This document shows positions 1 through 64,000 of a stretch of 64,000 nt of DNA, in pieces. Made by a program: the position numbers and the translations under genes. Each line of letters opens with the position of its first letter. The stretch's first letter is position 1. The notes below the pieces were generated by a model, which had not been told where the DNA came from, searched no databases, and saw only the letters and a program-made list of their open reading frames with translations. The stretch is from Nocardiopsis prasina DSM 43845 (lineage in GTDB: Bacteria; Actinomycetota; Actinomycetes; Streptosporangiales; Streptosporangiaceae): the NCBI RefSeq assembly GCF_000341265.1, contig NZ_ANAE01000096.1, positions 1-64,000 of the forward strand, written 5' to 3'.

Positions 1-1
1 A

Positions 2-94
2 CAGGACACCGGCCGGGAAGCTCCGTCGGGCACCCGGAGCAGCAGTGCTGCGGGCGCCCCCAGCACCCCCAGCACCCCCAGCACCCCCAGCTGA
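2..94 (+). CDS. Possible C-terminal end of a protein with a Pro/Ser/Thr tail (partial)
   Basis: An open frame enters from the left edge and stops with TGA at 92-94. Its last residues are a repeated Pro-Ser-Thr unit, as in extracellular or linker tails. It would converge on the AraC gene that ends at 131. Only about 30 residues are visible and no domain can be named. In GC-rich DNA a short open frame can be chance, so this is tentative. Confidence 0.25.
   Translation, partial: QDTGREAPSGTRSSSAAGAPSTPSTPSTPS
57..92 (+). repeat. Tandem 9-mer CCCCCAGCA, about four copies
   Basis: Four head-to-tail copies of CCCCCAGCA, the last ending in T. In the frame that stops at 92-94 they encode a Pro-Ser-Thr repeat. 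They may be a coding microsatellite at the end of an upstream gene. Confidence 0.6.
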
Positions 95-130
95 TGCCGC
101 GCCGCTCGATGAGGTCCCGTGCCCGGCGAC

Positions 131-904
131 TTACAGGGTGGCGGCGGAGCGGTAGTCCCGGGGACTGGTCCCCAGCAGACGCGCGAACACCGCAGAGAAC
201 GCCGCCGGGCTGTCGTATCCGAGGTCCGAGGCGACCCGCGCGACCGCCTCTCCCCGAGCCAGCTCGGGCAGGGAACGCAGCACACAGGCCCGCTGCCGCC
301 ATCGCGCGAACCCCATCCCGGTCTCCGCCCGGAACAGCCGGTTCACCGTGCGCTCACTCACGTGCAGTCGTCCCGCCCACCGGGCCAGCGGATCGTGGAC
401 GCGGGGAGCCTCCAGGAACTCCTCGCACAGGGCGCGCAGTCCCTCGTGGCGCGGCAGGGGCAGGTCCAACGGCAGCGGCGCCAGCCCCCGGAGCTCGTGG
501 AGGAGGAGTTCGACCAGGGCGGCGTCCCGGCCATGGCGTTCGTGGCGGGGCTCGATGTCCACCGCCGCCAACAACAGCTCGCGCAGCAGCGCGGACACCT
601 CCACCACCTGACACCGGGCGGGGAACCACGGCACCGCCGACGGTTCCACGTACAGGCTGCGGGTGCTGACCCCTTCCATCGTCACTTCGTGGTCGGTTCC
701 GGCGGGCACGAGCACCGCCCGCTGCGGCGGCACGGTCCACGCGCCGTCGTCGGTCACCACCCGCATCACCCCGGTGGCGCCGTACAGGAACTGGGCACGC
801 CGGTGCCGGTGCCGGGCCAGCAGGAATCCGGGCGGGTAGTCGGTACCGATGGCCAGCACCGGCCGGTCGATGTGGTCGACTTCGGACACGGGGACGTTGC
901 GCAC
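131..904 (-). CDS. AraC-family transcriptional regulator with cupin sensor domain
   Basis: A 257-residue protein. The N-terminal 100 residues look like an AraC-type cupin sensor (PGFLLARHRHRRAQFLYG, then PAGTDHEV). The C-terminal 100 residues hold the paired helix-turn-helix, with the second recognition region ending GTSPRDYR. The start is a GTG at 904. It is divergent from the TauE/SafE exporter at 983 with 78 bases between, which suggests that it controls that exporter. An imperfect CGTGT-N5-ACACG inverted repeat at 918-932 in the gap is a possible binding site. The ligand cannot be inferred. Family confidence is high; the target is an inference from divergent placement. Confidence 0.88.
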   Translation of the reverse strand: MRNVPVSEVDHIDRPVLAIGTDYPPGFLLARHRHRRAQFLYGATGVMRVVTDDGAWTVPPQRAVLVPAGTDHEVTMEGVSTRSLYVEPSAVPWFPARCQVVEVSALLRELLLAAVDIEPRHERHGRDAALVELLLHELRGLAPLPLDLPLPRHEGLRALCEEFLEAPRVHDPLARWAGRLHVSERTVNRLFRAETGMGFARWRQRACVLRSLPELARGEAVARVASDLGYDSPAAFSAVFARLLGTSPRDYRSAATL

Positions 905-982
905 GGACCGACGCTACCGTGTCTGTTACACGATCATTCATGTCCTTTCATCGAATGCACGCCAGCCCCACATCTCCCTACC

Positions 983-1798
983 GTGGTGCGGGTGCTCTCC
1001 TCGATCCTCGTTCTCCTGGCCCTGGGCTGTCTGACCGGCGTCACCACGGTCGTGTTCGGCTTCGGCGGCGGCTTCGTGACCGTTCCGGTCGTGTACGCCG
1101 TCACCCTGGCCCGCGCCGAACCGGGCGTCGACGCCATGGCGGTCGCCGTGGCCACCTCCACGGCGGTCATGGTGGTCAACTCCCTGAGCGCCACCTGGGC
1201 CCAGTACCGTGCCGGACGCCTGCGCCGCGAACACCTGTGGCCCCTGGCCGTCCCCATCGGAATCGGCTCGGCCATCGGGGCGCTGGCCGCCACGATGGCG
1301 GGCGGCGCGGTCCAACACGCCCTGTTCGTGGTCTACCTGGCCGTGACCATCGCCGACAGCGTGCTGCGCAGGGGGTTTCTCTCACCGTCACCGGGCACCA
1401 CGCCACGGGTCCCACGCCCGGGAGTCACCCGGTCGGTGGGGCTGGGTATCGGCGCCGTCACCGGCTTCCTGGGGGTGGGCGGCAGCGTCATGACCGTTCC
1501 CCTGCTGCGCCGACGCGGGCTGCCCATGGGTGAGGCCACCGCGATGGCCAACCCGCTCACGGTGCCGGTCGCGCTCGCCGGGACGCTGGTCTACGCGCTG
1601 TGGGGAACCGGCGGCGCCGGAGCCGACCAGGGGCACCTGGGTTCGGTGGACCTGGTGGCCGGGGCCCTGTTGCTGGCCGGGTCGCTGCCCACCATCGCGC
1701 TGGTCCGCCGCCTCGTCGGCCGGATCCCCGACCGCGCACACGCGGTGTCCTACGTGATCCTGCTCGCCGTGGTGCTGGTCGTGTTCCTGGTGCTGTAG
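983..1798 (+). CDS. TauE/SafE (TSUP) family membrane exporter
   Basis: About 271 residues, nearly all hydrophobic, in roughly eight membrane helices. Two similar halves each carry a glycine-rich motif typical of the family (TTVVFGFGGGFVTVPVV near the start, GFLGVGGSVMTVPLL in the second half). The family exports sulfite, sulfoacetate or other organic anions. The frame is open far upstream, but that part does not look like protein. I chose the GTG at 983, with GTGs at 986 and 992 as alternatives, because the first membrane helix begins directly after it. Divergent from the AraC regulator. The substrate is unknown. Confidence 0.85.
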   Translation: MVRVLSSILVLLALGCLTGVTTVVFGFGGGFVTVPVVYAVTLARAEPGVDAMAVAVATSTAVMVVNSLSATWAQYRAGRLRREHLWPLAVPIGIGSAIGALAATMAGGAVQHALFVVYLAVTIADSVLRRGFLSPSPGTTPRVPRPGVTRSVGLGIGAVTGFLGVGGSVMTVPLLRRRGLPMGEATAMANPLTVPVALAGTLVYALWGTGGAGADQGHLGSVDLVAGALLLAGSLPTIALVRRLVGRIPDRAHAVSYVILLAVVLVVFLVL

Positions 1799-2121
1799 AG
1801 GAGCACCGCGTTCGCGATACCTGTGGCAGGAGTCAGCGCCGTGGGCAGGTGCGACAGGTTCACCCCCGAACACCATGCCCGTCGCGGACTGGCTGGCCCC
1901 GCACCGCGTGGACGCTGCCCGCTGGGGCGGGAGCGTCGGCTCTGCGGGGATTCGGGGAGCGCTCTCCCGCTCAAGAGCGGGAAGGCCCCACCCGCACTTG
2001 CTACGACGGCGCCCCATGCAACGGGGTCGCGAGTACATACGTGCGCCACCCCTGGAAAGCGGGGGCGCTCCCCCGCCCGAGTACATGAAGGCGCTCCCGG
2101 GGCGTGGCGCGCGGCCGCGCC
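1799..2121. other. Intergenic stretch with hairpins, no gene
   Basis: No convincing coding region. It holds two inverted repeats: CCCGCTC-AA-GAGCGGG at 1966-1981 and GCGGGGG-CGCT-CCCCCGC at 2059-2076. Either could form a hairpin behind the exporter gene or behind the decayed gene to the right. Neither has a T-run. The octamer GAGTACAT occurs at the start of the second hairpin region and again just after it. Confidence 0.4.
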
Positions 2122-2461
2122 GAGACCGCCGCGCAGGTGGGCGGCGGCGAAGCGCGGCACGTCCCCGGCGCTGGCCAGGACGGTGCCGGCCGGGCCCATG
2201 GATCGGGGTATCCCCCACACAAGAGCGATCTCCGGGTCGGGTAGTCCCCGCACGTGGCCGACCGCCGCACCGTGCAGCCATGGCCTCCTCCGGCAGGGTG
2301 CAGGCACGGGTCATCCCAAGGGGGCGAAGGGTGCCGCCCTCCGCGCCGGGGCCGACCCGCAGGGGTCGAGCTGGGCCCCCGACCGCGTGGCGTTCACAGA
2401 GGGCGGCCAGCCGCACGCGCCAGTGGTCGGTATCGATCGGTGCGCGCGGCTGACTGGCCAC
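2122..2461 (-). pseudogene. Remnant of a beta-lactamase-like serine hydrolase (frameshifted)
   Basis: Two reading frames on the minus strand together spell a fragment typical of class C beta-lactamase-like serine hydrolases. One frame gives LRPLGMTRACTLPEEAM (about 2335-2285). The next piece continues in another frame with HGAAVGHVRG, WGIPRSMGPAGTVLASAGDVPRFAAAHL. A frameshift therefore lies near 2280-2300. The N-terminal catalytic part with the SxxK serine is absent, and the end is lost. It is a decayed gene and should not be counted as functional. The family call rests on my recognition of the motif block and not on a database search. Confidence 0.6.
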
Positions 2462-2510
2462 GGGCCCCTCGGGGGTGAGGCTGGGTCGGATGACGGGGCG
2501 GCCGGGGCGG

Positions 2511-3314
2511 TCAGGCCTTGCGGGCCACGCCGCCGTACTCGGCCACCGGGCGCAGCGTGCCCACCTCGGTCGGCCCCGGCCGCCACAGCGAGCAGGACAC
2601 CACGCCCGGCTCCAGCAGCTCCAGGCCGTCGAAGAGCCCCGTGATCTCCGCCGCCGTACGGATGGTGATCTTGGGGGTGCCCTTCTCGTTCCACGCGGCG
2701 GCCACCTGGTGGGCGCGCTCGTGGTCGATGTCGTCGGTGGGATGGGAGACCACCAGGTAGCTGCCCGGGGCGAGCGCGTCCAGCAGCCGGTCCATGATCG
2801 AGCGCACCTCGGCGTCGTCGGCCACGAAGTTCACGACGCCCAGCAGCATCAGGGCCACCGGCTGGTCGAGGTCCAGGGTCTTGGCGGCCGTGGCCAGGAT
2901 GGCGTCCGGGTCGCGCAGGTCGGCGTCAACGTAGTCGGTCACACCCTGGTCGGTGCCGGTGAGCAACGCACGGGCGTGGGTGAGCACCAGCGGGTCGTTG
3001 TCCACGTAGACCACACGGGCGTCGGGCGCGATCGACTGCGCGACCTCGTGGGTGTTGTTGTGGGTGGGCAGTCCGGTGCCGACGTCCAGGAACTGCCGGA
3101 TTCCTTCCTCCTGCGCCAGGTAGGTGACGGTGCGGACGAGGAAGGCGCGGTCGGCGATCGCGTTGTCGACGATCTCCGGAAAGAAGGAACGGATCTGTTC
3201 GCCCATCTCCCGGTCGACGGGGTAGTTGTCCTTGCCGCCCAGCCAGTAGTTCCAGATCCTGGCGTTGTGCGGGACGGTGGTGTCGATCCTGGATTCGGTG
3301 TTCTCGGGGGGCAC
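2511..3314 (-). CDS. SAM-dependent methyltransferase (Methyltransf_19 / DUF574 type)
   Basis: About 267 residues, the usual size of this actinobacterial family. Family hallmarks are the N-terminal block with RIWNYWLGGKDNYPVDRE, the SAM-binding FLDVGTGLPTHNNTHEVAQ, the acidic VYVDNDPLVL and a C-terminal GGVARK. I chose the GTG at 3314, preceded by a GAGAGCAGGA stretch; the longer frame upstream is not protein-like. Members are very numerous in Streptomyces and Nocardiopsis, but the methyl acceptor is generally unknown. It stands alone, divergent from the nucleotidyltransferase at 3565. Confidence 0.88.
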   Translation of the reverse strand: MPPENTESRIDTTVPHNARIWNYWLGGKDNYPVDREMGEQIRSFFPEIVDNAIADRAFLVRTVTYLAQEEGIRQFLDVGTGLPTHNNTHEVAQSIAPDARVVYVDNDPLVLTHARALLTGTDQGVTDYVDADLRDPDAILATAAKTLDLDQPVALMLLGVVNFVADDAEVRSIMDRLLDALAPGSYLVVSHPTDDIDHERAHQVAAAWNEKGTPKITIRTAAEITGLFDGLELLEPGVVSCSLWRPGPTEVGTLRPVAEYGGVARKA

Positions 3315-3564
3315 GGGTCCTGCTCTCCACTGCCGGGCCCGGCGGTTGCCGGGCGGGGTACGGGACCAGCTAAACGGACGCGGGGCATGCCCGGCAAGAA
3401 CCATAGGCCCTGGTTTGTAAGGAAATAAGAGTTTTGTTGTCACCGGTCGCCTCACGCGCCCTCTGAGGCGGTCTCGTACGAGTGACGGCCCCCGAAATCC
3501 GTTCGTGGTGCCCGCCGCGGCCCCGATAGGTTGCGACCACGATCCACCGAACCGGGAGGCTCAG

Positions 3565-4338
3565 GTGAAGCACTCCAGTGAGGAGTTCGCCCGTATCGCC
3601 GCGCAGGGCACCGTCCTGCGCTGTCAGGTCGGCTCCGTCGTCCACGGACTCAACCTCGACGGCCAGAACGACCGCGACGAGATGGGCATCTGCGTCGAGC
3701 CGCCCGAGTACGTGATCGGCCTGCGCGCCTTCGAGCAGTACATCCTCCGCGACCAGGGCGAACACGTCCGGTCCGGCCCCGGCGACCTCGACCTGACCGT
3801 CTACTCACTGCGCAAGTGGACCCGCCTGGCCCTGGAGGGCAACCCCACCGTCCTGCTGCCGCTCTTCGTCCCCGAGGACGAGATCACCACCCTCACGCCC
3901 GTCGGCGTCGACCTACGGGTCAACGCCCACCGTTTCCTGTCCCGCCGTGCGGGAGAGCGTTTCCTCGGCTACCTGCGTGCCCAGCGGGACCGTATGGCGG
4001 GCACCAGGGGCGGCAGGCACACCAACCGCCCCGAGCTGGTGGAACGGCACGGTTTCGACACGAAGTACGCCTACCACATGGTCCGGCTGGGCCTCCAGGG
4101 CGTCGAGTTGATGGAGACCGGCGACATCACCCTGCCCATGCCCGAACCCGACCGGGGCTGGCTGCTGGCCCTACGCCGGGGAGAGCGCTCCCGCGACGAG
4201 GCCCTGGAGCGGGCGGGGGAACTGGAGCGCCGTCTGGAGGAGCTGTGCCGGACCTCCCACCTGCCCGAAGGACCTGACTCCGAATGGGCCGACCGCTGGC
4301 TGGTCGGGACCTACCAGCGGTTCTGGAACGAGAGCTGA
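3565..4338 (+). CDS. Predicted nucleotidyltransferase, DNA polymerase beta superfamily
   Basis: About 257 residues. The fold signature is GSVVHGLNLDGQNDRDEMGICVEP near residues 20-45: a Gly-Ser loop, then the acidic pair DRDEMG expected for metal binding in the YcgL/PF10127-like nucleotidyltransferase family. A conserved middle block (LSRRAGERFLGYLRAQRDRM, HGFDTKYAYHMVRLGLQG) matches the same family. The start is the GTG at 3565, six bases after GGGAGG. The substrate is unknown; members are thought to transfer nucleotides to RNA or small molecules. Monocistronic as far as seen. Confidence 0.78.
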   Translation: MKHSSEEFARIAAQGTVLRCQVGSVVHGLNLDGQNDRDEMGICVEPPEYVIGLRAFEQYILRDQGEHVRSGPGDLDLTVYSLRKWTRLALEGNPTVLLPLFVPEDEITTLTPVGVDLRVNAHRFLSRRAGERFLGYLRAQRDRMAGTRGGRHTNRPELVERHGFDTKYAYHMVRLGLQGVELMETGDITLPMPEPDRGWLLALRRGERSRDEALERAGELERRLEELCRTSHLPEGPDSEWADRWLVGTYQRFWNES

Positions 4339-4506
4339 ACCACGCTGGTCAGAGCGGGCACCCGACGCGGCGACCTCGCGACGGCGAGATAGGGTTGTGG
4401 ACCGAAGAGGTAACATGCCGCGCCCGAAATCACGGGTGTCCCGGTGTGCCGGGCGCCGGGGGAACGGCCCACGGTGCCCGGGGGACGACACAGTGAAGGA
4501 AACACC

Positions 4507-4599
4507 ATGGTCGGAACCGTCGCGTTCGTGCTCATGATCGTCAGCCTGTCCATGATGATCATCTCCGGTCTCATCGCGGCCGTCGTCAAGACCCGCTAG
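4507..4599 (+). CDS. Small single-span membrane peptide, 30 residues
   Basis: A short frame with a good ribosome site (GAAGGAAA, about six bases before ATG). It encodes MVGTVAFVLMIVSL followed by more hydrophobic residues and ends VVKTR: one membrane helix with a short basic tail, so the C-terminus should face the cytoplasm. It lies alone between the nucleotidyltransferase and the PI-PLC gene. In size it resembles small subunits of membrane transporters, but no partner is adjacent and I do not assign a function. Confidence 0.5.
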   Translation: MVGTVAFVLMIVSLSMMIISGLIAAVVKTR

Positions 4600-4759
4600 G
4601 AGCGGACGCCCCAGCACCGGGTCGACGGGCGCACACGTGCGCCCGTCACCCGTCTCCTCCGCCCAGCGCGTGAGGAAGGGGGGATGCCAACGCGACCGCC
4701 GCGTGGCAGGGTGAAAGCGGCCCGATCCCAGGGCCGCCCCCGCTCCCGAAGGACCCCCC

Positions 4760-5734
4760 ATGCTCACCCTCCCCTCCGCCACCACGGCTGTCCCCCGACG
4801 CACCGGACCGGTGCTGGCCGCCCTCCTCCTCACCGGTTCGCTCCTGTCCGTGCTCGCCTCCGCCGCTCCGGCCGCCGCCGAGCAGGGCCCGTCGGTCGCG
4901 CGCACCGCCTGGATGGGGCAGATCCCCGACGACACGAACCTGTCGGCGCTGTCCGTCCCCGGCACCCACGACACCGGCGCCTGGACCGGCTCCGTGTGGT
5001 CGCGCACGCAGGACCTCACCCTCACCGAACAGCTCGACTCCGGGGTGCGTTTCCTCGACGTGCGCACCCGCCACTACCGGGACGCCTTCCCCATCCACCA
5101 CGGTGTCGAATACCTGAACCTGAACTTCACCGACGTGGTCACTGACATCGGCGCCTTCCTCGACGAGAACCCCTCCGAGACCGTGCTCATGCGGATGAAG
5201 AAGGAGCACACCGAGGAGGAGAACACCCGGTCCTACGAGCAGACCCTGGACCACTACGTCGAGGAGAACCCGGACACCCGGGACATCCTGACCGAACGCC
5301 TGTGGGTGCCCGAGCAGGGCGTGGACCGCGTGCCCGACCTCGGCGAGGTCCGGGGCAGCATCGTCATCGTGCAGGACTTCTCCGCCTCCCGCGACTACGG
5401 CGTCCGCTGGAACGGGTCCTCCCTGGACATCCAGGACGACTACCGGGTGCCCACACTCTTCGACATTCCCACCAAGTGGGAGAAGGCCCGCGCCCACTTC
5501 GAGCGCACCGCCTCGGGCGCCGACGACGTCCTGTACGTCAACCACCTCAGCGGCAGCGGAGCCCCCTTCGCGAACCCGCGTGAGGTCGCCCTGGGCGGTT
5601 TGGGCATCCGGGGTGTGAACCCCCGCGCGATCGACCACCTGCGCCCCGTGGAGGCGCCTCGCACGGGTGTGGTGGTCATGGACTTCCCCAGCCAGGAACT
5701 GACCGATCTCGTCATCGCGCACAACCCCGGCTGA
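4760..5734 (+). CDS. Secreted phosphatidylinositol-specific phospholipase C-like protein
   Basis: 324 residues. A signal peptide (charged VPRRTG, a hydrophobic stretch to residue 36, AAA before EQ near residue 41) points to export. The mature part is a PI-PLC X domain: SVPGTHDT carries the first catalytic His (about H70), FLDVRTRHY the Asp/Arg pair, and FPIHHGVEY the second His (H113/H114). Such enzymes cleave phosphatidylinositol or GPI by transfer to the 2-hydroxyl. Bacterial forms are metal-independent and about 300 residues long, as here. The start ATG follows GAAGGA. No operon partners. Confidence 0.85.
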   Translation: MLTLPSATTAVPRRTGPVLAALLLTGSLLSVLASAAPAAAEQGPSVARTAWMGQIPDDTNLSALSVPGTHDTGAWTGSVWSRTQDLTLTEQLDSGVRFLDVRTRHYRDAFPIHHGVEYLNLNFTDVVTDIGAFLDENPSETVLMRMKKEHTEEENTRSYEQTLDHYVEENPDTRDILTERLWVPEQGVDRVPDLGEVRGSIVIVQDFSASRDYGVRWNGSSLDIQDDYRVPTLFDIPTKWEKARAHFERTASGADDVLYVNHLSGSGAPFANPREVALGGLGIRGVNPRAIDHLRPVEAPRTGVVVMDFPSQELTDLVIAHNPG

Positions 5735-6382
5735 GTCGTTCGCGGGGGGCGGTGGGCGTCCTCGACCCCACGGCCCCCGGCCGGGGCCACGTCCGAGGGC
5801 CCGGCGCTCACAGCACGCAGCGCGTCAGCAGAGCAGCAGGGGTGCGCTCGAAGGCCGTCAGCGGTGGAACCGTCCCTGCCGGGTGTCGGCGACCGGCCCG
5901 CCACCGCCCCGGTCGGCTCCGCTCCCCCGGCTCCCCTAGGGAGAGGGGGGCGTCCGCCGTCCATCGACCGGTCGCACGGACCGGACGCAAGCTCCATGGG
6001 GCGCTGCCCCGTGGTCCCGGTAGCTGCGCGGCCGGGACAGCGTGCCCTCCCAGGAGGGTTCGGGTACGAAGGGGCGGCCGGTGCGGATCACCCGTCCACC
6101 GCGTTCCGCACCGGCGCTCACGCGTTGCGCGCGGGTCCAGAGTACGGAATCCGGCTTGTCCCGGGTGGGTGAATCCGGCAAGTTTTCCGCGACGATGTGA
6201 CGCGGAACGGAACCCACCTTTATGTCGTAGATTTCCACTTTGGACCCTTCTCTGCCGAACGGTTCCGCCACGTGAGCACCAGGGCCAAACTGGCGCACCC
6301 AGGGGTGCGGGGCGTCAGGTTCCGCACGGACACCCGCCCCGCGCGTGGCTGTGAGGCTTGCGAACCTGGGCTTCGGGTGGCC
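5735..6382. other. 648-base gap without a supported gene
   Basis: Between the PI-PLC stop and the end of the GntR-type gene. Frames in this stretch have random-looking, Arg/Pro-rich composition. A patch near 6190-6270 is lower in GC than its surroundings but shows no clear promoter. I see no terminator hairpin strong enough to name. Confidence 0.4.
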
Positions 6383-7084
6383 TCAGGTCGAACGCGCGGC
6401 GATGGGGTGGTAAGCACGCTCCAGCCCCTCGAGGGCGTCCGTGACCATGGCACCGAGGCTGTTGCGGATATGGGAGCGCACCAGGTCGGCCGCGGCCGCA
6501 CCGTCGCCGACGATCACGAGCTCCAGGATCCTGTGGTGCTGGTTCAGGTCGATGGTGCGCGGCTCGGCGCCCGCGGGCAGTTCGAGGCCGATCCGCCGGT
6601 ACCGGTCGGCCTTGTCCCACAGGTCGTCCAGCAGCCTGATCATCACGTTGTTGTGGGAAGCGGCGTAGATCGCCCGGTGGAAGGCCCGATGCGCCGCGAT
6701 GGCCTCCTCACCCCAGCTGCGGGTGACCGGCAGCAGCCGGTCGGCCGCCGCCCTCATCGCGGCGATCTCCTCCTCCGTCCTGCGTAGAGCGGCGAGCTCG
6801 GTGGCCGAGGGTTCCAGCGAGAAGCGGACCTCCAGCAGTTCGCGAGCCTCGGAGGCGCTCATAGGCGCCACGCGCACATCGCGGTGGGCGTCCATCACGA
6901 CCCACTCCTCGCTGACCAGTCGCCTGATCGCCTCGCGCAGAGGAGTGATGCTCATCCCCAGCTCCTCGGCCAGTTCGTACTGCGAGAGGCGTGATCCCGG
7001 GGCGAGCTCGCCGGAGGTGATGCGGCGGCGCAGTTCGGTGTAGGCCAATCCGCCCTTGCTGGAGGAGGCCTTCGCGCTGCTCAT
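6383..7084 (-). CDS. FCD-subfamily GntR transcriptional regulator (likely D-tartrate responsive)
   Basis: 233 residues. The N-terminal winged helix (AYTELRRRITSGELAPGSRLSQYELAEELGMSITPLREAIRRL) is of the FadR/GntR class. The C-terminal all-helical FCD domain has the expected metal-ligand His residues (HRAFHRAIYAASHN, HHRILELV). I chose the ATG at 7084 because AGAGG lies six bases upstream; a longer version from 7114 is possible. It is divergent from the tartrate dehydratase gene at 7200. The repeated CTTATAAG element in the 115-base gap is the likely operator for both directions. The effector is inferred from the neighbouring catabolic genes. Confidence 0.88.
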   Translation of the reverse strand: MSSAKASSSKGGLAYTELRRRITSGELAPGSRLSQYELAEELGMSITPLREAIRRLVSEEWVVMDAHRDVRVAPMSASEARELLEVRFSLEPSATELAALRRTEEEIAAMRAAADRLLPVTRSWGEEAIAAHRAFHRAIYAASHNNVMIRLLDDLWDKADRYRRIGLELPAGAEPRTIDLNQHHRILELVIVGDGAAAADLVRSHIRNSLGAMVTDALEGLERAYHPIAARST

Positions 7085-7156
7085 CGTGACCTCTTTCACA
7101 GAATCCTCACCCACGGGCTTGTGACCCCCGTCTCAGTCAGCATAGACTCCGCCGTA

Positions 7157-7175
7157 CTTATAAGGGTCTTATAAG
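7157..7175. promoter_or_regulatory. Operator: two CTTATAAG palindromes for the FCD regulator
   Basis: CTTATAAG-GGT-CTTATAAG. Each octamer is itself a palindrome, so the element reads as a symmetric double site. It lies 25 bases before the ATG at 7200, between that gene's ribosome site and any promoter, and about 75 bases before the regulator start. Binding by the divergent FCD protein is an inference. Confidence 0.65.
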
Positions 7176-7199
7176 ACATCGTTCGACAGGAGGAAGTCT

Positions 7200-8366
7200 A
7201 TGAGAATCGTTTCCGCCCACGTCGGCACCATCCCGATCAGCTCGTCGATGCGCAACGCCTACATCGACTTCAGCAAGATGGACTGCACGATCCTGGCGCT
7301 GGTCAGTGACGTGGTGGTCGATGGAAAGCCCCTGGTGGGCTACGGCTTCAACTCCAACGGCCGGTACAACGCCACAGCCATCCTGAACGAGCGGATGCTG
7401 CCGCGGTTGCGCGACGCCACGCCTGAGGAACTGCTGGACGAGAACGGTGAACTCTCACCCGCCCGGGCGTGGGAGGTCATGATGCGCAACGAGAAGCCCG
7501 GTGGTCACGGAGAGCGCTCCGTCGCCGTCGGTGTGGCGGACATGGCGCTGTACGACCTCGCCGCCAAGGCCGCGGGCGTGCCCCTCTACCGGTGGATTTC
7601 CGACCACTACGGCGACGGCGACCCGGATCAGGACGTCTTCGTCTACGCCGCCGGCGGCTACTACGCCCCCGGCAAGACCCTGCGTGACCTCCAGGACGAG
7701 ATGCGGGGCTTCCTCGACGCCGGATACGACATCGTCAAGATGAAGATCGGCGGCGCCGACCTGACCGAGGACCTCAGGCGCATCGAGGCGGTCATCGACG
7801 TCCTGGACGGTGACGGGTCCCGCCTGATGGTGGACGTCAACGGCAAGTTCGACCTACGGACGGCGCTGGACTACGGCCGGGCCATCGACCAGTACGGCCT
7901 CTTCTGGTACGAGGAGGTCGGCGACCCCCTGGACTACGGTCTGAACGCGACGCTGTCGGAGGACTACCGCCATCCCATCGCGACGGGTGAGAACCTCTTC
8001 TCGTTGCAGGACGCCCGGAACCTGATCCGCTACGGCGGGATGCGACCGGACCGCGACTTCATCCAGGTCGACCCCGCGCTGAGCTACGGACTCACCGAGT
8101 ACCGCCGGGTCCTGGACATGCTCGCCCAGCACGGTTGGTCCTCCCGCCGGTGCGTCCCGCACGGCGGGCACCAGTTCTCGCTGCACATCGCCGCGGCGCT
8201 CAAACTCGGCGGCAACGAGTCCTACCCCGGAGAGTTCCAGCCCACGGGCGGCTTCACTGACGACGCGGTGATCCACCACGGTCGTGTGGCGCCGGGCGAC
8301 CTCCCGGGCATCGGGCTCGAGGGCAAGGCGAAGTTCCACGAGGTCCTCCGCGACCTGCACGCCTGA
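7200..8366 (+). CDS. tarD: D(-)-tartrate dehydratase, enolase superfamily
   Basis: 388 residues, the size of the Bradyrhizobium D-tartrate dehydratase, which it resembles closely along its length as I remember that protein (RNAYIDF, GYGFNSNGRY, MRNEKPGGHGERSVAVG, FVYAAGGYY, FWYEEVGDPLDY, GGNESYP). Catalytic residues of the mandelate-racemase subgroup are present: KMKIGG Lys pair (K180/K182), metal ligands D212 (DVNGKF), E238 or E239 (WYEEVGDP) and E264 (ATGENL), and the base H321 (CVPHGGHQ). The reaction is dehydration of D-tartrate to oxaloacetate. AGGAGG stands seven bases before ATG. It is followed by a dicarboxylate transporter, which fits uptake and breakdown of tartrate. Confidence 0.88.
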   Translation: MRIVSAHVGTIPISSSMRNAYIDFSKMDCTILALVSDVVVDGKPLVGYGFNSNGRYNATAILNERMLPRLRDATPEELLDENGELSPARAWEVMMRNEKPGGHGERSVAVGVADMALYDLAAKAAGVPLYRWISDHYGDGDPDQDVFVYAAGGYYAPGKTLRDLQDEMRGFLDAGYDIVKMKIGGADLTEDLRRIEAVIDVLDGDGSRLMVDVNGKFDLRTALDYGRAIDQYGLFWYEEVGDPLDYGLNATLSEDYRHPIATGENLFSLQDARNLIRYGGMRPDRDFIQVDPALSYGLTEYRRVLDMLAQHGWSSRRCVPHGGHQFSLHIAAALKLGGNESYPGEFQPTGGFTDDAVIHHGRVAPGDLPGIGLEGKAKFHEVLRDLHA

Positions 8367-8639
8367 CCGCCCGACCCCCCGGCCTTCCGGTCCGACCGCG
8401 GACACGGGAGTGCCCGCTCCCGCCACCGTAGGGGGCCACTCCGAGGAGCGAGACGCGTTCGCCACCACGCGAACGGCGCATGCCGCAAGAGGCGCCGGTT
8501 CCACGACCGAAAGAGGGGTCTGCGCCTCCCCCGCGGAGAACCCGCGCTCCCAGTTCCCTCATCACCGATGTTCGCCGAACTCCACCCGAACCGATCTGCG
8601 GCAGGTCGAACCAAGCCGAAGACCAGAGAAGGTACAGCA

Positions 8640-10352
8640 ATGGCACACTCCTATGCGCATTCCCTGTGGGGAAACCTGTGGGACTCACACCGGCAGATCA
8701 AAGAGCTACTGACGTTCTCGACGCGCAGGACGCCGCGTCGGACGGAGCGGGTGGCAGCGGCCACGGGCGAGAGCAGCGGCCACACCGAAGCCCGCGGCGA
8801 ACCCCCGAGTTCCACATCGGCCGAAGGCTCGGACGGCCCCGACGGGCCCGGTGGTCCCGATGGCTCCGACCCCGGGTACACGCCCGCCCGGATCATCGGC
8901 CTGGTCCTCGGTCCGCTCCTGTTCGTGTTGACGCTGCTGTTCTTCCACCCGGAGGGACTGTCCCCTGAGGGCAGGGCGGTCCTGGCCACCACTCTCTGGG
9001 TGGCGACGTGGTGGATCACTGAGGCGATCCCCATCCCGGTCACGTCCCTGCTTCCCATCGTGCTCCTGCCGCTGTCCGGCGCGCTGGACGGGGATGTCGT
9101 GGTCTCGGCCTACGGCAACGACATCATCTTCCTGTTCCTCGGGGGGTTCTCGATCGCGATCGCCATGGAGAAATGGAACCTCCATCAGCGCATCGCCCTC
9201 ACGATCGTCGCGGCGATCGGCACGAGCCCCCGCCGCATCGTTCTCGGCTTCATGGTCGCGACGGGATTCCTCTCGATGTGGGTCTCCAACACGGCCGCCA
9301 CGATGATGATGATCCCCGTCGGCCTGGCCGTCGCGTACCAGGCCGCCCGTTCACTCCGGGGTGGTGAATTCGCCGACGACCTGTCGAAGTTCGAGAAGTC
9401 CATGGTCTTCGGCATCGGCTACGCGGCCACCATCGGCGGCCTCGGAACCCTGATCGGCACACCGCCCCTCGCCATCCTCGCCGCGACCTCCGGGGAGCTC
9501 TTCGGCCAGAGCATCTCGTTCGGCGGTTGGATGGTGTTCGGCGTTCCCATCGTCGTCGCCCTCCTGGCCTTCACGTGGTTCTACCTGACGAGCATCAAGT
9601 TCAGGGTCCGGTTCAAGCACCTTCCCGGCGGCAAGGAGATCATCCGGGAGGAGAAGAGGTCCCTCGGCAGAATGTCCGCCGAGGAGAAGGTCGTGCTCGG
9701 TGTCTTCCTCGGGGCGGCGTTCATGTGGGTGTCCCGATCCTTCCTGTGGGAGGGCCTTCTTCCGGGGATCAGCGACGGAGTGATCGCGATCGTCGCGACG
9801 GTGACCCTGTTCATGCTGCCGACTCGCGGCGGAAGGGACAAAAGGATCCTCCAGTGGGAGGACTCGAAGAGGATCCCCTGGGGAATCCTCCTGCTGTTCG
9901 GCGGCGGACTGGCCATCGCGGCGGGGTTCGTCGACACCGGCCTCTCCTCGTGGATCGGCGAGCAACTGCGCATGCTCGACGGGGTCAGCGTGGTGCTGAT
10001 CATCGTCGTCGCCACCACACTCGTGCTGCTCCTGACGGAGATCACCTCGAACGCCGCGACGGCGACGATGATCCTCCCGGTCATGGCCGCCTTCGCGATC
10101 TCGCTGAACATTCACCCGTACGCGTTGATGGTTCCCTGCGCGATGGCCGCGAACTGCGCGTTCATGCTCCCGGTGGGCACCCCGCCGAACGCGATCATGT
10201 TCGGCACCGGGAAGCTGACCATCATCGAGATGGTCAAGGTCGGCTTCTGGCTCAACTGGGTAGCCCTTGCCCTCATCGTCCTGGGAGTCCTCTACATGCT
10301 GCCGTGGATGTGGGGAATCGACCTGATGTCCACTCCCCCCGCGTTCCAGTGA
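8640..10352 (+). CDS. DASS/SLC13-family divalent anion:sodium symporter (probable tartrate uptake)
   Basis: About 570 residues. A hydrophilic N-terminal 75 residues, rich in Gly, Asp and Ser, precede 11 or so membrane segments. The two signature loops of SLC13/VcINDY transporters are present: WVSNTAATMMM in the first half and TEITSNAATATM plus MLPVGTPPNAIMFGTG in the second. The ATG at 8640 follows GAGAAGG. The 270-base gap after the dehydratase contains a modest inverted repeat, CGTTCGC-N6-GCGAACG at 8456-8475. The family carries succinate, citrate, tartrate or sulfate; tartrate is inferred from the preceding gene. Confidence 0.86.
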   Translation: MAHSYAHSLWGNLWDSHRQIKELLTFSTRRTPRRTERVAAATGESSGHTEARGEPPSSTSAEGSDGPDGPGGPDGSDPGYTPARIIGLVLGPLLFVLTLLFFHPEGLSPEGRAVLATTLWVATWWITEAIPIPVTSLLPIVLLPLSGALDGDVVVSAYGNDIIFLFLGGFSIAIAMEKWNLHQRIALTIVAAIGTSPRRIVLGFMVATGFLSMWVSNTAATMMMIPVGLAVAYQAARSLRGGEFADDLSKFEKSMVFGIGYAATIGGLGTLIGTPPLAILAATSGELFGQSISFGGWMVFGVPIVVALLAFTWFYLTSIKFRVRFKHLPGGKEIIREEKRSLGRMSAEEKVVLGVFLGAAFMWVSRSFLWEGLLPGISDGVIAIVATVTLFMLPTRGGRDKRILQWEDSKRIPWGILLLFGGGLAIAAGFVDTGLSSWIGEQLRMLDGVSVVLIIVVATTLVLLLTEITSNAATATMILPVMAAFAISLNIHPYALMVPCAMAANCAFMLPVGTPPNAIMFGTGKLTIIEMVKVGFWLNWVALALIVLGVLYMLPWMWGIDLMSTPPAFQ

Positions 10353-10389
10353 CCGGGGCACGGCTCTCGGCCGCTCACCACCGGTGCGG

Positions 10390-11397
10390 TTACTGCACCG
10401 ACCAGCCGCCGTCGGAGGCGAGCACGACGCCGTTGACGTTGTCGCTGTCGTCGCTGAGCAGCCACGTGATCGACGCGGCGAGCTTGTCAGCGTCGGCGAC
10501 CTGCGGGATGAGACGCATGAACTCGCCGATGCGGGCCTTGCCGAACTCCGAGCCGAAAGTGCCGTCGATCCCCGTCGCCACCGGCCCCGGGGCCACCGCG
10601 TTGACTCTGACACCGTGCGGTCCGTACATGAACGCCGAGCTGCGCGTGATGCCGACGACGGCGTGCTTGGAGGCCGTGTAGGCGACGCCGGCCGCGTTGC
10701 CGCGCAGGGCGGCCTCGGAGGCGACGTTGACGATCGTGCCCCGTCCGGCGGCGAGCATGGCCGGGACCACGGCGCGCGAGAGTTTGAAGGTGCCGTCGAC
10801 GTTGACAGCGAAGACCCGCTCCCAGGTCTGGTCGCTCACCTCGTGCAGGGGCGACATGTCGTCCATGATCCCGGCGACGTTGGCCAGACCGTCGACGCGC
10901 TCCCCCGCCGCCTCGACGATCCTGGCCACGTCCTCGTCGCCGGTGATGTCGGCCGCGACCGGGACGACCGTGCCGTCGGGCGAGGCGTCGACCAGGCTCT
11001 GGAGGCGGTCCTGCGCGATGTCCACGGCGACGACCCGCCCGCCCTCGCGCACGATCCGCGCGGCGGTGGCGCGGCCGATCCCCGAGGCCGCCCCGGTGAC
11101 CACGACCGTGCGCCCGGCGAACCGCGCACCCGCAGTGGGCGCCTCGGGCTCCTCCTCCGGGGCGGGGGCGACCCCGCCGTTGGCGCGGAGCACGAGTTCG
11201 TCGACCAACTCCTGCGGGAAGCGCTCCCCGGCGATCTCGACGAGTTTGGCCAGCGAGAGCTTACCGACGGGGCGCAGCGCGTCCGCGTCCTGTCCCGACC
11301 CTTCCAGCAGTTCGCGCAGGACCGGTCCTCCGGTGGGGTGCGCGAGCCACTCCTCCACGGTGTTCGCGGCGGTGACGGGTCTGTCGTTCGCGGTCAT
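10390..11397 (-). CDS. Short-chain dehydrogenase/reductase with N-terminal extension
   Basis: 335 residues. The first 90 form a helical, acidic extension of unknown role. Then comes a classical SDR: cofactor loop VTGAASGIGRA, NVAGIMDD, catalytic Ser in NVASEAA, YTASK with Tyr and Lys, and the C-terminal GVVLASDGGWSV. AGGAGA precedes the ATG at 11397. It lies 120 bases downstream of the MFS exporter on the same strand, so both may be transcribed together under the TetR repressor at 13319. It is convergent with the tartrate transporter. Substrate unknown. Confidence 0.82.
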   Translation of the reverse strand: MTANDRPVTAANTVEEWLAHPTGGPVLRELLEGSGQDADALRPVGKLSLAKLVEIAGERFPQELVDELVLRANGGVAPAPEEEPEAPTAGARFAGRTVVVTGAASGIGRATAARIVREGGRVVAVDIAQDRLQSLVDASPDGTVVPVAADITGDEDVARIVEAAGERVDGLANVAGIMDDMSPLHEVSDQTWERVFAVNVDGTFKLSRAVVPAMLAAGRGTIVNVASEAALRGNAAGVAYTASKHAVVGITRSSAFMYGPHGVRVNAVAPGPVATGIDGTFGSEFGKARIGEFMRLIPQVADADKLAASITWLLSDDSDNVNGVVLASDGGWSVQ

Positions 11398-11518
11398 GTC
11401 TTCTCCTGTGTTTCGGGGCTTGCCGGGGCCGGGCCGTCGTGTGGCGACGTGGGCTCTGGAGGCGGCGCACGGTCGAAGGAACGGCGGCCCGGTCGAACGT
11501 CCGCGCAGTACGCGGTGT

Positions 11519-13024
11519 TCAGGTTCCGCTGGCGGTGCGGGCGGGCGGGGTCGCTTCGGGGCCGGGCTTGGCCTCGGGCACGGGGACGGGGACGGGCTCA
11601 CCGGGGTCGGAGGCCGCCACACGCTTGGGCAGGAAGGCCGCGACGGCGAGGGCCGAGAGCGCCGCCAGAGCGCCCATGCCCAGGATCAACACGAAGGCGT
11701 TCTGAGCGGGGAACAACTCACCACCCGCGGTCATGGTCACGTTGGCGATGACGAGCCCGGCCACGGCGCTGGCCACGGAGGTACCGATGGAGCGCATGAG
11801 GGTGTTGAGGCTGTTGGCCGAGGCCGTCTCGGACCGCGGCACGGCTCCCATGACCAGTGCGGGCATGGCGCCGTAGGCCAGACCCACACCCGCACCGATG
11901 ACGGTGGAGGCGATCATGAGCTGCCAGACGCCGGACATGAGCAACAAGCTCAGGCCGTAGCCGAGACCGACCAGCAGGGCGCCGCACATCAGCGTCGTCT
12001 TCGGTCCTCTTGTTCGCGAGACGCGTGCCGAGACCGGGGACATCGCCATCATGACCAGACCGTGCGGGGCCATCACCAGCCCCGCGACCAGGATCGTCTG
12101 CCCGAACCCGTAACCGGTGACCTCCGGTAGCTGGAGGAGCTGCGGAATCACCAGGGACATGGCGAACATGGAGAACCCGAACACCAGGGAGGCGATGTTC
12201 GTGAGCAGGACCTGACGGCGCACGCTGGTGCGCAGGTCGACCAGCGGGTGCGGCACGCGCAGCTCCCACCAGCCCCACACCAGGAGCACCACCGCCGCGG
12301 CGGCGAGCATGGCCCCCGGAACACCGCTGCCCCAGCCCCAGTCCGAGCCCTTGGAAATCGCCAGCAGCAGGAGGAGAAGCGCGACGGACAGGCCCAGCGA
12401 ACCGATCAGATCGAACGTGCCCCCGCTACGAACTCCGGAATCGGGAATCAGGGTGTGGACCAGAACGGCTCCCGCTGTCGCCAGCACGGCGGCCGCCCAG
12501 AAGAGGACGTGCCAGTCGGCGACCTGCGCCACGAGCGCGGAGGCGGGAAGGCCGAGTGCGCCGCCCACGCCGAGGGACGCGCTCATCAGGGCGGTCGCCC
12601 CGCCGAGGCGCTCGGCCGGCAGCTCGTCGCGCATGATGCTGATGCCCAGCGGGATGACCCCGGCCGCCAGTCCCTGGAGGGCGCGGCCCACGACCATCGG
12701 CACCAGGCTGGTGGCGAGGGCGCAGGCCAGCGAACCGACCACGAGGACCGCCAGGCTGATCAGCAGCATGCGGCGCTTGCCGTACATGTCGCCCAGGCGT
12801 CCCACGGTGGGGGTGGCGACCGCGGCGGCGAGCAGGGTGGCGGTGATCGCCCACGCCGTGTCCCCGGGGGTGGCTCCCAGCAGGCCGGGCAGGACCGGCA
12901 CGAGCGGGATGACCAGGGTCTGCATGAGTGAGACGACGATGCCGCAGAAGGCCAGGACACAGACGACCACGTTCGGCCGGGCACGAGAGCGCTCGACCGG
13001 TGGGCTGGCACGCACATGAGTCAT
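11519..13024 (-). CDS. MFS drug exporter, DHA2 (14-TM) type
   Basis: About 501 residues, with 14 membrane segments. Motif A is clear (GRLGDMYGKRRMLL), and motif C of antiporters appears as SLGVGGALGLPASALV. This is the EmrB/QacA group of proton-driven exporters. The ATG at 13024 is used here; a GTG at 13051 would add nine residues, and neither has a strong ribosome site. Divergent from a TetR regulator with a near-perfect palindrome between them, the usual arrangement for a substrate-induced efflux pump. Confidence 0.85.
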   Translation of the reverse strand: MTHVRASPPVERSRARPNVVVCVLAFCGIVVSLMQTLVIPLVPVLPGLLGATPGDTAWAITATLLAAAVATPTVGRLGDMYGKRRMLLISLAVLVVGSLACALATSLVPMVVGRALQGLAAGVIPLGISIMRDELPAERLGGATALMSASLGVGGALGLPASALVAQVADWHVLFWAAAVLATAGAVLVHTLIPDSGVRSGGTFDLIGSLGLSVALLLLLLAISKGSDWGWGSGVPGAMLAAAAVVLLVWGWWELRVPHPLVDLRTSVRRQVLLTNIASLVFGFSMFAMSLVIPQLLQLPEVTGYGFGQTILVAGLVMAPHGLVMMAMSPVSARVSRTRGPKTTLMCGALLVGLGYGLSLLLMSGVWQLMIASTVIGAGVGLAYGAMPALVMGAVPRSETASANSLNTLMRSIGTSVASAVAGLVIANVTMTAGGELFPAQNAFVLILGMGALAALSALAVAAFLPKRVAASDPGEPVPVPVPEAKPGPEATPPARTASGT

Positions 13025-13068
13025 CGAGCAGGAACCCCCGTATTCGGACACGCGAAAGCGCCCACGTT

Positions 13069-13088
13069 TAAGTCAGGCGCTTGACTTA
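13069..13088. promoter_or_regulatory. TetR-type operator TAAGTCA-N6-TGACTTA
   Basis: TAAGTCA GGCGCT TGACTTA is a 20-base inverted repeat with seven perfect pairs in each arm. It sits 45 bases upstream of the exporter start, in the divergent region with the TetR gene. It is the natural candidate site for that repressor. Confidence 0.7.
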
Positions 13089-13318
13089 CGATAACAGTAC
13101 GTACACGGCGGTTCCACGCTGGACGACCAAGTGAGGACCCACACCACCATGCGAAGTGCGAACCGATACGGCGGCAGCCCGATCACACGACGGCCACCCG
13201 CACCCCTCCAGGGAGCATCCGCGGATCATGCCCCCGAGCCGGGCCTGCCAGCGGACGCAGCGACGAGGCCGCTGAAGCTGAGGGGCCGCTACGGGCGGAT
13301 GTCGGTACCGTGGTCCGC

Positions 13319-13972
13319 ATGAGTGACAGGGTGGCGAGGTCGGAGCAGGTCGCGGCGACACGGGAGACGATCCTGCTGACCGCGGAGCGGCTGTTCGCCG
13401 AGCACGGTGTGGCCGGTGTGTCCAACCGCCAGATCAGTCAGGAGGCGGGCCAGGGCAACAACACGGCGGTCTCCTACCACTTCGGCTCCAAGGAGGGACT
13501 GGTGCGCGCGATCGTGCGCCAGCACACCGAGCAGATCGAGGGCGCGCGGGGCAGGATGGTGGCGCGGATCGACGGCTCGGACGAGGTCAGGGACTGGGTG
13601 GCGTGCACGGTCGAGCCCCTCGCCCTACACCTGGAGGAGCTCGGCTCACCTTCCTGGTACGGGCGTTTCAGCGCCCAGGTCCTGGCGGATCCGGCCTACC
13701 GGGAGATCGCGGCGAGCGAGGCCCTGGACTCGCCCTCGCTCGCGCGGGCGGGGGAAGAGCTGCACAGGTGTCTCCCCGACCTGCCGACGGAGGTTCGCCT
13801 GGAACGCCAGGCCATGACTCGCCAGCTCATCGTGCACACCATCGCCGAGCGGGAGCGAGCCGTGGCCGCGGGCAACAGCACGTCGTGGAGCTCCTGGCCC
13901 CAGACCGCGGTCGGCCTGACTGACGCGCTCACCGGCCTGTGGACGGCTCCGGTCACCCGCGTGTTGGTCTGA
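13319..13972 (+). CDS. TetR-family repressor of the divergent exporter
   Basis: 217 residues. The N-terminal 60 carry the TetR helix-turn-helix (TRETILLTAERLFAEHGVAGVSNRQISQEAGQGNNTAVSYHFGSKEGL). The rest is the helical ligand-binding and dimer domain. The ATG at 13319 has no ribosome site before it, so the mRNA may be leaderless; a GTG at 13310 is an alternative. The palindrome at 13069-13088 is 230 bases upstream, nearer to the exporter, which suggests that the exporter is the main target. Confidence 0.86.
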   Translation: MSDRVARSEQVAATRETILLTAERLFAEHGVAGVSNRQISQEAGQGNNTAVSYHFGSKEGLVRAIVRQHTEQIEGARGRMVARIDGSDEVRDWVACTVEPLALHLEELGSPSWYGRFSAQVLADPAYREIAASEALDSPSLARAGEELHRCLPDLPTEVRLERQAMTRQLIVHTIAERERAVAAGNSTSWSSWPQTAVGLTDALTGLWTAPVTRVLV

Positions 13973-14505
13973 TCGATCCGGCGCGAACCACGCGTCCCCT
14001 TGCCCTCGTGTTCGTGCGCCGTCATCCCCCGGGCCCCGAGCCGGTCAGGCGATGCGGGCGCCGCGGGCGAACGGGAGTTCGTCCCGCCACCCGAATCAAG
14101 AGTGGGGCCACTCGGGTGCGATTCGTGGTCCTGTGGATACCGACCGTCTGGCTGGTGCGGTTGACGACGAACGCGCAGCGACTCCTGTTGTCATGCGGGA
14201 AACCAGACCCCCACGACTCACCCGAAGTAGCCATGCCGGAGCCCACGAGGCTGGCCTCTGTGCGTCCCGGGATGCCGGCACCCTGACCACATTCCCGGCT
14301 GTTTCCGCTCGCACCAGCGCGGGGAGCGAGAGCGAACGCGCGTGGCGCCCCCGCCAACCAGCCCGATACAGGCCCGCCTGGGTGACCCACCGTAACCGGT
14401 GCGCCCGTTCCTGATCGGCCTGTGCGAGGCACGGCAGCGTGCGCGATCTCGAAGAGGTGCGCACCCGTGGGGTTCCTTCCGCCGATCGGTGTGGCACACC
14501 CTCTC
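13973..14505. other. 533-base gap without a supported gene
   Basis: Between the TetR stop and the promoter of the DUF3887 gene. Reading frames are Arg-rich and show no recognisable motif. GC falls toward the right end as the promoter is approached. Confidence 0.4.
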
Positions 14506-14541
14506 TTGACACACAGCCCGCTTGTAAAGCTATGCTTTACA
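14506..14541 (+). promoter_or_regulatory. Promoter with overlapping palindrome TGTAAAGC-TAT-GCTTTACA
   Basis: TTGACA at 14506-14511 and TATGCT at 14531-14536 give a sigma-70-like promoter with a 19-base spacer. The perfect palindrome TGTAAAGC TAT GCTTTACA (14523-14541) covers the -10 box. The GTG start at 14543 follows seven bases after the -10, so the transcript should begin at or next to the start codon. A repressor on the palindrome would block the promoter; the HTH protein encoded directly downstream is the obvious candidate. Confidence 0.75.
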
Positions 14542-14542
14542 T

Positions 14543-15151
14543 GTGCAAGAACGATTGACTGATGCCCTGCGTGCCTTGAAGACGCACATGGACGCACTCC
14601 TCGCCTCACGTGTCCTGAACAGGGACGAGGACTGGGCCGATTCGATAGCCAGTGCCGTGAGCATGCAGGCGGCCGCCGACGACGTCGTGCGTGCCGTCGT
14701 GCAACAGGCACGCCAGAACGGCGCCACATGGCAGGTCATCGGTGACGCACTCGGCGTGAGCAGGCAGGCGGCGTTTCAGCGCTATGGAAAACCGATCGAC
14801 CCCAGAACAGGAGAACCCATGAACACCACGCCACTCCCCGGCGTCGTGGAACTGGCCGCCACGGTGATCGAGCACCTCGCCTCCGGACAGTGGGCGCGGG
14901 TCACCGAGCAGTTCGACACGACCATGCGCGACGGCCTGTCGGAGGAGGCACTCGCGGCCGCCTGGGCCCAGCTCGTCGGCCTCTCGGGAGCCTTCGAGAG
15001 TCGTGGCGAGCCGGAGGTCACCCGAGCCGGTGACCTGACGATCACGAACACGCCGCTCGCGTTCGAGGCGGGCGACTACACGGCACGGATCGCGTTCCGC
15101 GACGACCGCACCATCACCGGTCTGCACATCCTGGAAGGACAGACGTCGTGA
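14543..15151 (+). CDS. HTH-DUF3887 protein, likely autoregulator of a CPBP protease operon
   Basis: 202 residues. Residues 55-85 form a helix-turn-helix of the type seen in these actinobacterial proteins (QQARQNGATWQVIGDALGVSRQAAFQRYG). Residues 100-200 are a DUF3887-like domain (VIEHLASGQWARVTEQFD...LSGAFESRGEP). The start is GTG at 14543, leaderless by the position of the -10 box. The stop overlaps the start of the CPBP gene (GTGA), so the two are translationally coupled. The pairing is, to my knowledge, common in Streptomyces relatives, but its role is not established. Confidence 0.75.
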   Translation: MQERLTDALRALKTHMDALLASRVLNRDEDWADSIASAVSMQAAADDVVRAVVQQARQNGATWQVIGDALGVSRQAAFQRYGKPIDPRTGEPMNTTPLPGVVELAATVIEHLASGQWARVTEQFDTTMRDGLSEEALAAAWAQLVGLSGAFESRGEPEVTRAGDLTITNTPLAFEAGDYTARIAFRDDRTITGLHILEGQTS

Positions 15152-16167
15152 CCACCGATTCTCCGGGCGGATCGAAGCCGCCCACGCCCCGGGGCGAACC
15201 CCGCATGGACAGACGCGACCTGCGATCCGTCACCGTGTTCATCATCCTGGCGTTCGCACTCGCCTGGCTCCTCGCGCTCCCGCTCTGGCTCGGTGACGGA
15301 CTCGCCAGCCGCTGGTTCACCCTCGTGGCCACCGCCACGATGCTGACCCCCGCGATCGCCGCCCTCGTCGTCGTGTTCTTCGTGGAGCGGCCTCGACAGA
15401 AGGCCTGGGTGCTCGGGCTGTGGCCGCTCAGACCGGTGCGGAGGGTGCTCGGTTACGGGGTGCTGGGGATCTTCGTGCCCATCGCGCTGGTCCTGGTGGC
15501 GCTCCCGGTCGGTGCGCTGCTGGGGGTCTATCCGGCCGACTTCGCGAACTTCTCCGCGTTCCAGCAGGTCCTCGACGAGCAGACGGGCACCACCGAGATC
15601 CCGATACCGATCGGTGCGCTCATCGTCCTCCAGCTGGCCACGCTCCCTCTGGCGGCGTTCATCAACCTCGTTCCGGCTCTGGGCGAGGAACTCGGGTGGC
15701 GAGGGTGGCTACTCCCGAAGCTGATGCCGCTGGGAACACTCCCAGCCCTGCTGGTCTCTGGCGTGATCTGGGGTCTGTGGCACGCTCCGCTCATCCTGCT
15801 GGGCTACAACTACCCCGATGCACCAGGCTGGCTCGGGTTGACCGCGATGGTCGGCATGTGCGTTCTGATCGGCGCGGTCTTCGGCTGGCTGCGACTCCGC
15901 TCGGGATCCGTGTGGCCCGCGGCCCTGGCGCATGCCTCGTTCAACGGGGCGGGTGCGACCTATCTTCTCTTCGCCAGGGCTGGTGAGCACGTCGACACCA
16001 CGCAGGCGACGGTCCTGGGCTGGAGCGGGTGGATCGTGCCGCTCGCGCTCGTGGCGGTCCTCGTCGCCACAGGACAGTTCTCTGCCGCCAAGCACCCCTC
16101 CACCCCACCGCCGAAGAAGGGTCAGGCCCCTGAACGCCCGGCCGCGGAACAGGTAACCGGTGAGTAG
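15148..16167 (+). CDS. CPBP-family intramembrane protease
   Basis: 339 residues with about eight membrane helices. The active-site signature EELGWRGWLLPKL (glutamates plus Arg) is followed by a helix with WGLWHAPLILLGYNYP (motif 2 His) and a third block ending HASFNGAG. These are the hallmarks of CAAX-protease and bacteriocin-processing (CPBP) membrane endopeptidases. It overlaps the HTH-DUF3887 gene by four bases. Substrate unknown; the coupled regulator may be part of its circuit. Confidence 0.85.
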   Translation: MTTDSPGGSKPPTPRGEPRMDRRDLRSVTVFIILAFALAWLLALPLWLGDGLASRWFTLVATATMLTPAIAALVVVFFVERPRQKAWVLGLWPLRPVRRVLGYGVLGIFVPIALVLVALPVGALLGVYPADFANFSAFQQVLDEQTGTTEIPIPIGALIVLQLATLPLAAFINLVPALGEELGWRGWLLPKLMPLGTLPALLVSGVIWGLWHAPLILLGYNYPDAPGWLGLTAMVGMCVLIGAVFGWLRLRSGSVWPAALAHASFNGAGATYLLFARAGEHVDTTQATVLGWSGWIVPLALVAVLVATGQFSAAKHPSTPPPKKGQAPERPAAEQVTGE

Positions 16168-16302
16168 TCACAGGGAATCCTGAGAACCTCACGTGGATGT
16201 GGCGGTGCGGCCGGTGAGACACCAAGCCCCCGGCGTGGCCGGTGACGCTCTTGTCCACGGCCGGTCCCCCGCCACCACCAGCCGAAGGCACCGAGGACCC
16301 GG

Positions 16303-16467
16303 GTGGCTATCGGCCTGGGCCCCCGGTTCCCGGCCGAGGACTCGGTCCGCGAGCGCTACCTCGCGGCCTTCGCGCGCGCACTGCCCGGCCTTTTCCCGGA
16401 GGAGTTGCGGTTTCGAATGCGGGGGATCCTCGCCGTGACGGCTGTCGACCGCCTCGAGGTCTACCAG
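16303..16467 (+). pseudogene. Fragment of a TetR-family C-terminal domain
   Basis: The frame reads PAEDSVRERYLAAFARAL, then FPEELRFRMRGILAVTAVDRL. This resembles the ligand domain of TetR repressors. No DNA-binding domain is found upstream in any frame, and the frame degenerates after VDRLEVYQ. I read it as a gene remnant. The match is by eye only. Confidence 0.35.
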
Positions 16468-16911
16468 CCCTCTCCCCCAACTGTGCGCCCCCGGTATCGG
16501 GCGACGCGGCCCGGCGATGGGTGATCATGCTTCTCACAGCAGCGATGAGTGCGCCACCGACCCGACCCTGACAACCCAGGACAGGCACCGCGCCGTCGGC
16601 GACCGTGTGTACGTTCCCCGCACTCGTGCGGAACTCGCGCCTGGGCAACTCACCGCTCCGCTCGGCCCCACCGTTGCCGAAGGGCCCCTGCTAGCGAGAG
16701 ACGATACCCCAAAACCCCTCATATTGCCCCCTTCTTTCACGCTCGGGAATATCTACCAAAAACACTAAAACGGACCAGGTTGCAGCATCGCATTGACAAA
16801 AGAGGCAATTACCCAAGATGCTTGATATGCAAGGACGCTGAACGGATATGAGAATGGCCGGGCCGAATATTTCCGGGAGCTTTTGTCCGTTCTTCCGCCG
16901 CGGTCCTTCTC
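16468..16911 (+). promoter_or_regulatory. AT-richer upstream region of the polyprenyl operon
   Basis: No gene. From about 16690 to 16890 the base composition becomes clearly richer in A and T than anywhere nearby, with runs such as CCAAAAACACTAAAA. TTGACA at 16793-16798 with GATGCT 18 bases later is a possible promoter for the operon starting at 16912, which would leave an untranslated leader of about 80 bases. Confidence 0.4.
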
Positions 16912-17217
16912 ATGTCGACTGAAAGCAGGGATGCTGTGGCGCACACCGGTGACGGTGCGAGGGCCGACCACGTGGGCGAACCGGTACTGATCGCGGCCGG
17001 GGTGGCCGACCTGGCGTTCAGCGGTATCGGGGCGGCTCTGAAGAAGGCGAGGGCGCTGCTGGTCCGGTCGGACCTGGGGGAGCTGTCTCAGGACGGCCGG
17101 GAGGAACTGCGGCAGCGGGGGCGGCTCGCATTGCAACGGTACGTCCCCGTGTCCGAATCCCATGTGGAGCTGCTTGCCCGGCGGGCCGCGTCCCGGCCCG
17201 GGCAGAGCGATGTCTGA
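16912..17217 (+). CDS. Small protein of unknown function, first gene of polyprenyl operon
   Basis: 101 residues, helical and charged, with no cysteine and no membrane segment (central AGVADLAFSGIGAALKKARALLVRSDLGELSQDGREELRQRGR). The stop overlaps the start of the polyprenyl synthase by eight bases, which argues that it is real and co-translated. The ATG at 16912 lacks a good ribosome site, so the start is unsure. I do not recognise a domain. A role as partner or regulator of the synthase is only suggested by position. Confidence 0.6.
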   Translation: MSTESRDAVAHTGDGARADHVGEPVLIAAGVADLAFSGIGAALKKARALLVRSDLGELSQDGREELRQRGRLALQRYVPVSESHVELLARRAASRPGQSDV

Positions 17218-18262
17218 GATCAGGGAGCACTCTCTGCTCCGCACCCGGGTGGACGCCGCGTTGCAGGAGTTCGCGCGGCAGGAGACGGATCGACTCCTCG
17301 CCATCGACGCCGACCTGTTGCCGGTGACCGAGCAGTTGGCCGTGGCGGTCGCCAGCGGCAAGCGTCTGCGCGCCGCGTTCTGCTACTGGGGATGGCGCGC
17401 GGCCGGGCAACCGGACAGCGATGCTCTGGTCAGGGCCGCCACAGCGATGGAGCTGGTGCACGCCGCCGCCGTCATCCACGACGACCTCATCGACGAGAGC
17501 CCGATGCGCCACGGCGTGCCGAGCTCACATGTGGCGCTGCGCGCCGCGTTCACCGGTCGGGCTCGACCCCACGCAGGGGGCCGAGCCCTGGCCCTGCTGA
17601 CCGGGGACCTGCTGATGTCGTGGGCCGCCCAACTGTTCCTCAACTGCGGCCTGCCCGCGGCCTATCTGTCCCGCGCTCGCGAGCTGTGGGCGGTCATGAC
17701 CCGGGAACTGATCGCCGGGGAGTGCCTGGAGATCCTCCGTACCGGTTCCCCGCCCGACACGGGCAGGTCGCTGCAGGTGATCCGCTACAAGACCGCCAAG
17801 TACACGGTCGAGCACCCCCTGCGCATCGGCGGGGCGTTGGCCGGAGCACCGGGCACGCTGATGGAGGCCTTCACCTCCTACGGACTTCCCCTCGGCGAGG
17901 CGTTCCAGCTGCGTGACGACCTGCTGGGGCTCTTCGGAGATCCGGAACTCACGGGAAAGTCGAACCTGGACGACATCCGGGGCAACCGGCCGACCGTCCT
18001 GCTCGCCGAGACCTGGTCGGCCGCCACCGCGGCCGAACGACGGGAGCTGCGCGGACTGCTCGGCAGACGGGGCCTGGACGGCGAGGGCCTGTCGCGAGTG
18101 CGAGCGATCGCGCGACGCACCGGGGCCCTCGACCGTGTCGAGGAGATGATCGTCCAGCGCGTCCGGGCCGCGACCGCTGTACTCGCCCACGCGGACCTCC
18201 CGGACGAAGCCGCCTCCGCCCTGTCCCACATGGTGGTCTCCGTCGCGTCCCGCCGTTACTGA
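17210..18262 (+). CDS. Polyprenyl diphosphate synthase (trans-isoprenyl type)
   Basis: 350 residues. Both aspartate-rich motifs are present: HDDLIDES (DDxxD form) and LRDDLLGLFGD (second motif). The surrounding GKRLRAAFCYWGWRA and NRPTVLLAETW are typical. The enzyme should condense isopentenyl diphosphate onto an allylic diphosphate; chain length cannot be read safely. ATG at 17210 overlaps the upstream small gene; the next gene follows after 13 bases. The operon with an MpaB/Lcp-like oxygenase suggests that the polyprenyl product, or something made from it, is oxidised. Confidence 0.87.
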   Translation: MSEIREHSLLRTRVDAALQEFARQETDRLLAIDADLLPVTEQLAVAVASGKRLRAAFCYWGWRAAGQPDSDALVRAATAMELVHAAAVIHDDLIDESPMRHGVPSSHVALRAAFTGRARPHAGGRALALLTGDLLMSWAAQLFLNCGLPAAYLSRARELWAVMTRELIAGECLEILRTGSPPDTGRSLQVIRYKTAKYTVEHPLRIGGALAGAPGTLMEAFTSYGLPLGEAFQLRDDLLGLFGDPELTGKSNLDDIRGNRPTVLLAETWSAATAAERRELRGLLGRRGLDGEGLSRVRAIARRTGALDRVEEMIVQRVRAATAVLAHADLPDEAASALSHMVVSVASRRY

Positions 18263-18275
18263 CCGAAGGAATGCC

Positions 18276-19439
18276 ATGACCTACACACCACAGTCCATGG
18301 ACGCGCTGAGGCTCCTGGGCGACGAACTCGCCGACGCGACGGTGCAGGAACTGTTCGAACGCGGAGAGGTCGGCAAGTTCAACACCCTGATGCGCTACTT
18401 CTCCACCGCCGGTCAGGACCTACCCGACGGACTACCGGACGTCGCCCGTGAGTACCTGCACGCCACCTCCGCACCGCCGACCTGGATCGACTGGGGTGAG
18501 ATGGAGAAGGCACGGTCGTTCTTCATTGACAACAACGTGCACATATCCACTGCCCTGGCCTTCTCAGCGATGCCCGCCTGCTACGTCATCCCGCACGTGG
18601 CCAAGCTGCTCAGCGCCACCCACGCCCTGGAGTACCCCTCACGGCGCATGGCAGAGACCGGGCAGTTCACCGTCTACCTGATGCGGCCCGACGCCTTCGA
18701 GGCGGGGAGCCGGTTCGTCCCCGCCGTCCAGAAGGTACGGCTGCTGCACGCCTCCATCCGCTACCACATGCGCCGTGAGGGCCGTTGGGACGTGGCCGCG
18801 CTCGGCACGCCGATCTGCCAGGAGGACATGATCGGCGGCCAGATGATGTTCTCCCTCCAGGTGCTGGACGCACTGCACCGCCTGGGCATCCATATGTCGG
18901 TCGACGGCGCGGAGTCCTACTTCTACGTCTGGCGCGTCGTCGGCGAGATGCTCGGGATCAGCCCCGACCACGCCCCCGCCGATCTGGAGGAGGCCCGAGA
19001 GTTCTCCGACCTGTACATGACCAGGTACATGGGCCCCTCCGAGGAAGGGGCGCGGCTGACCCGCCAGCTCATCGATCTCTATGAGGAGGTGGTCCCGGGA
19101 ACCCTCCTCGATCCCGTGGTCGCCGCTCTCATCCGTTACCTCATCGGCGACACCTGCGCCGACTGGCTCCAGGTTCCGCGCACCGGCTGGGACACGGCCG
19201 TCAAGCTCTCCCCCGCCCTGCTCGGCATCTTCGAGCGCATCGAGGACCGCTCTCCGCTGGGAGAGTGGGCCCTGGACCGGCTCGGCCACCTCACCACCCA
19301 CCTCGAACTCAGCTCCCTCACCCGTGGCCGGGTCATGCAGTACGCCATCCCCGAGCAGCTCAAGGACGAGTTCGGTGTCACTTCCCGGACCGATCGGACC
19401 GACCGCTGGAGCCCACCGCCCCTGACGCCGCGCGCCTGA
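18276..19439 (+). CDS. Oxygenase of the MpaB / latex-clearing-protein (DUF2236) family
   Basis: 387 residues, close to Lcp and DUF2236 proteins. Family blocks seen are KVRLLHASIRYHM (with the His expected near the haem), LGTPICQEDMIGGQMMF, and a C-terminal region with RYLIGDTCADWLQVP. Characterised relatives are b-type haem oxygenases that cleave polyisoprene, or redox enzymes such as mycophenolic acid MpaB. The start follows GAAGGA. Position 13 bases after a polyprenyl synthase gives a coherent hypothesis of isoprenoid oxidation or cleavage, which has not been tested. Confidence 0.78.
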   Translation: MTYTPQSMDALRLLGDELADATVQELFERGEVGKFNTLMRYFSTAGQDLPDGLPDVAREYLHATSAPPTWIDWGEMEKARSFFIDNNVHISTALAFSAMPACYVIPHVAKLLSATHALEYPSRRMAETGQFTVYLMRPDAFEAGSRFVPAVQKVRLLHASIRYHMRREGRWDVAALGTPICQEDMIGGQMMFSLQVLDALHRLGIHMSVDGAESYFYVWRVVGEMLGISPDHAPADLEEAREFSDLYMTRYMGPSEEGARLTRQLIDLYEEVVPGTLLDPVVAALIRYLIGDTCADWLQVPRTGWDTAVKLSPALLGIFERIEDRSPLGEWALDRLGHLTTHLELSSLTRGRVMQYAIPEQLKDEFGVTSRTDRTDRWSPPPLTPRA

Positions 19440-19463
19440 GTGACGGCACGGCCCCGGGCCCGA

Positions 19464-20165
19464 TCAGATGTGGATCACGGCTTCTCCGCCACCGTCGCTC
19501 ACCCTCAGCTCCCTCACCCCCGCCAACGGCACCGTGCTGGCCGACGGACCGAATCGGATCCAGGCCAACTCCCGCGCCCGGCGCCGGTCGAGTGCGAGCA
19601 GACTGCGCGCGCCCGGCGCGAACGCCGTCGGCCCGTTCCTGGTGGCCGCGCGCAGTCGCCGCCAGCGCCGAGAATGCATCCGGTGGCTGCGCTCGGTCAC
19701 CCGGCGCCCCCGGGCGTTCTGCCCGCTCCGGGCCTCCTGCGGGGTGGCGTCGATCATGAGCACATGCATCTCGTACCGGCGGAGTCGGCAGAGCAGGGCG
19801 AGCAGCAAGCGGACCGGGCGCCGGGTTCCGCACTCGTGCACCACCACCGGGCCGCCGCGCAGCGCCGCGGCCACCTGGACCAGATGTAAAACGTGCACCA
19901 CCCAGCGCCACAGTGGGTAGGGGACCCTGCCGAGCAGCGGTCGCAGCTGGTACCGCGACTGTAGCGAGTCGATCACCCGTACACCGTCCGCGGTGAGCAC
20001 GGTCCGTTCCTCGTCCCCGCGCAGACCGAACAACCTCCGCAGCAGGGTGCTCTTCCCGGCCCCGGGCACCCCGGCGACCAGAACCAGGGACCGCCGAGGG
20101 TAGACGGCCCCGCGCACCATCGCGTCATCCACCGTGGGCACGTACCGCACCCGACCCTGGAACAT
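19464..20165 (-). CDS. P-loop ATPase/kinase of unknown function
   Basis: 233 residues from the ATG at 20165, preceded by GAGGAG nine bases upstream. Walker A is GVPGAGKST near residue 32, in the position of small nucleoside-kinase-like or zeta-toxin-like P-loop proteins. A basic C-terminal region follows (RRVTERSHRMHSRRWRRLR), then FGPSAS. It ends 24 bases from the stop of the oxygenase gene, convergent, so it belongs to a separate unit. I cannot name a substrate. Confidence 0.6.
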   Translation of the reverse strand: MFQGRVRYVPTVDDAMVRGAVYPRRSLVLVAGVPGAGKSTLLRRLFGLRGDEERTVLTADGVRVIDSLQSRYQLRPLLGRVPYPLWRWVVHVLHLVQVAAALRGGPVVVHECGTRRPVRLLLALLCRLRRYEMHVLMIDATPQEARSGQNARGRRVTERSHRMHSRRWRRLRAATRNGPTAFAPGARSLLALDRRRARELAWIRFGPSASTVPLAGVRELRVSDGGGEAVIHI

Positions 20166-21081
20166 CTTCGGTAGCTCCTCAAAGCCGACCTTCGCGCCGG
20201 TGGGGCGCCGCTCTACAGTGGCCGCGTCACCTGCATCATGGTGCTGCCGCGCATCGACGCCGTCGACGAGTACCGCGCGTTCCCGCACACCCCGGGTAAC
20301 GGCCGGTGCCCCTACCACGACTGGGTGCACAGGCCGCGTGTTGGTGGGTGCGGGCGACTCGGACCTGGCTCTGCTCGAAGACCCGGTGGCCGGTGCCCTC
20401 GCGCTGCCAGAGGCGGAACAGGGCGCTCGAACGCCCTTCGAAGCCCCGACTCCGGTACCGCCCACTGAGCGTCTGTCAGAACTCCGAGCCACGAGACATG
20501 ATCATCGCATGACCCTGATCCACTCTCGAAACGCTCCCTGGCACGCCGCGTGAGAGGTGAGTGATCGTCGATGACCGCCCCGAGAATCCAACTCCCGTCA
20601 GAGCCTGGGGGTACGACGGTGGTCGATGGTCGACCTTGGTCGCCCTCCGTGTCGGAGGGTGGTTGCATGCTCCGCGGTCCTGGGCCGGGACGTCAGCAGG
20701 GGGCACAACGCGGCACAGAAGGACACCCTGTTGTGGATGGTCCGGGACGGAACGGAGTGACACGGGGGCATCGGAGCGCCACTTTCCCTCCGCCAGCCGC
20801 AGGTGCGCATCGCGCTGTCGGGCTCGTCCGAGTTTGTGTTGTCAGGCGCTGTGCCGGGTAGGGCGACCAACAGGCCGATCAGGCAGCATCCCAGCGAACC
20901 TGCGGCTCCGCACTGGAGCACGTGCGAGGTTCTCCGGGCCGGGAGCGCACGGTCGTCCAGGGGTCGGACCCCTGGGGACGTTCGGGACCACCCGAACCCC
21001 TCCCATCTGCGTGGAGGGGACCGGCACACCGGTCAACGGCGCTGACCCGCGCTGCCGTCACACGGAGGGAGAGGATTCGAG
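20166..21081. other. 916-base gap without a supported gene
   Basis: No frame shows recognisable domains. A hairpin CCAGGGGT-CGG-ACCCCTGG lies at 20957-20975, upstream of the CBS gene. A short stretch near 20720-20800 faintly resembles transposase text in one frame, but it is too weak to call. Confidence 0.35.
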
Positions 21082-21501
21082 ATGGCACCGACCACGGTCC
21101 GAGAAGTGATGACGCCCGACCCCCGGTGTATCGGTACGGACGACTCACTACAGAAGGCAGCGGACCTCATGGCCGCCGACCAGGTGGGGGCACTGCCCAT
21201 CTGCGGGCAGGACGGTCGACTCAAGGGTGTGCTGACCGACCGCGACATCGTCGTGCGGGGGCTCGCCGGAGGCAAGCGCCTCGCCGACCCGGCCGGAGGC
21301 CTGAACCAGGGCCAGGCCGCCACTGTGGGAGCGGACGACCCCGTTGACGAAGCCATGAGCACCATGCTGGAGCACGGGGTCAAGAGGCTCCCCGTCATCG
21401 ACGGGGTCACGCTCGTCGGGATCGTCACGACCGCTGACATCGCACGCGCTCTCCCCAACCCCGAAACAGGGGATCTGGTGGAAGCGCTGAGCCTGAGCTA
21501 G
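21082..21501 (+). CDS. Two-CBS-domain protein (stress/energy-sensing type)
   Basis: 139 residues made of a CBS pair: the first is VREVMTPDPRCIGTDDSLQKAADLMAADQVGALPI, ending GVLTDRDIVVR; the second is AMSTMLEHGVKRLPVIDGVTLVGIVTTADIARAL. It is the stand-alone kind that binds adenine nucleotides and that is often linked to dormancy or stress in actinobacteria. GGAGGGAGAGG stands just before the ATG. Followed by two strong hairpins. Confidence 0.85.
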   Translation: MAPTTVREVMTPDPRCIGTDDSLQKAADLMAADQVGALPICGQDGRLKGVLTDRDIVVRGLAGGKRLADPAGGLNQGQAATVGADDPVDEAMSTMLEHGVKRLPVIDGVTLVGIVTTADIARALPNPETGDLVEALSLS

Positions 21502-21503
21502 TC

Positions 21504-21540
21504 CGCGTGGGCCGGGGCGGCTCCGCCGCTCCCCCACGCG
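21504..21540 (+). terminator. Hairpin directly after the CBS gene
   Basis: CGCGTGGG at 21504-21511 pairs with CCCACGCG at 21533-21540, with an inner GGCGG-CT-CCGCC pair. It begins three bases after the CBS stop codon and is followed by no T-run, as usual in high-GC actinomycetes. Confidence 0.6.
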
Positions 21541-21595
21541 AACGGGACAGATGACGGCCCCTGGGGGTCGTCCACGCTCTGCCACCGAGGGCTCT

Positions 21596-21630
21596 CCGGC
21601 CCGCTCCCGCGATGCGCGGGAGCGGGCCGG
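21596..21630. terminator. 16-bp perfect hairpin between convergent genes
   Basis: CCGGCCCGCTCCCGCG, loop ATG, and its perfect complement. It lies between the CBS gene and the convergent LysR gene and can end transcription from both sides. Confidence 0.75.
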
Positions 21631-21734
21631 ACCGGGTCGCGGTGGGGGATCTCCGTGGGCATGGATGCCGGGCCCGGATCCCCGGGAGGATCAGCAGCCT
21701 TCTCCCCCAGGCCCCTTCGTGCTCCGCTCCCCCG

Positions 21735-22631
21735 TCAGCCCTCGACCCTCCGGTCCGGGCCCATCCGGGCGACCAACCGCCCCGCCGCCTTCCGTAGGGG
21801 ACGGCCGCGCAGCCACACCAGCTGCACCGGCATGGCCAACCCGTTCCGGAGGTTCTCGAACTCCATCACGCGCACGGCCCCCTCGGCGACCTTCCCCTTC
21901 ACCACGGGAAGCGGCAGGTTGGCCCAGCCGACCCCGCGCTCCACCAGCCCGAGCGCGGTCTCCGCCGAGTTCGTGCGCCAGTAGGCGTCCGAGACAACCA
22001 AACGCCGCTCCGAGAGTTCCTGCTCCAGGCTGGACACCGTGATCTGGCGGGCGCCGGCGAGGTCCTCCAGGCGCCGGAGGTCCGCGGGCAGCCCGAAGGT
22101 CTCCACCGTCGCGGACGCCACCGCCACGAACCTCTCCTCCGCCACGTTCAGGAACACCTCCTCCCTGTCGTTCCGGGTCCTGGCGAACATCAGCGCCAGG
22201 TCCACGGCCCCGCCGTGCAGCATCTCGCGGACGTCGTCCTGCTGGGCGTCGGCGATCTCGACAGGAAGCAGGGGGTGGCGTTCGGCGATCTCCGCCACGG
22301 CGTCCAGGAGGGGCCCCCGGTCGACCCCTGCCGCCACACCCACGGTGAGCGTGCTCTCCAGGTCGTCGGAGAGCTCGATCGCGTGCGCCTGGAGGAGGCG
22401 CAGCCTGCTGGCGATCTGCCGGGCGTGCGGGATGAGGGCCTGCGCCTGCGCGGTGGGCGCGGGCTCGCGTCTGGAGCGGTCGAACAGCGGGTAGCCGAGT
22501 TCGGCCTCGATGTTGGCGATCCCCATGCTGACCGCCGAGGGGACCCGGTTCAGCGCCCGTGCGGCGGCCGAGAAGGAGCCGTGGTCGACCACGGCGAGGA
22601 ACAGGTCGATGTTGTCGCTGGACAGGCCCAT
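21735..22631 (-). CDS. LysR-family regulator divergent from a PACE efflux gene
   Basis: 298 residues, normal LysR size. The N-terminal winged helix (DLFLAVVDHGSFSAAARALNRVPSAVSMGIANIEAELG) is followed by the two-lobed effector domain. It is divergent from the PACE protein at 22732 with 100 bases between. That arrangement matches, in family terms, the AceR-AceI pair of Acinetobacter, where a LysR protein activates the efflux gene. The gap is AT-richer than the surroundings, but no clean T-N11-A site could be fixed by eye. Confidence 0.87.
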   Translation of the reverse strand: MGLSSDNIDLFLAVVDHGSFSAAARALNRVPSAVSMGIANIEAELGYPLFDRSRREPAPTAQAQALIPHARQIASRLRLLQAHAIELSDDLESTLTVGVAAGVDRGPLLDAVAEIAERHPLLPVEIADAQQDDVREMLHGGAVDLALMFARTRNDREEVFLNVAEERFVAVASATVETFGLPADLRRLEDLAGARQITVSSLEQELSERRLVVSDAYWRTNSAETALGLVERGVGWANLPLPVVKGKVAEGAVRVMEFENLRNGLAMPVQLVWLRGRPLRKAAGRLVARMGPDRRVEG

Positions 22632-22731
22632 CGGTCTATCAATCCAACTGAAAGAAGCTGACTTTTTCCATCACCCTAGCTGACGCTAACGTCGTCCCTG
22701 CTGTATCCGAGAACGCTGGAAAGAGTGCGAA

Positions 22732-23265
22732 GTGCAAGGTCTGAAGCGCAAGCTGGTCTACGTGGGCGGCTACGAGGTCATCGGATTCCTGGTCGGTACC
22801 GCGGTGATGACGGCCCTGACCGGCAGCGGCCCGGCGACGACGGCCCCGCTCGCGATCATGATCGCCACGGTGGCGTCGCTGTGGAACATGGCCTTCAACT
22901 ACTTGTTCGAGGCGTGGGAGAGACGGCAGGCCAGCCGCGAGCGCACAGTGGGGAGGCGGGTCCTGCACGCGGTCTCGTTCCAGCTGACGCTGGTGTGTTT
23001 CCTGATCCCGCTCATCGCGTGGTGGCTGGAGATCACGCTGCTTCAGGCGCTGCTGCTGGACCTGGTGTTCATCGTCTACATCCCGTTCTACACCTACGGC
23101 TACAACTGGGCCTTCGACAAGGTCTTCGGCTTGCCGTCCTCCGCCATCGCGGACCCGGTTCCTGATGCTGAACCGGTTCGAGGACCCCATGCCCTCGTCG
23201 CGAACGCCCCTGATGATGATTCTCAGCGCGGCGATGGTCGTGAGCACCCTCCTTCTGGGCGGTAG
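22732..23265 (+). CDS. PACE-family (AceI-like) proton-coupled efflux protein
   Basis: 177 residues with two bacterial-transmembrane-pair repeats, four membrane helices in all. Family marks are GYEVIGFLVGTAVM with glutamate at residue 15, the same position as the essential E15 of AceI; WNMAFNYLFEAWERR; RVLHAVSFQ; and YTYGYNWAFDKVFGLP. A hydrophilic tail of about 35 residues follows. The GTG start at 22732 follows GGAAAGAG. PACE proteins export biocides such as chlorhexidine and probably short diamines. Controlled presumably by the divergent LysR protein. Confidence 0.85.
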   Translation: MQGLKRKLVYVGGYEVIGFLVGTAVMTALTGSGPATTAPLAIMIATVASLWNMAFNYLFEAWERRQASRERTVGRRVLHAVSFQLTLVCFLIPLIAWWLEITLLQALLLDLVFIVYIPFYTYGYNWAFDKVFGLPSSAIADPVPDAEPVRGPHALVANAPDDDSQRGDGREHPPSGR

Positions 23266-23358
23266 GACCCCGAAAAAGAACCGACCGTGCCGGGGCAGGT
23301 CCGAGGGCATCCGCGCTGCGTGGGTGCCCTTCTTCGCGCGGTCGCGTGAGGGCGCCCC

Positions 23359-23718
23359 TCAGGTGGCCCGCATGGCCTCCTTCGTGGCCTCGACCATGTC
23401 GTTCAGGGTCCGACGTGCGCGGGCCAGTTCGTCCGCTTGGGCGTCGATGCGCTCGAGTTCGGAGACGAGTTGGCGCAGGACCTGGGGCGGGCAGCGCTCC
23501 CCGTTGTTCTTGATGTGCGGCAGCAGCGCGGCGATGGTCCTGCTGTTCATGCCGGCGGCGAAGAACTGCCGGATCAACACCACGCGGCTCACGGCGTCCT
23601 CGCCGTAGTGGCGCTGCCCGCTGGCGCTGCGTTCGCTGGAGAGCATGCCCTGCTTCTCGTAGTAGCGCAGAGAGCGCACGCTGGCCCCGGTCCGCTCGGC
23701 CAGGTCTCCGATCCGCAC
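23359..23718 (-). CDS. MerR-family regulator of two oxidoreductase genes
   Basis: About 119 residues. MerR winged helix: VRIGDLAERTGASVRSLRYYEKQGML, then QRHYGEDAV, a dimer helix, and a short C-terminal coil. A single Cys lies in GERCPPQ, so metal sensing is not obvious. I chose the GTG at 23718 because GGAGG lies four bases before it. The operator CTGACA-CCAA-TGTCAG is just upstream, and a near-identical copy lies before the reductase gene that ends at 24605, so the regulon has at least two promoters. Confidence 0.85.
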   Translation of the reverse strand: MRIGDLAERTGASVRSLRYYEKQGMLSSERSASGQRHYGEDAVSRVVLIRQFFAAGMNSRTIAALLPHIKNNGERCPPQVLRQLVSELERIDAQADELARARRTLNDMVEATKEAMRAT

Positions 23719-23735
23719 AGGACCTCCGATCCGAT

Positions 23736-23767
23736 TTGCCTCTGACACCAATGTCAGGTCCTAGTGT
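23736..23767 (+). promoter_or_regulatory. MerR-type long-spacer promoter of the nitroreductase gene
   Basis: TTGCCT at 23736-23741, spacer of 20 bases containing the palindrome CTGACA-CCAA-TGTCAG (23742-23757), then TAGTGT at 23762-23767. A spacer longer than 17 bases with the palindrome between the boxes is the hallmark of promoters that MerR proteins activate by twisting the DNA. It points toward the nitroreductase at 23842. Confidence 0.72.
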
Positions 23768-23841
23768 AGCCGCGCGTACACCGGAGACCAGGGCCCGGTC
23801 GCCTGGTGTGCACGAGCCGACACCGCCTGAGAGGAATCGTT

Positions 23842-24552
23842 GTGCCCCACAGTTCCCGCTCCTTCGCCGACATCGTGCGCTCACGCCGCTCGGTCCGGGG
23901 CTTTCTCCCCGAACCGGTGGCCGCGTCCGACATCCGCGCGGTCCTGGAGGACGCCCAGCGTGCGCCCTCCAACTGCAACACCCAGCCCTGGCAGGTGCAC
24001 GTCGTCTCGGGCGCCCGCCGCGACGAGCTGAGCGCCCGACTGCTGGAAGCTGACCGGGACGGGCGGACCTCCCCGGACTTCAGCTTCGACTACGCGGACT
24101 TCGGCGACGGCTACTACCTCCAGCGCGCCCGGGAACAGGGGGCGGCCTACTACCAGTCCCTGGGCGTGGAGCGCTCCGACACCCGGGGACGCCACGAGGC
24201 CGCGCTGCGCAACCTGGAGTTCTTCGACGCCCCCCACGTCGCGCTGCTGTTCATGCCCCAGTTCGGCGACGGGGTGCGCGTTGCCGGTGACCTGGGTATG
24301 TACGCGCAGACCTTCCTGCTCGCACTGGAGGCACGCGGCCTGTCGGGCATTCCGCAGACGATGCTGGGCTTCTACGCCGACGTCGTGCGCGAGTCCCTGG
24401 GCGTCAATCCGGAGATGAGGCTGTTGTTCGGTATCTCCTTCGGCCTGGCCGACCCCGAGGGGCCTGCGAGCACATTCCGGATGGGGCGGGTGCCGCTGGC
24501 CGAGAGCGTCGTGGCGCATGACACGCCCGGCGTCCTGGACGAGGTGTCCTAG
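23842..24552 (+). CDS. Nitroreductase-family FMN oxidoreductase
   Basis: 236 residues. The FMN-binding start is SRRSVRGFLPEPV, then APSNCNTQPWQVHVV, typical of NfsB/oxygen-insensitive nitroreductases. A second FMN-contact block is GDLGMYAQTFLLALEARGLSGIPQTMLG, near the C-terminus GISFGLADPEGPAS. GTG at 23842 follows GAGAGGAA. Preceded by the MerR-type promoter, so likely induced by electrophiles, quinones or oxidants. The exact substrate is unknown. Confidence 0.86.
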   Translation: MPHSSRSFADIVRSRRSVRGFLPEPVAASDIRAVLEDAQRAPSNCNTQPWQVHVVSGARRDELSARLLEADRDGRTSPDFSFDYADFGDGYYLQRAREQGAAYYQSLGVERSDTRGRHEAALRNLEFFDAPHVALLFMPQFGDGVRVAGDLGMYAQTFLLALEARGLSGIPQTMLGFYADVVRESLGVNPEMRLLFGISFGLADPEGPASTFRMGRVPLAESVVAHDTPGVLDEVS

Positions 24553-24556
24553 GCAC

Positions 24557-24596
24557 GAAAGGGGGCCCCACCGGTCCCGCGGTGGAGGCCCCCTTC
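24557..24596. terminator. Bidirectional terminator
   Basis: GAAAGGGGGCC...CACCG pairs with CGGTG...GGCCCCCTTC around a six-base loop. It lies between the convergent nitroreductase and NAD(P)-binding reductase genes, with A-rich and T-containing flanks on the two sides. Confidence 0.75.
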
Positions 24597-24604
24597 GAGC
24601 GTGC

Positions 24605-25321
24605 TCAGAAGGTGCGTTCGGCCACCTTCACCCGCCGACCCGACTCCAGCAGGGCAGCCAGCTCGCTGGCGGGGACCGGGGCGGCGGGGGCCTGCATCAT
24701 CTGGTCAACCGGTACGCCGGGGTCGGTGAGGTAGATCCTGGTGTACGCGTCGGACTCGGGCTCGAAACGCCAGCTCTCGGCCGGGGTCCCGGCGTCGACG
24801 GTGTCGAAGCCGAGCCTGTCGATCAACGCCGCGGCCCGGGCCTTGGCTGCGGGGTCCTCACCGGCGATGGGCAGGGCGCTGCGGTCGTCGGCCCCGGCGG
24901 GGCGGGCGAGCTGGGGGATGTGGTGGGCCATGATGTTGTTGAACGCCTTGACCAGCAGGGCGCCGGGCAGGAGCCGTTGGGCGAGTTCGGCCGTGGTCTC
25001 CTGCTCGGAGTCGAGTTCGGTGATCCGTCCGTCGCGGAACGGGTAGTAGTTGCCGGTGTCCAACACGGTCCGCCCCCGCAGCAGTCCCTCGGGCAGGGAG
25101 CCGTAGGCCGTCAACGGGACGCTGAGCAGGGTGGCTTCCCCTGCCCGGGCGGCCTGTTCCACAGTGGCCGCGGTGGCGCGCGGTCCCAGCTCTTCGATCA
25201 GCCCGGTCAGGCTCTGCGGGCCTCGTGAGTTGGCGATCACCACATCGATCCCCGCTGCCACCGCCAACCGCGCGACCGCGGTTCCGATGTTCCCGCTTCC
25301 GATGATCCCCAGAGTCGACAT
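24605..25321 (-). CDS. NAD(P)-binding oxidoreductase, F420-dependent NADP reductase-like
   Basis: 238 residues. N-terminal Rossmann loop GIIGSGNIGTAVARLAV, then ANSRGPQSL, as in F420H2:NADP oxidoreductase-like proteins. The middle region has LDTGNYYPFRDG and LLVKAFNNIMAHHI. Such stand-alone members are often induced by oxidative or quinone stress in actinobacteria. Its upstream region carries the same MerR-type promoter as the nitroreductase gene, which strongly suggests one regulon. Cofactor preference cannot be decided from sequence alone. Confidence 0.8.
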   Translation of the reverse strand: MSTLGIIGSGNIGTAVARLAVAAGIDVVIANSRGPQSLTGLIEELGPRATAATVEQAARAGEATLLSVPLTAYGSLPEGLLRGRTVLDTGNYYPFRDGRITELDSEQETTAELAQRLLPGALLVKAFNNIMAHHIPQLARPAGADDRSALPIAGEDPAAKARAAALIDRLGFDTVDAGTPAESWRFEPESDAYTRIYLTDPGVPVDQMMQAPAAPVPASELAALLESGRRVKVAERTF

Positions 25322-25390
25322 CGCCCGTTCCTCTTCCTTGTGCTGGCCGTTCGGCGTCCGTGCGCTCGCGAGCGCACCGGATACCCGGCC

Positions 25391-25422
25391 ACATTAGGAC
25401 CTGACACCAGTGTCAGGGGCAA
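25391..25422 (-). promoter_or_regulatory. Second MerR-type long-spacer promoter
   Basis: Read on the minus strand: TTGCCC, 20-base spacer containing CTGACA-CTGG-TGTCAG, then TAATGT. Box order, spacer length and flanks match the promoter at 23736-23767 almost base for base. It directs the reductase gene that starts at 25321. Confidence 0.72.
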
Positions 25423-25484
25423 ATCAGCGACGCGCCGTCCGGACGGTACGCGAATCACACACACGCTGACCCCATCCCACAAAT

Positions 25485-25530
25485 ATGAGTACACTCATTA
25501 TTGACTATATTCACCGAGTTCGGGTAGGAG
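25485..25530 (+). promoter_or_regulatory. Operator ATGAGT-AC-ACTCAT with promoter of the quinone oxidoreductase operon
   Basis: The perfect palindrome ATGAGTACACTCAT (25485-25498) abuts TTGACT at 25501-25506; TAGGAG 18 bases later is a possible -10. The mRNA leader to the start at 25733 would be about 200 bases, in which I see no gene. The palindrome matches 12 of 14 bases of the element before the TetR gene at 28702. Confidence 0.62.
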
Positions 25531-25732
25531 CAGGTCAGGGGTACTGGGATCCACGAAGCCGTGGACAGCTACACCCGGTCTCGTGGCTTCCGTTACCACT
25601 GCGGCGGCGCGGAGGAGGTGCTGAAGGTGCTGACCTTCAGAAGCGCCGCGTGTTCATCGCTGCGGGTCGGCCCCTCCACTGTGTGCGCGGGGCCGTGCCA
25701 CCACACTCATCAGGCAGAAGGGGCGACAGCCC

Positions 25733-26728
25733 ATGAGAGCGTTCGTCATCACCAGGTACAAGGAGGAGCCGCGAGAGGTTGAGGTCTCCGAGCCCGTGGT
25801 CGGGGAACGTGACGTCCTCGTGCGGGTGGAGGCCGCCGGACTGAACCAGCTGGACGAGAAGATCCGCGTCGGTGAGTTCAAGCAGATCCTCCCCTACGGG
25901 TTTCCGCTGATCCTGGGACACGACGTCGCCGGCACCGTCATCGGAGTCGGAGCCGGAGTCCGGGACTTCGAACCCGGCGACCAGGTGTACGCAAGGCCCG
26001 ACAAGGACCGGATCGGTACCTTCGCCGAACGCATCGCCGTCGCTGAGGCCGACGTGGCCCTCAAACCAGCGTCCATCTCCTTCGTGGAGGCGGGCTCGCT
26101 ACCGTTGGTCGCGCTCACCGCATGGCAGGCGCTCGTCGAACGCGGCGACGTGGGGCCGGGGCAGAAGGTCCTCATCCACGCGGGCGCCGGCGGTGTCGGT
26201 TCGATCGCCATCCAGCTCGCCAAACACCTCGGCGCGAGCGTCGCCACCACTGCCAGCGCCGCCAACGCCGACTTCGTCCGCGAACTGGGTGCGGACACGG
26301 TCATCGACTACCGCAGCCAGGACTTCGAGAAGGTACTGAGCGACTACGACCTGGTCCTGGACAGCCTGGGCGGCACGAACCTGGAGCGGTCCCTGCGGGT
26401 ACTCAGGCCCGGCGGCAAGGCGATCGGGATCTCCGGCCCGCCTGATCCGGCCTTCGCACGAGGAGCCGGACTGAATCCGCTGCTGCGCCTGGCGATCACC
26501 GCGCTGAGCGCGGGGGTTCGCCGCCGGGCCAGGAAACTCGGCGTGACGTACGAGTTCCTGTTCATGCGCGCCGACGGTGACCAGCTACGCCGGATCAGTG
26601 CCCTCGTCGACGAAGGGAGCCTGCGCCCCGTCGTGGGGAAGGTGTTCCCCTTCGAACAGACACCCCAGGCCCTCCAGGAGTTGGCCTCCGGAGGTGCCCG
26701 GGGAAAGACGGTCATCAGCCACACCTGA
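25733..26728 (+). CDS. NADPH-dependent quinone oxidoreductase (zeta-crystallin/MDR type, zinc-free)
   Basis: 331 residues. GroES-like N-half (GLNQLDEKIRVGEF, LGHDVAGTVIGVGAGV) without the structural zinc cysteines; Rossmann half with IHAGAGGVGSIAIQLAKHLGASV, the AxxGxG cofactor loop. The family reduces quinones or enals with NADPH. It is the first gene after the palindromic operator at 25485. A hydrolase gene follows after 62 bases on the same strand. Regulated probably by the TetR protein encoded at 28702, by operator match. Confidence 0.86.
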   Translation: MRAFVITRYKEEPREVEVSEPVVGERDVLVRVEAAGLNQLDEKIRVGEFKQILPYGFPLILGHDVAGTVIGVGAGVRDFEPGDQVYARPDKDRIGTFAERIAVAEADVALKPASISFVEAGSLPLVALTAWQALVERGDVGPGQKVLIHAGAGGVGSIAIQLAKHLGASVATTASAANADFVRELGADTVIDYRSQDFEKVLSDYDLVLDSLGGTNLERSLRVLRPGGKAIGISGPPDPAFARGAGLNPLLRLAITALSAGVRRRARKLGVTYEFLFMRADGDQLRRISALVDEGSLRPVVGKVFPFEQTPQALQELASGGARGKTVISHT

Positions 26729-26790
26729 CTCACCAGGCATCGTCCATCACCGTCGAGGCACACCTGCGCGTGCCCTCAAGGGAGGTCATC

Positions 26791-27650
26791 ATGAACGACA
26801 CCAGCGATGATCCGGTCAACACCTCGTACGCGGAGGCGCCGACCCGCACCGTCACCGCGGGCGCGGTGACCTACGCCTACCGGGAACTGGGACCGAGAGG
26901 GGGTGTCCCCGTCGTGTTCCTCGTGCACCTGGCCGCGACCCTGGACAACTGGGACCCGCGCATCGTCGACCCCATCGCCAGGGAACGGCGCGTCATCGCC
27001 TTCGACAACCGCGGGGTCGGGGCCTCGACCGGCGCGGTCCCCGACACGGTCGAGGCCATGGCCTCCGACGCGGTGACCTTCGTCGAGGCTCTGGGATTCG
27101 AGGAGATCGACGTCTTCTCCTTCTCGCTCGGCGGCATGATCGCCCAAGCCCTGGTGGCCGAGCGTCCCGCACTCGTCCGCAGGCTCATCCTCACCGGTAC
27201 GGGCCCGCAGGCGGGAAGGACATCGACAAGGTCGCCCGGACCACCTACTACGACATGGCGCGAGCCGCCCTGACCCGGTCGGACCCGAAGGAGTTCCTGT
27301 TCTTCAACCGCGACGCCACCGGCAGGCACGCGGGAAGGGCGTTCGTCGAACGGCTCAGGGAACGCACCACGGATCGTGACGCACCCATCAGGGTCCACGC
27401 TTTCCAGCAGCAGTTGAAGGCGATCAAGAGGTGGGGGCGTTCGGCACCCGCCGACCTGTCGGGGATCACCCAGCCCACCCTGATCGCCAACGGGGACAAC
27501 GACCGCATGGTGCCCTCGGTGCTCTCCGAGGACCTGCACCGTCGCATCCCCGACTCGGAACTGGTCATCTACCCCGACTCCGGGCACGGAGGCATCTTCC
27601 AGTACCACCGGGAGTTCGCCCCTGTCGCAGTGGAGTTCCTCACCCGCTGA
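26791..27650 (+). pseudogene. Alpha/beta hydrolase interrupted by a one-base frameshift
   Basis: The first part (from ATG 26791, after GGGAGG) reads as a normal hydrolase: VVFLVHLAATLDNWDPR, AFDNRGVGAS, and the nucleophile elbow FSFSLGGMIAQAL with Ser. Near 27200, after LTGTG, the frame is lost and ends at 27273 in nonsense. The neighbouring frame resumes at once with GGKDIDKVARTTYYDMARAAL and runs to 27650, including PTLIANGDNDRMVP (acid) and DSGHGGIFQ (catalytic His). One missing base in the GGTACGGGCC stretch explains it. Either a recent inactivation or a sequencing error. Confidence 0.85.
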
Positions 27651-27732
27651 CTCCACCAGCGCTCCGCCCCAGGACAGTCGAAGTGCGGGGGCGAGCGGAC
27701 GGCCCACCGGTCACGAGGGCCTTCGTCAGCGG

Positions 27733-27775
27733 GGGCGCCGCGGCCGCGCACGCGCCTCCCACGGCCGCGGCGCCC
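27733..27775. terminator. 14-bp perfect hairpin between convergent genes
   Basis: GGGCGCCGCGGCCG, a 15-base loop, and its exact complement. It separates the hydrolase from the convergent SDR gene. Confidence 0.75.
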
Positions 27776-27787
27776 GATCCCGGAGGC

Positions 27788-28501
27788 TCAGGCGTCGGTC
27801 GCGCCGAGCTGGGGGTAGAGCGCCTCGATCGGCGCACTGAGCCCCGCCTTGACCTGAACGGAGGTCTCGTCGGCGAGAACCTCGTACTGCCCCGCCTCGG
27901 TGGCGTCGAACACGGTGCTCACCAGGTCGGCGGGGTCGGTCTTGGGATCGGTGGTGTGAGCGGCCATCGGGGTGTCGACGTATCCCACGTGCACTCCGAC
28001 GACGTGCACTCCCCGAGGGGCGAGTTCCAGACGCAGGGAGTTGGTCGCCGACCACAGGGCGGCCTTGGTGGCGCTGTAGATGCCCGCGACGGCGTACCAG
28101 CTCAGCGCCGAGTGGATGTCGATGATGGCCGACGCCTTCTTCGCCGACAGGACGGGGGCGAAGGCGCGGGCGAGGAAGAGCGGGCCCAGGAAGTTCGTTT
28201 CGACGTTGGCACGGATCTCCTCGTCGCTGTGTGTGAGGATGCCCGGGCTGGACACCGAGGCTCCGGCGTTGTTGACCAGCACGGTCACGTCGCCGGCGGC
28301 CTCGACCGCCTCCTGGATGGAGGCGTGGTCGGTGACGTCGAGCCGCAGGGGGACGATGCGCTCGTCGTCCCAGGCCCGGGGATTGCGCGCGGAGGCGTAG
28401 ACCTTGCTGGCGCCGCGCGCCAGGGCCTGCCTGACGAACTGCGTGCCGATGCCTCCGTTGGCTCCGGTGACCAGGACGACGGATCCGTCGAGTGTGGGCA
28501 T
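27788..28501 (-). CDS. Short-chain dehydrogenase/reductase
   Basis: 237 residues, classical SDR. Cofactor loop VTGANGGIGTQFV, NNAGAS, and the active site Ser plus YSATK (Tyr, Lys). GVHVGYVDTPMAAH follows. The ATG at 28501 has AGGAGA upstream. Divergent from the TetR gene at 28702 with an operator-like palindrome in the gap at 28648, so it is probably repressed by that protein together with the quinone oxidoreductase operon. Confidence 0.86.
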   Translation of the reverse strand: MPTLDGSVVLVTGANGGIGTQFVRQALARGASKVYASARNPRAWDDERIVPLRLDVTDHASIQEAVEAAGDVTVLVNNAGASVSSPGILTHSDEEIRANVETNFLGPLFLARAFAPVLSAKKASAIIDIHSALSWYAVAGIYSATKAALWSATNSLRLELAPRGVHVVGVHVGYVDTPMAAHTTDPKTDPADLVSTVFDATEAGQYEVLADETSVQVKAGLSAPIEALYPQLGATDA

Positions 28502-28647
28502 GGTGGCTCTCCTAGGTGTTGTCCGCGCGCTGGGCGTGGTGGGTGCCCGGGTGGCGCCGTCGGTCGTGAGCACCGCCCGGGACCGCCCGGGGGTGCCCGC
28601 TCCCGCGTGGAAGAATGAACCCCGGGCGTACCCGAATCCAGGCGTTA

Positions 28648-28661
28648 ATGACTACGCTCAT
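28648..28661. promoter_or_regulatory. TetR-type operator ATGACTACGCTCAT
   Basis: An imperfect palindrome in the divergent SDR/TetR region, 40 bases before the TetR ATG. It differs at only two of 14 positions from ATGAGTACACTCAT at 25485-25498, so the two look like copies of one binding site. Confidence 0.62.
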
Positions 28662-28701
28662 AACTGAGCCTGATCAAAACCTATTCCCCAAGGAGGGATC
28701 G

Positions 28702-29322
28702 ATGTCATCCGCCTCCCGGGCGCCGGGGCGACGCGAGCGCAACAAACAGCAGAAGCTCGAACGCATCACCGCGGCGGCCAGTGAGCTCTTCGCTGAGTAC
28801 GGGGTCGACGAGGTCACCACCCAGCAGATCGCCGAACGCGCCGACATCGGTACCGGCACCCTGTTCCTCTACGCCAAGAGCAAGGGCGAACTGCTTCTGC
28901 TGGTTCAGAACTCCCACTACTCCGAATCCCTGGACCGGGGGATCAGGGACGCCGAGGGCACCGCTGACACACTGGACGCCGTCATGGCCATCGTGCGCCC
29001 GATCGTGGAGTGCAACCGCAGACAGGTCGAGAACGGACGCACCTACCTGCGCGAGATGGTGTTCGGCGACCCCGAGGAGCCCCGTCACCGCGACGCCCTC
29101 ATGATCACGGCCCGGACCGAGGCGGCCATCGCCGCCGTGATCGGTCGCGACACCGCAACCGATGTGAACGACGCGGCGGCACTGGCGCACATCGTGTCGG
29201 CCGTCATGTTCCTCAGCATGGCGACATCGGCGAACGTGACGTCCGACGCGGAGACCATCGCCAGGGACATCCGCGGTCAGATCGCCGTCATGCTCCCTGG
29301 CACGGCCAGCGGCCCCACCTGA
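28702..29322 (+). CDS. TetR-family regulator of the quinone oxidoreductase/SDR regulon
   Basis: 206 residues. TetR helix-turn-helix: ERITAAASELFAEYGVDEVTTQQIAERADIGTGTLFLYAKSKGELL. The C-terminal ligand domain is alpha-helical. The start is ATG at 28702, four bases after AGGAGGG; an upstream start at 28615 would run through the operator. Divergent from the SDR. Shared palindromes predict control of both the SDR and the operon at 25733. Confidence 0.88.
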   Translation: MSSASRAPGRRERNKQQKLERITAAASELFAEYGVDEVTTQQIAERADIGTGTLFLYAKSKGELLLLVQNSHYSESLDRGIRDAEGTADTLDAVMAIVRPIVECNRRQVENGRTYLREMVFGDPEEPRHRDALMITARTEAAIAAVIGRDTATDVNDAAALAHIVSAVMFLSMATSANVTSDAETIARDIRGQIAVMLPGTASGPT

Positions 29323-29560
29323 GCACCCGCGCCGGCGCGATCCGCTCATCCCCCTGTCTGGCGAACCCGTCCCTTCGAACCCGGTTCCAGCTGTGGCCCT
29401 GACCCGTGCGGCCTCTACGGAAACTCCATCACCCGGAAAGACGTCCCCCTCCACTCGCGGACGGGGGCAAAGGATGGTGCTCCGTATCGGCCGGGCAGGT
29501 GTGCGGATCCCGCCAGTCGGGCAGGGCGGTCCAGGAAGGCCGATCGGAAGGGGGACCCCC

Positions 29561-30415
29561 GTGAACGAGACACAGCCACCCGCGCAGAGCCAGCCCTACC
29601 CGGGCCGCACCGAACCGATGGAACCCCAACCCCGGGACGAGATGCGCGACTACCAGGGCAGAGGACTCCTCGAAGGTAAACGCGCCCTGGTCACCGGAGG
29701 CGACTCCGGCATCGGCAGGGCCGTCGTGGTGGCCTTCGCCAAAGAAGGCGCCGACATCGTCTTCGGCTACCTCAGCGAGGACGCCGAGGCCCAACACACC
29801 GTCGACCTGGTCCAGGCTCAGGGCCGCCGAGCCGTAGGCGTACGCGGCGACCTGGCCGACGAGTCCGAATGCGCGCACCTGGTCAACAGGGCCGTGCAGG
29901 AACTCGGCGGAATCGACGTCCTCGTGGAGCACGCCGCCACCCAGACCCCGGTCGAGAACTTCACGGACCTGACCACGGAACAACTACGCCGCACCTTCGA
30001 CGTGAACGTGATGGGAGTGTTCTGGACCCTCCGCGAGGCACTGCCGCACATGTCCCGGGACGGTTCCGTCATCATCACCGGATCGATCAACGGCCTACGG
30101 GGCAACAAGTCGCTGATCGACTACGCGTCGAGCAAGTCAGCCGTCATGAACCTGTCCTTGTCGCTGTCCCAGGTGCTCATGGACCAGGGCATCAGGGTCA
30201 ACTGCGTGGCGCCGGGGCCGGTGTGGACACCGCTGATCCCCTCGACACTGGGCAGGAAGGGATCCGAAGGGTTCGGCGAGCAGGCACCCATGGGACGAGC
30301 CGCCCAACCGGACGAGATCGCCCCCTCCTACGTGTTCTTCGCCAGCAACAGGCTCTCGTCCTACTACACCGGCGAGACCCTCACACCCACCGGCGGAGAG
30401 ATCCAGGGCAGCTGA
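29561..30415 (+). CDS. General-stress SDR oxidoreductase (YhdF/YdaD type)
   Basis: 284 residues. The N-terminal leader with Pro/Gln-rich text ending DYQGRGLLEGKRALVTGGDSGIGRAV is typical of the stress-induced SDR group of Bacillus and actinobacteria. The catalytic Ser and YASSK follow, and the C-terminus has SYYTGETLTPTGGE. The GTG at 29561 is preceded by GGAAGGGGGA. The formate dehydrogenase operon starts 57 bases after its stop. The 238 bases before the start hold no gene. Confidence 0.85.
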   Translation: MNETQPPAQSQPYPGRTEPMEPQPRDEMRDYQGRGLLEGKRALVTGGDSGIGRAVVVAFAKEGADIVFGYLSEDAEAQHTVDLVQAQGRRAVGVRGDLADESECAHLVNRAVQELGGIDVLVEHAATQTPVENFTDLTTEQLRRTFDVNVMGVFWTLREALPHMSRDGSVIITGSINGLRGNKSLIDYASSKSAVMNLSLSLSQVLMDQGIRVNCVAPGPVWTPLIPSTLGRKGSEGFGEQAPMGRAAQPDEIAPSYVFFASNRLSSYYTGETLTPTGGEIQGS

Positions 30416-30472
30416 CGTCAGGCGAGGAAGCGGGCCCGTGGGCGATGACGCCCCGGGCCCGAGAGGAGTTCC

Positions 30473-33400
30473 ATGAGTGTGTGGAGATGGCTCCGGTCGT
30501 GGCCCGTGCTGAAGCAGGTCACCGGCGACGACCGAATGGGGCTCGGGGACGCGGCCAGGTCGGAGCGCACCGAGCGGCTGCGCCCGCGCACCGCGCGGGT
30601 GGACCGGGTGGTCAAGTCGGTCTGTCCGTACTGCGCGGTGGGTTGCGGGCAGAACGTGTACGTCCGTGACGAGCGGGTCATCCAGATCGAGGGGGACCCT
30701 GACTCCCCCGTCAGCAGGGGACGCCTGTGCCCCAAGGGTTCGGCGAGCCTCCAGCTCACCACAGGACCGTCCCGGCGGGACCGGGTCCTGTACCGGCCCC
30801 CCTACGGCACGGACTGGGAGGAGCTGGACCTGGACACGGCCATGCGCATGGTGGCCGACCGCGTGGTGGCAACGCGGGAGGAGACCTGGGAGGAGGAGTG
30901 CGACGGACGGCGCGTGGCGCGCACGCTCGGCATCGCGAGCCTGGGCGGGGCGACCCTCGACAACGAGGAGAACTACCTGATCAAGAAGCTCCTCACCGCC
31001 CTGGGCGTCATCCAGGTGGAGAACCAGGCCCGGGTGTGCCACAGTTCCACGGTCGCGGGGCTGGGGACCTCCTTCGGGCGCGGAGGGGCCACCATGTTCC
31101 TCCAGGACCTCCAGAACTCCGACTGCATCGTGATCGAGGGCTCCAACTTCGCCGAGGCGCACCCCGTGGGGTTCCAGTGGGTGATGGAGGCCAAGGCGCG
31201 GGGCGCCGTCGTCATCCACGTCGACCCGCGGTTCAGCCGGACCAGCGCCCTGGCGGACCTGCACGTGCCGATCCGCGCGGGCACCGACATCGCCTTCCTG
31301 GGCGCCATCATCAACCACGTGCTCTCGGAGGGGAAGTACTTCCACGACTACGTCCTGGAGTACACGAACGCCGCGACCATCGTGGGTGAGGCCTTCCGGG
31401 ACACCGAGGACCTGGACGGGGTGTTCTCCGGGTTCTCCGAGAAGGACCGCTCCTACGACGTCTCCACCTGGACCTACGAGGGAGCGACGGTGGCGGCCGC
31501 GGCGGGCGACCGCAACCAGCTCCCCCGGACCCGTGAGGGCGTCACGGGCGACACCAGTCGCTCAGGGCGCCCGGAACAACAGGGCTCGGGAGGCGCGGTG
31601 ATCCGGGAGCGCCCCGAGGAGGACCGCACGCTCACGGACCCCCGGTGTGTGTTCCAGGTTCTCAGGCGCCACTACTCGCGCTACACACCCGAGATGGTCG
31701 AGGAGGTGTGCGGTGTCCCGAAGGACGTGTTCCTGCGGGTGTGCGACCACCTCACCGAGAACTCGGGGCCGGACCGCACCAGCGCGTTCTGTTACGCGGT
31801 CGGCTGGACGCAGCACACCGTGGGTTCGCAGTACATCCGCACCGCGTCGATCCTCCAGCTGCTGCTGGGCAACGTGGGCCGACCCGGCGGTGGCATCCAG
31901 GCGCTGCGCGGGCACGCCAGCATCCAGGGCTCCAGTGACGTGCCCACGCTGTTCGACCTGCTGCCCGGCTACCTGCCGATGCCGCACGCCCACGAGGAGC
32001 AGGACCTGGAGGGGTACGTGCTGGCGGCCGGCTACCCGCGCAAGGGGTTCTGGTCGGGCATGGAGTCCTACACGGTGAGCCTGCTCAAGGCGTGGTTCGG
32101 CGAGCACGCCACGGCCGACAACGACTTCCGCTTCGGACACCTGCCCCGGCTGACCGGGTCGCACAGCACGTACGACACCGTGATGGCCCAGATGGAGGGC
32201 GAGTGCAGGGGCTACTTCCTCATGGGCGAGAACCCCGCGGTGGGATCGGCCAACAGCCGGGCGCAGCGCTTCGGCATGGCCGAGCTGGAATGGCTGGTGG
32301 TGCGCGACTTCTCGCTGATCGAGAGCGCCACCTGGTGGAAGGACGGCCCGGAGATCGAGTCCGGGGAGATGCGCACGGAGGACATCGGCACGGAGGTCTT
32401 CTTCTTCCCGGCGGCGGCGCACACGGAGAAGTCGGGCACGTTCACCAACACCAACCGGACCCTCCAGTGGCACGACCGCGCGGTGGAGCCCAGCGGCGAC
32501 CAGCGCAGCGACCTGTGGTTCATGTACCACCTGGGGCGGCTGGTCCGGGAGCGGCTGGCCGGGTCACGGGACCCCAAGGACCTGCCGGTCCTCGAACTCA
32601 CCTGGGACTACCCGTTGGAACCGGACGGGGAGCCGAGCGCGGAGGCCGTGCTGCGTGAGATCAACGGGCACGACGCGCGGGGCCGCCCGCTGGACGGGTA
32701 CACCCGGTTGAGGGCGGACGGCTCCACCAGCTGCGGCTGCTGGATCTACTGCGGGGTGTTCGCGGGCGGGGTGAACCAGGCCGCGCGCAAGAAGCCGGGG
32801 AACGAGCAGGACTGGATCGCGGCCGAGTGGGCGTGGTCGTGGCCGGACAACCGGCGCGTGCTGTACAACCGCGCCTCGGCCGACCCGCAGGGCCGCCCGT
32901 GGAGCGATCGCAAGGCCCTGGTGTGGTGGGACGAGGAGGCGGGGCACTGGACGGGGTACGACGTCGCCGACTTCGAGTACGACAAGGCGCCCGGCTACCG
33001 GCCCTCCGAGGACGCGACCGGTGTCGAGGCCCTGAGCGGGGTGGACCCGTTCATCATGCAGGCGGACGGAAAGGGGTGGCTCTACGCTCCGGCCGGTCTG
33101 CACGACGGCCCCATGCCCACGCACTACGAGCCGCAGGACACCCCGTTCGGCAACCCGCTGTACGGGCAGCAGCGCAACCCCACCCGCCTGCTCTTCCAGC
33201 ACGAGCTCAACCGCTACCACCCCGCCCCGGGCACACCGGGGTCCGGGGTGTTCCCGTACGTGGTGACGACCTACCGGCTCACCGAGCACTTCACCGCCGG
33301 GGGGATGAGCCGGTGGACGCCCTACCTGTCCGAACTTCAACCGGAGTTCTTCTGCGAGGTCGGTCCGGAGCTGGCGGCGGAGCGGGAGCTGGAGCACGGC

Positions 33401-33727
33401 GGCTGGGCGACCGTCGTCACGGCGCGCAACGCCATCGAGGCCAGGGTGCTGGTCACCGACCGTATGCGGCCCTTGCGCGTGCAGGGGCGCGTCGTGCACC
33501 AGATCGGCATGCCCTATCACTGGGGTCCCAACGGGTACTCGACGGGTGACTCGGCCAACGAGCTGATGTCCATGGCGTTGGACCCGAACGTGCACATCCA
33601 GGAAGTGAAGGCGCTGACCGCGGACATCCGTCCGGGTCGGCGTCCCCGGGGCCCCGAACGCGTGGCCCTGGTGGAGGAGTACCGGCGCAGGGCGGGCGTC
33701 ACCGAGCGGACCGGAACGGAGGACTGA
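30473..33727 (+). CDS. fdhA: Formate dehydrogenase catalytic (molybdopterin) subunit
   Basis: 1084 residues. The [4Fe-4S] motif is CPYCAVGC with a fourth Cys in GRLCPKG (C51, C54, C58, C86). The active-site loop is ENQARVCHSSTVAGL: cysteine 189 stands where other enzymes have selenocysteine, followed by His190. Molybdopterin-binding blocks follow (IEGSNFAEAHPVGFQWV, GENPAVGSAN, the C-terminal SANELM). No twin-arginine signal is seen, so the active site is probably cytoplasmic. The ATG follows GAGAGGAG. The stop overlaps the next gene by four bases. Oxidises formate to CO2. Confidence 0.9.
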   Translation: MSVWRWLRSWPVLKQVTGDDRMGLGDAARSERTERLRPRTARVDRVVKSVCPYCAVGCGQNVYVRDERVIQIEGDPDSPVSRGRLCPKGSASLQLTTGPSRRDRVLYRPPYGTDWEELDLDTAMRMVADRVVATREETWEEECDGRRVARTLGIASLGGATLDNEENYLIKKLLTALGVIQVENQARVCHSSTVAGLGTSFGRGGATMFLQDLQNSDCIVIEGSNFAEAHPVGFQWVMEAKARGAVVIHVDPRFSRTSALADLHVPIRAGTDIAFLGAIINHVLSEGKYFHDYVLEYTNAATIVGEAFRDTEDLDGVFSGFSEKDRSYDVSTWTYEGATVAAAAGDRNQLPRTREGVTGDTSRSGRPEQQGSGGAVIRERPEEDRTLTDPRCVFQVLRRHYSRYTPEMVEEVCGVPKDVFLRVCDHLTENSGPDRTSAFCYAVGWTQHTVGSQYIRTASILQLLLGNVGRPGGGIQALRGHASIQGSSDVPTLFDLLPGYLPMPHAHEEQDLEGYVLAAGYPRKGFWSGMESYTVSLLKAWFGEHATADNDFRFGHLPRLTGSHSTYDTVMAQMEGECRGYFLMGENPAVGSANSRAQRFGMAELEWLVVRDFSLIESATWWKDGPEIESGEMRTEDIGTEVFFFPAAAHTEKSGTFTNTNRTLQWHDRAVEPSGDQRSDLWFMYHLGRLVRERLAGSRDPKDLPVLELTWDYPLEPDGEPSAEAVLREINGHDARGRPLDGYTRLRADGSTSCGCWIYCGVFAGGVNQAARKKPGNEQDWIAAEWAWSWPDNRRVLYNRASADPQGRPWSDRKALVWWDEEAGHWTGYDVADFEYDKAPGYRPSEDATGVEALSGVDPFIMQADGKGWLYAPAGLHDGPMPTHYEPQDTPFGNPLYGQQRNPTRLLFQHELNRYHPAPGTPGSGVFPYVVTTYRLTEHFTAGGMSRWTPYLSELQPEFFCEVGPELAAERELEHGGWATVVTARNAIEARVLVTDRMRPLRVQGRVVHQIGMPYHWGPNGYSTGDSANELMSMALDPNVHIQEVKALTADIRPGRRPRGPERVALVEEYRRRAGVTERTGTED

Positions 33728-34653
33728 TGACCGCGGACGAACGGCCCTCACGCAAGGGCTTCTTCACCGACACCAGCGTGTGCATCGGGTGCAAGGCCTG
33801 CGAGGTGGCGTGCAAGGAGTGGAACATGGTCCCGGAGGACGGGTTGGACTTCCTGGCCTCGTCCTTCGACAACAGCGGTCGCCTGAGCGCCGACACCTGG
33901 CGCCACGTGGCCTTCGTCGAGCAGCGCGTACCGCTCGGATACCAGGAGTCCGGGGTGGGCAGGACGGCGGGCGGCGACGGGACCCCCGGCGGCGGTTCGG
34001 GGCCCGGGACGGTCGACCTCGGCATGCCCTCGTTCGACCTCCCGGGACAGCGCACGGACGAGGACGGCGACGGGACGGGCCGGGGTGAGTTCCGGTGGTT
34101 GATGTCGTCCGACGTGTGCAAGCACTGTACGAGCGCGGCCTGCCTGGACGTGTGTCCCACGGGGTCGCTCTTCCGCACGGAGTTCGACACGGTGGTGGTG
34201 CAGGAGGACATCTGCAACGGGTGCGGGTACTGCGTGTCCGCCTGCCCGTACGGGGTGATCGACCGTCGTGAGGTCGACGGTCGGGCTTGGAAGTGCACGC
34301 TCTGCTACGACCGGATCGGCGATGGTCTGGAGCCCGCGTGCGCGAAGGCGTGCCCCACCGACTCCATCCAGTTCGGCGACCTGGACGAGCTGCGGGAACG
34401 GGCCCAGAGGCGGGTCGAGGACCTCCAGGGGGCGGGGGTGTCCTCCGCTCGGTTGTACGGCGAGGATCCGGAGGACGGCGTGGGCGGCGCGGGCGCGTTC
34501 TTCCTGCTGCTGGACGAGCCAGAGGTGTACGGTCTGCCGCCCGACCCGGTGGTGACCACACGGGACCTGCCGTCGATGTGGCGGCACGCGGGTGCGGCGG
34601 CGGTGGTCCTGTTCGCCGGTGCGCTCGCGGCGTTCGCGGGGAGGCGGCCATGA
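33727..34653 (+). CDS. fdhB: Formate dehydrogenase iron-sulfur subunit
   Basis: 308 residues. Four ferredoxin clusters are indicated: CIGCKACEVACKEWN, CKHCTSAACLDVCPTG, CNGCGYCVSACPYG, and CTLCYDRIGDGLEPACAKACPTDS. A Gly-rich insert (residues 75-115) separates the first from the rest. A single membrane helix near the C-terminus (AAAVVLFAGALAAFA) anchors it beside the NrfD subunit. It overlaps the genes on both sides (ATGA junctions), so the three are one translation-coupled operon. It passes electrons from the catalytic subunit to the quinone site. Confidence 0.9.
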   Translation: MTADERPSRKGFFTDTSVCIGCKACEVACKEWNMVPEDGLDFLASSFDNSGRLSADTWRHVAFVEQRVPLGYQESGVGRTAGGDGTPGGGSGPGTVDLGMPSFDLPGQRTDEDGDGTGRGEFRWLMSSDVCKHCTSAACLDVCPTGSLFRTEFDTVVVQEDICNGCGYCVSACPYGVIDRREVDGRAWKCTLCYDRIGDGLEPACAKACPTDSIQFGDLDELRERAQRRVEDLQGAGVSSARLYGEDPEDGVGGAGAFFLLLDEPEVYGLPPDPVVTTRDLPSMWRHAGAAAVVLFAGALAAFAGRRP

Positions 34654-35720
34654 GCAATCCCGAACTCGACGGAGCGGGCCCGAGCGATCGCGGGCGCGAC
34701 GCGATCACCGGCGCGGCGGACGTGGTCTCCGAGGAGCAGCGGAACGAACGTGACCAGGCTCAGGCGGTCCGGACGCCCGGACGCCCGAGCGGTCGCCGCC
34801 GGGGCCGCCGCGGGGGCGAGCCCACCCGCGTACCCGACGCCGACTTCCGCACCTACCACGGCCGACCGGTGCTCAACGGGGTGGTGTGGGAGGCCCGCGA
34901 CATCGGCGGCTACCTCTTCCTGGGCGGGTTGGCCGGGGCGTCCTCGATCCTCGCAGCGGGAGCGGAGGCCAACGGTCGCGCCGATCTGGCCCGACCGCTC
35001 AAGTACACGGCGCTGGTGGCGGTCTCCGGGTCGCTGGTCGCGCTCGTCCACGACCTCGGGCGACCCGAGCGCTTCCTCAACATGCTGCGGGTGTTCAAGC
35101 CGACCTCACCGATGAGTGTGGGGTCCTGGCTCCTCGCGGGCTACGGCCCCCTGGCCGGGACGGCCGCCGTGACCGCCGCCACCGGGTGGTTCCCACGGAT
35201 CGGGACGGCCGCGACCATGGGCGCCGGGGTCCTCGGTCCGCTGGTCGCCACCTACACGGCACCGCTGATCTGCGACACGGCGGTTCCCTCCTGGCACGAG
35301 GGCCACCGGGAGATGCCCTACGTCTTCGCCTCCTCCGCGGTCGCGGCGGCGGGGGGCATGGGGCTGGTCACGACACCGACGGGGCACGCCGACCCGTTCC
35401 GACGGGCCGCCGTGGGCGGGGCGCTGACCGAACTCGCGGTGTCCACCTTCATGGAGAAGCGGATGGGCCTGGTCGGAGAGCCCTACGGCCGGGGGCTGGC
35501 GGGGGCGCTCACGCGTACCGCCAAGTCCCTCACCCTGGCGGGCGCGGTGGGCGCGGTGCTGGGGCGGCGCAACCGGGTGGTCTCGGCCCTGAGCGGAGCC
35601 GCGCTGGTGGGCGGGTCCGCGCTGACCCGGCTGGGTGTCTTCCAGGCCGGTGTGCAGTCGGCAGAGGACCCGAAGTACACCGTCGTACCCCAGAGGGAGC
35701 GCCTCCGGCAGCGCAGCTGA
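34650..35720 (+). CDS. nrfD: NrfD/PsrC-family membrane subunit of formate dehydrogenase
   Basis: 356 residues. A charged N-terminal 60 residues precede about eight membrane helices. Typical blocks are YLFLGGLAGASSILAAGAE, HDLGRPERFLNMLRVFKPTSPMSVGSW, and LGPLVATYTAPLI. It anchors the complex and transfers electrons to menaquinone. ATG at 34650 overlaps the iron-sulfur gene. The 249 bases after its stop contain only imperfect repeats of CGGCTCGCACGCCA and no gene. Confidence 0.88.
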   Translation: MSNPELDGAGPSDRGRDAITGAADVVSEEQRNERDQAQAVRTPGRPSGRRRGRRGGEPTRVPDADFRTYHGRPVLNGVVWEARDIGGYLFLGGLAGASSILAAGAEANGRADLARPLKYTALVAVSGSLVALVHDLGRPERFLNMLRVFKPTSPMSVGSWLLAGYGPLAGTAAVTAATGWFPRIGTAATMGAGVLGPLVATYTAPLICDTAVPSWHEGHREMPYVFASSAVAAAGGMGLVTTPTGHADPFRRAAVGGALTELAVSTFMEKRMGLVGEPYGRGLAGALTRTAKSLTLAGAVGAVLGRRNRVVSALSGAALVGGSALTRLGVFQAGVQSAEDPKYTVVPQRERLRQRS

Positions 35721-35969
35721 CCCTCCGGGCGGACGCTCGGGGGCCGGTGCCGGTTGACGGCACCGGTCCCCGCGTCCTGCCGACGCCCCGCGCGCCGCCG
35801 CACGCCTCGTGCGCGATCGAACGACCCGTGCGCGACCGAACGGCTCGCACGCCAGCGCGCGGCACCGCACGGCTCGCACGCCACCGCAGGTCCCGGGCCC
35901 CACATCTGAGCGTCGAGCCCCCGATGGTCGGCGATCAGGTACGCGGTCCGCGCGTTGCGGGAGCGCCGG

Positions 35970-37778
35970 TCAGCGGCCGTGCGGCAGGAACTCCTGGATC
36001 TTGGTGGCCAGGCCGCGTGCCGCGACGCCCGACAGGTCGGGGTCCCCGCTCAGGAGTGCTCTGAGCGTGTCGGTGACCTGGTCCCACTCGGTCTGGGGCG
36101 GGATCGGCGGTACGTCGGCGTCGCAGTGGACGTCCAGCACCACGGCCCCCTCGGCGGACAGGGCCCGGTCCCAGGCGGGGCCGACGTCCTCCGGCCGCTT
36201 CACGGTGATCCCCGTGAACCCCACCGACTCGGCGACGTCCGCATACGACAGGTCCGGCAGATCCTGTGAGTACGGGGTCCTCGGCGAACCACCCATCGCC
36301 CGCAGTTCCCAGGTGACCTGGTTGAGGTCGTTGTTGTGCAGCACGCACACCACCAGCCGGGGGTCGTCCCACAGGTGCTGGTAGCGGCGCGCGGTCAGCA
36401 GCTCCATGAGCCCGTTCATCTGCATGGCGCCGTCGCCCACCAGCGCGACCACTGGCCGGTCGGGAGCGGCGAACTTGGCCCCGATGGCGTAGGGGACGGC
36501 GCACCCCATGGTCGCGAGGGTGCCGGAGACCGATCCCCGGTTGCCCCAGCCCAGGTCCAGGAACCGCGCGTACCAGTTGGTGGCCGAACCCGAGTCCACG
36601 GTCACCATGGCGTCGTCGGGCAGCCGCGGAGAGAGTTCGCTGACGACCCTCATCGGGTTGACCGGGTCCGCGGAGACCTTCGCCTGCGAGTCGAGGACCC
36701 GCCGCCAGCGGCGCACGCTGCCCTCCACCTCGGTGCTCCAGCGCTCACGGCCGTCGCGCACCGTCTCGGGCGGATCGAGCCGTTCGAGCAGCGCACGCAG
36801 TGTGCCCGCCGCGTCCCCGACGAGGTTGACCTCGGTGGGGTAGCGCATCCCGATGAACCGCGGGTCGATGTCGATCTCCACGGCCCGGCGTCCGAAAGGC
36901 GGCAGGAACTGGGAGTAGGGCAGGTTCGAGCCCACGATGAGCAGGGTGTCGCAGTCGCGCATCAGCTCCCACGAGGGCCGGGTCCCCAGCAATCCGATGG
37001 CTCCGGTGACCCTCGGCAGGTCATCGGGGAGCACGTCCTTGCCCAGGAGCGCCTTGGCGATCCCCGCTCCGGTCGCGTCGGCCAGGGCCAGCACCTCGTC
37101 CGCCGCTCCCCTGGCGCCCTGCCCGACCAGGATCGCCACCCGCTCACCGGCGTCGATCACCTCGGCGGCGCGGTCCAGATCGCTGGAGGGCGGCAGCACG
37201 GTGCCGCCACGGACCCGCTGGTCCGGAGCGCTCGACGGCACGTGTTTGAACTCGTGCTCCGGCGGCGCGTAGTCGAGCTCCTGCACGTCGGCGGGGATGA
37301 TCACGGTGGCCGGGGCTCGCTCCGCCAGGGCCGAGCGCACGGCGCGGTCCAGGACGTTCGGGAGCTGCTGGGGTACGTTCACCGTCTCCAGGAACGCCGA
37401 GGAGACGTCCTTGAAAAGGCTGTGGAGGTCGATCTCCTGTTGGTAGGCGCCGCCCATGGCGGTGCGGCTGGCCTGACCCACGATCGCCAGGACCGGGACA
37501 TGGTCGAGTTTGGCGTCGTAGAGGCCGTTGAGCAGGTGCACGGCGCCCGGCCCCCCGGTGGCCATGCACACGCCCAGACGGCCGCCGAACTTCGCGTAGC
37601 CGACCGCCTCGAAGGCGGACATCTCCTCGTGTCGGGCCTGGACGAAGCGGGGTCCGTCCGCGACCTTCGCCATCTCGGCGACGAGGCCGTTCACGCTGTC
37701 GCCGGGGTAGCCGAAGACCTCGGTGACACCCCACTGCGCCAGTCGGCGCAGCACGTGGTTGGCGACGTTCTGGGCCAT
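35970..37778 (-). CDS. poxB: Thiamine-diphosphate enzyme, pyruvate oxidase-like
   Basis: 602 residues, three-domain TPP enzyme. The N-terminal catalytic Glu sits in FVQARHEEMSAFEA (about E51). The middle domain binds FAD or is its remnant. The C-terminal TPP site is VGDGAMQMNGLMELLTARRY with NNDLNQ. Closest in type to pyruvate:quinone oxidase (PoxB), which makes acetate and CO2 with electrons to quinone; acetolactate synthase-like activity cannot be excluded. RBS is poor to moderate. It sits among other redox genes. Confidence 0.82.
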   Translation of the reverse strand: MAQNVANHVLRRLAQWGVTEVFGYPGDSVNGLVAEMAKVADGPRFVQARHEEMSAFEAVGYAKFGGRLGVCMATGGPGAVHLLNGLYDAKLDHVPVLAIVGQASRTAMGGAYQQEIDLHSLFKDVSSAFLETVNVPQQLPNVLDRAVRSALAERAPATVIIPADVQELDYAPPEHEFKHVPSSAPDQRVRGGTVLPPSSDLDRAAEVIDAGERVAILVGQGARGAADEVLALADATGAGIAKALLGKDVLPDDLPRVTGAIGLLGTRPSWELMRDCDTLLIVGSNLPYSQFLPPFGRRAVEIDIDPRFIGMRYPTEVNLVGDAAGTLRALLERLDPPETVRDGRERWSTEVEGSVRRWRRVLDSQAKVSADPVNPMRVVSELSPRLPDDAMVTVDSGSATNWYARFLDLGWGNRGSVSGTLATMGCAVPYAIGAKFAAPDRPVVALVGDGAMQMNGLMELLTARRYQHLWDDPRLVVCVLHNNDLNQVTWELRAMGGSPRTPYSQDLPDLSYADVAESVGFTGITVKRPEDVGPAWDRALSAEGAVVLDVHCDADVPPIPPQTEWDQVTDTLRALLSGDPDLSGVAARGLATKIQEFLPHGR

Positions 37779-37839
37779 GTCCCCTCCTTCATCGGGTGGG
37801 GCCCGGCGTCCGGAGGCACCGGGCGGTGACGCGCGGGGG

Positions 37840-38277
37840 TCAGCGGGAGCGGCTCCGTGCGGACCCGCCGCTCCCCGAGGTGCGCCGGTTGCTCTCCTTG
37901 CGGAGCGCTTCCACCAGCTCGTCCTTGTTCATGTTGGAGCGGCCGGGGATGTCGAGCTGCCTGGCCCTGTTGTAGAGGTGGTCCTTGGTGGCCTTGGCGT
38001 CGACGCCGCCGGCGGTGGGCAGGTCGCGGCCCGGGCGCTTGCCCGCCCGCGGGTTCCTGGCCTGCTCGTCCGAGGGGCCCCCGCGGTCTGCCTGCTTGCG
38101 CTCCCAGCGGTCACCGACCTTCTCGAACTTGTGTTTGAGGGCGGCGAAGGCGACCCGGTGGGCCCTCTCACCCTCCCCGTACTCCTTGACGGCGTTGTCG
38201 TGCGCCTCGATCCACGTGCGCTGCGCCTTCTTGGGCGACCTGCGCAGGGTGTCCGGGAGTTCCGTCACTCCAGGCAT
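37840..38277 (-). CDS. ChaB family protein with C-terminal Rho-N/SAP-like motif
   Basis: 145 residues. The N-terminal 60 match ChaB (LPDTLRRSPKKAQRTWIEAHDNAVKEYGEGERAHRVAFAALKHKFEKVGDRW). The C-terminal 45 form a Rho-N-like or SAP-like helix pair (TKDHLYNRARQLDIPGRSNMNKDELVEALRK), then a Ser/Arg-rich tail. ATG at 38277 follows GAGGAGG. Such proteins are found near stress and radiation genes; no molecular function is established. It lies 60 bases downstream of the alcohol dehydrogenase, same strand. Confidence 0.8.
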   Translation of the reverse strand: MPGVTELPDTLRRSPKKAQRTWIEAHDNAVKEYGEGERAHRVAFAALKHKFEKVGDRWERKQADRGGPSDEQARNPRAGKRPGRDLPTAGGVDAKATKDHLYNRARQLDIPGRSNMNKDELVEALRKESNRRTSGSGGSARSRSR

Positions 38278-38335
38278 CGTGTGCGCCTCCTCTGTTTCGA
38301 CTCTTTCCCGTGCCGCGTGCGTGCCCGTGACTCGC

Positions 38336-39520
38336 TCAAGGTCGGAAGACCACCTTGAACGTCCCCTCCGACTTGTCCTGGAAGTTCTGGTAGGCCTGCG
38401 GGGCCTCGTCCAGGGTGACGTGGTGGGTGGCGAAGTCGTCCACACCCAGAACGTCGTCATCGTCGAGTCGCGGCAGGATCTCCGGCGCCCAGTGGCGGAC
38501 GTTGGCCTGACCCATTCGCAGCTGGATCTGCTTGTCGAAGAGGGTGAGCATGGGCAGTGGGTCCGCCATGCCTCCGTAGACGCCGATCAGTGAGATGGTG
38601 CCGCCCCGGCGCACCAGGTCGATCGCTGTCCTCAGCGCGGCCAGGCGATCCACCCCGGCGGTCTCCATCATCTTGGCCGCCGCGCCCTTGGGCATGAACG
38701 CGGCGACTCGCTGCGCGAACCTCGCGGATCCGTGGCCCTGGGCCTCCATGCCCACGGCGTCGATCACCGCGTCCGGGCCGCGCCCCTGGGTGCGGTCCCG
38801 GACCTGCTCGATCAGGCCGTCCGAGCCCTCGGAGGGGTCGAAGACCTCGACCCCCCTCGCGGCGGCGCGTGCGCGCCGCTCAGCCACCGGGTCGACGCCG
38901 AAGACACGTCCGGCGCCCAGGTGCTGGGCGACTCGGCAGCACATCTCACCGATGGGTCCCAAGCCCAGAACCGCCACCGATCCACCACGTGCGACGTCCG
39001 CGTACCGCACGGCCTGCCAGGCCGTGGGCAGCACGTCCGAGAGGAACACGTAGCGGTCGTCGTGTCCCTCGCCTGGGATCGGGATGGCGTTGTTGGCGGC
39101 TCGCGGTACCCGCAGGTACTCGGCCTGCGCCCCGGGGACCGAGCCGTACAGGGAGCTGTAGCCGTAGATGCTGGCGCCCATCCCCTGTTCCTCGGCGCGG
39201 GTGTTCTCGCACTGGGTCTGCAGACCGCTGTCGCACATGGCGCAGTGTCCGCAGGAGATCTGGAAGGGGATGACGACGCGCTCCCCCGGTGCCAGCGTGG
39301 TGACGCCCGGGCCCACCTCCTCGACCACGCCCAGGGGTTCGTGTCCGAGGATGTCACCCGCGTTCATGAAGGGCCCGAGCACTTCGTAGAGGTGCAGGTC
39401 GGATCCGCAGAGGCCGGAACTGGTGACCCGGATGAGGGCGTCGTCGGGCTGCTCGATGCGCGGATCGGGCACGTTCTCGGTCCTGACGTCGCGTGTGCCG
39501 TTCCACACCACTGCTCTCAC
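38336..39520 (-). CDS. Zinc-dependent alcohol dehydrogenase, formaldehyde dehydrogenase-like
   Basis: 394 residues. Catalytic zinc ligands C38 (SGLCGSDLH), H60/E61 (GHEP); structural zinc cysteines C90, C93, C96, C104; cofactor loop VLGLGPIGEMCCRVAQ. It is in the long-loop group with glutathione-independent formaldehyde dehydrogenases. GGCGGATC upstream is a weak start signal, but ATG at 39520 is fixed by homology. If it oxidises formaldehyde, its product formate could feed the dehydrogenase encoded 5 kb away; this is an inference. Confidence 0.83.
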   Translation of the reverse strand: MRAVVWNGTRDVRTENVPDPRIEQPDDALIRVTSSGLCGSDLHLYEVLGPFMNAGDILGHEPLGVVEEVGPGVTTLAPGERVVIPFQISCGHCAMCDSGLQTQCENTRAEEQGMGASIYGYSSLYGSVPGAQAEYLRVPRAANNAIPIPGEGHDDRYVFLSDVLPTAWQAVRYADVARGGSVAVLGLGPIGEMCCRVAQHLGAGRVFGVDPVAERRARAAARGVEVFDPSEGSDGLIEQVRDRTQGRGPDAVIDAVGMEAQGHGSARFAQRVAAFMPKGAAAKMMETAGVDRLAALRTAIDLVRRGGTISLIGVYGGMADPLPMLTLFDKQIQLRMGQANVRHWAPEILPRLDDDDVLGVDDFATHHVTLDEAPQAYQNFQDKSEGTFKVVFRP

Positions 39521-39586
39521 GGTTCTCCTCCGCTCCGTTCACGCGTGCGGGTGCCTACCTTGTGGGGCGCCGACGTCCCGACGGAG

Positions 39587-39620
39587 CGCCCCGCCCGGGC
39601 CCCCTTGACCGGGCGGGGCG
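39587..39620 (-). terminator. 12-bp perfect hairpin after the catalase gene
   Basis: CGCCCCGCCCGG, ten-base loop, CCGGGCGGGGCG. It lies 200 bases beyond the catalase stop on the minus strand and just before the alcohol dehydrogenase start, so it should separate the two units. Confidence 0.65.
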
Positions 39621-39817
39621 GGTTCCGTTTCCAGGGTGGTCCCGTCGGCGGTGGTCCGCTCAGCGGTCGGCGTCACCATGCTGATCGGACCGCCTGGGCT
39701 GGGTCTCCCAGGCCACACGTTGACTGCCTTCTATGGGTGCCCTTGCCGACCTCCCGGCCCCTGAAACATCCACTGACTCCCTGTTCCCGCGACAGTCCCC
39801 TCGCGGACGCGGAGCAG

Positions 39818-41908
39818 TCAGGCAGAGACGGGCTGGGTCGGCCGAGTCCAGTCGCGGTGTTCCCCGATCAGGCGTGCGAACTCCCTGACCAGGCCCTCGT
39901 CCACCCCAGGGGCCCGGACCACGCCATGGGTGGTCTCGGTGACCGTGGGCGGATGGCCGAGGGTGTCAGGGAGCCCAGGGGCGTCGAGCAACACGGTTCC
40001 CGCCCCGACCGCGGCGATGGCCTTGGCGTGCTTGTAGGCCTCCAGCACGAAGTGCCGGGCCTCGCCGTCCCGGGCGAGCGAGGCTGCGGCGTCGCCGCCG
40101 CCGGGGACGGCCACGGCGTCGTAGAGGACCGAGGAGACGGTCGTGAAGGCGCGGTCCACCGGCAGAGTGCCGCCCTCACGGGTGCGCACCGAGCCGTCCA
40201 GCCGGGCGAGCGCCTCCACGACGGCTCCTTCGGCCACCAGGGCCTGCCGCAGAGCCTCGACCTCGGCGCCGTCCACTCCGTGGTCGACCAGCACCGCGAC
40301 CTGGCGTCCGGTCAGGTCTCCGAACGCGGTGTTGGCCTGGCTGAGCGCGGGTGAGGTCCGGGTGTGGCGGCCGGTACCGGGGTCCTGCGGCGGCTCCACG
40401 CCCACACCCTCGGCGACCTCGACTGCCAGGCCGTGGTCCACGTGGGCCAGGTTGGCCACCGCCCGCTGACGCACCGCCAACTCCTCGCACTTGCCCAGCT
40501 CGAAGCGGAACGCGGCCACCAGGTGCTCCCGCTCCCAGTCGACGAGGCTGTTCAGGAACAACCTGGCTTGGGAGTAGTGGTCCTTGAAGCTCTCCGCCCG
40601 TTTGCGGATCTTGTTGCCTTCGACCTTCTCCGTGTAGTGCCGGTAGACGTTCTCGTCAGCCAGCGCGGGGCAGCCGCCGCCCAGGGAGTTCGGGTAGTAG
40701 GAGGTCTGGCCGCGGTGTACCCGGTGCTGGGAGAACCCGTCGCGCTGGTTGTTGCTCACCTGTGCCACGGGCCGGTTGACGGGGATCTGTTGGAAGTTGG
40801 ACCCGCCCAGGCGCAACAGCTGCGTGTCCAGGTAGGAGAAGTTGCGGGCCTGGAGCAGCGGATCGTTGGTGAAATCGATCCCCGGGACGACGTTCGCGGT
40901 GTGGAAGGCGACCTGTTCGGTCTCAGCGAAGAAGTTGTCCGGGTTGCGGTCCAGCACCATGCGCCCGATGGGGCGTACCGGCACCTGCTCCTCGGGGATG
41001 ATCTTGGTGGCGTCCAGCAGGTCGAAGTCGAACGCGTGCTCGTCCTCCTCCGGGATCAGCTGCACCCCCAGCTCCCACTCGGGGAACTGGCCGCGCTCGA
41101 TGGACTCCCACAGGTCACGCCGGTTGAAGTCGGGATCCTTGCCCTGGATGCGCTGGGCCTCGTCCCACACCAGCGAGTGCGTGCCCAGGAGCGGCTTCCA
41201 GTGGAACTTGACGAAGGTCCCCCGACCCCCGGCGTTGACGAACCGGAAGGTGTGCACGCCGAAGCCCTGCATGGTGCGGTAGCTGCGCGGGATCGCCCGG
41301 TCCGACATCAGCCACATCATCATGTGGGTGGTCTCCGGCTGGAGTCCGACGAAGTCCCACAGGGTATCGTGCGCGGACTGGGCCTGCGGAATCTCGTTGT
41401 GCGGCTCGGGCTTGACCGCGTGCACGAAGTCGGGGAACTTGATGCCGTCCTGGATGAAGAAGACGGGCATGTTGTTGCCGACCAGGTCGTAGTTCCCCTG
41501 TTCGGTGTAGAACTTGACCGCGAAGCCGCGCACGTCGCGGACGGTGTCCGCGGAACCTCGGGACCCGGCCACGGTGGAGAAGCGGACGAAGACGGGGGTG
41601 GTGACGTCGGGCCCGCTGAGGAAGTGGGCCGCGGTCACCTCGGAGAGGTCCTCGTAGGGCGTGAAGTGGCCGTAGGCCCCCGCTCCCCTGGCGTGCACGA
41701 CGCGTTCGGGGATGCGCTCGTGGTCGAAGTGGGTGATCTTCTCCCGAGCGTGGAAGTCCTCCAGGAGGGTGGGGCCACGTTCCCCGGCGCTGAGGGAGTT
41801 GTCGGTGTCCTCGACCCGCACACCGGTCTCGGTGGTCAGCGGGCCCTGGGAGTCAGTGCGGTTCTGTTCCAGAAGCCGGTCCTTGGCGTCCTGCTCGTGG
41901 TCGGGCAT
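39818..41908 (-). CDS. katE: Large-subunit catalase (HPII type) with C-terminal DJ-1/PfpI-like domain
   Basis: 696 residues. Haem-catalase core: catalytic His72 ([12 protein letters not shown]), Asn ([15 protein letters not shown]145/N146), and the proximal Tyr in [15 protein letters not shown]. The C-terminal 150 residues form a flavodoxin-like domain ([21 protein letters not shown]...) as in HPII. Upstream frames are open far beyond, but the ATG at 41908 with GGGGGAG before it fits the family start MPDHEQ. It removes peroxide, fitting the neighbouring oxidase-rich region. Confidence 0.92.
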
Positions 41909-42542
41909 GTCGAACTCCCCCCGTCGGGTCCAGGTCGGGACGGGCACCGCCCGTCCCGCCTCGCCATGACCGAGGAGACGACCTCGTAAACGCCGCACAC
42001 CGGAATTTGACCCCGTCTCGCCCGGCCGGATGCCGAGCTTGGTCGGGCGGCGACGCGCTGCCATCGCGATCGATGCTGCCGCGGGGTGCCCAGCCGCGCC
42101 GATCCGAGCGGGGTCTGCGGAGAAGCCCCGTGCATCTGCGGGCCGAGGGCAGCCCGGCGTTGCCAGCCGAGTGGCCAAGGCTCCCTGGTGGTGGTGCCGA
42201 GATCGACGCGGCCTCCTTGCGAGCAGAGTTCTGACGTGCCGGCGCCTGCCCGTTCAGCCCGCCCGCCGGTTCGATGGACGCCGGCGGGGCGGGCTGGACC
42301 TGTCAGAGGTGAGGACTCGTTCGCGTGCCTCCGACTTCTTCTTGTCGGGGGCAAACCCCTCGTGCGTGGGGTTCCCGTGTGGATGCGCGCGGACGTGGAC
42401 GGGCGTCCTGGTTCGTCCCCACGTCCTTTGTGGGTCGTCCTCCGCGAGCCGTTCTCACTGCGGTCTCCTCGTCGCGCGCGTCGGACGGTTCCCGTGTGTG
42501 TCGGCTGCTTCCCGTGCGACTGGTCGAAGGGGGCTTTCTTCC
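41909..42542. other. 634-base gap with one strong hairpin, no gene
   Basis: Between catalase and the metallophore methyltransferase. Hairpin 42255-42296: CAGCCCGCCCGCCGG against CCGGCGGGGCGGGCTG with one bulged base. On the minus strand it follows the stop of the thioesterase/methyltransferase pair by about 250 bases and is a likely terminator of that unit. The remainder, including the catalase upstream region, shows no clear promoter. Confidence 0.5.
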
Positions 42543-43295
42543 TCAGTGCCCCCGACCGGACTGTGGAATGGTGAGGACACCGATCTCGGGGGCCCCGGGC
42601 ACACCGGGCCCGCTGATCAGCTTCCCCGTCATTCCCGCTTCCTCAGCGAGGTCGGCGATGCTGAGGTTCTCCCACAGGTAGGTGTCGTGGGTGCTGCGCA
42701 CCACCGTGCCGTCGTGAAGCACCTTCCAGGTCGTCTCCCACCTGAGGATGTTGCCCTCGACAGGTTCGACCTGCATCCACCACTCGTAGGTCTGTTCGCC
42801 GATACGTTCGCGCAGCATCCGGAAGGGAGGGATCGCCTTGGCGGAGCCGGTGCCCATGAGTTCCACGATGATCGGTGCTCCGGGTGGAACGTGGTCGCCC
42901 AGCTTGCGCCAGAGTGCGGCTCGTTCGTCCTTGGTGAGGTGCCCGAGCACACCGAAGATGACCACCGCGCCCACACGATCGGGCAGGCGGATGTGCTGGG
43001 CGGGTTCGGCGCTGATGGTCACGCGAGACCGCAGGTCGACCTTGCCGAAGACGCGGCTGGTGAGCATGGCCCGCATGGGAGTCGAGGGTTCCGCGGCGAT
43101 GATTGGAGCACTGGGCAGGGCGGCCGCGATCACTTCGGTGATGCTGCCCGTGCCCGCGCCGATTTCGACGATGGGGCCGGTTCCGGCGTTGACACCGGCC
43201 AACGCGGTGCGCAGAGGTCCCGCGCTGGTGCGCACATGGCGTGCGGCGACCATTTCGTAGAACTCGGCTGAGGCCGTGTAGTAGTCGGCGACCAT
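42543..43295 (-). CDS. SAM-dependent methyltransferase of the metallophore cluster
   Basis: 250 residues. Motif I is PIVEIGAGTGSITEVIAAAL near residue 42, then AAEPSTPMRAML. It is similar across its length to the C-terminal half of the reductase fusion at 45537 (same YNEAAEFF/YTASAEFY start, IGAGxGxxT, EPxxxMRAxL, VLGHL, QTYEWWM/QRYEWWM). AGAAGGGA precedes the ATG. It follows the thioesterase with 25 bases between. Likely N- or C-methylates the thiazoline/thiazolidine product; which atom is unknown. Confidence 0.83.
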   Translation of the reverse strand: MVADYYTASAEFYEMVAARHVRTSAGPLRTALAGVNAGTGPIVEIGAGTGSITEVIAAALPSAPIIAAEPSTPMRAMLTSRVFGKVDLRSRVTISAEPAQHIRLPDRVGAVVIFGVLGHLTKDERAALWRKLGDHVPPGAPIIVELMGTGSAKAIPPFRMLRERIGEQTYEWWMQVEPVEGNILRWETTWKVLHDGTVVRSTHDTYLWENLSIADLAEEAGMTGKLISGPGVPGAPEIGVLTIPQSGRGH

Positions 43296-43320
43296 GGTGG
43301 TGTCCCTTCTAGCTGAGGTG

Positions 43321-44112
43321 TCAGGGTGTGCTGGGCCAGGTGGGTGCCGTGTCGCCGGGGTCCTGCCCGAGGGCCTGGGCGATGGTGGCCGCGACCCTGC
43401 GGCGCTGCTGCGCGAGGAAGAAGTGACCGCCAGGGAACACCTCGGTGGTGACCTCTCGGGTTGTCGTGGTCTCCCAGGTCGCCGCCGCTTCCACCGAGCA
43501 CTCCGGGTCCTGCGCACCGATGAGGACGTGCACGGGAATGTCGAGGGGTTTCGCCCTGGTCGGGTGGTAGGTCTCGATCAGTCGGTAGTCGTTACGCACG
43601 TAGCGCAGCACTGCTGTTCGTAGCTCCTCGTCGGCCAGGACCTCGGGCGGAGTGCCACCCAGACGAGTGAGGTCGGCTGCCAGATGGGCGTCGTCGCGCA
43701 GGTGGACGTCGCCGCGGTGGGCGTGGTGGGGTGCGGGCCGCCCTGACGCGAAGAGCCGGACAGGCGCTGGAATCGACCTCCGACGCGCTTCCACAGCCAC
43801 CTCGTAGGCCACAGCGCTTCCCATGCTGTGTCCCAAGAGCGCGTAGGGGCGGTCCGTGAGGGGGTCCAGTGCGTTGACGACTGCGTCGACGACTTCGTGC
43901 ATCGTGTCGACCATGGGGTCACCGAAGCGGTCCTCGCGCCCGGGATACTGCACGGTGAGCGCCTCGATGCCGGATGGCAGCAGGTACTGCCACGGGCGTA
44001 GCGAGGATGCCGATCCGCCGGCGTGGGGCAGGCAGATGAGGCGCACATCCGCCTGGGGGCGGCGCCGGGGCCTGCGCAGCCATGGGCTGAGGGGTGGGTG
44101 CTGCGGGTCCAC
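43321..44112 (-). CDS. Type II thioesterase (proofreading), NRPS-associated
   Basis: 263 residues, alpha/beta hydrolase of the GrsT/RifR group: RLICLPHAGGSASS, YPGREDR, nucleophile elbow LLGHSMGSAVAYEV, acid in IGAQDPEC, and the His in FPGGHFFL. It removes wrongly loaded or stalled acyl groups from carrier proteins. I chose GTG 44112, seven bases after AGGAG; a GTG at 44130 is upstream of that site. Divergent from the P450 gene, first of a two-gene unit with the methyltransferase. Confidence 0.87.
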   Translation of the reverse strand: MDPQHPPLSPWLRRPRRRPQADVRLICLPHAGGSASSLRPWQYLLPSGIEALTVQYPGREDRFGDPMVDTMHEVVDAVVNALDPLTDRPYALLGHSMGSAVAYEVAVEARRRSIPAPVRLFASGRPAPHHAHRGDVHLRDDAHLAADLTRLGGTPPEVLADEELRTAVLRYVRNDYRLIETYHPTRAKPLDIPVHVLIGAQDPECSVEAAATWETTTTREVTTEVFPGGHFFLAQQRRRVAATIAQALGQDPGDTAPTWPSTP

Positions 44113-44135
44113 GGGAGTTCTCCTGATCACGTTCT

Positions 44136-44154
44136 ATTCCACGCATAATGGAAT
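44136..44154. promoter_or_regulatory. Inverted repeat ATTCCA-N7-TGGAAT in the thioesterase/P450 gap
   Basis: A 19-base symmetric element, ATTCCA CGCATAA TGGAAT, 24 bases upstream of the thioesterase start. The 214-base gap is AT-richer than its flanks and carries a TTGACA at 44175-44180. It does not look like the Zur-like boxes at 60769 and 62586, so a second regulator may act here. Confidence 0.4.
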
Positions 44155-44326
44155 GGCTTTTAATGGCGCCGACATTGACAGCGCCAGTGATATTGGTCTC
44201 GAGTCGCGTTTTCGATTTCGTGTTGGAATTCAGATCCGCCCACTGTAAAGTCAGGCACGGGGATCTGTGGATTTATCCGCCTTCCCGTTTTCTCGCTCTA
44301 TTCTTCCAAGAAGGGCTGGTGTGCGT

Positions 44327-45547
44327 ATGTCCGACGCCGACGGGGTGAAGCTTCCGGCTTTTCCCATGCCGCGCGAATGCCCGTTCTCGGCTCCAAGCGC
44401 CTATGCCGACCTGCGACGGCGCGGCCCCGTGGCCCAGGTGCGCCTGCCCACCGGCCGCACCGCCTGGGTGGTGACCGGCTACCAGGAGGTGCGCGCGGTG
44501 CTCGCCGATCCCCGCGTCAGCGCGGACATCCGCAGGCCCGGTTTTCCGGCGCTGGTGGAGGGTGAGCAGGAGGCGGGCACGAAGACGACACCGTTCATCC
44601 GCATGGACCCGCCTGAGCACTCCCGGTTCCGCCGAATGCTGTTGGCGGAGATGACAGTGCGCAAGGCGCGTCGGATGCGCCGTGACATTCAGCGGGTCGT
44701 CGACGACCGCATCGATGAATTGCTGTCCTACGGCCCGCCCGCTGATCTGGTGACCCACTTCGCCCATGTGGTCTCCAGCACCGTCATGTGCGAGTTGATC
44801 GGGCTGCGTCGCGGCGACCCGCTGTTCCGGCGTGTCACCGAGACCCTCGGTTCCCAGGTCTTCGGCGGCGGTTCCAGCACCGCGGAGGGGGCCAGCGAGG
44901 GCATCGGCGCCCTGGGAGCGGTGGTGGAGGACGCCGTGCGTGCTCGGGAAAGCGACCCCGGTGAGGACCTGCTGAGTCGACTGGTCCACGAGCGGTTGCC
45001 CTCGGGTGAGCTGACTCGACAGGAACTGGTGACCACGATCAGCATTCTGATCGTCGCGGGCTGGGAGACCACCACCAATCAGATCGCCCTGAGCGTGCTC
45101 GCCCTGCTGCGGCGACCCGAGCTGCTCGACCGGTTGCGACGCGACCCCGCTGTGCTTCCTCAGGCTGTCGAAGAACTCCTTCGGTCCCTGTCCGTGGGCG
45201 ATTCCATCGCGCTGCGCACAGCCACGGAGGACATCGAGATCGGCGGCACCGTCATCCCTGCGGGCGATGGGATCATCCCGCTGCTGGCTGCGGCCGACCA
45301 CGACCCCACGGTGTTCCCCGACCCCGAACGCATCGACTTCGACCGCACTGGTAGGACCCACGTGGCGTTCAGCTACGGGATCCACCAGTGCGTGGGCCAG
45401 AACGTGGCCCGTCTCGAACTCGGGATCGCCATCGGAACCCTGGTCGACCGCATGCCCGGGCTCCGGGCCGCGGAGCCGTTCGAGTCGGTCCGGTACCGTC
45501 ACGACGGCATCGCGTTCGGGCCCGAACGGGTGCTCGTCACGTGGTGA
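44327..45547 (+). CDS. Cytochrome P450 of the metallophore cluster
   Basis: 406 residues, soluble bacterial class. I-helix AGWETTTNQ (about 244-252), EELLR of the K-helix (283-287), haem loop FSYGIHQCVGQN with Cys355. The ATG at 44327 lies 11 bases after AAGGG; GTG 44321 is an alternative with better spacing. It runs against the main operon and its last 11 bases overlap the end of the reductase fusion gene. The small ferredoxin at 62680 is its probable electron donor. It may hydroxylate or oxidise (for example aromatise) a ring of the product. Confidence 0.88.
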   Translation: MSDADGVKLPAFPMPRECPFSAPSAYADLRRRGPVAQVRLPTGRTAWVVTGYQEVRAVLADPRVSADIRRPGFPALVEGEQEAGTKTTPFIRMDPPEHSRFRRMLLAEMTVRKARRMRRDIQRVVDDRIDELLSYGPPADLVTHFAHVVSSTVMCELIGLRRGDPLFRRVTETLGSQVFGGGSSTAEGASEGIGALGAVVEDAVRARESDPGEDLLSRLVHERLPSGELTRQELVTTISILIVAGWETTTNQIALSVLALLRRPELLDRLRRDPAVLPQAVEELLRSLSVGDSIALRTATEDIEIGGTVIPAGDGIIPLLAAADHDPTVFPDPERIDFDRTGRTHVAFSYGIHQCVGQNVARLELGIAIGTLVDRMPGLRAAEPFESVRYRHDGIAFGPERVLVTW

Positions 45548-47501
45548 CCACCCCGTTCCCTGACGCTGTGAGCGTGCCCAGGTAGGGCACGCTCGCGGCG
45601 TGGGGCGCGGGCGCCGGAGTGAGGTGCAGACCGCTCTCCTCGGCGAGCTGTTCGAGTTCCAGGGTGTACCAGCGGTACTGCTCCCGGACCTCGCGTACGG
45701 GCCCGCCCTTGCGGAAGACGCGCCAGGTGGTGTCCAGGCGCATGCGGTCCGGCCCGTCCGGTTCGCCGGCCATCCACCACTCGTACCGCTGGTCGCCGAG
45801 CTCGCTGTGGCGCAGGAGTGTCGGGGGGATCGTCGTGGGCTCGCGCATGCCTGTCAGCTCGACGACGATCGGTGCGCCGGGCGCCAGGCGCCGCACCAAC
45901 TCTCTCAGGAGTTCGTGCCTCAGGTCGGGTTCGAGGTGGCCCAGTACCCCGCAGAGCACGGCTCCGGATATCCGCTCCGGTAGCGCCCCCGGCTCAAGCA
46001 GTTCTTCCGCGGCGTGGGGCAGAACGGTCACTCGCCGCGCGAGCTCGGGGTCATCGCCGACCCGGGCCGTGAGCAGGGCGCGCATACCCGCGGCGGGTTC
46101 GGTGGCGATCAGGTGGATGTCGGGGTAGGCCGATGCGACCTGCCGGGTGACCAAACCGCTGCCCGCGCCAATGTCCACGAGGGGACCAGCCTGCGGGTCG
46201 ATCCCGTTCAGGCACGCGACGACTGCGGGACCGGTGCGCGCGGTGTGCTCTCGCGCGCCGAGGTCGAAGAACTCCGCTGCTTCGTTGTAGTCCGACAGCT
46301 GTGCCGCGGGAGGGCGTGTCGGCTCACCGGGCAGGACTGGGCCCGACCGGGGGCTGCCGACCCGGGGGCCCGCCGCCTGCTCCGTCGGCGCCGCACCGGA
46401 TGTTGTGAGCGCGGAGGGGGCGAGGGGTTCGGGATCCGCCGGACGGATCAGTTCCGGAGGCCCCAGCCGCGCCATCAGGTCTCGCCAGAGCGCGAAGACC
46501 GCGAGGTCGTGTTGGGCCGAACGAAGCGGATCCGCGCCTGCGGCGATAGCCGCAGCGAACTTGTCGAGCGCCTCACTGATCGCCGCGGGCCACAGCTCCG
46601 AGAAGATGTCACAGATACGGGGCGGCGGACCGGCCTGACCCAGGATCGCCGAGGCCGGCAGCCGGAGTGCCTCGGCTCCCGGCTCAGGTGTGAACACCAG
46701 CCGGTGCCCGGAGTCCCGGGGGGAGTGCATGCGTGGGTGCCACAGGACCGGACCGTGGGTGTCGGCCAGTGTCAGGACGCCCCCTTCGGTCCCCACAGCC
46801 ACTCGGTGCCAGAAAAGGGAGTGGTTGTCGCGGTCTCCGGGGTGGATCTGGTTCTGGACTCTCAAGGTCAGCGGAGCGCCGGCGATGGCACCGTGCAGCA
46901 GGCGCAGCGGTGCCTCGCCGTTGGCGGCGGCGACGACGTCCTCGGGCAGTGGAGCCGGATCTCCCAGGCGCCAGGGCCGGGTACCACCCAGAGCTCGCGC
47001 CAGGATGTCGATCAGGGGGGCCAGGACGTGGACCGGGGCCGCCGCGTCGACGAAGAGGACGCGCTGCCGCTCTCTCAGCCTGGTCGCCGCCTCGATGAAC
47101 TCGCGCACCGGGGCCACATGCGGGTAGTGGGTGTTGACGTGGAACTGGCGGTTGGCCCGCCGCGCCCGGCGAAGGGACTCCGACAGCTCGTCGGGGTGCA
47201 TCGGGTGCTCCTGGAGCACGTGTACACCTCTGTCGAGCAGGGTGCACGTGAGTTCCGCCCCCCGGCCGCCCATGACTGCCGCGGGGACCGCCACGAAGGC
47301 GGCGTCGATGTCGTCGGGGAGCTCCTCCGGAGAGGTGTGGCAGGGTACGCCGTGCCCCTCTGCCAGTTCCCGCGAGTAACGGCTGCCTGTGGAGAGGATT
47401 CCCGCCAGGGTGAACCCCGGGTGGCGTTGGACGGCGTCAATGTAGAAGCGGCCGAAGTTCGTGCCGCAGACAACGGCGCGCAGGGGCGCTGACGCGCTCA
47501 C
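45537..47501 (-). CDS. Thiazolinyl imide reductase fused to a SAM methyltransferase
   Basis: 654 residues. Residues 1-350 are a thiazolinyl imide reductase of the Irp3/PchG type (AVVCGTNFGRFYIDAV, QEHPMHPDEL near 98-105, HYPHVAPVREFIE), which reduces one thiazoline to a thiazolidine with NADPH while it is bound to the NRPS. A Pro/Ala/Gly linker (351-400) leads to a methyltransferase (401-654; LVDIGAGSGLVTRQVAS at 441-457). Stop and start overlap those of neighbours; the start sits four bases inside the previous gene. Fusion of these two activities is uncommon; in yersiniabactin they are separate. Confidence 0.85.
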   Translation of the reverse strand: MSASAPLRAVVCGTNFGRFYIDAVQRHPGFTLAGILSTGSRYSRELAEGHGVPCHTSPEELPDDIDAAFVAVPAAVMGGRGAELTCTLLDRGVHVLQEHPMHPDELSESLRRARRANRQFHVNTHYPHVAPVREFIEAATRLRERQRVLFVDAAAPVHVLAPLIDILARALGGTRPWRLGDPAPLPEDVVAAANGEAPLRLLHGAIAGAPLTLRVQNQIHPGDRDNHSLFWHRVAVGTEGGVLTLADTHGPVLWHPRMHSPRDSGHRLVFTPEPGAEALRLPASAILGQAGPPPRICDIFSELWPAAISEALDKFAAAIAAGADPLRSAQHDLAVFALWRDLMARLGPPELIRPADPEPLAPSALTTSGAAPTEQAAGPRVGSPRSGPVLPGEPTRPPAAQLSDYNEAAEFFDLGAREHTARTGPAVVACLNGIDPQAGPLVDIGAGSGLVTRQVASAYPDIHLIATEPAAGMRALLTARVGDDPELARRVTVLPHAAEELLEPGALPERISGAVLCGVLGHLEPDLRHELLRELVRRLAPGAPIVVELTGMREPTTIPPTLLRHSELGDQRYEWWMAGEPDGPDRMRLDTTWRVFRKGGPVREVREQYRWYTLELEQLAEESGLHLTPAPAPHAASVPYLGTLTASGNGVVTT

Positions 47502-48643
47502 AGCTCACCGTCCTCGACGGCTGTGTCCACTTCACCGGGATTGGGGAGTGCGACAGTGTGCCGGTGGGTCGCGAACTCCGCGTCCCCGTTCGCGCGCAGC
47601 GCTGCCACCGTGGCGCGCGGATCCATGGCCTCGGCGGCGTAGTGCAGACCCCTGCCGATACGACCGGCCAGGACGTCCAGGACCGCGAGTGCCGCGACCG
47701 CCCCGCTGAGCTGGTAGCTGTTGTCGCTGTGGACCACGCATGTGCGTGCCCAGTCCTGGCCCGAGAGGCTGAACACCATCCGGTAGTAGGGGTCGCTGCC
47801 CGCGGCGTCGACCTCGGCGGCCCGACGGATGCGCCGGACCACCGCGTCCCGTTGCTCAGCGGTGTCCATCGGGAGCGTTGGCAGGGCGGTGAACAGCTCA
47901 CGCACCTGTGTTCCGGGGAAGACGGTGTACCAGTCGGCCTCGGCCAGGTCCATCCGTGCGGCCAGCCGCTCCACCTCGGCCGTCAGAAGCGGGTGCAGGG
48001 CGACCCTGTGGGGGAAGTAGGGGGCCTCGGCGCCGTCGGCCACCCGCAGGACTCTGTCCACGCTGCGGCCGTGACGCCATGCGGCCAAGGGGCGGCCGAA
48101 CCGCTCGCCGCCCGCTCCCCCGGTGTCCAGGGAGAGCACGATGTCGGCCGCCACGCTCTCGGTCGCGTGTTCCAGCCCGCCGGCGTAGCCGGTCATCCTG
48201 TGTGCTGGCCCCTCTGTCTGGTCGGCTCCGGCGAGCCAGAGGGGGATGAGACCCGCCAGTCCGGGGACGGTGCCGGCCGACAGGACGACACAGCGGTCCG
48301 ACCCGACCGCGCCCGACCGCGTCAGGGATTCGTGGACGGGGTCGTCGCCCAGGACGTCGACGACGTCAGCTCCGGCGGCCAGACCGGCCCGCACGACGGT
48401 GTCCTTGAGCAGGTAGCTCGGACCGGCGCAGTTGACCAGCAGGGTGCAGCCAGCGCTGAAGCGGGCAAGTGAGGCGGGGTCCAGGGCGTCGACCTCGACG
48501 GCCTCGCTTCCTTCGGGCCAGGGGCCGGAGGGGATGGCTGAGGGGCGCCTCGCCCCCAGCCGCAGCGGTCCCACTCCGGCTTTGGTCAGGGCGGCGGCGG
48601 TGTGGCGACCGACCGCGCCTGAGGCGCCGATGAGGCCGATCAT
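47498..48643 (-). CDS. Saccharopine dehydrogenase-like NAD(P)-binding protein
   Basis: 381 residues. Rossmann start MIGLIGASGAVGRHTAAAL, then NCAGPSYLLKDTVVRAGLAAGADVVDVLGD, as in saccharopine dehydrogenase-like and trans-acting enoyl reductase families. Overlaps NRPS2 by four bases (ATGA) and the reductase fusion by four. It is therefore part of the assembly line operon. Similar proteins sit in related thiazoline siderophore clusters of actinobacteria, as far as I recall, but the reaction is unknown. Possible roles: reduction of a second imine or release-linked redox step. Confidence 0.75.
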   Translation of the reverse strand: MIGLIGASGAVGRHTAAALTKAGVGPLRLGARRPSAIPSGPWPEGSEAVEVDALDPASLARFSAGCTLLVNCAGPSYLLKDTVVRAGLAAGADVVDVLGDDPVHESLTRSGAVGSDRCVVLSAGTVPGLAGLIPLWLAGADQTEGPAHRMTGYAGGLEHATESVAADIVLSLDTGGAGGERFGRPLAAWRHGRSVDRVLRVADGAEAPYFPHRVALHPLLTAEVERLAARMDLAEADWYTVFPGTQVRELFTALPTLPMDTAEQRDAVVRRIRRAAEVDAAGSDPYYRMVFSLSGQDWARTCVVHSDNSYQLSGAVAALAVLDVLAGRIGRGLHYAAEAMDPRATVAALRANGDAEFATHRHTVALPNPGEVDTAVEDGEL

Positions 48644-51600
48644 GACGTCTTCCCTTCGATGATCTCGTGCAGGTGGCCGTCCACGGTGGGGACGTTCTCA
48701 CCCGTCATGCAGGTGAAATGCTCGCCGGGGATGTCGCGGGTGCGCAGATCGCCGAGGCAGATCCGGGCCCAGTGGTCAGCGATGGTGTCGGCGCTTCCAG
48801 GGAAGGGGTAGGCGCCGTTGTGCCGCAGGAAGGTGATGTCACCCGCGTAGGGTTCGGCGCGGTGCCGACTCAGAGCGAAGATGCTCTGCTGGTAGGTGCG
48901 CAGCGCCCTGAGCAGGCCTTCGGGCTCGTAGGTTCCGGCGAGCTCAGGGGGCAGGGCCTCGCACATGCGAGTGACCCGGGCCATGCGGGGCACCGCTTCC
49001 AGCGCCTGGAAGGAGGCCGCCACATCTGCGAACTCGTCGTCCAGGTCGGCGATCGCCCCGTCCAGGACGGCGCCGGGGGAACGGTCGAGAACGGCCGAGA
49101 CCGCGGCCCCGGCCCGCTCGGAGTCAGCGGGGAATCCGATGTCGGCCGGTTCGATGCCCATCATGAGCGCGAAGGAGTACTCGGAGAGCAGTTCGTCGTC
49201 GATACGGAACGTCGGGCTGTGGCTGCTAATGACCGTGAGGCTGCGGACGGTGGCTCCGGCCTCGGAGAGTCCTCGGGCCACCTCGGTGGCGATGACACCC
49301 CCCACGCAGTACCCGACGACGTCGACCTGTGTGTGGCCGGCGTCGAGCAGGGCACGCACGTACTCGGCGGCTGTGCGGTCGATGAGCCCGTTCGGGTCGG
49401 CGTTGCGGAAGTCCTCGGGCGTCGGCAGCTCCAGACCCACCAGTCCGTGTCCCGCTCCGGAGCGGGCACGGAACCGGGTGACCAGAGGACGGTACGGGAG
49501 CAGGGTGCCCGTTCCGGCGTGCACGAGCACGGTCACCGGAGCGTCGGGCCCGGGCGCGATCAGCTCCACCAGCGCGGAGTTCTCAGCGTCCGTCTCCGCT
49601 TCGGGTGCGGAGAGTTCGCGCAGGTAAGCGGCGAGTCCGGCGATGGTCGGCTGGCGCAGCAGGTGGCGTAGAACGACCTCCCATTCGAGATCCCACTCGT
49701 GTCCGGCCAGCCCGTCACGGAGCCGCCCGACGATCCGGGCCACCAGCAGTGAGTCGCCGCCGAGCGCGAAGAGGTCGTCGTCGCGACCGATGCGCTCTGT
49801 TTCGAGCAGCTCGGCCCACAGGTCGGCCAGAGCACGTTCGAGGTCGTCGCGGGGCGTCTGGTCGCCTGCCTCCTCGGCGGGGCCCGTTCCCAGCTGCAGC
49901 GACCGCTTCTCCAGAGCGGTGCGGTCCAGCTTGCCGTTCTCCGTCCTGGGCAGGGCGTCGACAACTTCCCAGTGCGAGGGAACCGAGTATTCGGGGAGGA
50001 GTTCGTGGCTGCGTCGTGTCAGTGACGACACCGCGACCGGGGCGTGCAGGGGTTTGACCTGGACCAGGTACAGGTGCTGGCCGAAGGCCCCGGCCGCTTC
50101 GGAGCTCTCGGGGAACTCGGCGGCGATGCGGCGGTCCCGACCGTTGAGCAGTTCCCGCCACTGTTCGTGGCGCAGGAAGGACTGTTCCTGCGCCTGGCGA
50201 ACATCGGTGAAGGGTCCGGCGTGTTCGGCCATGAACTCCGCGGAGATGCGGAGCGCGTGGTCGTCGTCGTTGGTGTTGGCCAGCAGGAGCATCCAGCCGC
50301 CGGGCGCCACCAAGGTGGAGAGTCGGTCGAGGGCCGCTTGTGCGTCGGGGAGGTTGTCCACGACTCCGACGCAGACCAGCAGGTCCACGGAGTTGCGTGC
50401 CAGCCCCTGCTCGGCAGGGTCGTGCGCGGGGTCGAAGGCCGCGCAGCGCACGCGCGGGTCGTCGGCGTGGGTCTGCTCGAACGCGGAGCGGTTCTGAGCC
50501 GACGCGTCGGCCCCCAGGTAGTCGACCGGGTGGTCGGCCAGAGCGGGTAGCAGGGTGTTGGCCACCCCGCCGCCGCGCAGCCCGACCTCCATGATCCGCA
50601 GGGGGTCGGAGGTGTCTCTGGTGCGTGCGATCTCGGTGGCAGCGGCGGCCAGGACCGAGCGCAGCGCCGAGGATCCCGCGTTTTCCGCGTAGGCGGCGGT
50701 CAGCGCCCGGAGGTCAGCACCGGAGAACGGCCGGGCGGCTGCCTCCTCCCGACCCGCGATCAGGGCGGGCAGGTGTTCGGCGCTGGAACGCACCGTGGCG
50801 AACAGCTCGGGGCTCCACCCCGCACGGCTTTCGAGCCGGGAGGCCTCGTCCCAAGCGAGGGCGATGGCCTTCGGGTCCGGAACGCGCAGAGCGGTCAGCT
50901 TTCCTTGGGGAGTCCGCTCCAGGAGGCCTGCGGTCAGGAGCCCCTTCAGCCAGCGTCGCACCAGCCGGTGGTGCTCGGGGGCTGCTCCCAGGGTTTCGGA
51001 CACCTCCTGCGGCGAGCGGGCACCGCCATCAGCGAAGGCCGGCGCGAGGGTGTCGGCGATGGATGCCAGGGCCGCTTCGCTGAACGCGGCGCGGAAGGCG
51101 GCCAACTCCGCGATGTCCACCTGCTCCTCGACCCGCAGGGCTGCGGTGCGCACAGCCGGGAGCAGTGTCTCCGGGAGAGGGAGGGGGGTGTCGCGGTGAG
51201 CGGGTTCGACGAAGGCGGTCAGGCTTTGGCCTGCGCCGGTGGGTGCGTTGCCGCGCCCGCCGGTGAGTACGACCGCGGCAGCGCCCACCTCGGGCAGCGA
51301 CTCCACGGCGGCCTGGACCTCACCGAGCTCGATCCGGTAGCCGCGGATCTTGACCTGGTGGTCCTCGCGGCCGAGGAACTCGATCACCCCGTCGGGCCAG
51401 TAGCGGCCCAGGTCACCGGTGCGGTAGAGCCGCTCACCGGTTTCCGGGTGCCGGATGAACCGTGCCGCCGTCCGCTCGGGGTCGCCGAAGTAGCCCTGGG
51501 CCAGTCCGATACCGCCGATGTGGAGCTCGCCGACGACCAGGTCGGGACAGGGGCGCAGTGCCGTGTCCAGGACGTGGAACGTCTGGTTGTCCATGGGCCT

Positions 51601-54105
51601 GCCGTAGGGGATGCTGCGCCAGGCGGGGTCGACCTGGTCGATCGGGTGGTGGATGGACCAGATCGAAGCCTCCGTGGCACCGCCGAGACTGTGCACCGCC
51701 ATGTTCGGAGCCCAGGTGCGCACGGCTTCGGGCAGCGTGGTGGGAATCCAGTCTCCCGACAGCAGCGCGACGCGCAGCGACGACAGGGGCGGGTCGTCCG
51801 ATCGCAGGTAGTCGTGCACCATCTGGAGCTGTCCCGGCACCGAGTTCCAGAACGTGACCTCTCTGGTCCGGACCGTTTCGATCCACTCGGAGGGGTCACC
51901 TCGGCGCGCGGGGTCCGGCAGCACCACGGTCGCACCCACCGACAGGGGGCCGAAGATGTCGTAGACGGACAGGTCGAATCCGAGCTGGGCCAGTGCGAGA
52001 ACACGGTCGTCCGCGGTCACGCCGAATCTGCGGTTGACGTCGGTGACCGTGTTCAACGCCGCGGCGTGGCTGATCATCACTCCCTTGGGAGCTCCGGTCG
52101 ACCCCGATGTGTAGATGACGTAGGCCAGGTCGTCGGGGCCGGTCTCGTGCTGAGGCGGCGGAGCTGACGTGACGGGGAGGCTGTCCACGGCGACGGTGGT
52201 GCACTCCGCGGTCCACTCCCCCTCCTCCACCAGCCAGGACTGGGTCAGGACCACCGAGGCTCCGGCGTCGGTGAGGATCGCCGCGCGGCGCTGCGGGGGC
52301 TGCGTGGTGTCCAGCGGAAGGTAGGCGGCGCCCACCATCAGGGTGCCCAGAACGCCCGCGACCTGTTCCCATCCCTTCTCCATCGTGATGGCGACCAGGT
52401 CGCCCGCGGAGACACCACTGCTTCCCAGCGCCCGCGCGACCGCGGAGGCGTGACCGACCAGCTCGCCGTAGGTCAGCTCGCGGTCCCGGTCGATGACGGC
52501 CACACGCGCGGGGTCGCGTTCGGCGGCTGCCAGGACCCCCTGGTGCAACAGGGCGCGCGGTGCTGGCACTGCGGTGTCGTTGACGCGCTTGCGGACGGCG
52601 CTGGTGGCCTCCGGCAGATCGATGCGGGCCGTCTCGTTCCAGGCGTCGGGCTCCTCGGCGAGGCGGGTCATCAGGGCGGCGAAGGCGGCGAAGAGGTCAG
52701 CGGCCGTGTCACCGCCCAGAACCCCTTCGCGCACGTCCCAGCTGAGCGCCAGTTCGTCGGCGCGCTCCATGACCTGGCAGTCCAGCCAGACCTGCGGGGT
52801 CTGGGTCTGGGCGTGGCGGATCGCGGCCGCGGGACGCCGGGCAGCCGCCGAGCCGAGGGTGCTGGTGAACACGACCGGCATCAGCACGGTGTCGCTGTCA
52901 CTGCGCCGGGTGAGATCGGCCAGGACCTGGCTCCCGGTGTACAGGGAGTGTTCCAGGTCCTCGAGCAGGGTGTCGCGCAGCGTGACGGCACGTTCAGCGA
53001 ACGTCTGTGCCGGGCGCAGGTCCACAGCGAGGAGTTCGACAGCGGTGAAGTCTCCCACGAGGCGGTCGACGTCGGCGTGCAGGGGCAGCCGGGTGAACGT
53101 GGGGACGTTGAGTGTGAACTGCGGACTGCGGCTCCAGCGACCGAGCACCTCGGCGTAGGCGGCCATCGCCGCAGCCGAGGCGGTGACACCGGCGCGAGCG
53201 GCGTTGGCCTCGAAGGATGCGCGCTGCTCGGCGCCCAGGATCTCCTCGAAGCGCCGGAAGGCACCGACCTGACCGCCGTCAGGGGGCAGCGGCAGGTCAG
53301 GGGCGGGGGGCAGGGAGGGCAGGCGCCGAGTCCAGTAGTCCCGGGCACGGTCGTACTCGCCTGTCAGTGTCTGGTTACGGCGTGCCAGAACGTAGTCGCG
53401 GAACCCGATCTCCAGGGCTTCGGGCTCCCGGCCGTGGTACGTGTCCTCAAGCTCGGAGAGCACCAGCAGCAGGCTGGCGTAGTCGACGATGAGCTGGTCG
53501 ATCGACAGGTGCAGGATGAGCTCGTCGGCGCATCGCGTCATACGCAGCTCGAACAGAGGTGGCACGTCGGTGGGCGGGACCCTGGAGGCGAGTTCCCGAC
53601 GCACCTGGTCGACTCTTTCGACGGCCTCAGCGGGGGTGGCGGCGCGCAGGTCAGCGGTGGGAACCGGCGTTTCCGGGATCTCTGCCAGGACCTCCTGGAA
53701 ACCGTCGGGGTGGACCACCGCACGCAGCATGCCGTGGCGGCGCACGACACCCCACCAGCAGGCTTCGAGCCGCTCGGGGTCGGTGTCGGCTGGGAAGGAG
53801 AGCTCGACGTAGACGTGGCAGGCCACTCCGCCGTACCCGTAGGCGCTGCCTCGGCCGACCAGGTAGGCCGCCTGGATGTCGGTCAGCGGGAAGGGTGTGC
53901 CTGCGTGCTGGGGGTCCGGGGTGATGCGGGTGGCAAGACGGCGTGCGGTCAGGTGGGAAAGGACCTCCGCGCGGTTCTCGCGCAGCAGGGCTTTGCGCTC
54001 CTCGGTCAGCACTCCCTTGGGGGCTCGGAACCGCAGGGCGCCGCCGTCCTCCCAGAGCCGGATGCCGTCCTTCTCCATGGCGGAGACGAGTTGGTGGGCG
54101 TTCAT
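48640..54105 (-). CDS. NRPS2: docking-Cy-A(MT)-PCP-TE, cysteine-incorporating
   Basis: 1821 residues. 1-55 TubC-type docking domain; 70-500 cyclisation domain with D203-QLIV-D208-YA-S211 (DxxxxDxxS); 515-1400 adenylation domain split by an insert. The binding-pocket code read by alignment is DLYNLSLIW, the classical Cys code. The insert (about 970-1350) is a methyltransferase-like domain with altered motif I (IMEVGLRGGGV). A10 is ENGKLD with K1392. PCP S1452 (LGGDSL). Thioesterase 1520-1821 with C1600 in VGYCVGG instead of serine, and His1796 in GEHF. Activates, cyclises and perhaps C-methylates the third cysteine and releases the product. Confidence 0.9.
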   Translation of the reverse strand: MNAHQLVSAMEKDGIRLWEDGGALRFRAPKGVLTEERKALLRENRAEVLSHLTARRLATRITPDPQHAGTPFPLTDIQAAYLVGRGSAYGYGGVACHVYVELSFPADTDPERLEACWWGVVRRHGMLRAVVHPDGFQEVLAEIPETPVPTADLRAATPAEAVERVDQVRRELASRVPPTDVPPLFELRMTRCADELILHLSIDQLIVDYASLLLVLSELEDTYHGREPEALEIGFRDYVLARRNQTLTGEYDRARDYWTRRLPSLPPAPDLPLPPDGGQVGAFRRFEEILGAEQRASFEANAARAGVTASAAAMAAYAEVLGRWSRSPQFTLNVPTFTRLPLHADVDRLVGDFTAVELLAVDLRPAQTFAERAVTLRDTLLEDLEHSLYTGSQVLADLTRRSDSDTVLMPVVFTSTLGSAAARRPAAAIRHAQTQTPQVWLDCQVMERADELALSWDVREGVLGGDTAADLFAAFAALMTRLAEEPDAWNETARIDLPEATSAVRKRVNDTAVPAPRALLHQGVLAAAERDPARVAVIDRDRELTYGELVGHASAVARALGSSGVSAGDLVAITMEKGWEQVAGVLGTLMVGAAYLPLDTTQPPQRRAAILTDAGASVVLTQSWLVEEGEWTAECTTVAVDSLPVTSAPPPQHETGPDDLAYVIYTSGSTGAPKGVMISHAAALNTVTDVNRRFGVTADDRVLALAQLGFDLSVYDIFGPLSVGATVVLPDPARRGDPSEWIETVRTREVTFWNSVPGQLQMVHDYLRSDDPPLSSLRVALLSGDWIPTTLPEAVRTWAPNMAVHSLGGATEASIWSIHHPIDQVDPAWRSIPYGRPMDNQTFHVLDTALRPCPDLVVGELHIGGIGLAQGYFGDPERTAARFIRHPETGERLYRTGDLGRYWPDGVIEFLGREDHQVKIRGYRIELGEVQAAVESLPEVGAAAVVLTGGRGNAPTGAGQSLTAFVEPAHRDTPLPLPETLLPAVRTAALRVEEQVDIAELAAFRAAFSEAALASIADTLAPAFADGGARSPQEVSETLGAAPEHHRLVRRWLKGLLTAGLLERTPQGKLTALRVPDPKAIALAWDEASRLESRAGWSPELFATVRSSAEHLPALIAGREEAAARPFSGADLRALTAAYAENAGSSALRSVLAAAATEIARTRDTSDPLRIMEVGLRGGGVANTLLPALADHPVDYLGADASAQNRSAFEQTHADDPRVRCAAFDPAHDPAEQGLARNSVDLLVCVGVVDNLPDAQAALDRLSTLVAPGGWMLLLANTNDDDHALRISAEFMAEHAGPFTDVRQAQEQSFLRHEQWRELLNGRDRRIAAEFPESSEAAGAFGQHLYLVQVKPLHAPVAVSSLTRRSHELLPEYSVPSHWEVVDALPRTENGKLDRTALEKRSLQLGTGPAEEAGDQTPRDDLERALADLWAELLETERIGRDDDLFALGGDSLLVARIVGRLRDGLAGHEWDLEWEVVLRHLLRQPTIAGLAAYLRELSAPEAETDAENSALVELIAPGPDAPVTVLVHAGTGTLLPYRPLVTRFRARSGAGHGLVGLELPTPEDFRNADPNGLIDRTAAEYVRALLDAGHTQVDVVGYCVGGVIATEVARGLSEAGATVRSLTVISSHSPTFRIDDELLSEYSFALMMGIEPADIGFPADSERAGAAVSAVLDRSPGAVLDGAIADLDDEFADVAASFQALEAVPRMARVTRMCEALPPELAGTYEPEGLLRALRTYQQSIFALSRHRAEPYAGDITFLRHNGAYPFPGSADTIADHWARICLGDLRTRDIPGEHFTCMTGENVPTVDGHLHEIIEGKTS

Positions 54106-57100
54106 AGGGTTCCGCTTTCTTCTTCGTCGCGGGAGGCGAGCGCGTGGTCGACCTGGCGGGCCAGGTCGGCGAGGGTGGATGCGGTGAGGAACGAACGGAC
54201 GGAGACGTCGACGCCGAATGCCTCGCCTGTGGCGGTGACCAGGCGCAGCGCGGTCAGGCTGTCTCCACCGGCGGCGAAGAAGTCGGCGTAGCGGTGGTCG
54301 GCCCCGGTCCCCAGGAGTTCCTTCCACAAGGTGGCGATCTGGATTTCGGTCTCGCCCGTGGGCGGTCCCGAGGCAGCGTGTTCCTCCGAGACGGCCGCTT
54401 CGGTCAGGGCGCCGCGGTCGACGGCGCCGTCGGCGGTCAGGGGTAGGCGGGGTAGGCGGGTGAGCCTGGCCGGCACGGCGAAGGGTGGCAGCAGGTCGGC
54501 GAGGTGTCGCGACAGGCCTTCGGGGTCCTCGCCCCCAGTGGTCACCATGAAGGCGTGGAGCCGCCGTTCACGCCCCTGGCCCACAGTGACCACAGCGCTC
54601 TGGGTGACGTGTGGATGCGACTCGAGCGCGGATGCGACAGCGCTGAGGTCGATCCGGCGACCGCTGAGCACAGCCTGCGGGTCGGGGCCGAGGAATTCGA
54701 CGGTGCCGTCGGACAGGTACCGGGCCCGGACACCTGCCGGGCGGAGCCGTCCGGGCGAACCGGACGCCCCGGTCAGGGCCGGCTCGGGTTGGGCATGGAG
54801 CTGGCCGATCCAGAGGTCTCCGATCACCTGGTCGGGACGTTCGCGGCCCACGGAGTCCACGATGTGCAACTGGTGGCCTGCAAGCGGCCGCCCCGACGTC
54901 ACGGAGCCATCGGTGTCGCTGTGCGACTCCACTGCGCTCGCCCAGCCGGCGGTGCCGTGGCCGCCGTGCAGGGCCACGAGTCGGGCTCCACCGCCGGAGG
55001 CCCCGCGCAGGCGGCCGGGAAGTCCCGTGCTCACCCGGTCGCCCGACACGAGTGCCAGGCGAAGGCTGCGCAGTGGCTCCCCTTCGTGTGCCGAGGCCGC
55101 CGTGATCAGTTCCTCGAGGAGCATCGGAGGACCGTTCCACAACGTCACACCGTGCTCGGCCACCAGCGCGGCCGGGGAAGGGGCCCCGCTCCCCGTTCGG
55201 TCGGCTCGGGGGCACACCAGTGCGCCACCCACACCGAGCGGACCGAACACGGTGAACGCGTTCACTCCTGCGGATGGGGGGTCGGCGGCGAGCATCCGAT
55301 CCTGTGTGTCGATTCCGAAGTTTTCGCGCACAGCCGTGATCGTTGCCAGCACCGCCCGGTGTTCGATGAACTCGACCGTGGTGTCGTGCCCATCCGGGCC
55401 GGTGTCGACGGTGACGTACGCCGGAGCTCCGGGATCGGCCGCGAGGTCACCGCGCAGGGGGTCTGCGGCGACCAGATCCCCCAGATCGACCTCGTCCGGT
55501 TCGTCCGCGTGCCCGGAGCCGACGATCACGGTGCGTGCCCCGGCCGCCCGTTGCTCGTGCTCGCGCTGGGATCGGGGCGTCCCCGGGTCACTCAGAAGGT
55601 AGGCGGCGCCAGTGGAGAGCACACCCAGGATGGCGACGACCTGGTCCGCTCCGGGCGGCAGGGTGATAGCGACGACGTCGTCGGCGCCCACGCCTCTTGC
55701 GGCCAGGCCGCCCGCGACTCGGGTCGCCCGTGCCGCGAGCCCGCCGTAGGTGAGGGATTCGTTCTGCGGTGTCCGGAGTACGGCGGGAGAGTGTGGCAGC
55801 TTCTGCGCCTGGCGCAGGACTTCGCCGTGCAGGGTGTCGGCGGCGGGGGCGGTACCCAGGGCGGGGCGCCGCGCGTCGGCCTGGGCACGGGGCAGCACGG
55901 TTGGGGCGACCGTGTCCCAGTCGTTCTCGGCCAGCCAGGCCAGCATCGCGTTGTAGGCCTCGAACATGGCGTCGAGCACGCCGGGACGGAACAGCTCCTC
56001 GATGGCGTCCCAGGTGACCATGACTCCGCCGTGGGACTCAGTGACCTGGTTGTCCAGAAGCACCTGCGGGGTCTGGGAGATGCCCCAGACCTTCTCGGGG
56101 AAACCGTCGGAGAGGTCCTTGACGGTGCGGTCACCGACCCCCACGGAGCTGCTGAAGACCACGGGCATGGCCGCGTCGACGGCGCCGGTACGTTTGGCGA
56201 GTTCCTGGAGGAGCCAGGTCACCGAGGCGTCGCGGTTGTCGAGATCCTCGCTCATGACGAGCTGCAGGCGGTGGGCGGCGGCTGTCCACGGCTCCCCGGC
56301 GCGCGGCTCGTATCCGAGCAGGGAGACCGAGGTGAAGTCGCCCATGATCAGGTCGATGTGGGGATGGACCGGCTGCCGGTTGAACAGGGTGAGGTTGACC
56401 GTCACGTCTGGTTGGTCGCTCCACGATGAGAGGACTTCCGCGTAGCAGGTGAGGAGGACGACCGAAGGAGTCAGCCCGTGGGCTCGGGCCTTGTCGGTGA
56501 TCGCCTGCCACGATCGCGCGTGGACGGGGCGCTGGCGCCGGGTGAAGCGCGGGTGCTCCACGGTGGAGGGGTCGGCGACCAACGGGAGGGCGGGTGCGGG
56601 CGGCAGTGTCCGGAGTCGCCGCATCCAGTGTTGGCGCGCGAGCTCGACCGAGTCGGGGTCGGGTTCGGACTGGAGAACGTAGTCGCGGAACGAGACGTCG
56701 ATGGGCTCCAGTTCCGTCTCGGGGTCGCTGTAGAGACGGTCGAGTTCTCCGTACAGGGCGATGATCGAGGCGGCGTCCAGGACGATGTAGTCGAGTCCGA
56801 CGGCCAGGCGCGTGCGCGTCGTACCGCCGCTGGGATAACGCACGGCACGGAGCTCGAACAGGGGCCAGCGTGTCAGATCGATGCTCAGGTGGGAGGCGTC
56901 GTCACGCAGCCGGGTCAGGACCGTTGACGCCTCTTCCTCGGAGTCGACCTCGGTGACCGCTACCGTGACGGATGGTACCTGTCGCAGGATTCGCTGTTGT
57001 CCGTCCTCGTCGAAGACGGCGCGCAGCATCTCGTGCCGTTCCACCAGGATCGTCCAGACGCGTTCGAACCGGTGCAGGTCGAAGTCGGCGCCGTCGAACT

Positions 57101-60100
57101 CGCTGTAGTGGTAGGTGCCGACCCCGCCGAGGGAGAGCCTGCTGTCGCGACCGATCCAGAACGCCCGCTGGACGTCGGTCATGGGGAAGGGCTGGTGGCG
57201 GTTGGCGTGGTCGCCCTCTCCCAGGGTTGTGCCGGTCGGTGGCGCCTGCCGGGTGAGTGTGGCGGCGAAGTCGGCCAGTGTGGGCGAGGAGAACAGGCGT
57301 GCGACCCCCGCGCCACCGGCACCGCGCTCACGCAGGGCGCCGATCATCCGGGTTGCCAGCAGCGAGTCACCGCCCAGCGCGAAGAAGCCGTCGTCGCGCC
57401 GGATGACCCTGACACCGAGGAGCTCGCTCCAGACCTCGGCGACCACGGTCTCGGCCCACCCGCGAGGGGACTGCTCTTCGGCGCGGTCGCCTTCGTCGGG
57501 GGTGCGGTTGTTCGCGGACGCCGCCAGTTCCTCGGCGCGTCGCCGGTCGGGCTTGCCGTTGGTGGTCAGAGGGAGGGCGTCCACCAGTACGAGCTGGGAC
57601 GGGACCATGTAGGAGGGGAGGTTGCGCTCCAGGGTGGCGCGCAGCTCCGCTTCACCCGCTGTCCCCTCCCCTGTGGCCGCCAGGAGGGCGAGCCTGCGCG
57701 GTGTGCCCGTGATGAGAGCCACCGCGGTCGAGACCCCCGGTGTGGAGGCGGCAGCCGCTTCGACCTCGCCCAGCTCGATACGGTGTCCGCGCAGTTTGAC
57801 CTGGTGGTCCGCGCGGCCGAGGAATTCCAGGACTCCGTCGGAGCGGTACCGTGCCCGGTCTCCGGTGCGGTACCACCGGCGCCCCTGCTCGGTGACGAAC
57901 TTCTCGGCGGTGCGCTCGGGGTCGCCGCGGTAGGCGGTCGCCAGTCCGGCACCGCTGACCCACAGCTCGCCAGCGACCCAGTCGGGGCGGTCTCGGCCGT
58001 GGTGGTCCACGACCCGGGCCCGCATGTTGGGCAGGGGGAGGCCCCATGGGATCGAGACCCAGGAGGGATCGACCTGGTCGACCTCGAACACGGTGGAGTG
58101 CACGGCTGCTTCGGTCATCCCGCCCAGGGCGGTGAACCGGGCTTCCGGGGCCAGCGCGCGCAGGCGCGCGGGCTGGTCCAGGCCGACCCAGTCGCCGCCG
58201 AGCAGGACGAATCGCAGGTGGTCGCCGAGTCCGTCGGGGTGTGACTCGGCCGCGGTCAGGACCATGTCGAGCAGGGCGGGGACGCAGTTCAGGAGTGTGA
58301 CCCCGTGCTTGCGCATCATCGTGGCCCAGTGGTGGGCGTCGCGTCGGGCCTCGTCGCTGATGAGGACCACTGCCCCGCCTGCGGACAAGGGCGCGAAGAG
58401 GTCGTAGACGGACATGTCGAAGTCCAGGTCCGCCAGTGCCAGGCCTCGGTCGTGCGGTCCGACGTCGAAGTGGTCGTTCAGGGCGGCGATGGTGTTCATC
58501 GCGGCCCCGTGCGCGACCTCCACGCCCTTCGGAGTGCCGGTGGATCCGGAGGTGAAGATGATGTACGCGGTGCTGTCGAGGCTCTGGTGGAGTTCCGGCG
58601 GGACTGGGGCGAGCCGGTCCGCGTCTTCGATCCGCACGACGGGTGGTCCCTGCCGCCCCGGTGCGGGGGCGGTGAATCGGTCGGTGTGCGCGGCGTCGGT
58701 GAGCACTGCGGCGGCGTCGGCCACACCGAGGACGCGTCGGGTGCGTTCTGTCGGCTGTTCCACTCCGATGGGGATGTAGGCCGCGCCCGCGCCGAGGATG
58801 CCGAGGACAGCGGCCACCTGTCGCACGCCGCGGGGCAGGCTGACCACGACCGCGTCGCCCGGTTCCACGCCCGCCCGGGCCAGGAGCGCGCTGACACGGC
58901 CCGCGCTTTCGGCCAGAGCGGCGTAGGTCACCGGCTCGCCGGTATCAGGGAGCAGGGCCGGGGCGTCCGGTCGTTCGCGTGCGGCACGGAAGAAACCCTC
59001 GTGCAGCCGTTCGGTCACGGTCGGCGCATCGGTGGCGTTGACGGTTTCGCGTACTCGGGCCTGGGCTTCGGGCAGGGGCGGGTTCGCGGGCCTGGACCAG
59101 GCTGCGGCGTCATCGACAAGGGTCTCGACGAGGTCGCGGTAGGCCGCGAACGCTGCTTCGGGCACACCGGGTTCGAACGCGTGGTGCCGTACGTCCCAGT
59201 TCAGGAGCAGCCCGCCGTCGAGTTCGGTCACCTGGGCGTCGAGCCAGACCTGGGGGCCCTGGGAGATGATCCACACCGGGTCGCCGAACGTGCCGCGGAC
59301 CGCGGAGTCGTAGATTTCTCCCAGGCCCAGGGCGCTGGTGTAGACGACGGGGGCCAGGGTCGGCACGCCGTCGTGGGCTCGGGAGAGGTCGCGGAGGACT
59401 TCGACACCGGAGTAGGAGCCGTGGGCGGCCGCTGTGCGCAGGCGGCTCTGCACGTGACGCGCGGACTCAGCGAAGGTTCGCTCCCGGGTGAGGTCGACGT
59501 CGAGCAGGATCGAGCTGCTGAAGTCACCGACGAGTGATTCGGCCCCGTCCAGGTCCAGGTCGCGGTGGAACAGCGGCAGGTTCAGCAGGAATCTCGGGGA
59601 GTCGCTCCAGGCGCCGAGTGCTTCGGCGAAGGCGCCCGCCAAGGCGGCGGCGGGGGTGACCCGGTGTCTGCGGGCAGCAGCCAGCAGCTGTTGCTTGCGC
59701 TCGGGGTCGAGCCAGTGGTGCAGCCGTGTGGTCGGGTGGAAGCGTGCCGTGGCCGAGTCCGGGTCGAGCGGGTCGACGACGGTGGGCAGGGCTGGTGGGG
59801 CGCTCAGCGATTCCAGGTTCTCGCTCCACCAGGCGCGGTCCTCCTCGCGCTCCCGCGCTCGAGTCGTCTCGGTGGCGTTCAGGTAGGAGCGGTAGTCCAG
59901 GGGGATCTGCGGAAGTGCCGCGTCGGGGTCGGCGTAGAGCAGCTGGAGATCGCGCAGCAGCACCCGCATGCTCGCGGCGTCGGCCGCCAGCATGTCGAGG
60001 TCGATGTGCAAGCGGGTGGCCCCGCCGGGGCGGAGTGTCAGAGCGAGATCGAACACCTCGCCCCTCTCGACGTCCATACGCCTGTGGGTGTAGTGGTCGC

Positions 60101-60686
60101 GCAGTTCAGCGAGCACTCGGTCGACCCGTTCCGGGGTCTCGCTGGTCAGGTCGCGCACGTTCAGCGCGGGTGTTGTCGGGTGGTCCAGGACGCGCTGTCG
60201 TCCGTCGTCGAGCACGGTGACGCGGAGCATCCCGTGACGGCGGCGCAGCGCTGTGACGGCGGTTTCGAGGCGTGCCGGGTCGACGTCTGTGCCGTCGAGC
60301 TCGGCGTAGAAGTGCGCGCCGACCCCGCCGAGGGGCTGGCCTTCCTGGCGTCCGATCCAGTAGGCGTGCTGCATGGCGGCGAGCGGGAACGGTTCGTTCG
60401 GGCTCTCCCCCGCGGGGTCGGCCCCCTGGGATGAGGTGACCGGTGCCAGGAGTTGCTGCCAGCCGCGCAGGCTCGCTGCTTCCGCGAGTTCATCGAAGCC
60501 GACCGTCAGGCCCGCGCGTCGCCATCGAGCGGCCAAGCGCATCAGGGCGATGGAGTCCAGGCCGAGCTCGAACAAGTCGTCATCAGGTCCGATCTCCGCC
60601 GGTGGGAGGTCCACCAGTGCGGCAATCGCGGCGCGCAGCTCTCCCTGCGTCATGGGCACCGTTGGCGGATCGGCTGGCTGGGACAC
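54102..60686 (-). CDS. NRPS1: ArCP-Cy-A-PCP-Cy-(degenerate A)-PCP
   Basis: 2194 residues. ArCP 10-80 (LGLDS, S45); Cy1 97-540 with D231...D236...S239; A1 555-1055 (FTSGSTGTPKG 711-721, YRTGD 939-943, K1045) with pocket code DMYNLGLVH, five of nine like Cys; PCP1 with S1108; Cy2 1165-1605 with D1299...D1304...S1307; A2 about 1615-2095, which has lost the core motifs (A3 reads YVTVDTGPDGHDTT, no TGD, and the A10 Lys is Ala2088); PCP2 with S2143. GTG start at 60686 after AAGGAGA. Builds aryl-bis(thiazoline) from salicylate and two Cys. Confidence 0.9.
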   Translation of the reverse strand: MSQPADPPTVPMTQGELRAAIAALVDLPPAEIGPDDDLFELGLDSIALMRLAARWRRAGLTVGFDELAEAASLRGWQQLLAPVTSSQGADPAGESPNEPFPLAAMQHAYWIGRQEGQPLGGVGAHFYAELDGTDVDPARLETAVTALRRRHGMLRVTVLDDGRQRVLDHPTTPALNVRDLTSETPERVDRVLAELRDHYTHRRMDVERGEVFDLALTLRPGGATRLHIDLDMLAADAASMRVLLRDLQLLYADPDAALPQIPLDYRSYLNATETTRAREREEDRAWWSENLESLSAPPALPTVVDPLDPDSATARFHPTTRLHHWLDPERKQQLLAAARRHRVTPAAALAGAFAEALGAWSDSPRFLLNLPLFHRDLDLDGAESLVGDFSSSILLDVDLTRERTFAESARHVQSRLRTAAAHGSYSGVEVLRDLSRAHDGVPTLAPVVYTSALGLGEIYDSAVRGTFGDPVWIISQGPQVWLDAQVTELDGGLLLNWDVRHHAFEPGVPEAAFAAYRDLVETLVDDAAAWSRPANPPLPEAQARVRETVNATDAPTVTERLHEGFFRAARERPDAPALLPDTGEPVTYAALAESAGRVSALLARAGVEPGDAVVVSLPRGVRQVAAVLGILGAGAAYIPIGVEQPTERTRRVLGVADAAAVLTDAAHTDRFTAPAPGRQGPPVVRIEDADRLAPVPPELHQSLDSTAYIIFTSGSTGTPKGVEVAHGAAMNTIAALNDHFDVGPHDRGLALADLDFDMSVYDLFAPLSAGGAVVLISDEARRDAHHWATMMRKHGVTLLNCVPALLDMVLTAAESHPDGLGDHLRFVLLGGDWVGLDQPARLRALAPEARFTALGGMTEAAVHSTVFEVDQVDPSWVSIPWGLPLPNMRARVVDHHGRDRPDWVAGELWVSGAGLATAYRGDPERTAEKFVTEQGRRWYRTGDRARYRSDGVLEFLGRADHQVKLRGHRIELGEVEAAAASTPGVSTAVALITGTPRRLALLAATGEGTAGEAELRATLERNLPSYMVPSQLVLVDALPLTTNGKPDRRRAEELAASANNRTPDEGDRAEEQSPRGWAETVVAEVWSELLGVRVIRRDDGFFALGGDSLLATRMIGALRERGAGGAGVARLFSSPTLADFAATLTRQAPPTGTTLGEGDHANRHQPFPMTDVQRAFWIGRDSRLSLGGVGTYHYSEFDGADFDLHRFERVWTILVERHEMLRAVFDEDGQQRILRQVPSVTVAVTEVDSEEEASTVLTRLRDDASHLSIDLTRWPLFELRAVRYPSGGTTRTRLAVGLDYIVLDAASIIALYGELDRLYSDPETELEPIDVSFRDYVLQSEPDPDSVELARQHWMRRLRTLPPAPALPLVADPSTVEHPRFTRRQRPVHARSWQAITDKARAHGLTPSVVLLTCYAEVLSSWSDQPDVTVNLTLFNRQPVHPHIDLIMGDFTSVSLLGYEPRAGEPWTAAAHRLQLVMSEDLDNRDASVTWLLQELAKRTGAVDAAMPVVFSSSVGVGDRTVKDLSDGFPEKVWGISQTPQVLLDNQVTESHGGVMVTWDAIEELFRPGVLDAMFEAYNAMLAWLAENDWDTVAPTVLPRAQADARRPALGTAPAADTLHGEVLRQAQKLPHSPAVLRTPQNESLTYGGLAARATRVAGGLAARGVGADDVVAITLPPGADQVVAILGVLSTGAAYLLSDPGTPRSQREHEQRAAGARTVIVGSGHADEPDEVDLGDLVAADPLRGDLAADPGAPAYVTVDTGPDGHDTTVEFIEHRAVLATITAVRENFGIDTQDRMLAADPPSAGVNAFTVFGPLGVGGALVCPRADRTGSGAPSPAALVAEHGVTLWNGPPMLLEELITAASAHEGEPLRSLRLALVSGDRVSTGLPGRLRGASGGGARLVALHGGHGTAGWASAVESHSDTDGSVTSGRPLAGHQLHIVDSVGRERPDQVIGDLWIGQLHAQPEPALTGASGSPGRLRPAGVRARYLSDGTVEFLGPDPQAVLSGRRIDLSAVASALESHPHVTQSAVVTVGQGRERRLHAFMVTTGGEDPEGLSRHLADLLPPFAVPARLTRLPRLPLTADGAVDRGALTEAAVSEEHAASGPPTGETEIQIATLWKELLGTGADHRYADFFAAGGDSLTALRLVTATGEAFGVDVSVRSFLTASTLADLARQVDHALASRDEEESGTL

Positions 60687-60768
60687 GCGTGATCGTCTCC
60701 TTGGCTCGCGAGGGGCTGGGGGCCGACCGGGACCGCTGGGGCACGGGGGTCGGTGACATGAGTGAAAA

Positions 60769-60783
60769 CGAAAACCGTTATCT
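60769..60783. promoter_or_regulatory. Zur-like box in the NRPS1/ligase divergent region
   Basis: Reverse strand AGATAACGGTTTTCG: about 12 of 15 positions agree with a TGAAAACGGTTTTCA-like actinobacterial Zur site; core GAAAAC-C-GTTATC has one mismatched pair. A further TGAAAACG lies just left. It is 70 bases before the ligase ATG and 85 before NRPS1, well placed to control both. Confidence 0.5.
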
Positions 60784-60850
60784 TTTTACCCTAAGCGGGG
60801 CGTTGAGCGCGATCCCCCCTTGTGTGGCATAAGACGCAAAAGGAGCAGAG

Positions 60851-62521
60851 ATGATCAACCGTGCAAACCATCCCGAAGCGGCCAGAGAGCCGGACTGGCC
60901 CGGGTGGCCGCAGGAGGAGCGCCAGCGCTATGAGGCAGCCGGATTCTGGCGCCCGGAAACCCTGGCCGACCTACTGGAGCATCAGGCGGAGCAGCGCCCT
61001 GAGGCCATCGCGCTCGTGGACGGCCGAGCCCGGTGGTCCTACGCGGAACTGGCCGACGAGGCCCGAGCGGTGGCAGCGGGGCTGCACCGCCGAGGGCTGC
61101 GCCGGGGGGACCGGGTGGTGGTGCAGCTGCCCAACCGGGCGGAGTTCCTGCTGGTCTGGTTCGGCCTGCAGTACCTCGGCGCGGTCCCGGTCCATGCCAT
61201 GCCCGGACACCGCGAGCACGAGATCTCCCACCTTCTCCGGGTCACCGGCGCCGTCGGCTACGTCGTGGCCGACCGCCACTCCCGGTTCGACTACCGGACG
61301 CTGGCCGCATCCATGCGTGAGAGGCACGGGGAGCTGCGCCATGTGGTGGTCGTCGGCGACACCGGCGAACTCGAGGGCGCCATCGGCTTCGAGGAACTGC
61401 GCACCGACGCCTCTGCCGACCTCTCCCCCGGTGGGGAGCGCCCCGCTGCCGGCGACATCGGACTGCTCCTGCTCTCCGGCGGGACGACGGGCACGCCCAA
61501 ACTCATCCCGCGCACACACCGGGACTACGCCTACAACGCCCGCGCCGCCGCTGCCGCCGCGGGCCTGACGCCGGACAGCGTCTACCTCGCGGTACTGCCA
61601 GCCGCCTTCAACTTCACGATGTCCTGTCCGGGAATCCTGGGCACGCTGACCGTCGGCGGGACCGTGGTGATGGCACCCAACCCGGCCCCTGAGACAGCGT
61701 TTCCCCTGATCGCCCGCGAGAAGGTGACGGTCACGGCGCTGAGTCCCCCGATGGTGCCCGTGTGGTTGGAGGCCCACGCCGACCGGGACCCGGGTTCAGC
61801 CGAACTCGACAGCCTCTCGGTCCTGCAGGTGGGGGGAGCCCGACTGGCCAACGAGCTCGCACGCCGTGTCCGCCCGGAGCTGGACTGTCGTCTGCAGCAG
61901 GTGTTCGGCATGGCCGAGGGACTGATCAACGTCACCCGCCTCGACGACCCCGATGATCTGGTGTGCACCACGCAGGGACGGCCCATCTCGTCCGGCGACG
62001 AGGTGCGGGTGGTCGACGAGTCGGACGCCGTGGTGCCCACGGGAGCCGTGGGTGAGCTGCTGACCCGGGGGCCCTACACCCTGCGCGGCTACTACCGCGC
62101 CCCGGAACTCGCCACCACGCACTTCACGTCCGACGGCTTCTACCGCACCGGTGATCTCGTCCGCCTCCATCCGACCGGTCACATCGATGTCGTGGGCCGG
62201 GTGAAGGACCAGATCAACCGTGGTGGAGAGAAGATCGACGCCACCGAGGTCGAGAGCCAGATGCTCACTCACCCGGACGTGTCGGCGGCGGCCTTGGTAG
62301 CCGCACCCGATCCGGATCTGGGCGAGCGCTCGGTCGCCTTCCTGGTCTGCAAGGGCTCCCCGCCCACCGCCCGCGAGCTCGGCGCGTTCCTGCGCGGCAG
62401 GGGGTTGGCGGGCTACAAGGCTCCCGACCGGATCGAAGTCGTCGAAGAACTTCCCCTGACCGCCGTGGGCAAGGTCGACAAGAACGCTCTGCGCGCACGC
62501 GACCAGGGAGCCACGCGGTGA
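60851..62521 (+). CDS. Salicylate-AMP ligase (aryl acid-activating enzyme)
   Basis: 556 residues, stand-alone aryl adenylation enzyme of the YbtE/MbtA/DhbE group: GWPQEERQRYEAAGFW start, P-loop SGGTTGTPK (209-217), YRTGD, and C-terminal GKVDKNAL with the catalytic Lys. The aryl-pocket block is LPAAFNFTMSCPGILG (249-264): Cys259 in SCPG points to salicylate over 2,3-dihydroxybenzoate. The usual His of HNF is Phe253, which is unusual. AAAAGGAG precedes the ATG. Activates salicylate and loads ArCP S45 of NRPS1. Divergent from NRPS1. Confidence 0.88.
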   Translation: MINRANHPEAAREPDWPGWPQEERQRYEAAGFWRPETLADLLEHQAEQRPEAIALVDGRARWSYAELADEARAVAAGLHRRGLRRGDRVVVQLPNRAEFLLVWFGLQYLGAVPVHAMPGHREHEISHLLRVTGAVGYVVADRHSRFDYRTLAASMRERHGELRHVVVVGDTGELEGAIGFEELRTDASADLSPGGERPAAGDIGLLLLSGGTTGTPKLIPRTHRDYAYNARAAAAAAGLTPDSVYLAVLPAAFNFTMSCPGILGTLTVGGTVVMAPNPAPETAFPLIAREKVTVTALSPPMVPVWLEAHADRDPGSAELDSLSVLQVGGARLANELARRVRPELDCRLQQVFGMAEGLINVTRLDDPDDLVCTTQGRPISSGDEVRVVDESDAVVPTGAVGELLTRGPYTLRGYYRAPELATTHFTSDGFYRTGDLVRLHPTGHIDVVGRVKDQINRGGEKIDATEVESQMLTHPDVSAAALVAAPDPDLGERSVAFLVCKGSPPTARELGAFLRGRGLAGYKAPDRIEVVEELPLTAVGKVDKNALRARDQGATR

Positions 62522-62585
62522 CCTTGTGCGACCGAAGCGACACGTAAGGCGTTGCGACCCCAGCCACACACGCACACGCTTCTAA

Positions 62586-62603
62586 TGAAAATGATTATCA
62601 TTT
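62586..62603. promoter_or_regulatory. Zur-box candidate TGAAAATGATTATCA
   Basis: TGAAAATGATTATCA matches 14 of 15 bases of the TGAAAATGATTTTCA consensus that I recall for Streptomyces Zur, and contains the perfect palindrome AAATGAT-T-ATCATTT (62589-62603). It is 77 bases before the ferredoxin start. The same sequence is also near to proteobacterial Fur boxes, so the metal is not settled by the site alone. Confidence 0.65.
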
Positions 62604-62679
62604 ACGATCAATCGGACAGCGCCCTCGGGTGCTCAGCGGCCCTGCCCGGGCCGCTCCACAGTGAAGGGGACGTTCTCGC

Positions 62680-62877
62680 GTGCGCATCACCGTCCACAGC
62701 GAGGTCTGTATCGGCGCTGGCCAGTGCGTCATCGCCGCCGACCGCGTGTTCGATCAGGGCGAGGAGGACGGGCTGGTACGTCTACTCACCGACCGGCCCG
62801 ACTCCCGCGACGCCGCACGCGTGCGCGATGCGGTCGATCGCTGCCCGTCCGGCGCGATCGAGTTCACCTCGGACTGA
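62680..62877 (+). CDS. 3Fe-4S ferredoxin, probable P450 partner
   Basis: 65 residues, small actinobacterial ferredoxin: MRITVHSEVCIGAGQC with the CxxxGxC-type pair (C10, C16) and C55 in CPSGAI. Only three cluster cysteines, hence a 3Fe-4S type, the form that usually feeds actinobacterial P450s. The GTG at 62680 follows GAAGGGG. It lies 20 kb from the P450 of the cluster but within the same gene set, and upstream has the Zur-like box. To my memory the coelibactin locus of S. coelicolor likewise contains a small ferredoxin. Confidence 0.85.
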   Translation: MRITVHSEVCIGAGQCVIAADRVFDQGEEDGLVRLLTDRPDSRDAARVRDAVDRCPSGAIEFTSD

Positions 62878-63150
62878 CCCCGGGGCCCGCCCCATCCACC
62901 CTCACCCCCAGCCAGCACGCGAAGGGACGATGACCGGCCTCGGCCGACTCGACCTCGCGTGCGAGTGACAGCGGCCGCGGTCGTCGAACCGGCACCGGCT
63001 CGGCACGTGTGGCCCGCGCCGGGCCCGCAGACAGGCGACCGGGCCCCGAAGAAGCGACCATCCACTGGCCTCGAAAACAGACCGGAGACGAATGTTGACC
63101 ACGGGCACACCAGTTACGGCCCTCGAGCCGTCCGGGACAAGGAGCCGGCC
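62878..63150 (+). other. Gap of 273 bases between ferredoxin and salicylate synthase
   Basis: No gene of normal size. A 12-codon frame, ATG 62930 to TGA 62968 (MTGLGRLDLACE), has GAAGGGA in front and could be a leader peptide or chance. No hairpin attenuator could be fixed by eye. Confidence 0.3.
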
Positions 63151-64000
63151 GTGAGCCGTAGCGAAACCGAACAGGTCGAAGGCCCGCTCGACCCCGTCGC
63201 GGCCGCCGCGCGGCTCGCGGCCTCCGGCCCCTTCTCCGAATACGTCCTCTACGAGCGCGACGGGGTCTGGCTCTTCGGCGGCGGAGTGCGCTGGGGAGTC
63301 GACCTCGACAGCGACCGGGTCACGGTCCGCGGCGCCGAGGGGATCGTCGACTCCCGCCCCTACACGGGCAGCCCGGCCGACACACTGGCCGAGACCCTGG
63401 CCGCTCTGCCCGAAGAGTCCTGGCGGGCCTACGGCTGGGTGGGGTTCGACTTCGCGCTCCACTCCCGCGCGGCGGCCCCCGCGCTCCGCAGGGAACACGC
63501 GCGGCTCGCCCGCCTCATCGTGCCCCGGAGCGAAGTCCGCATGACCGTGGGCGGGGCCCACATCAGCGGGGGCTCAGCCCAGATGCGCCAGAAGGTGCGC
63601 TCCGTGCTGAGCGAACGGGTCTCCGAAACGGAGCGGACCCGCGTCACGATCGACTCGCAGAACAACTCCCAGGCCTACGTCGGGCTCGTGAGCGAGGCCC
63701 TCACCGAGATCGACCGCGGCCTCTACGACAAGGTGATCCTGTCGCGCAAGGTGAACGTGCCCTTCGCCGTCGACATCCCCGCCACCTACGTGGCCGGACG
63801 CCGGGCCAACACCCCCGCCCGGTCGTTCCTGCTGGATGTCGATGGGCTCCGCAGCGCGGGCTTCAGCCCCGAACTGGTCGTCACTGTCGACGGGGATGGC
63901 GAGGTGCTGACCAATCCGCTCGCGGGCACTCGGGCGGCCGGTAGGGGCGCGGAGGCCGATGCTGCGGCCCGCGCCGAGCTGCAGTCCGACCCCAAGGAGA
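63151..64000 (+). CDS. Salicylate synthase (chorismate-utilising), partial, runs off the window
   Basis: 283 residues visible of about 450. The GTG at 63151 follows AAGGAG. Seen: GPFSEYVLYERDGVWLFGGG, YGWVGFDFALH, YDKVILSRKV, ARSFLLDVDGLRSAGFSPEL, VTVDGDGEVLTNPLAGTRA, the order known from Irp9 and MbtI, which convert chorismate through isochorismate to salicylate. The catalytic Glu and metal-binding residues lie beyond the end. Its product is the substrate of the ligase at 60851. Confidence 0.9.
   Translation, partial: MSRSETEQVEGPLDPVAAAARLAASGPFSEYVLYERDGVWLFGGGVRWGVDLDSDRVTVRGAEGIVDSRPYTGSPADTLAETLAALPEESWRAYGWVGFDFALHSRAAAPALRREHARLARLIVPRSEVRMTVGGAHISGGSAQMRQKVRSVLSERVSETERTRVTIDSQNNSQAYVGLVSEALTEIDRGLYDKVILSRKVNVPFAVDIPATYVAGRRANTPARSFLLDVDGLRSAGFSPELVVTVDGDGEVLTNPLAGTRAAGRGAEADAAARAELQSDPKE

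Follow-up and report, generated by a model that had tools for sequence, protein, structure and literature searches.

The 64,000-nt window of Nocardiopsis prasina DSM 43845 DNA analyzed here (the whole stretch, numbered from its first letter) on balance points to a Zur-repressed zincophore (metallophore) pathway of the coelibactin family, in which the second adenylation domain (A2) would be dead and its carrier, PCP2, loaded by another domain, a reading to which we give slightly better than even confidence. It draws on gene content, motif losses, the grouping of the affected loci into one clade, and Zur-box-like sites. Coelibactin has been called the first proposed bacterial zincophore (PMC3430247), and both there and in PMC10127202 its cluster is described as having no identified product. 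The cluster type is already known, and phylogenetic placement makes the A2-deficient clade a variant inside the family.

The cluster extends beyond the window edge as far as ~71.2 kb on the contig, an importer operon and a linked Zur paralogue completing it. At its core, NRPS1 (54102..60686, minus strand; ArCP-Cy1-A1-PCP1-Cy2-A2-PCP2, with A2 degenerate) is followed by NRPS2 (48640..54105, minus strand; TubC_N docking domain-Cy3-A3 with an inserted methyltransferase (MT)-PCP3-TE), whose start is most likely the ATG at 54,105 that overlaps the NRPS1 stop, the longer ORF looking over-extended. On the same strand lie a thiazolinyl imide reductase with a C-terminal methyltransferase fusion (45537..47501; TIGR01761 at 310.7 bits against a cut-off of 188.8 in the profile search, PF21390, and Methyltransf_12) and, adjoining it as in coelibactin-type clusters, an NAD(P)-binding oxidoreductase (47498..48643). 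The latter was initially called saccharopine-dehydrogenase-like; its Pfam matches are confined to NAD_binding_10 and Epimerase, and no NCBIfam model matched it at E 0.001; we equate it with SrbE of sorangibactin by its place and the description in PMC10127202, not by sequence. Further minus-strand genes encode a type II thioesterase (43321..44130; PF00975, 184.9 bits) and a free SAM methyltransferase, MT2 (42543..43295; Methyltransf_25/12/11), whose ORF was listed to 43517 and looks over-extended, the first ATG at 43,295 being most likely the start. The plus-strand cytochrome P450 (44267..45547) has 3tyw/4fxb as its nearest solved relative (436.6 bits for 3tyw, 305.5 for the next chain), which we take to be CYP105N1 of the S. 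coelicolor coelibactin cluster and which would make it a P450 of the CYP105N type found in such clusters.

Also on the plus strand are a salicyl-AMP ligase (60851..62521), which matches solved DHB-AMP and salicylate-AMP ligases including PchD and has a cysteine, shared with PchD and the salicylate-AMP ligase 5wm2, at the position aligned with the residue that we take to be Ser240 of DhbE; a one-cluster ferredoxin (62680..62877; Fer4_19, 46.1 bits), presumed to be the partner of the P450; and a salicylate synthase cut by the window edge (62959..64000, ending at contig position 64,467; TIGR03494, 492.7 bits for the whole protein against a cut-off of 325.15). Beyond the window follow a second free methyltransferase (contig 64,532-65,389), a peptide/nickel-type ABC importer (contig 65,768-70,515), and a Fur-family regulator (contig 70,747-71,139). 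Profile searches thus bore out the salicylate synthase, ligase, NRPS1 and NRPS2, reductase, P450, ferredoxin, and type II thioesterase of the initial annotation, but the methyltransferase units number four rather than two: the reductase fusion, the NRPS2 insert, and two free enzymes, of which the first lies in the window and the second beyond it. The window gave neither a tRNA nor an RNA family reaching gathering score; it does hold nine rows of short tandem repeats.

The paired layout ArCP-Cy-A-PCP-Cy-A-PCP and Cy-A(MT)-PCP-TE is that of coelibactin, A2 being degenerate here. The NRPS2 thioesterase has a Cys nucleophile (GYCVGG), found in 61 of 81 sequences, the window included, and described for both coelibactin and sorangibactin (PMC10127202). 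The three cyclisation domains noted earlier are all present, each with a DxxxxDxxS motif read by eye from the translations, and they had been taken to imply three cysteines and a salicyl-tris(thiazoline), each module being served by its own adenylation domain. We find this improbable, even though the three motifs are intact and A3 carries a Cys code (DLYNLSLIW), since Cy domains form oxazolines as well as thiazolines (PMC9547227), A1 is half threonine-like, and A2 has neither its ATP-binding motifs nor Asp235. Compared with the published codes for heterocyclised Cys (DLYNLSLIW) and Thr (DFWNIGMVH; PMC12283262), the A1 code, DMYNLGLVH, shares five of nine positions with each; its mismatches to Cys fall at positions 236, 301, 330, and 331, and its Gly301, Val330, and His331 agree with Thr. 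By this signature A1 is atypical, Thr and Cys fitting equally well by count, and the code does not vary among the window and the 11 loci of the clade that cover it. The strings DMYNLGL, DLWQLGL, DLYSMGL, and DLYNLGL had no match in the open-licence papers searched. In described relatives, the first ring comes from serine in sorangibactin, as established by feeding despite an antiSMASH prediction of cysteine (PMC10127202), and the first A domain of mupirochelin is predicted for threonine (PMC10080011), which also argues against a first cysteine.

The loss of catalytic motifs in A2 (54363..55889, minus strand), a degenerate domain of ~500 aa, had gone unmentioned in the initial annotation. Motifs A3, A5, A7, and A10 are lost, so that the three working adenylation domains of a coelibactin-type cluster are not all found here and, as far as motifs tell, A2 should be unable to adenylate. 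We surveyed this domain across relatives of the cluster, of which 194 were confirmed and the best 80 kept; 16 of these 80 loci were not covered or were partial in A2. Motif A3 and the A7 Asp are gone in all 13 members of a clade formed by the window together with its 12 nearest relatives, and both are intact in 52/52 other covered loci. The A10 Lys is likewise missing in the seven clade members readable there, six of these readings having been made with a regular expression that gave zero matches in the other six clade loci. Speaking against a dead A2, two clade members still carry traces of the substrate pocket despite lacking motifs A3 and A7: L066 retains the full Cys code and L067 retains Asp235. 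The 13 A2-deficient members form one clade with a support of 1.0 in an NRPS2 tree that includes the partial sequences L082, L092, and L099, and because this clade nests inside the coelibactin family, we take the loss of A2 as a variant within the family rather than a defining feature.

Loss of motifs in all 13 members could also mean that the second module is skipped to give a shorter product, or that the pathway is decaying, a possibility that we regard as very doubtful because 13 genomes, from Nocardiopsis, Streptomonospora, and Streptomyces, still have A2 in frame (no stop in the aligned stretches), and because its neighbors in the window, PCP2 (GGDSL) and Cy2, have retained their motifs, Cy2 showing dN/dS values of 0.14 and 0.20. 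To the two nearest relatives, A2 itself gave 0.40 and 0.39, compared to 0.14-0.24 for Cy1, A1, and Cy2 (pairwise Nei-Gojobori estimates with hand-set domain borders). Other domains are also fast, namely ArCP (0.33) and MT (0.33) in the comparison with S. nanhaiensis, and PCP2 (0.53 and 0.34) and MT (0.50 and 0.45) in those with Streptomyces. From alignments showing an in-frame domain beside intact Cy2 and PCP2 motifs, we infer that A2 is retained in a non-catalytic role.

If A2 is dead, some other domain would have to charge PCP2, the likeliest being the NRPS2 cysteine domain A3, which bears the same kind of Cys-type code as the A2 of relatives. No free-standing A domain besides the ligase was seen among homologues of window proteins in the flanking stretches (upstream, for 8 of the 12 clade relatives). 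Alternatively, A1 could load both PCP1 and PCP2, with which it shares a polypeptide, making the second ring an oxazoline too (or both rings thiazolines if A1 takes Cys); synthetases with a single A domain are described for yersiniabactin, micacocidin, and equibactin, and all clade loci covered there share one A1 code. This arrangement seems unlikely, if not negligibly so: the A2 code is Cys-type in 52/52 other covered relatives, so an ancestor with sulfur in the second ring is probable. PCP2 is also less like PCP1 inside the clade (36.2 % identity) than outside (45.6 %, sd 13.3). Co-adaptation of PCP2 as a hint to the loading domain was tried and set aside, as PCP2 gave no sign of growing toward PCP3 (35.8 % identity across 11 clade loci, of 12 sought, vs 37.2 % across 36 loci outside), a result that lends A3 no support as the loading domain.

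Control of the cluster by zinc through Zur, which the initial annotation had thought probable, gains support from three Zur-box-like sites and from their recurrence in relatives. The strongest in the window, TGAAAATGATTATCA (62586..62600; 28.8 bits), precedes the ferredoxin and salicylate synthase and is one of three exact matches to tGaNNatSatNNtCa in the genome, the others being at window position 23211, outside the cluster, and at C180:20182. A weaker site, CGAAAACCGTTATCT (60769..60783; 19.5 bits with the same-genome matrix), lies between NRPS1 and the ligase; its 13-nt core is identical to that of the site before an rpmG-like gene, and it deviates at both outer positions. Together with a strong site at contig position 71248, these are the three sites of at least 19 bits in 80 kb, every one inside the cluster, on a matrix built from seven pattern-search sites (five beside apparent zinc-/metal-type genes judged by eye), so that scores are not independent of the pattern. 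By simple pattern count, the motif form of the weaker site is not above chance in the window (6 sites with at most 2 mismatches vs 2.70 expected, a count reached by 8 of 100 shuffles). Across 19 upstream stretches, representing 19 of 29 genomes, 16 carry and 3 lack a site scoring 15 bits or more no farther than 150 nt from where the NRPS1 frame starts, compared to 37 of 1140 random 300-nt windows. The metal might instead be iron, or the sites might serve a different member of the Fur family, for instance the linked paralogue: sorangibactin and mupirochelin are called siderophores, one further genome site precedes an ABC operon with a FecCD-like permease, and the second Zur-type gene adjoins the cluster. 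We consider this rather unlikely, because the cluster sites are similar to the ones that precede apparent znuA, rpmG/rpmE2/rpmF, and CobW-like genes of the same genome, as well as to the S. coelicolor Zur motif, and because Zur represses SCO7676-92 in S. coelicolor (PMC5472717), although regulation is no proof of the metal.

The pathway that we propose on these grounds, from its chemistry and carrier loading to its metal and regulation, would begin with the conversion of chorismate to salicylate, which the ligase would activate for loading on the ArCP of NRPS1. Cy1, A1, and PCP1 would install an aryl-oxazoline made from the first residue, for which threonine (or serine) is the likeliest choice, and Cy2 and PCP2 would supply a second, cysteine-derived ring, with A2 kept as a catalytically dead structural part and PCP2 charged across proteins, most likely by A3. 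The last cysteine would then be incorporated by Cy3, A3, MT, and PCP3; ring tailoring would fall to the reductase-methyltransferase fusion, the oxidoreductase, the free methyltransferases, and the P450 with its ferredoxin; and the Cys-type TE would release the chain. The peptide/nickel-type importer would return the metal complex to the cell, and zinc-loaded Zur would shut off three promoters.

A clade that departs from the rule of one activation per module could mislead automatic structure prediction, and it offers a clean system for asking which A domain serves a carrier when the one in its own module is dead; Nocardiopsis-type producers grown under zinc limitation would be the place to look for the compound. 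We rate as even the chances that catalysis in the middle A domain was lost a single time, ahead of the split between the Nocardiopsis and Streptomyces cluster lines, and that this domain is now inert and structural while the Cys domain of the second protein charges two carriers. If true, the A2-deficient clade would represent a module in transition, a natural intermediate toward a yersiniabactin layout without surplus domains.

Comparison with known systems supported the earlier likening of the cluster to coelibactin, its gene content being common to the named relatives. The coelibactin cluster (SCO7676-7692) was compared via S. coelicoflavus, S. tendae, S. ardesiacus, and others, with only the solved P450 taken from S. 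coelicolor. Shared with these relatives are a ligase divergent from NRPS1, NRPS2, the oxidoreductase, the reductase-methyltransferase fusion, the P450, the type II thioesterase, a methyltransferase, the salicylate synthase, and the Cys-type TE; S. coelicoflavus also has a ferredoxin and an ABC importer, and its NRPS1 start carries a Zur-box-like site of 17.1 bits; an MT2 homologue appears in most rows of the gene-content table (L096 and L099 given in part, L097-L098 not shown). In contrast to the window, however, the coelibactin relatives have an intact Cys-type A2, an A1 code of DLWQLGLVH rather than DMYNLGLVH, a P450 in the opposite orientation, and two ABC genes after MT2, a place where the window, L063, and L064 showed none. 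A coelibactin cluster called by antiSMASH has been reported from Streptomonospora nanhaiensis (PMC12842786), which is presumably the relative at 84 % found here. The kineochelins, examined since coelibactin is named in the same paper, belong to a different cluster of that strain (PMC13238742). By its description, sorangibactin (srb, Sorangiineae MSr11367) shares the seven- plus five-domain NRPS pair, the SrbE oxidoreductase, two methyltransferases, a P450, a reductase, and a Cys-type TE; it differs in having a substrate assigned to every A domain and in SrbJ and a LysR regulator (PMC10127202). Formic acid hydrolysed sorangibactin. Mupirochelin (Pseudomonas NCIMB 10586) is described as a predicted aryl-oxazoline with thiazol(id)ines for which LC-MS suggests zinc chelation, and Cys is the predicted substrate of its second A domain (PMC10080011), whereas A2 of the window is degenerate. 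Yersiniabactin (HMWP2/HMWP1), equibactin, whose EqbM is likewise described as saccharopine-dehydrogenase-like, and micacocidin are described with three Cy domains and fewer active A domains, as here; one A domain in all is reported for the yersiniabactin type, while the window has three adenylation-type domains, its A2 being present but degenerate.

The window spans positions 1–64000 of C96, a 92,464-base contig of the 6.0-Mb draft genome. The coelibactin-like cluster has its left edge at 42,543 and its right end at ~71.2 kb of this contig, past the window. Within the window, profile searches identified genes for a methyltransferase, a type II thioesterase, a P450, a reductase-methyltransferase fusion, an NAD-binding oxidoreductase, NRPS2, NRPS1, a salicyl-AMP ligase, a ferredoxin, and about two thirds of a salicylate synthase; past it, the same contig encodes another methyltransferase, a peptide/nickel-type ABC importer, and a 131-aa Fur-family regulator. 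The substrate-binding protein of the importer matched SBP_bac_5, and NikA-type models far below their cut-offs. In the salicyl-AMP ligase, a Cys aligned with the DhbE Ser that we take to be Ser240, a position that tells salicylate from dihydroxybenzoate ligases, and the same alignments placed Cys there in both PchD and 5wm2, a salicylate-AMP ligase. The cluster start adjoins a gene resembling catalase HPII (39,818–42,178; 1023.8 bits, slightly below the cut-off of 1102). At 30473–34653, a 1084-aa ORF precedes a gene for a protein with multiple cysteine clusters of the ferredoxin type, at a guess a formate-dehydrogenase-like pair.

One scan of genome contigs confirmed 194 relatives of the oxidoreductase, and the analysis continued with the best 80. 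Among the matches listed, which leave out L097 and L098 and include L096 and L099 in part, the oxidoreductase shared its locus with an NRPS2-like sequence; its identity was 89% to Nocardiopsis alborubida and 84% to Streptomonospora nanhaiensis, both from the genus group of this strain. The nearest solved relative of the P450 was 3tyw, presumably CYP105N1 of the coelibactin cluster. The family proposed in the initial annotation stands. In excerpts from the literature, antiSMASH lists a coelibactin cluster for S. nanhaiensis (PMC12842786), which we infer to be the 84% locus found here, and a passage naming no strain gives a 90% coelibactin match in a paper dealing with two species, a Nocardiopsis and a Rhodococcus (PMC11475406). 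The cluster type is therefore already known in this group, and we found no product reported for it. The Cys thioesterase nucleophile was absent at the aligned place in 20 of 81 NRPS2 sequences (L074, L085, L087, L104–L106, L108–L110, L112, L114, L115, L123, L128, L130, L132–L134, L139, and L140), 16 of which read GYSVGG and 4 GAHVGG or GAHGGA.

Control by zinc, also proposed initially, was evaluated through predicted Zur boxes. As excerpted, PMC5472717 gives the Streptomyces coelicolor motif as tGaNNatSatNNtCa and places the promoters of SCO7676 and SCO7681/7682 among Zur-enriched regions. This motif matched exactly at 62586–62600 and twice more in the genome, one match being at window position 23211, outside the cluster; a tighter pattern with ≤1 mismatch gave 24 genome sites vs 8 for a reversed control. 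A matrix was built from 7 sites of the same genome. Five of these adjoin what appear to be znuA, rpmG/rpmE2/rpmF, the gene of a CobW-type GTPase, znuBC alongside a gene of the Fur family, and a FecCD-type ABC operon; these genes were assigned by visual inspection of ORFs, apart from the Fur-family one, which was assigned by profile. Across contig positions 1–80000, six sites exceeded 11 bits, compared to 0 or 1 in each of ten Markov-resampled copies, and the three sites with ≥19 bits (60769, 62586, and 71248) were all inside the cluster. The motif form of site 60769 was not above chance (6 in the window vs 2.70, reached in 8 of 100 shuffles), so that the case for this site comes from position and conservation: of 19 relatives, 16 had a site of ≥15 bits no more than 150 nt from the start of the NRPS1 frame, whereas 37 of 1140 random windows of the same stretches contained one. 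None of ≥15 bits occurred at the NRPS1 start in Micromonospora (L197), Nocardia donostiensis (L198), or Thermocatellispora (L206). The initial call of probable zinc regulation stands.

Site 71248 accompanies a second Zur-type regulator (131 aa; contig C96:70747–71139, i.e., L002:10747–11139, minus strand), outside the window and beside the importer operon. This protein was nearest to Mycobacterium tuberculosis FurB, annotated as a zinc uptake regulation protein, and to 3mwm, a metal uptake regulator of S. coelicolor that we take to be Zur. Among 40 genomes of the genus, this one included, 25 carry a relative with ≥46% identity, and in 9 of these 25 it lies within ~25 kb of a coelibactin-type reductase match. 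At the importer end of the S. nanhaiensis cluster, a short stretch (L189:11391–11549) resembles this paralogue (44% over 48 aa) and is perhaps a remnant; G001, taken to be the same genome, has a full relative (54%) at another place.

The A1 and A3 domains carry full core motifs (TSGSTGxPKG and YRTGD), whereas the A2 domain reads VDTGPDGHDT, RPAGV, and TADGAVDR at the aligned places, with Gly at the Asp235 position in a hand alignment. Across the 80 loci, A2 motifs were degenerate in 12 (L063–L073 and L079), intact in 52, and partial or not covered in 16. The window and these 12 loci, degenerate in 13/13, group together as a single clade in the NRPS2 tree (support 1.0). What remains of A2 varies among members: L066 retains the whole Cys code and L067 retains Asp235, hence loss of the A3 and A7 motifs is common to all while decay of the binding pocket is uneven. 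The largest conservation drop fell in the block with the A3 motif (0.88 to 0.50; 22 intact vs 13 degenerate sequences). A2 dN/dS was 0.40 to N. alborubida, 0.39 to S. nanhaiensis, and 0.65 and 0.52 to two Streptomyces, for which PCP2 and MT were also fast (0.34–0.53). A2 thus evolves faster than neighboring domains, yet below neutrality. In the near outgroups L074, L075, and L123, the A3 motif of A2 has PKA for PKG and A2 is otherwise intact.

PCP2 and Cy2 retain their motifs, and PCP2 would most likely be charged by the A3 domain of NRPS2. The A3 domain has a Cys code, and all 52 A2 domains that are intact in relatives carry one of the Cys type, so such loading would preserve the ancestral chemistry. 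The main rival is loading by A1 in cis. When carriers were compared, PCP2 of the clade showed no shift towards PCP3, and it is less like PCP1 inside the clade than outside. For the first ring, the A1 code is DMYNLGLVH, identical in the window and all 11 clade loci with A1 covered. Gly301 and His331 occurred in all 30 first-module loci read, where Cys domains have Ser and Trp (reference codes excerpted from PMC12283262). Against a uniform rule, the domain preceding A2 has a Cys-type code in some other loci (e.g., L078, L083, and L104), although this may not be the first module there, some synthetases being larger (3521-aa frame, G414).

An oxazoline first ring is supported by related systems: in the excerpts available, the first ring of sorangibactin comes from Ser, by feeding (PMC10127202), the first A domain of mupirochelin is predicted to use Thr (PMC10080011), and coelibactin is predicted to contain a methyl-oxazoline (PMC10127202). 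Sorangibactin ends in a thiolactone. The three-cysteine structure first proposed is not upheld, and the product would be better drawn as an aryl-oxazoline with two thiazol(id)ines, probably N-methylated, than as a tris(thiazoline). By gene content and predicted regulation, the cluster is an ordinary member of a known, chemically unsolved family; it is unusual in that, as throughout its clade, the central adenylation domain lacks catalytic motifs.
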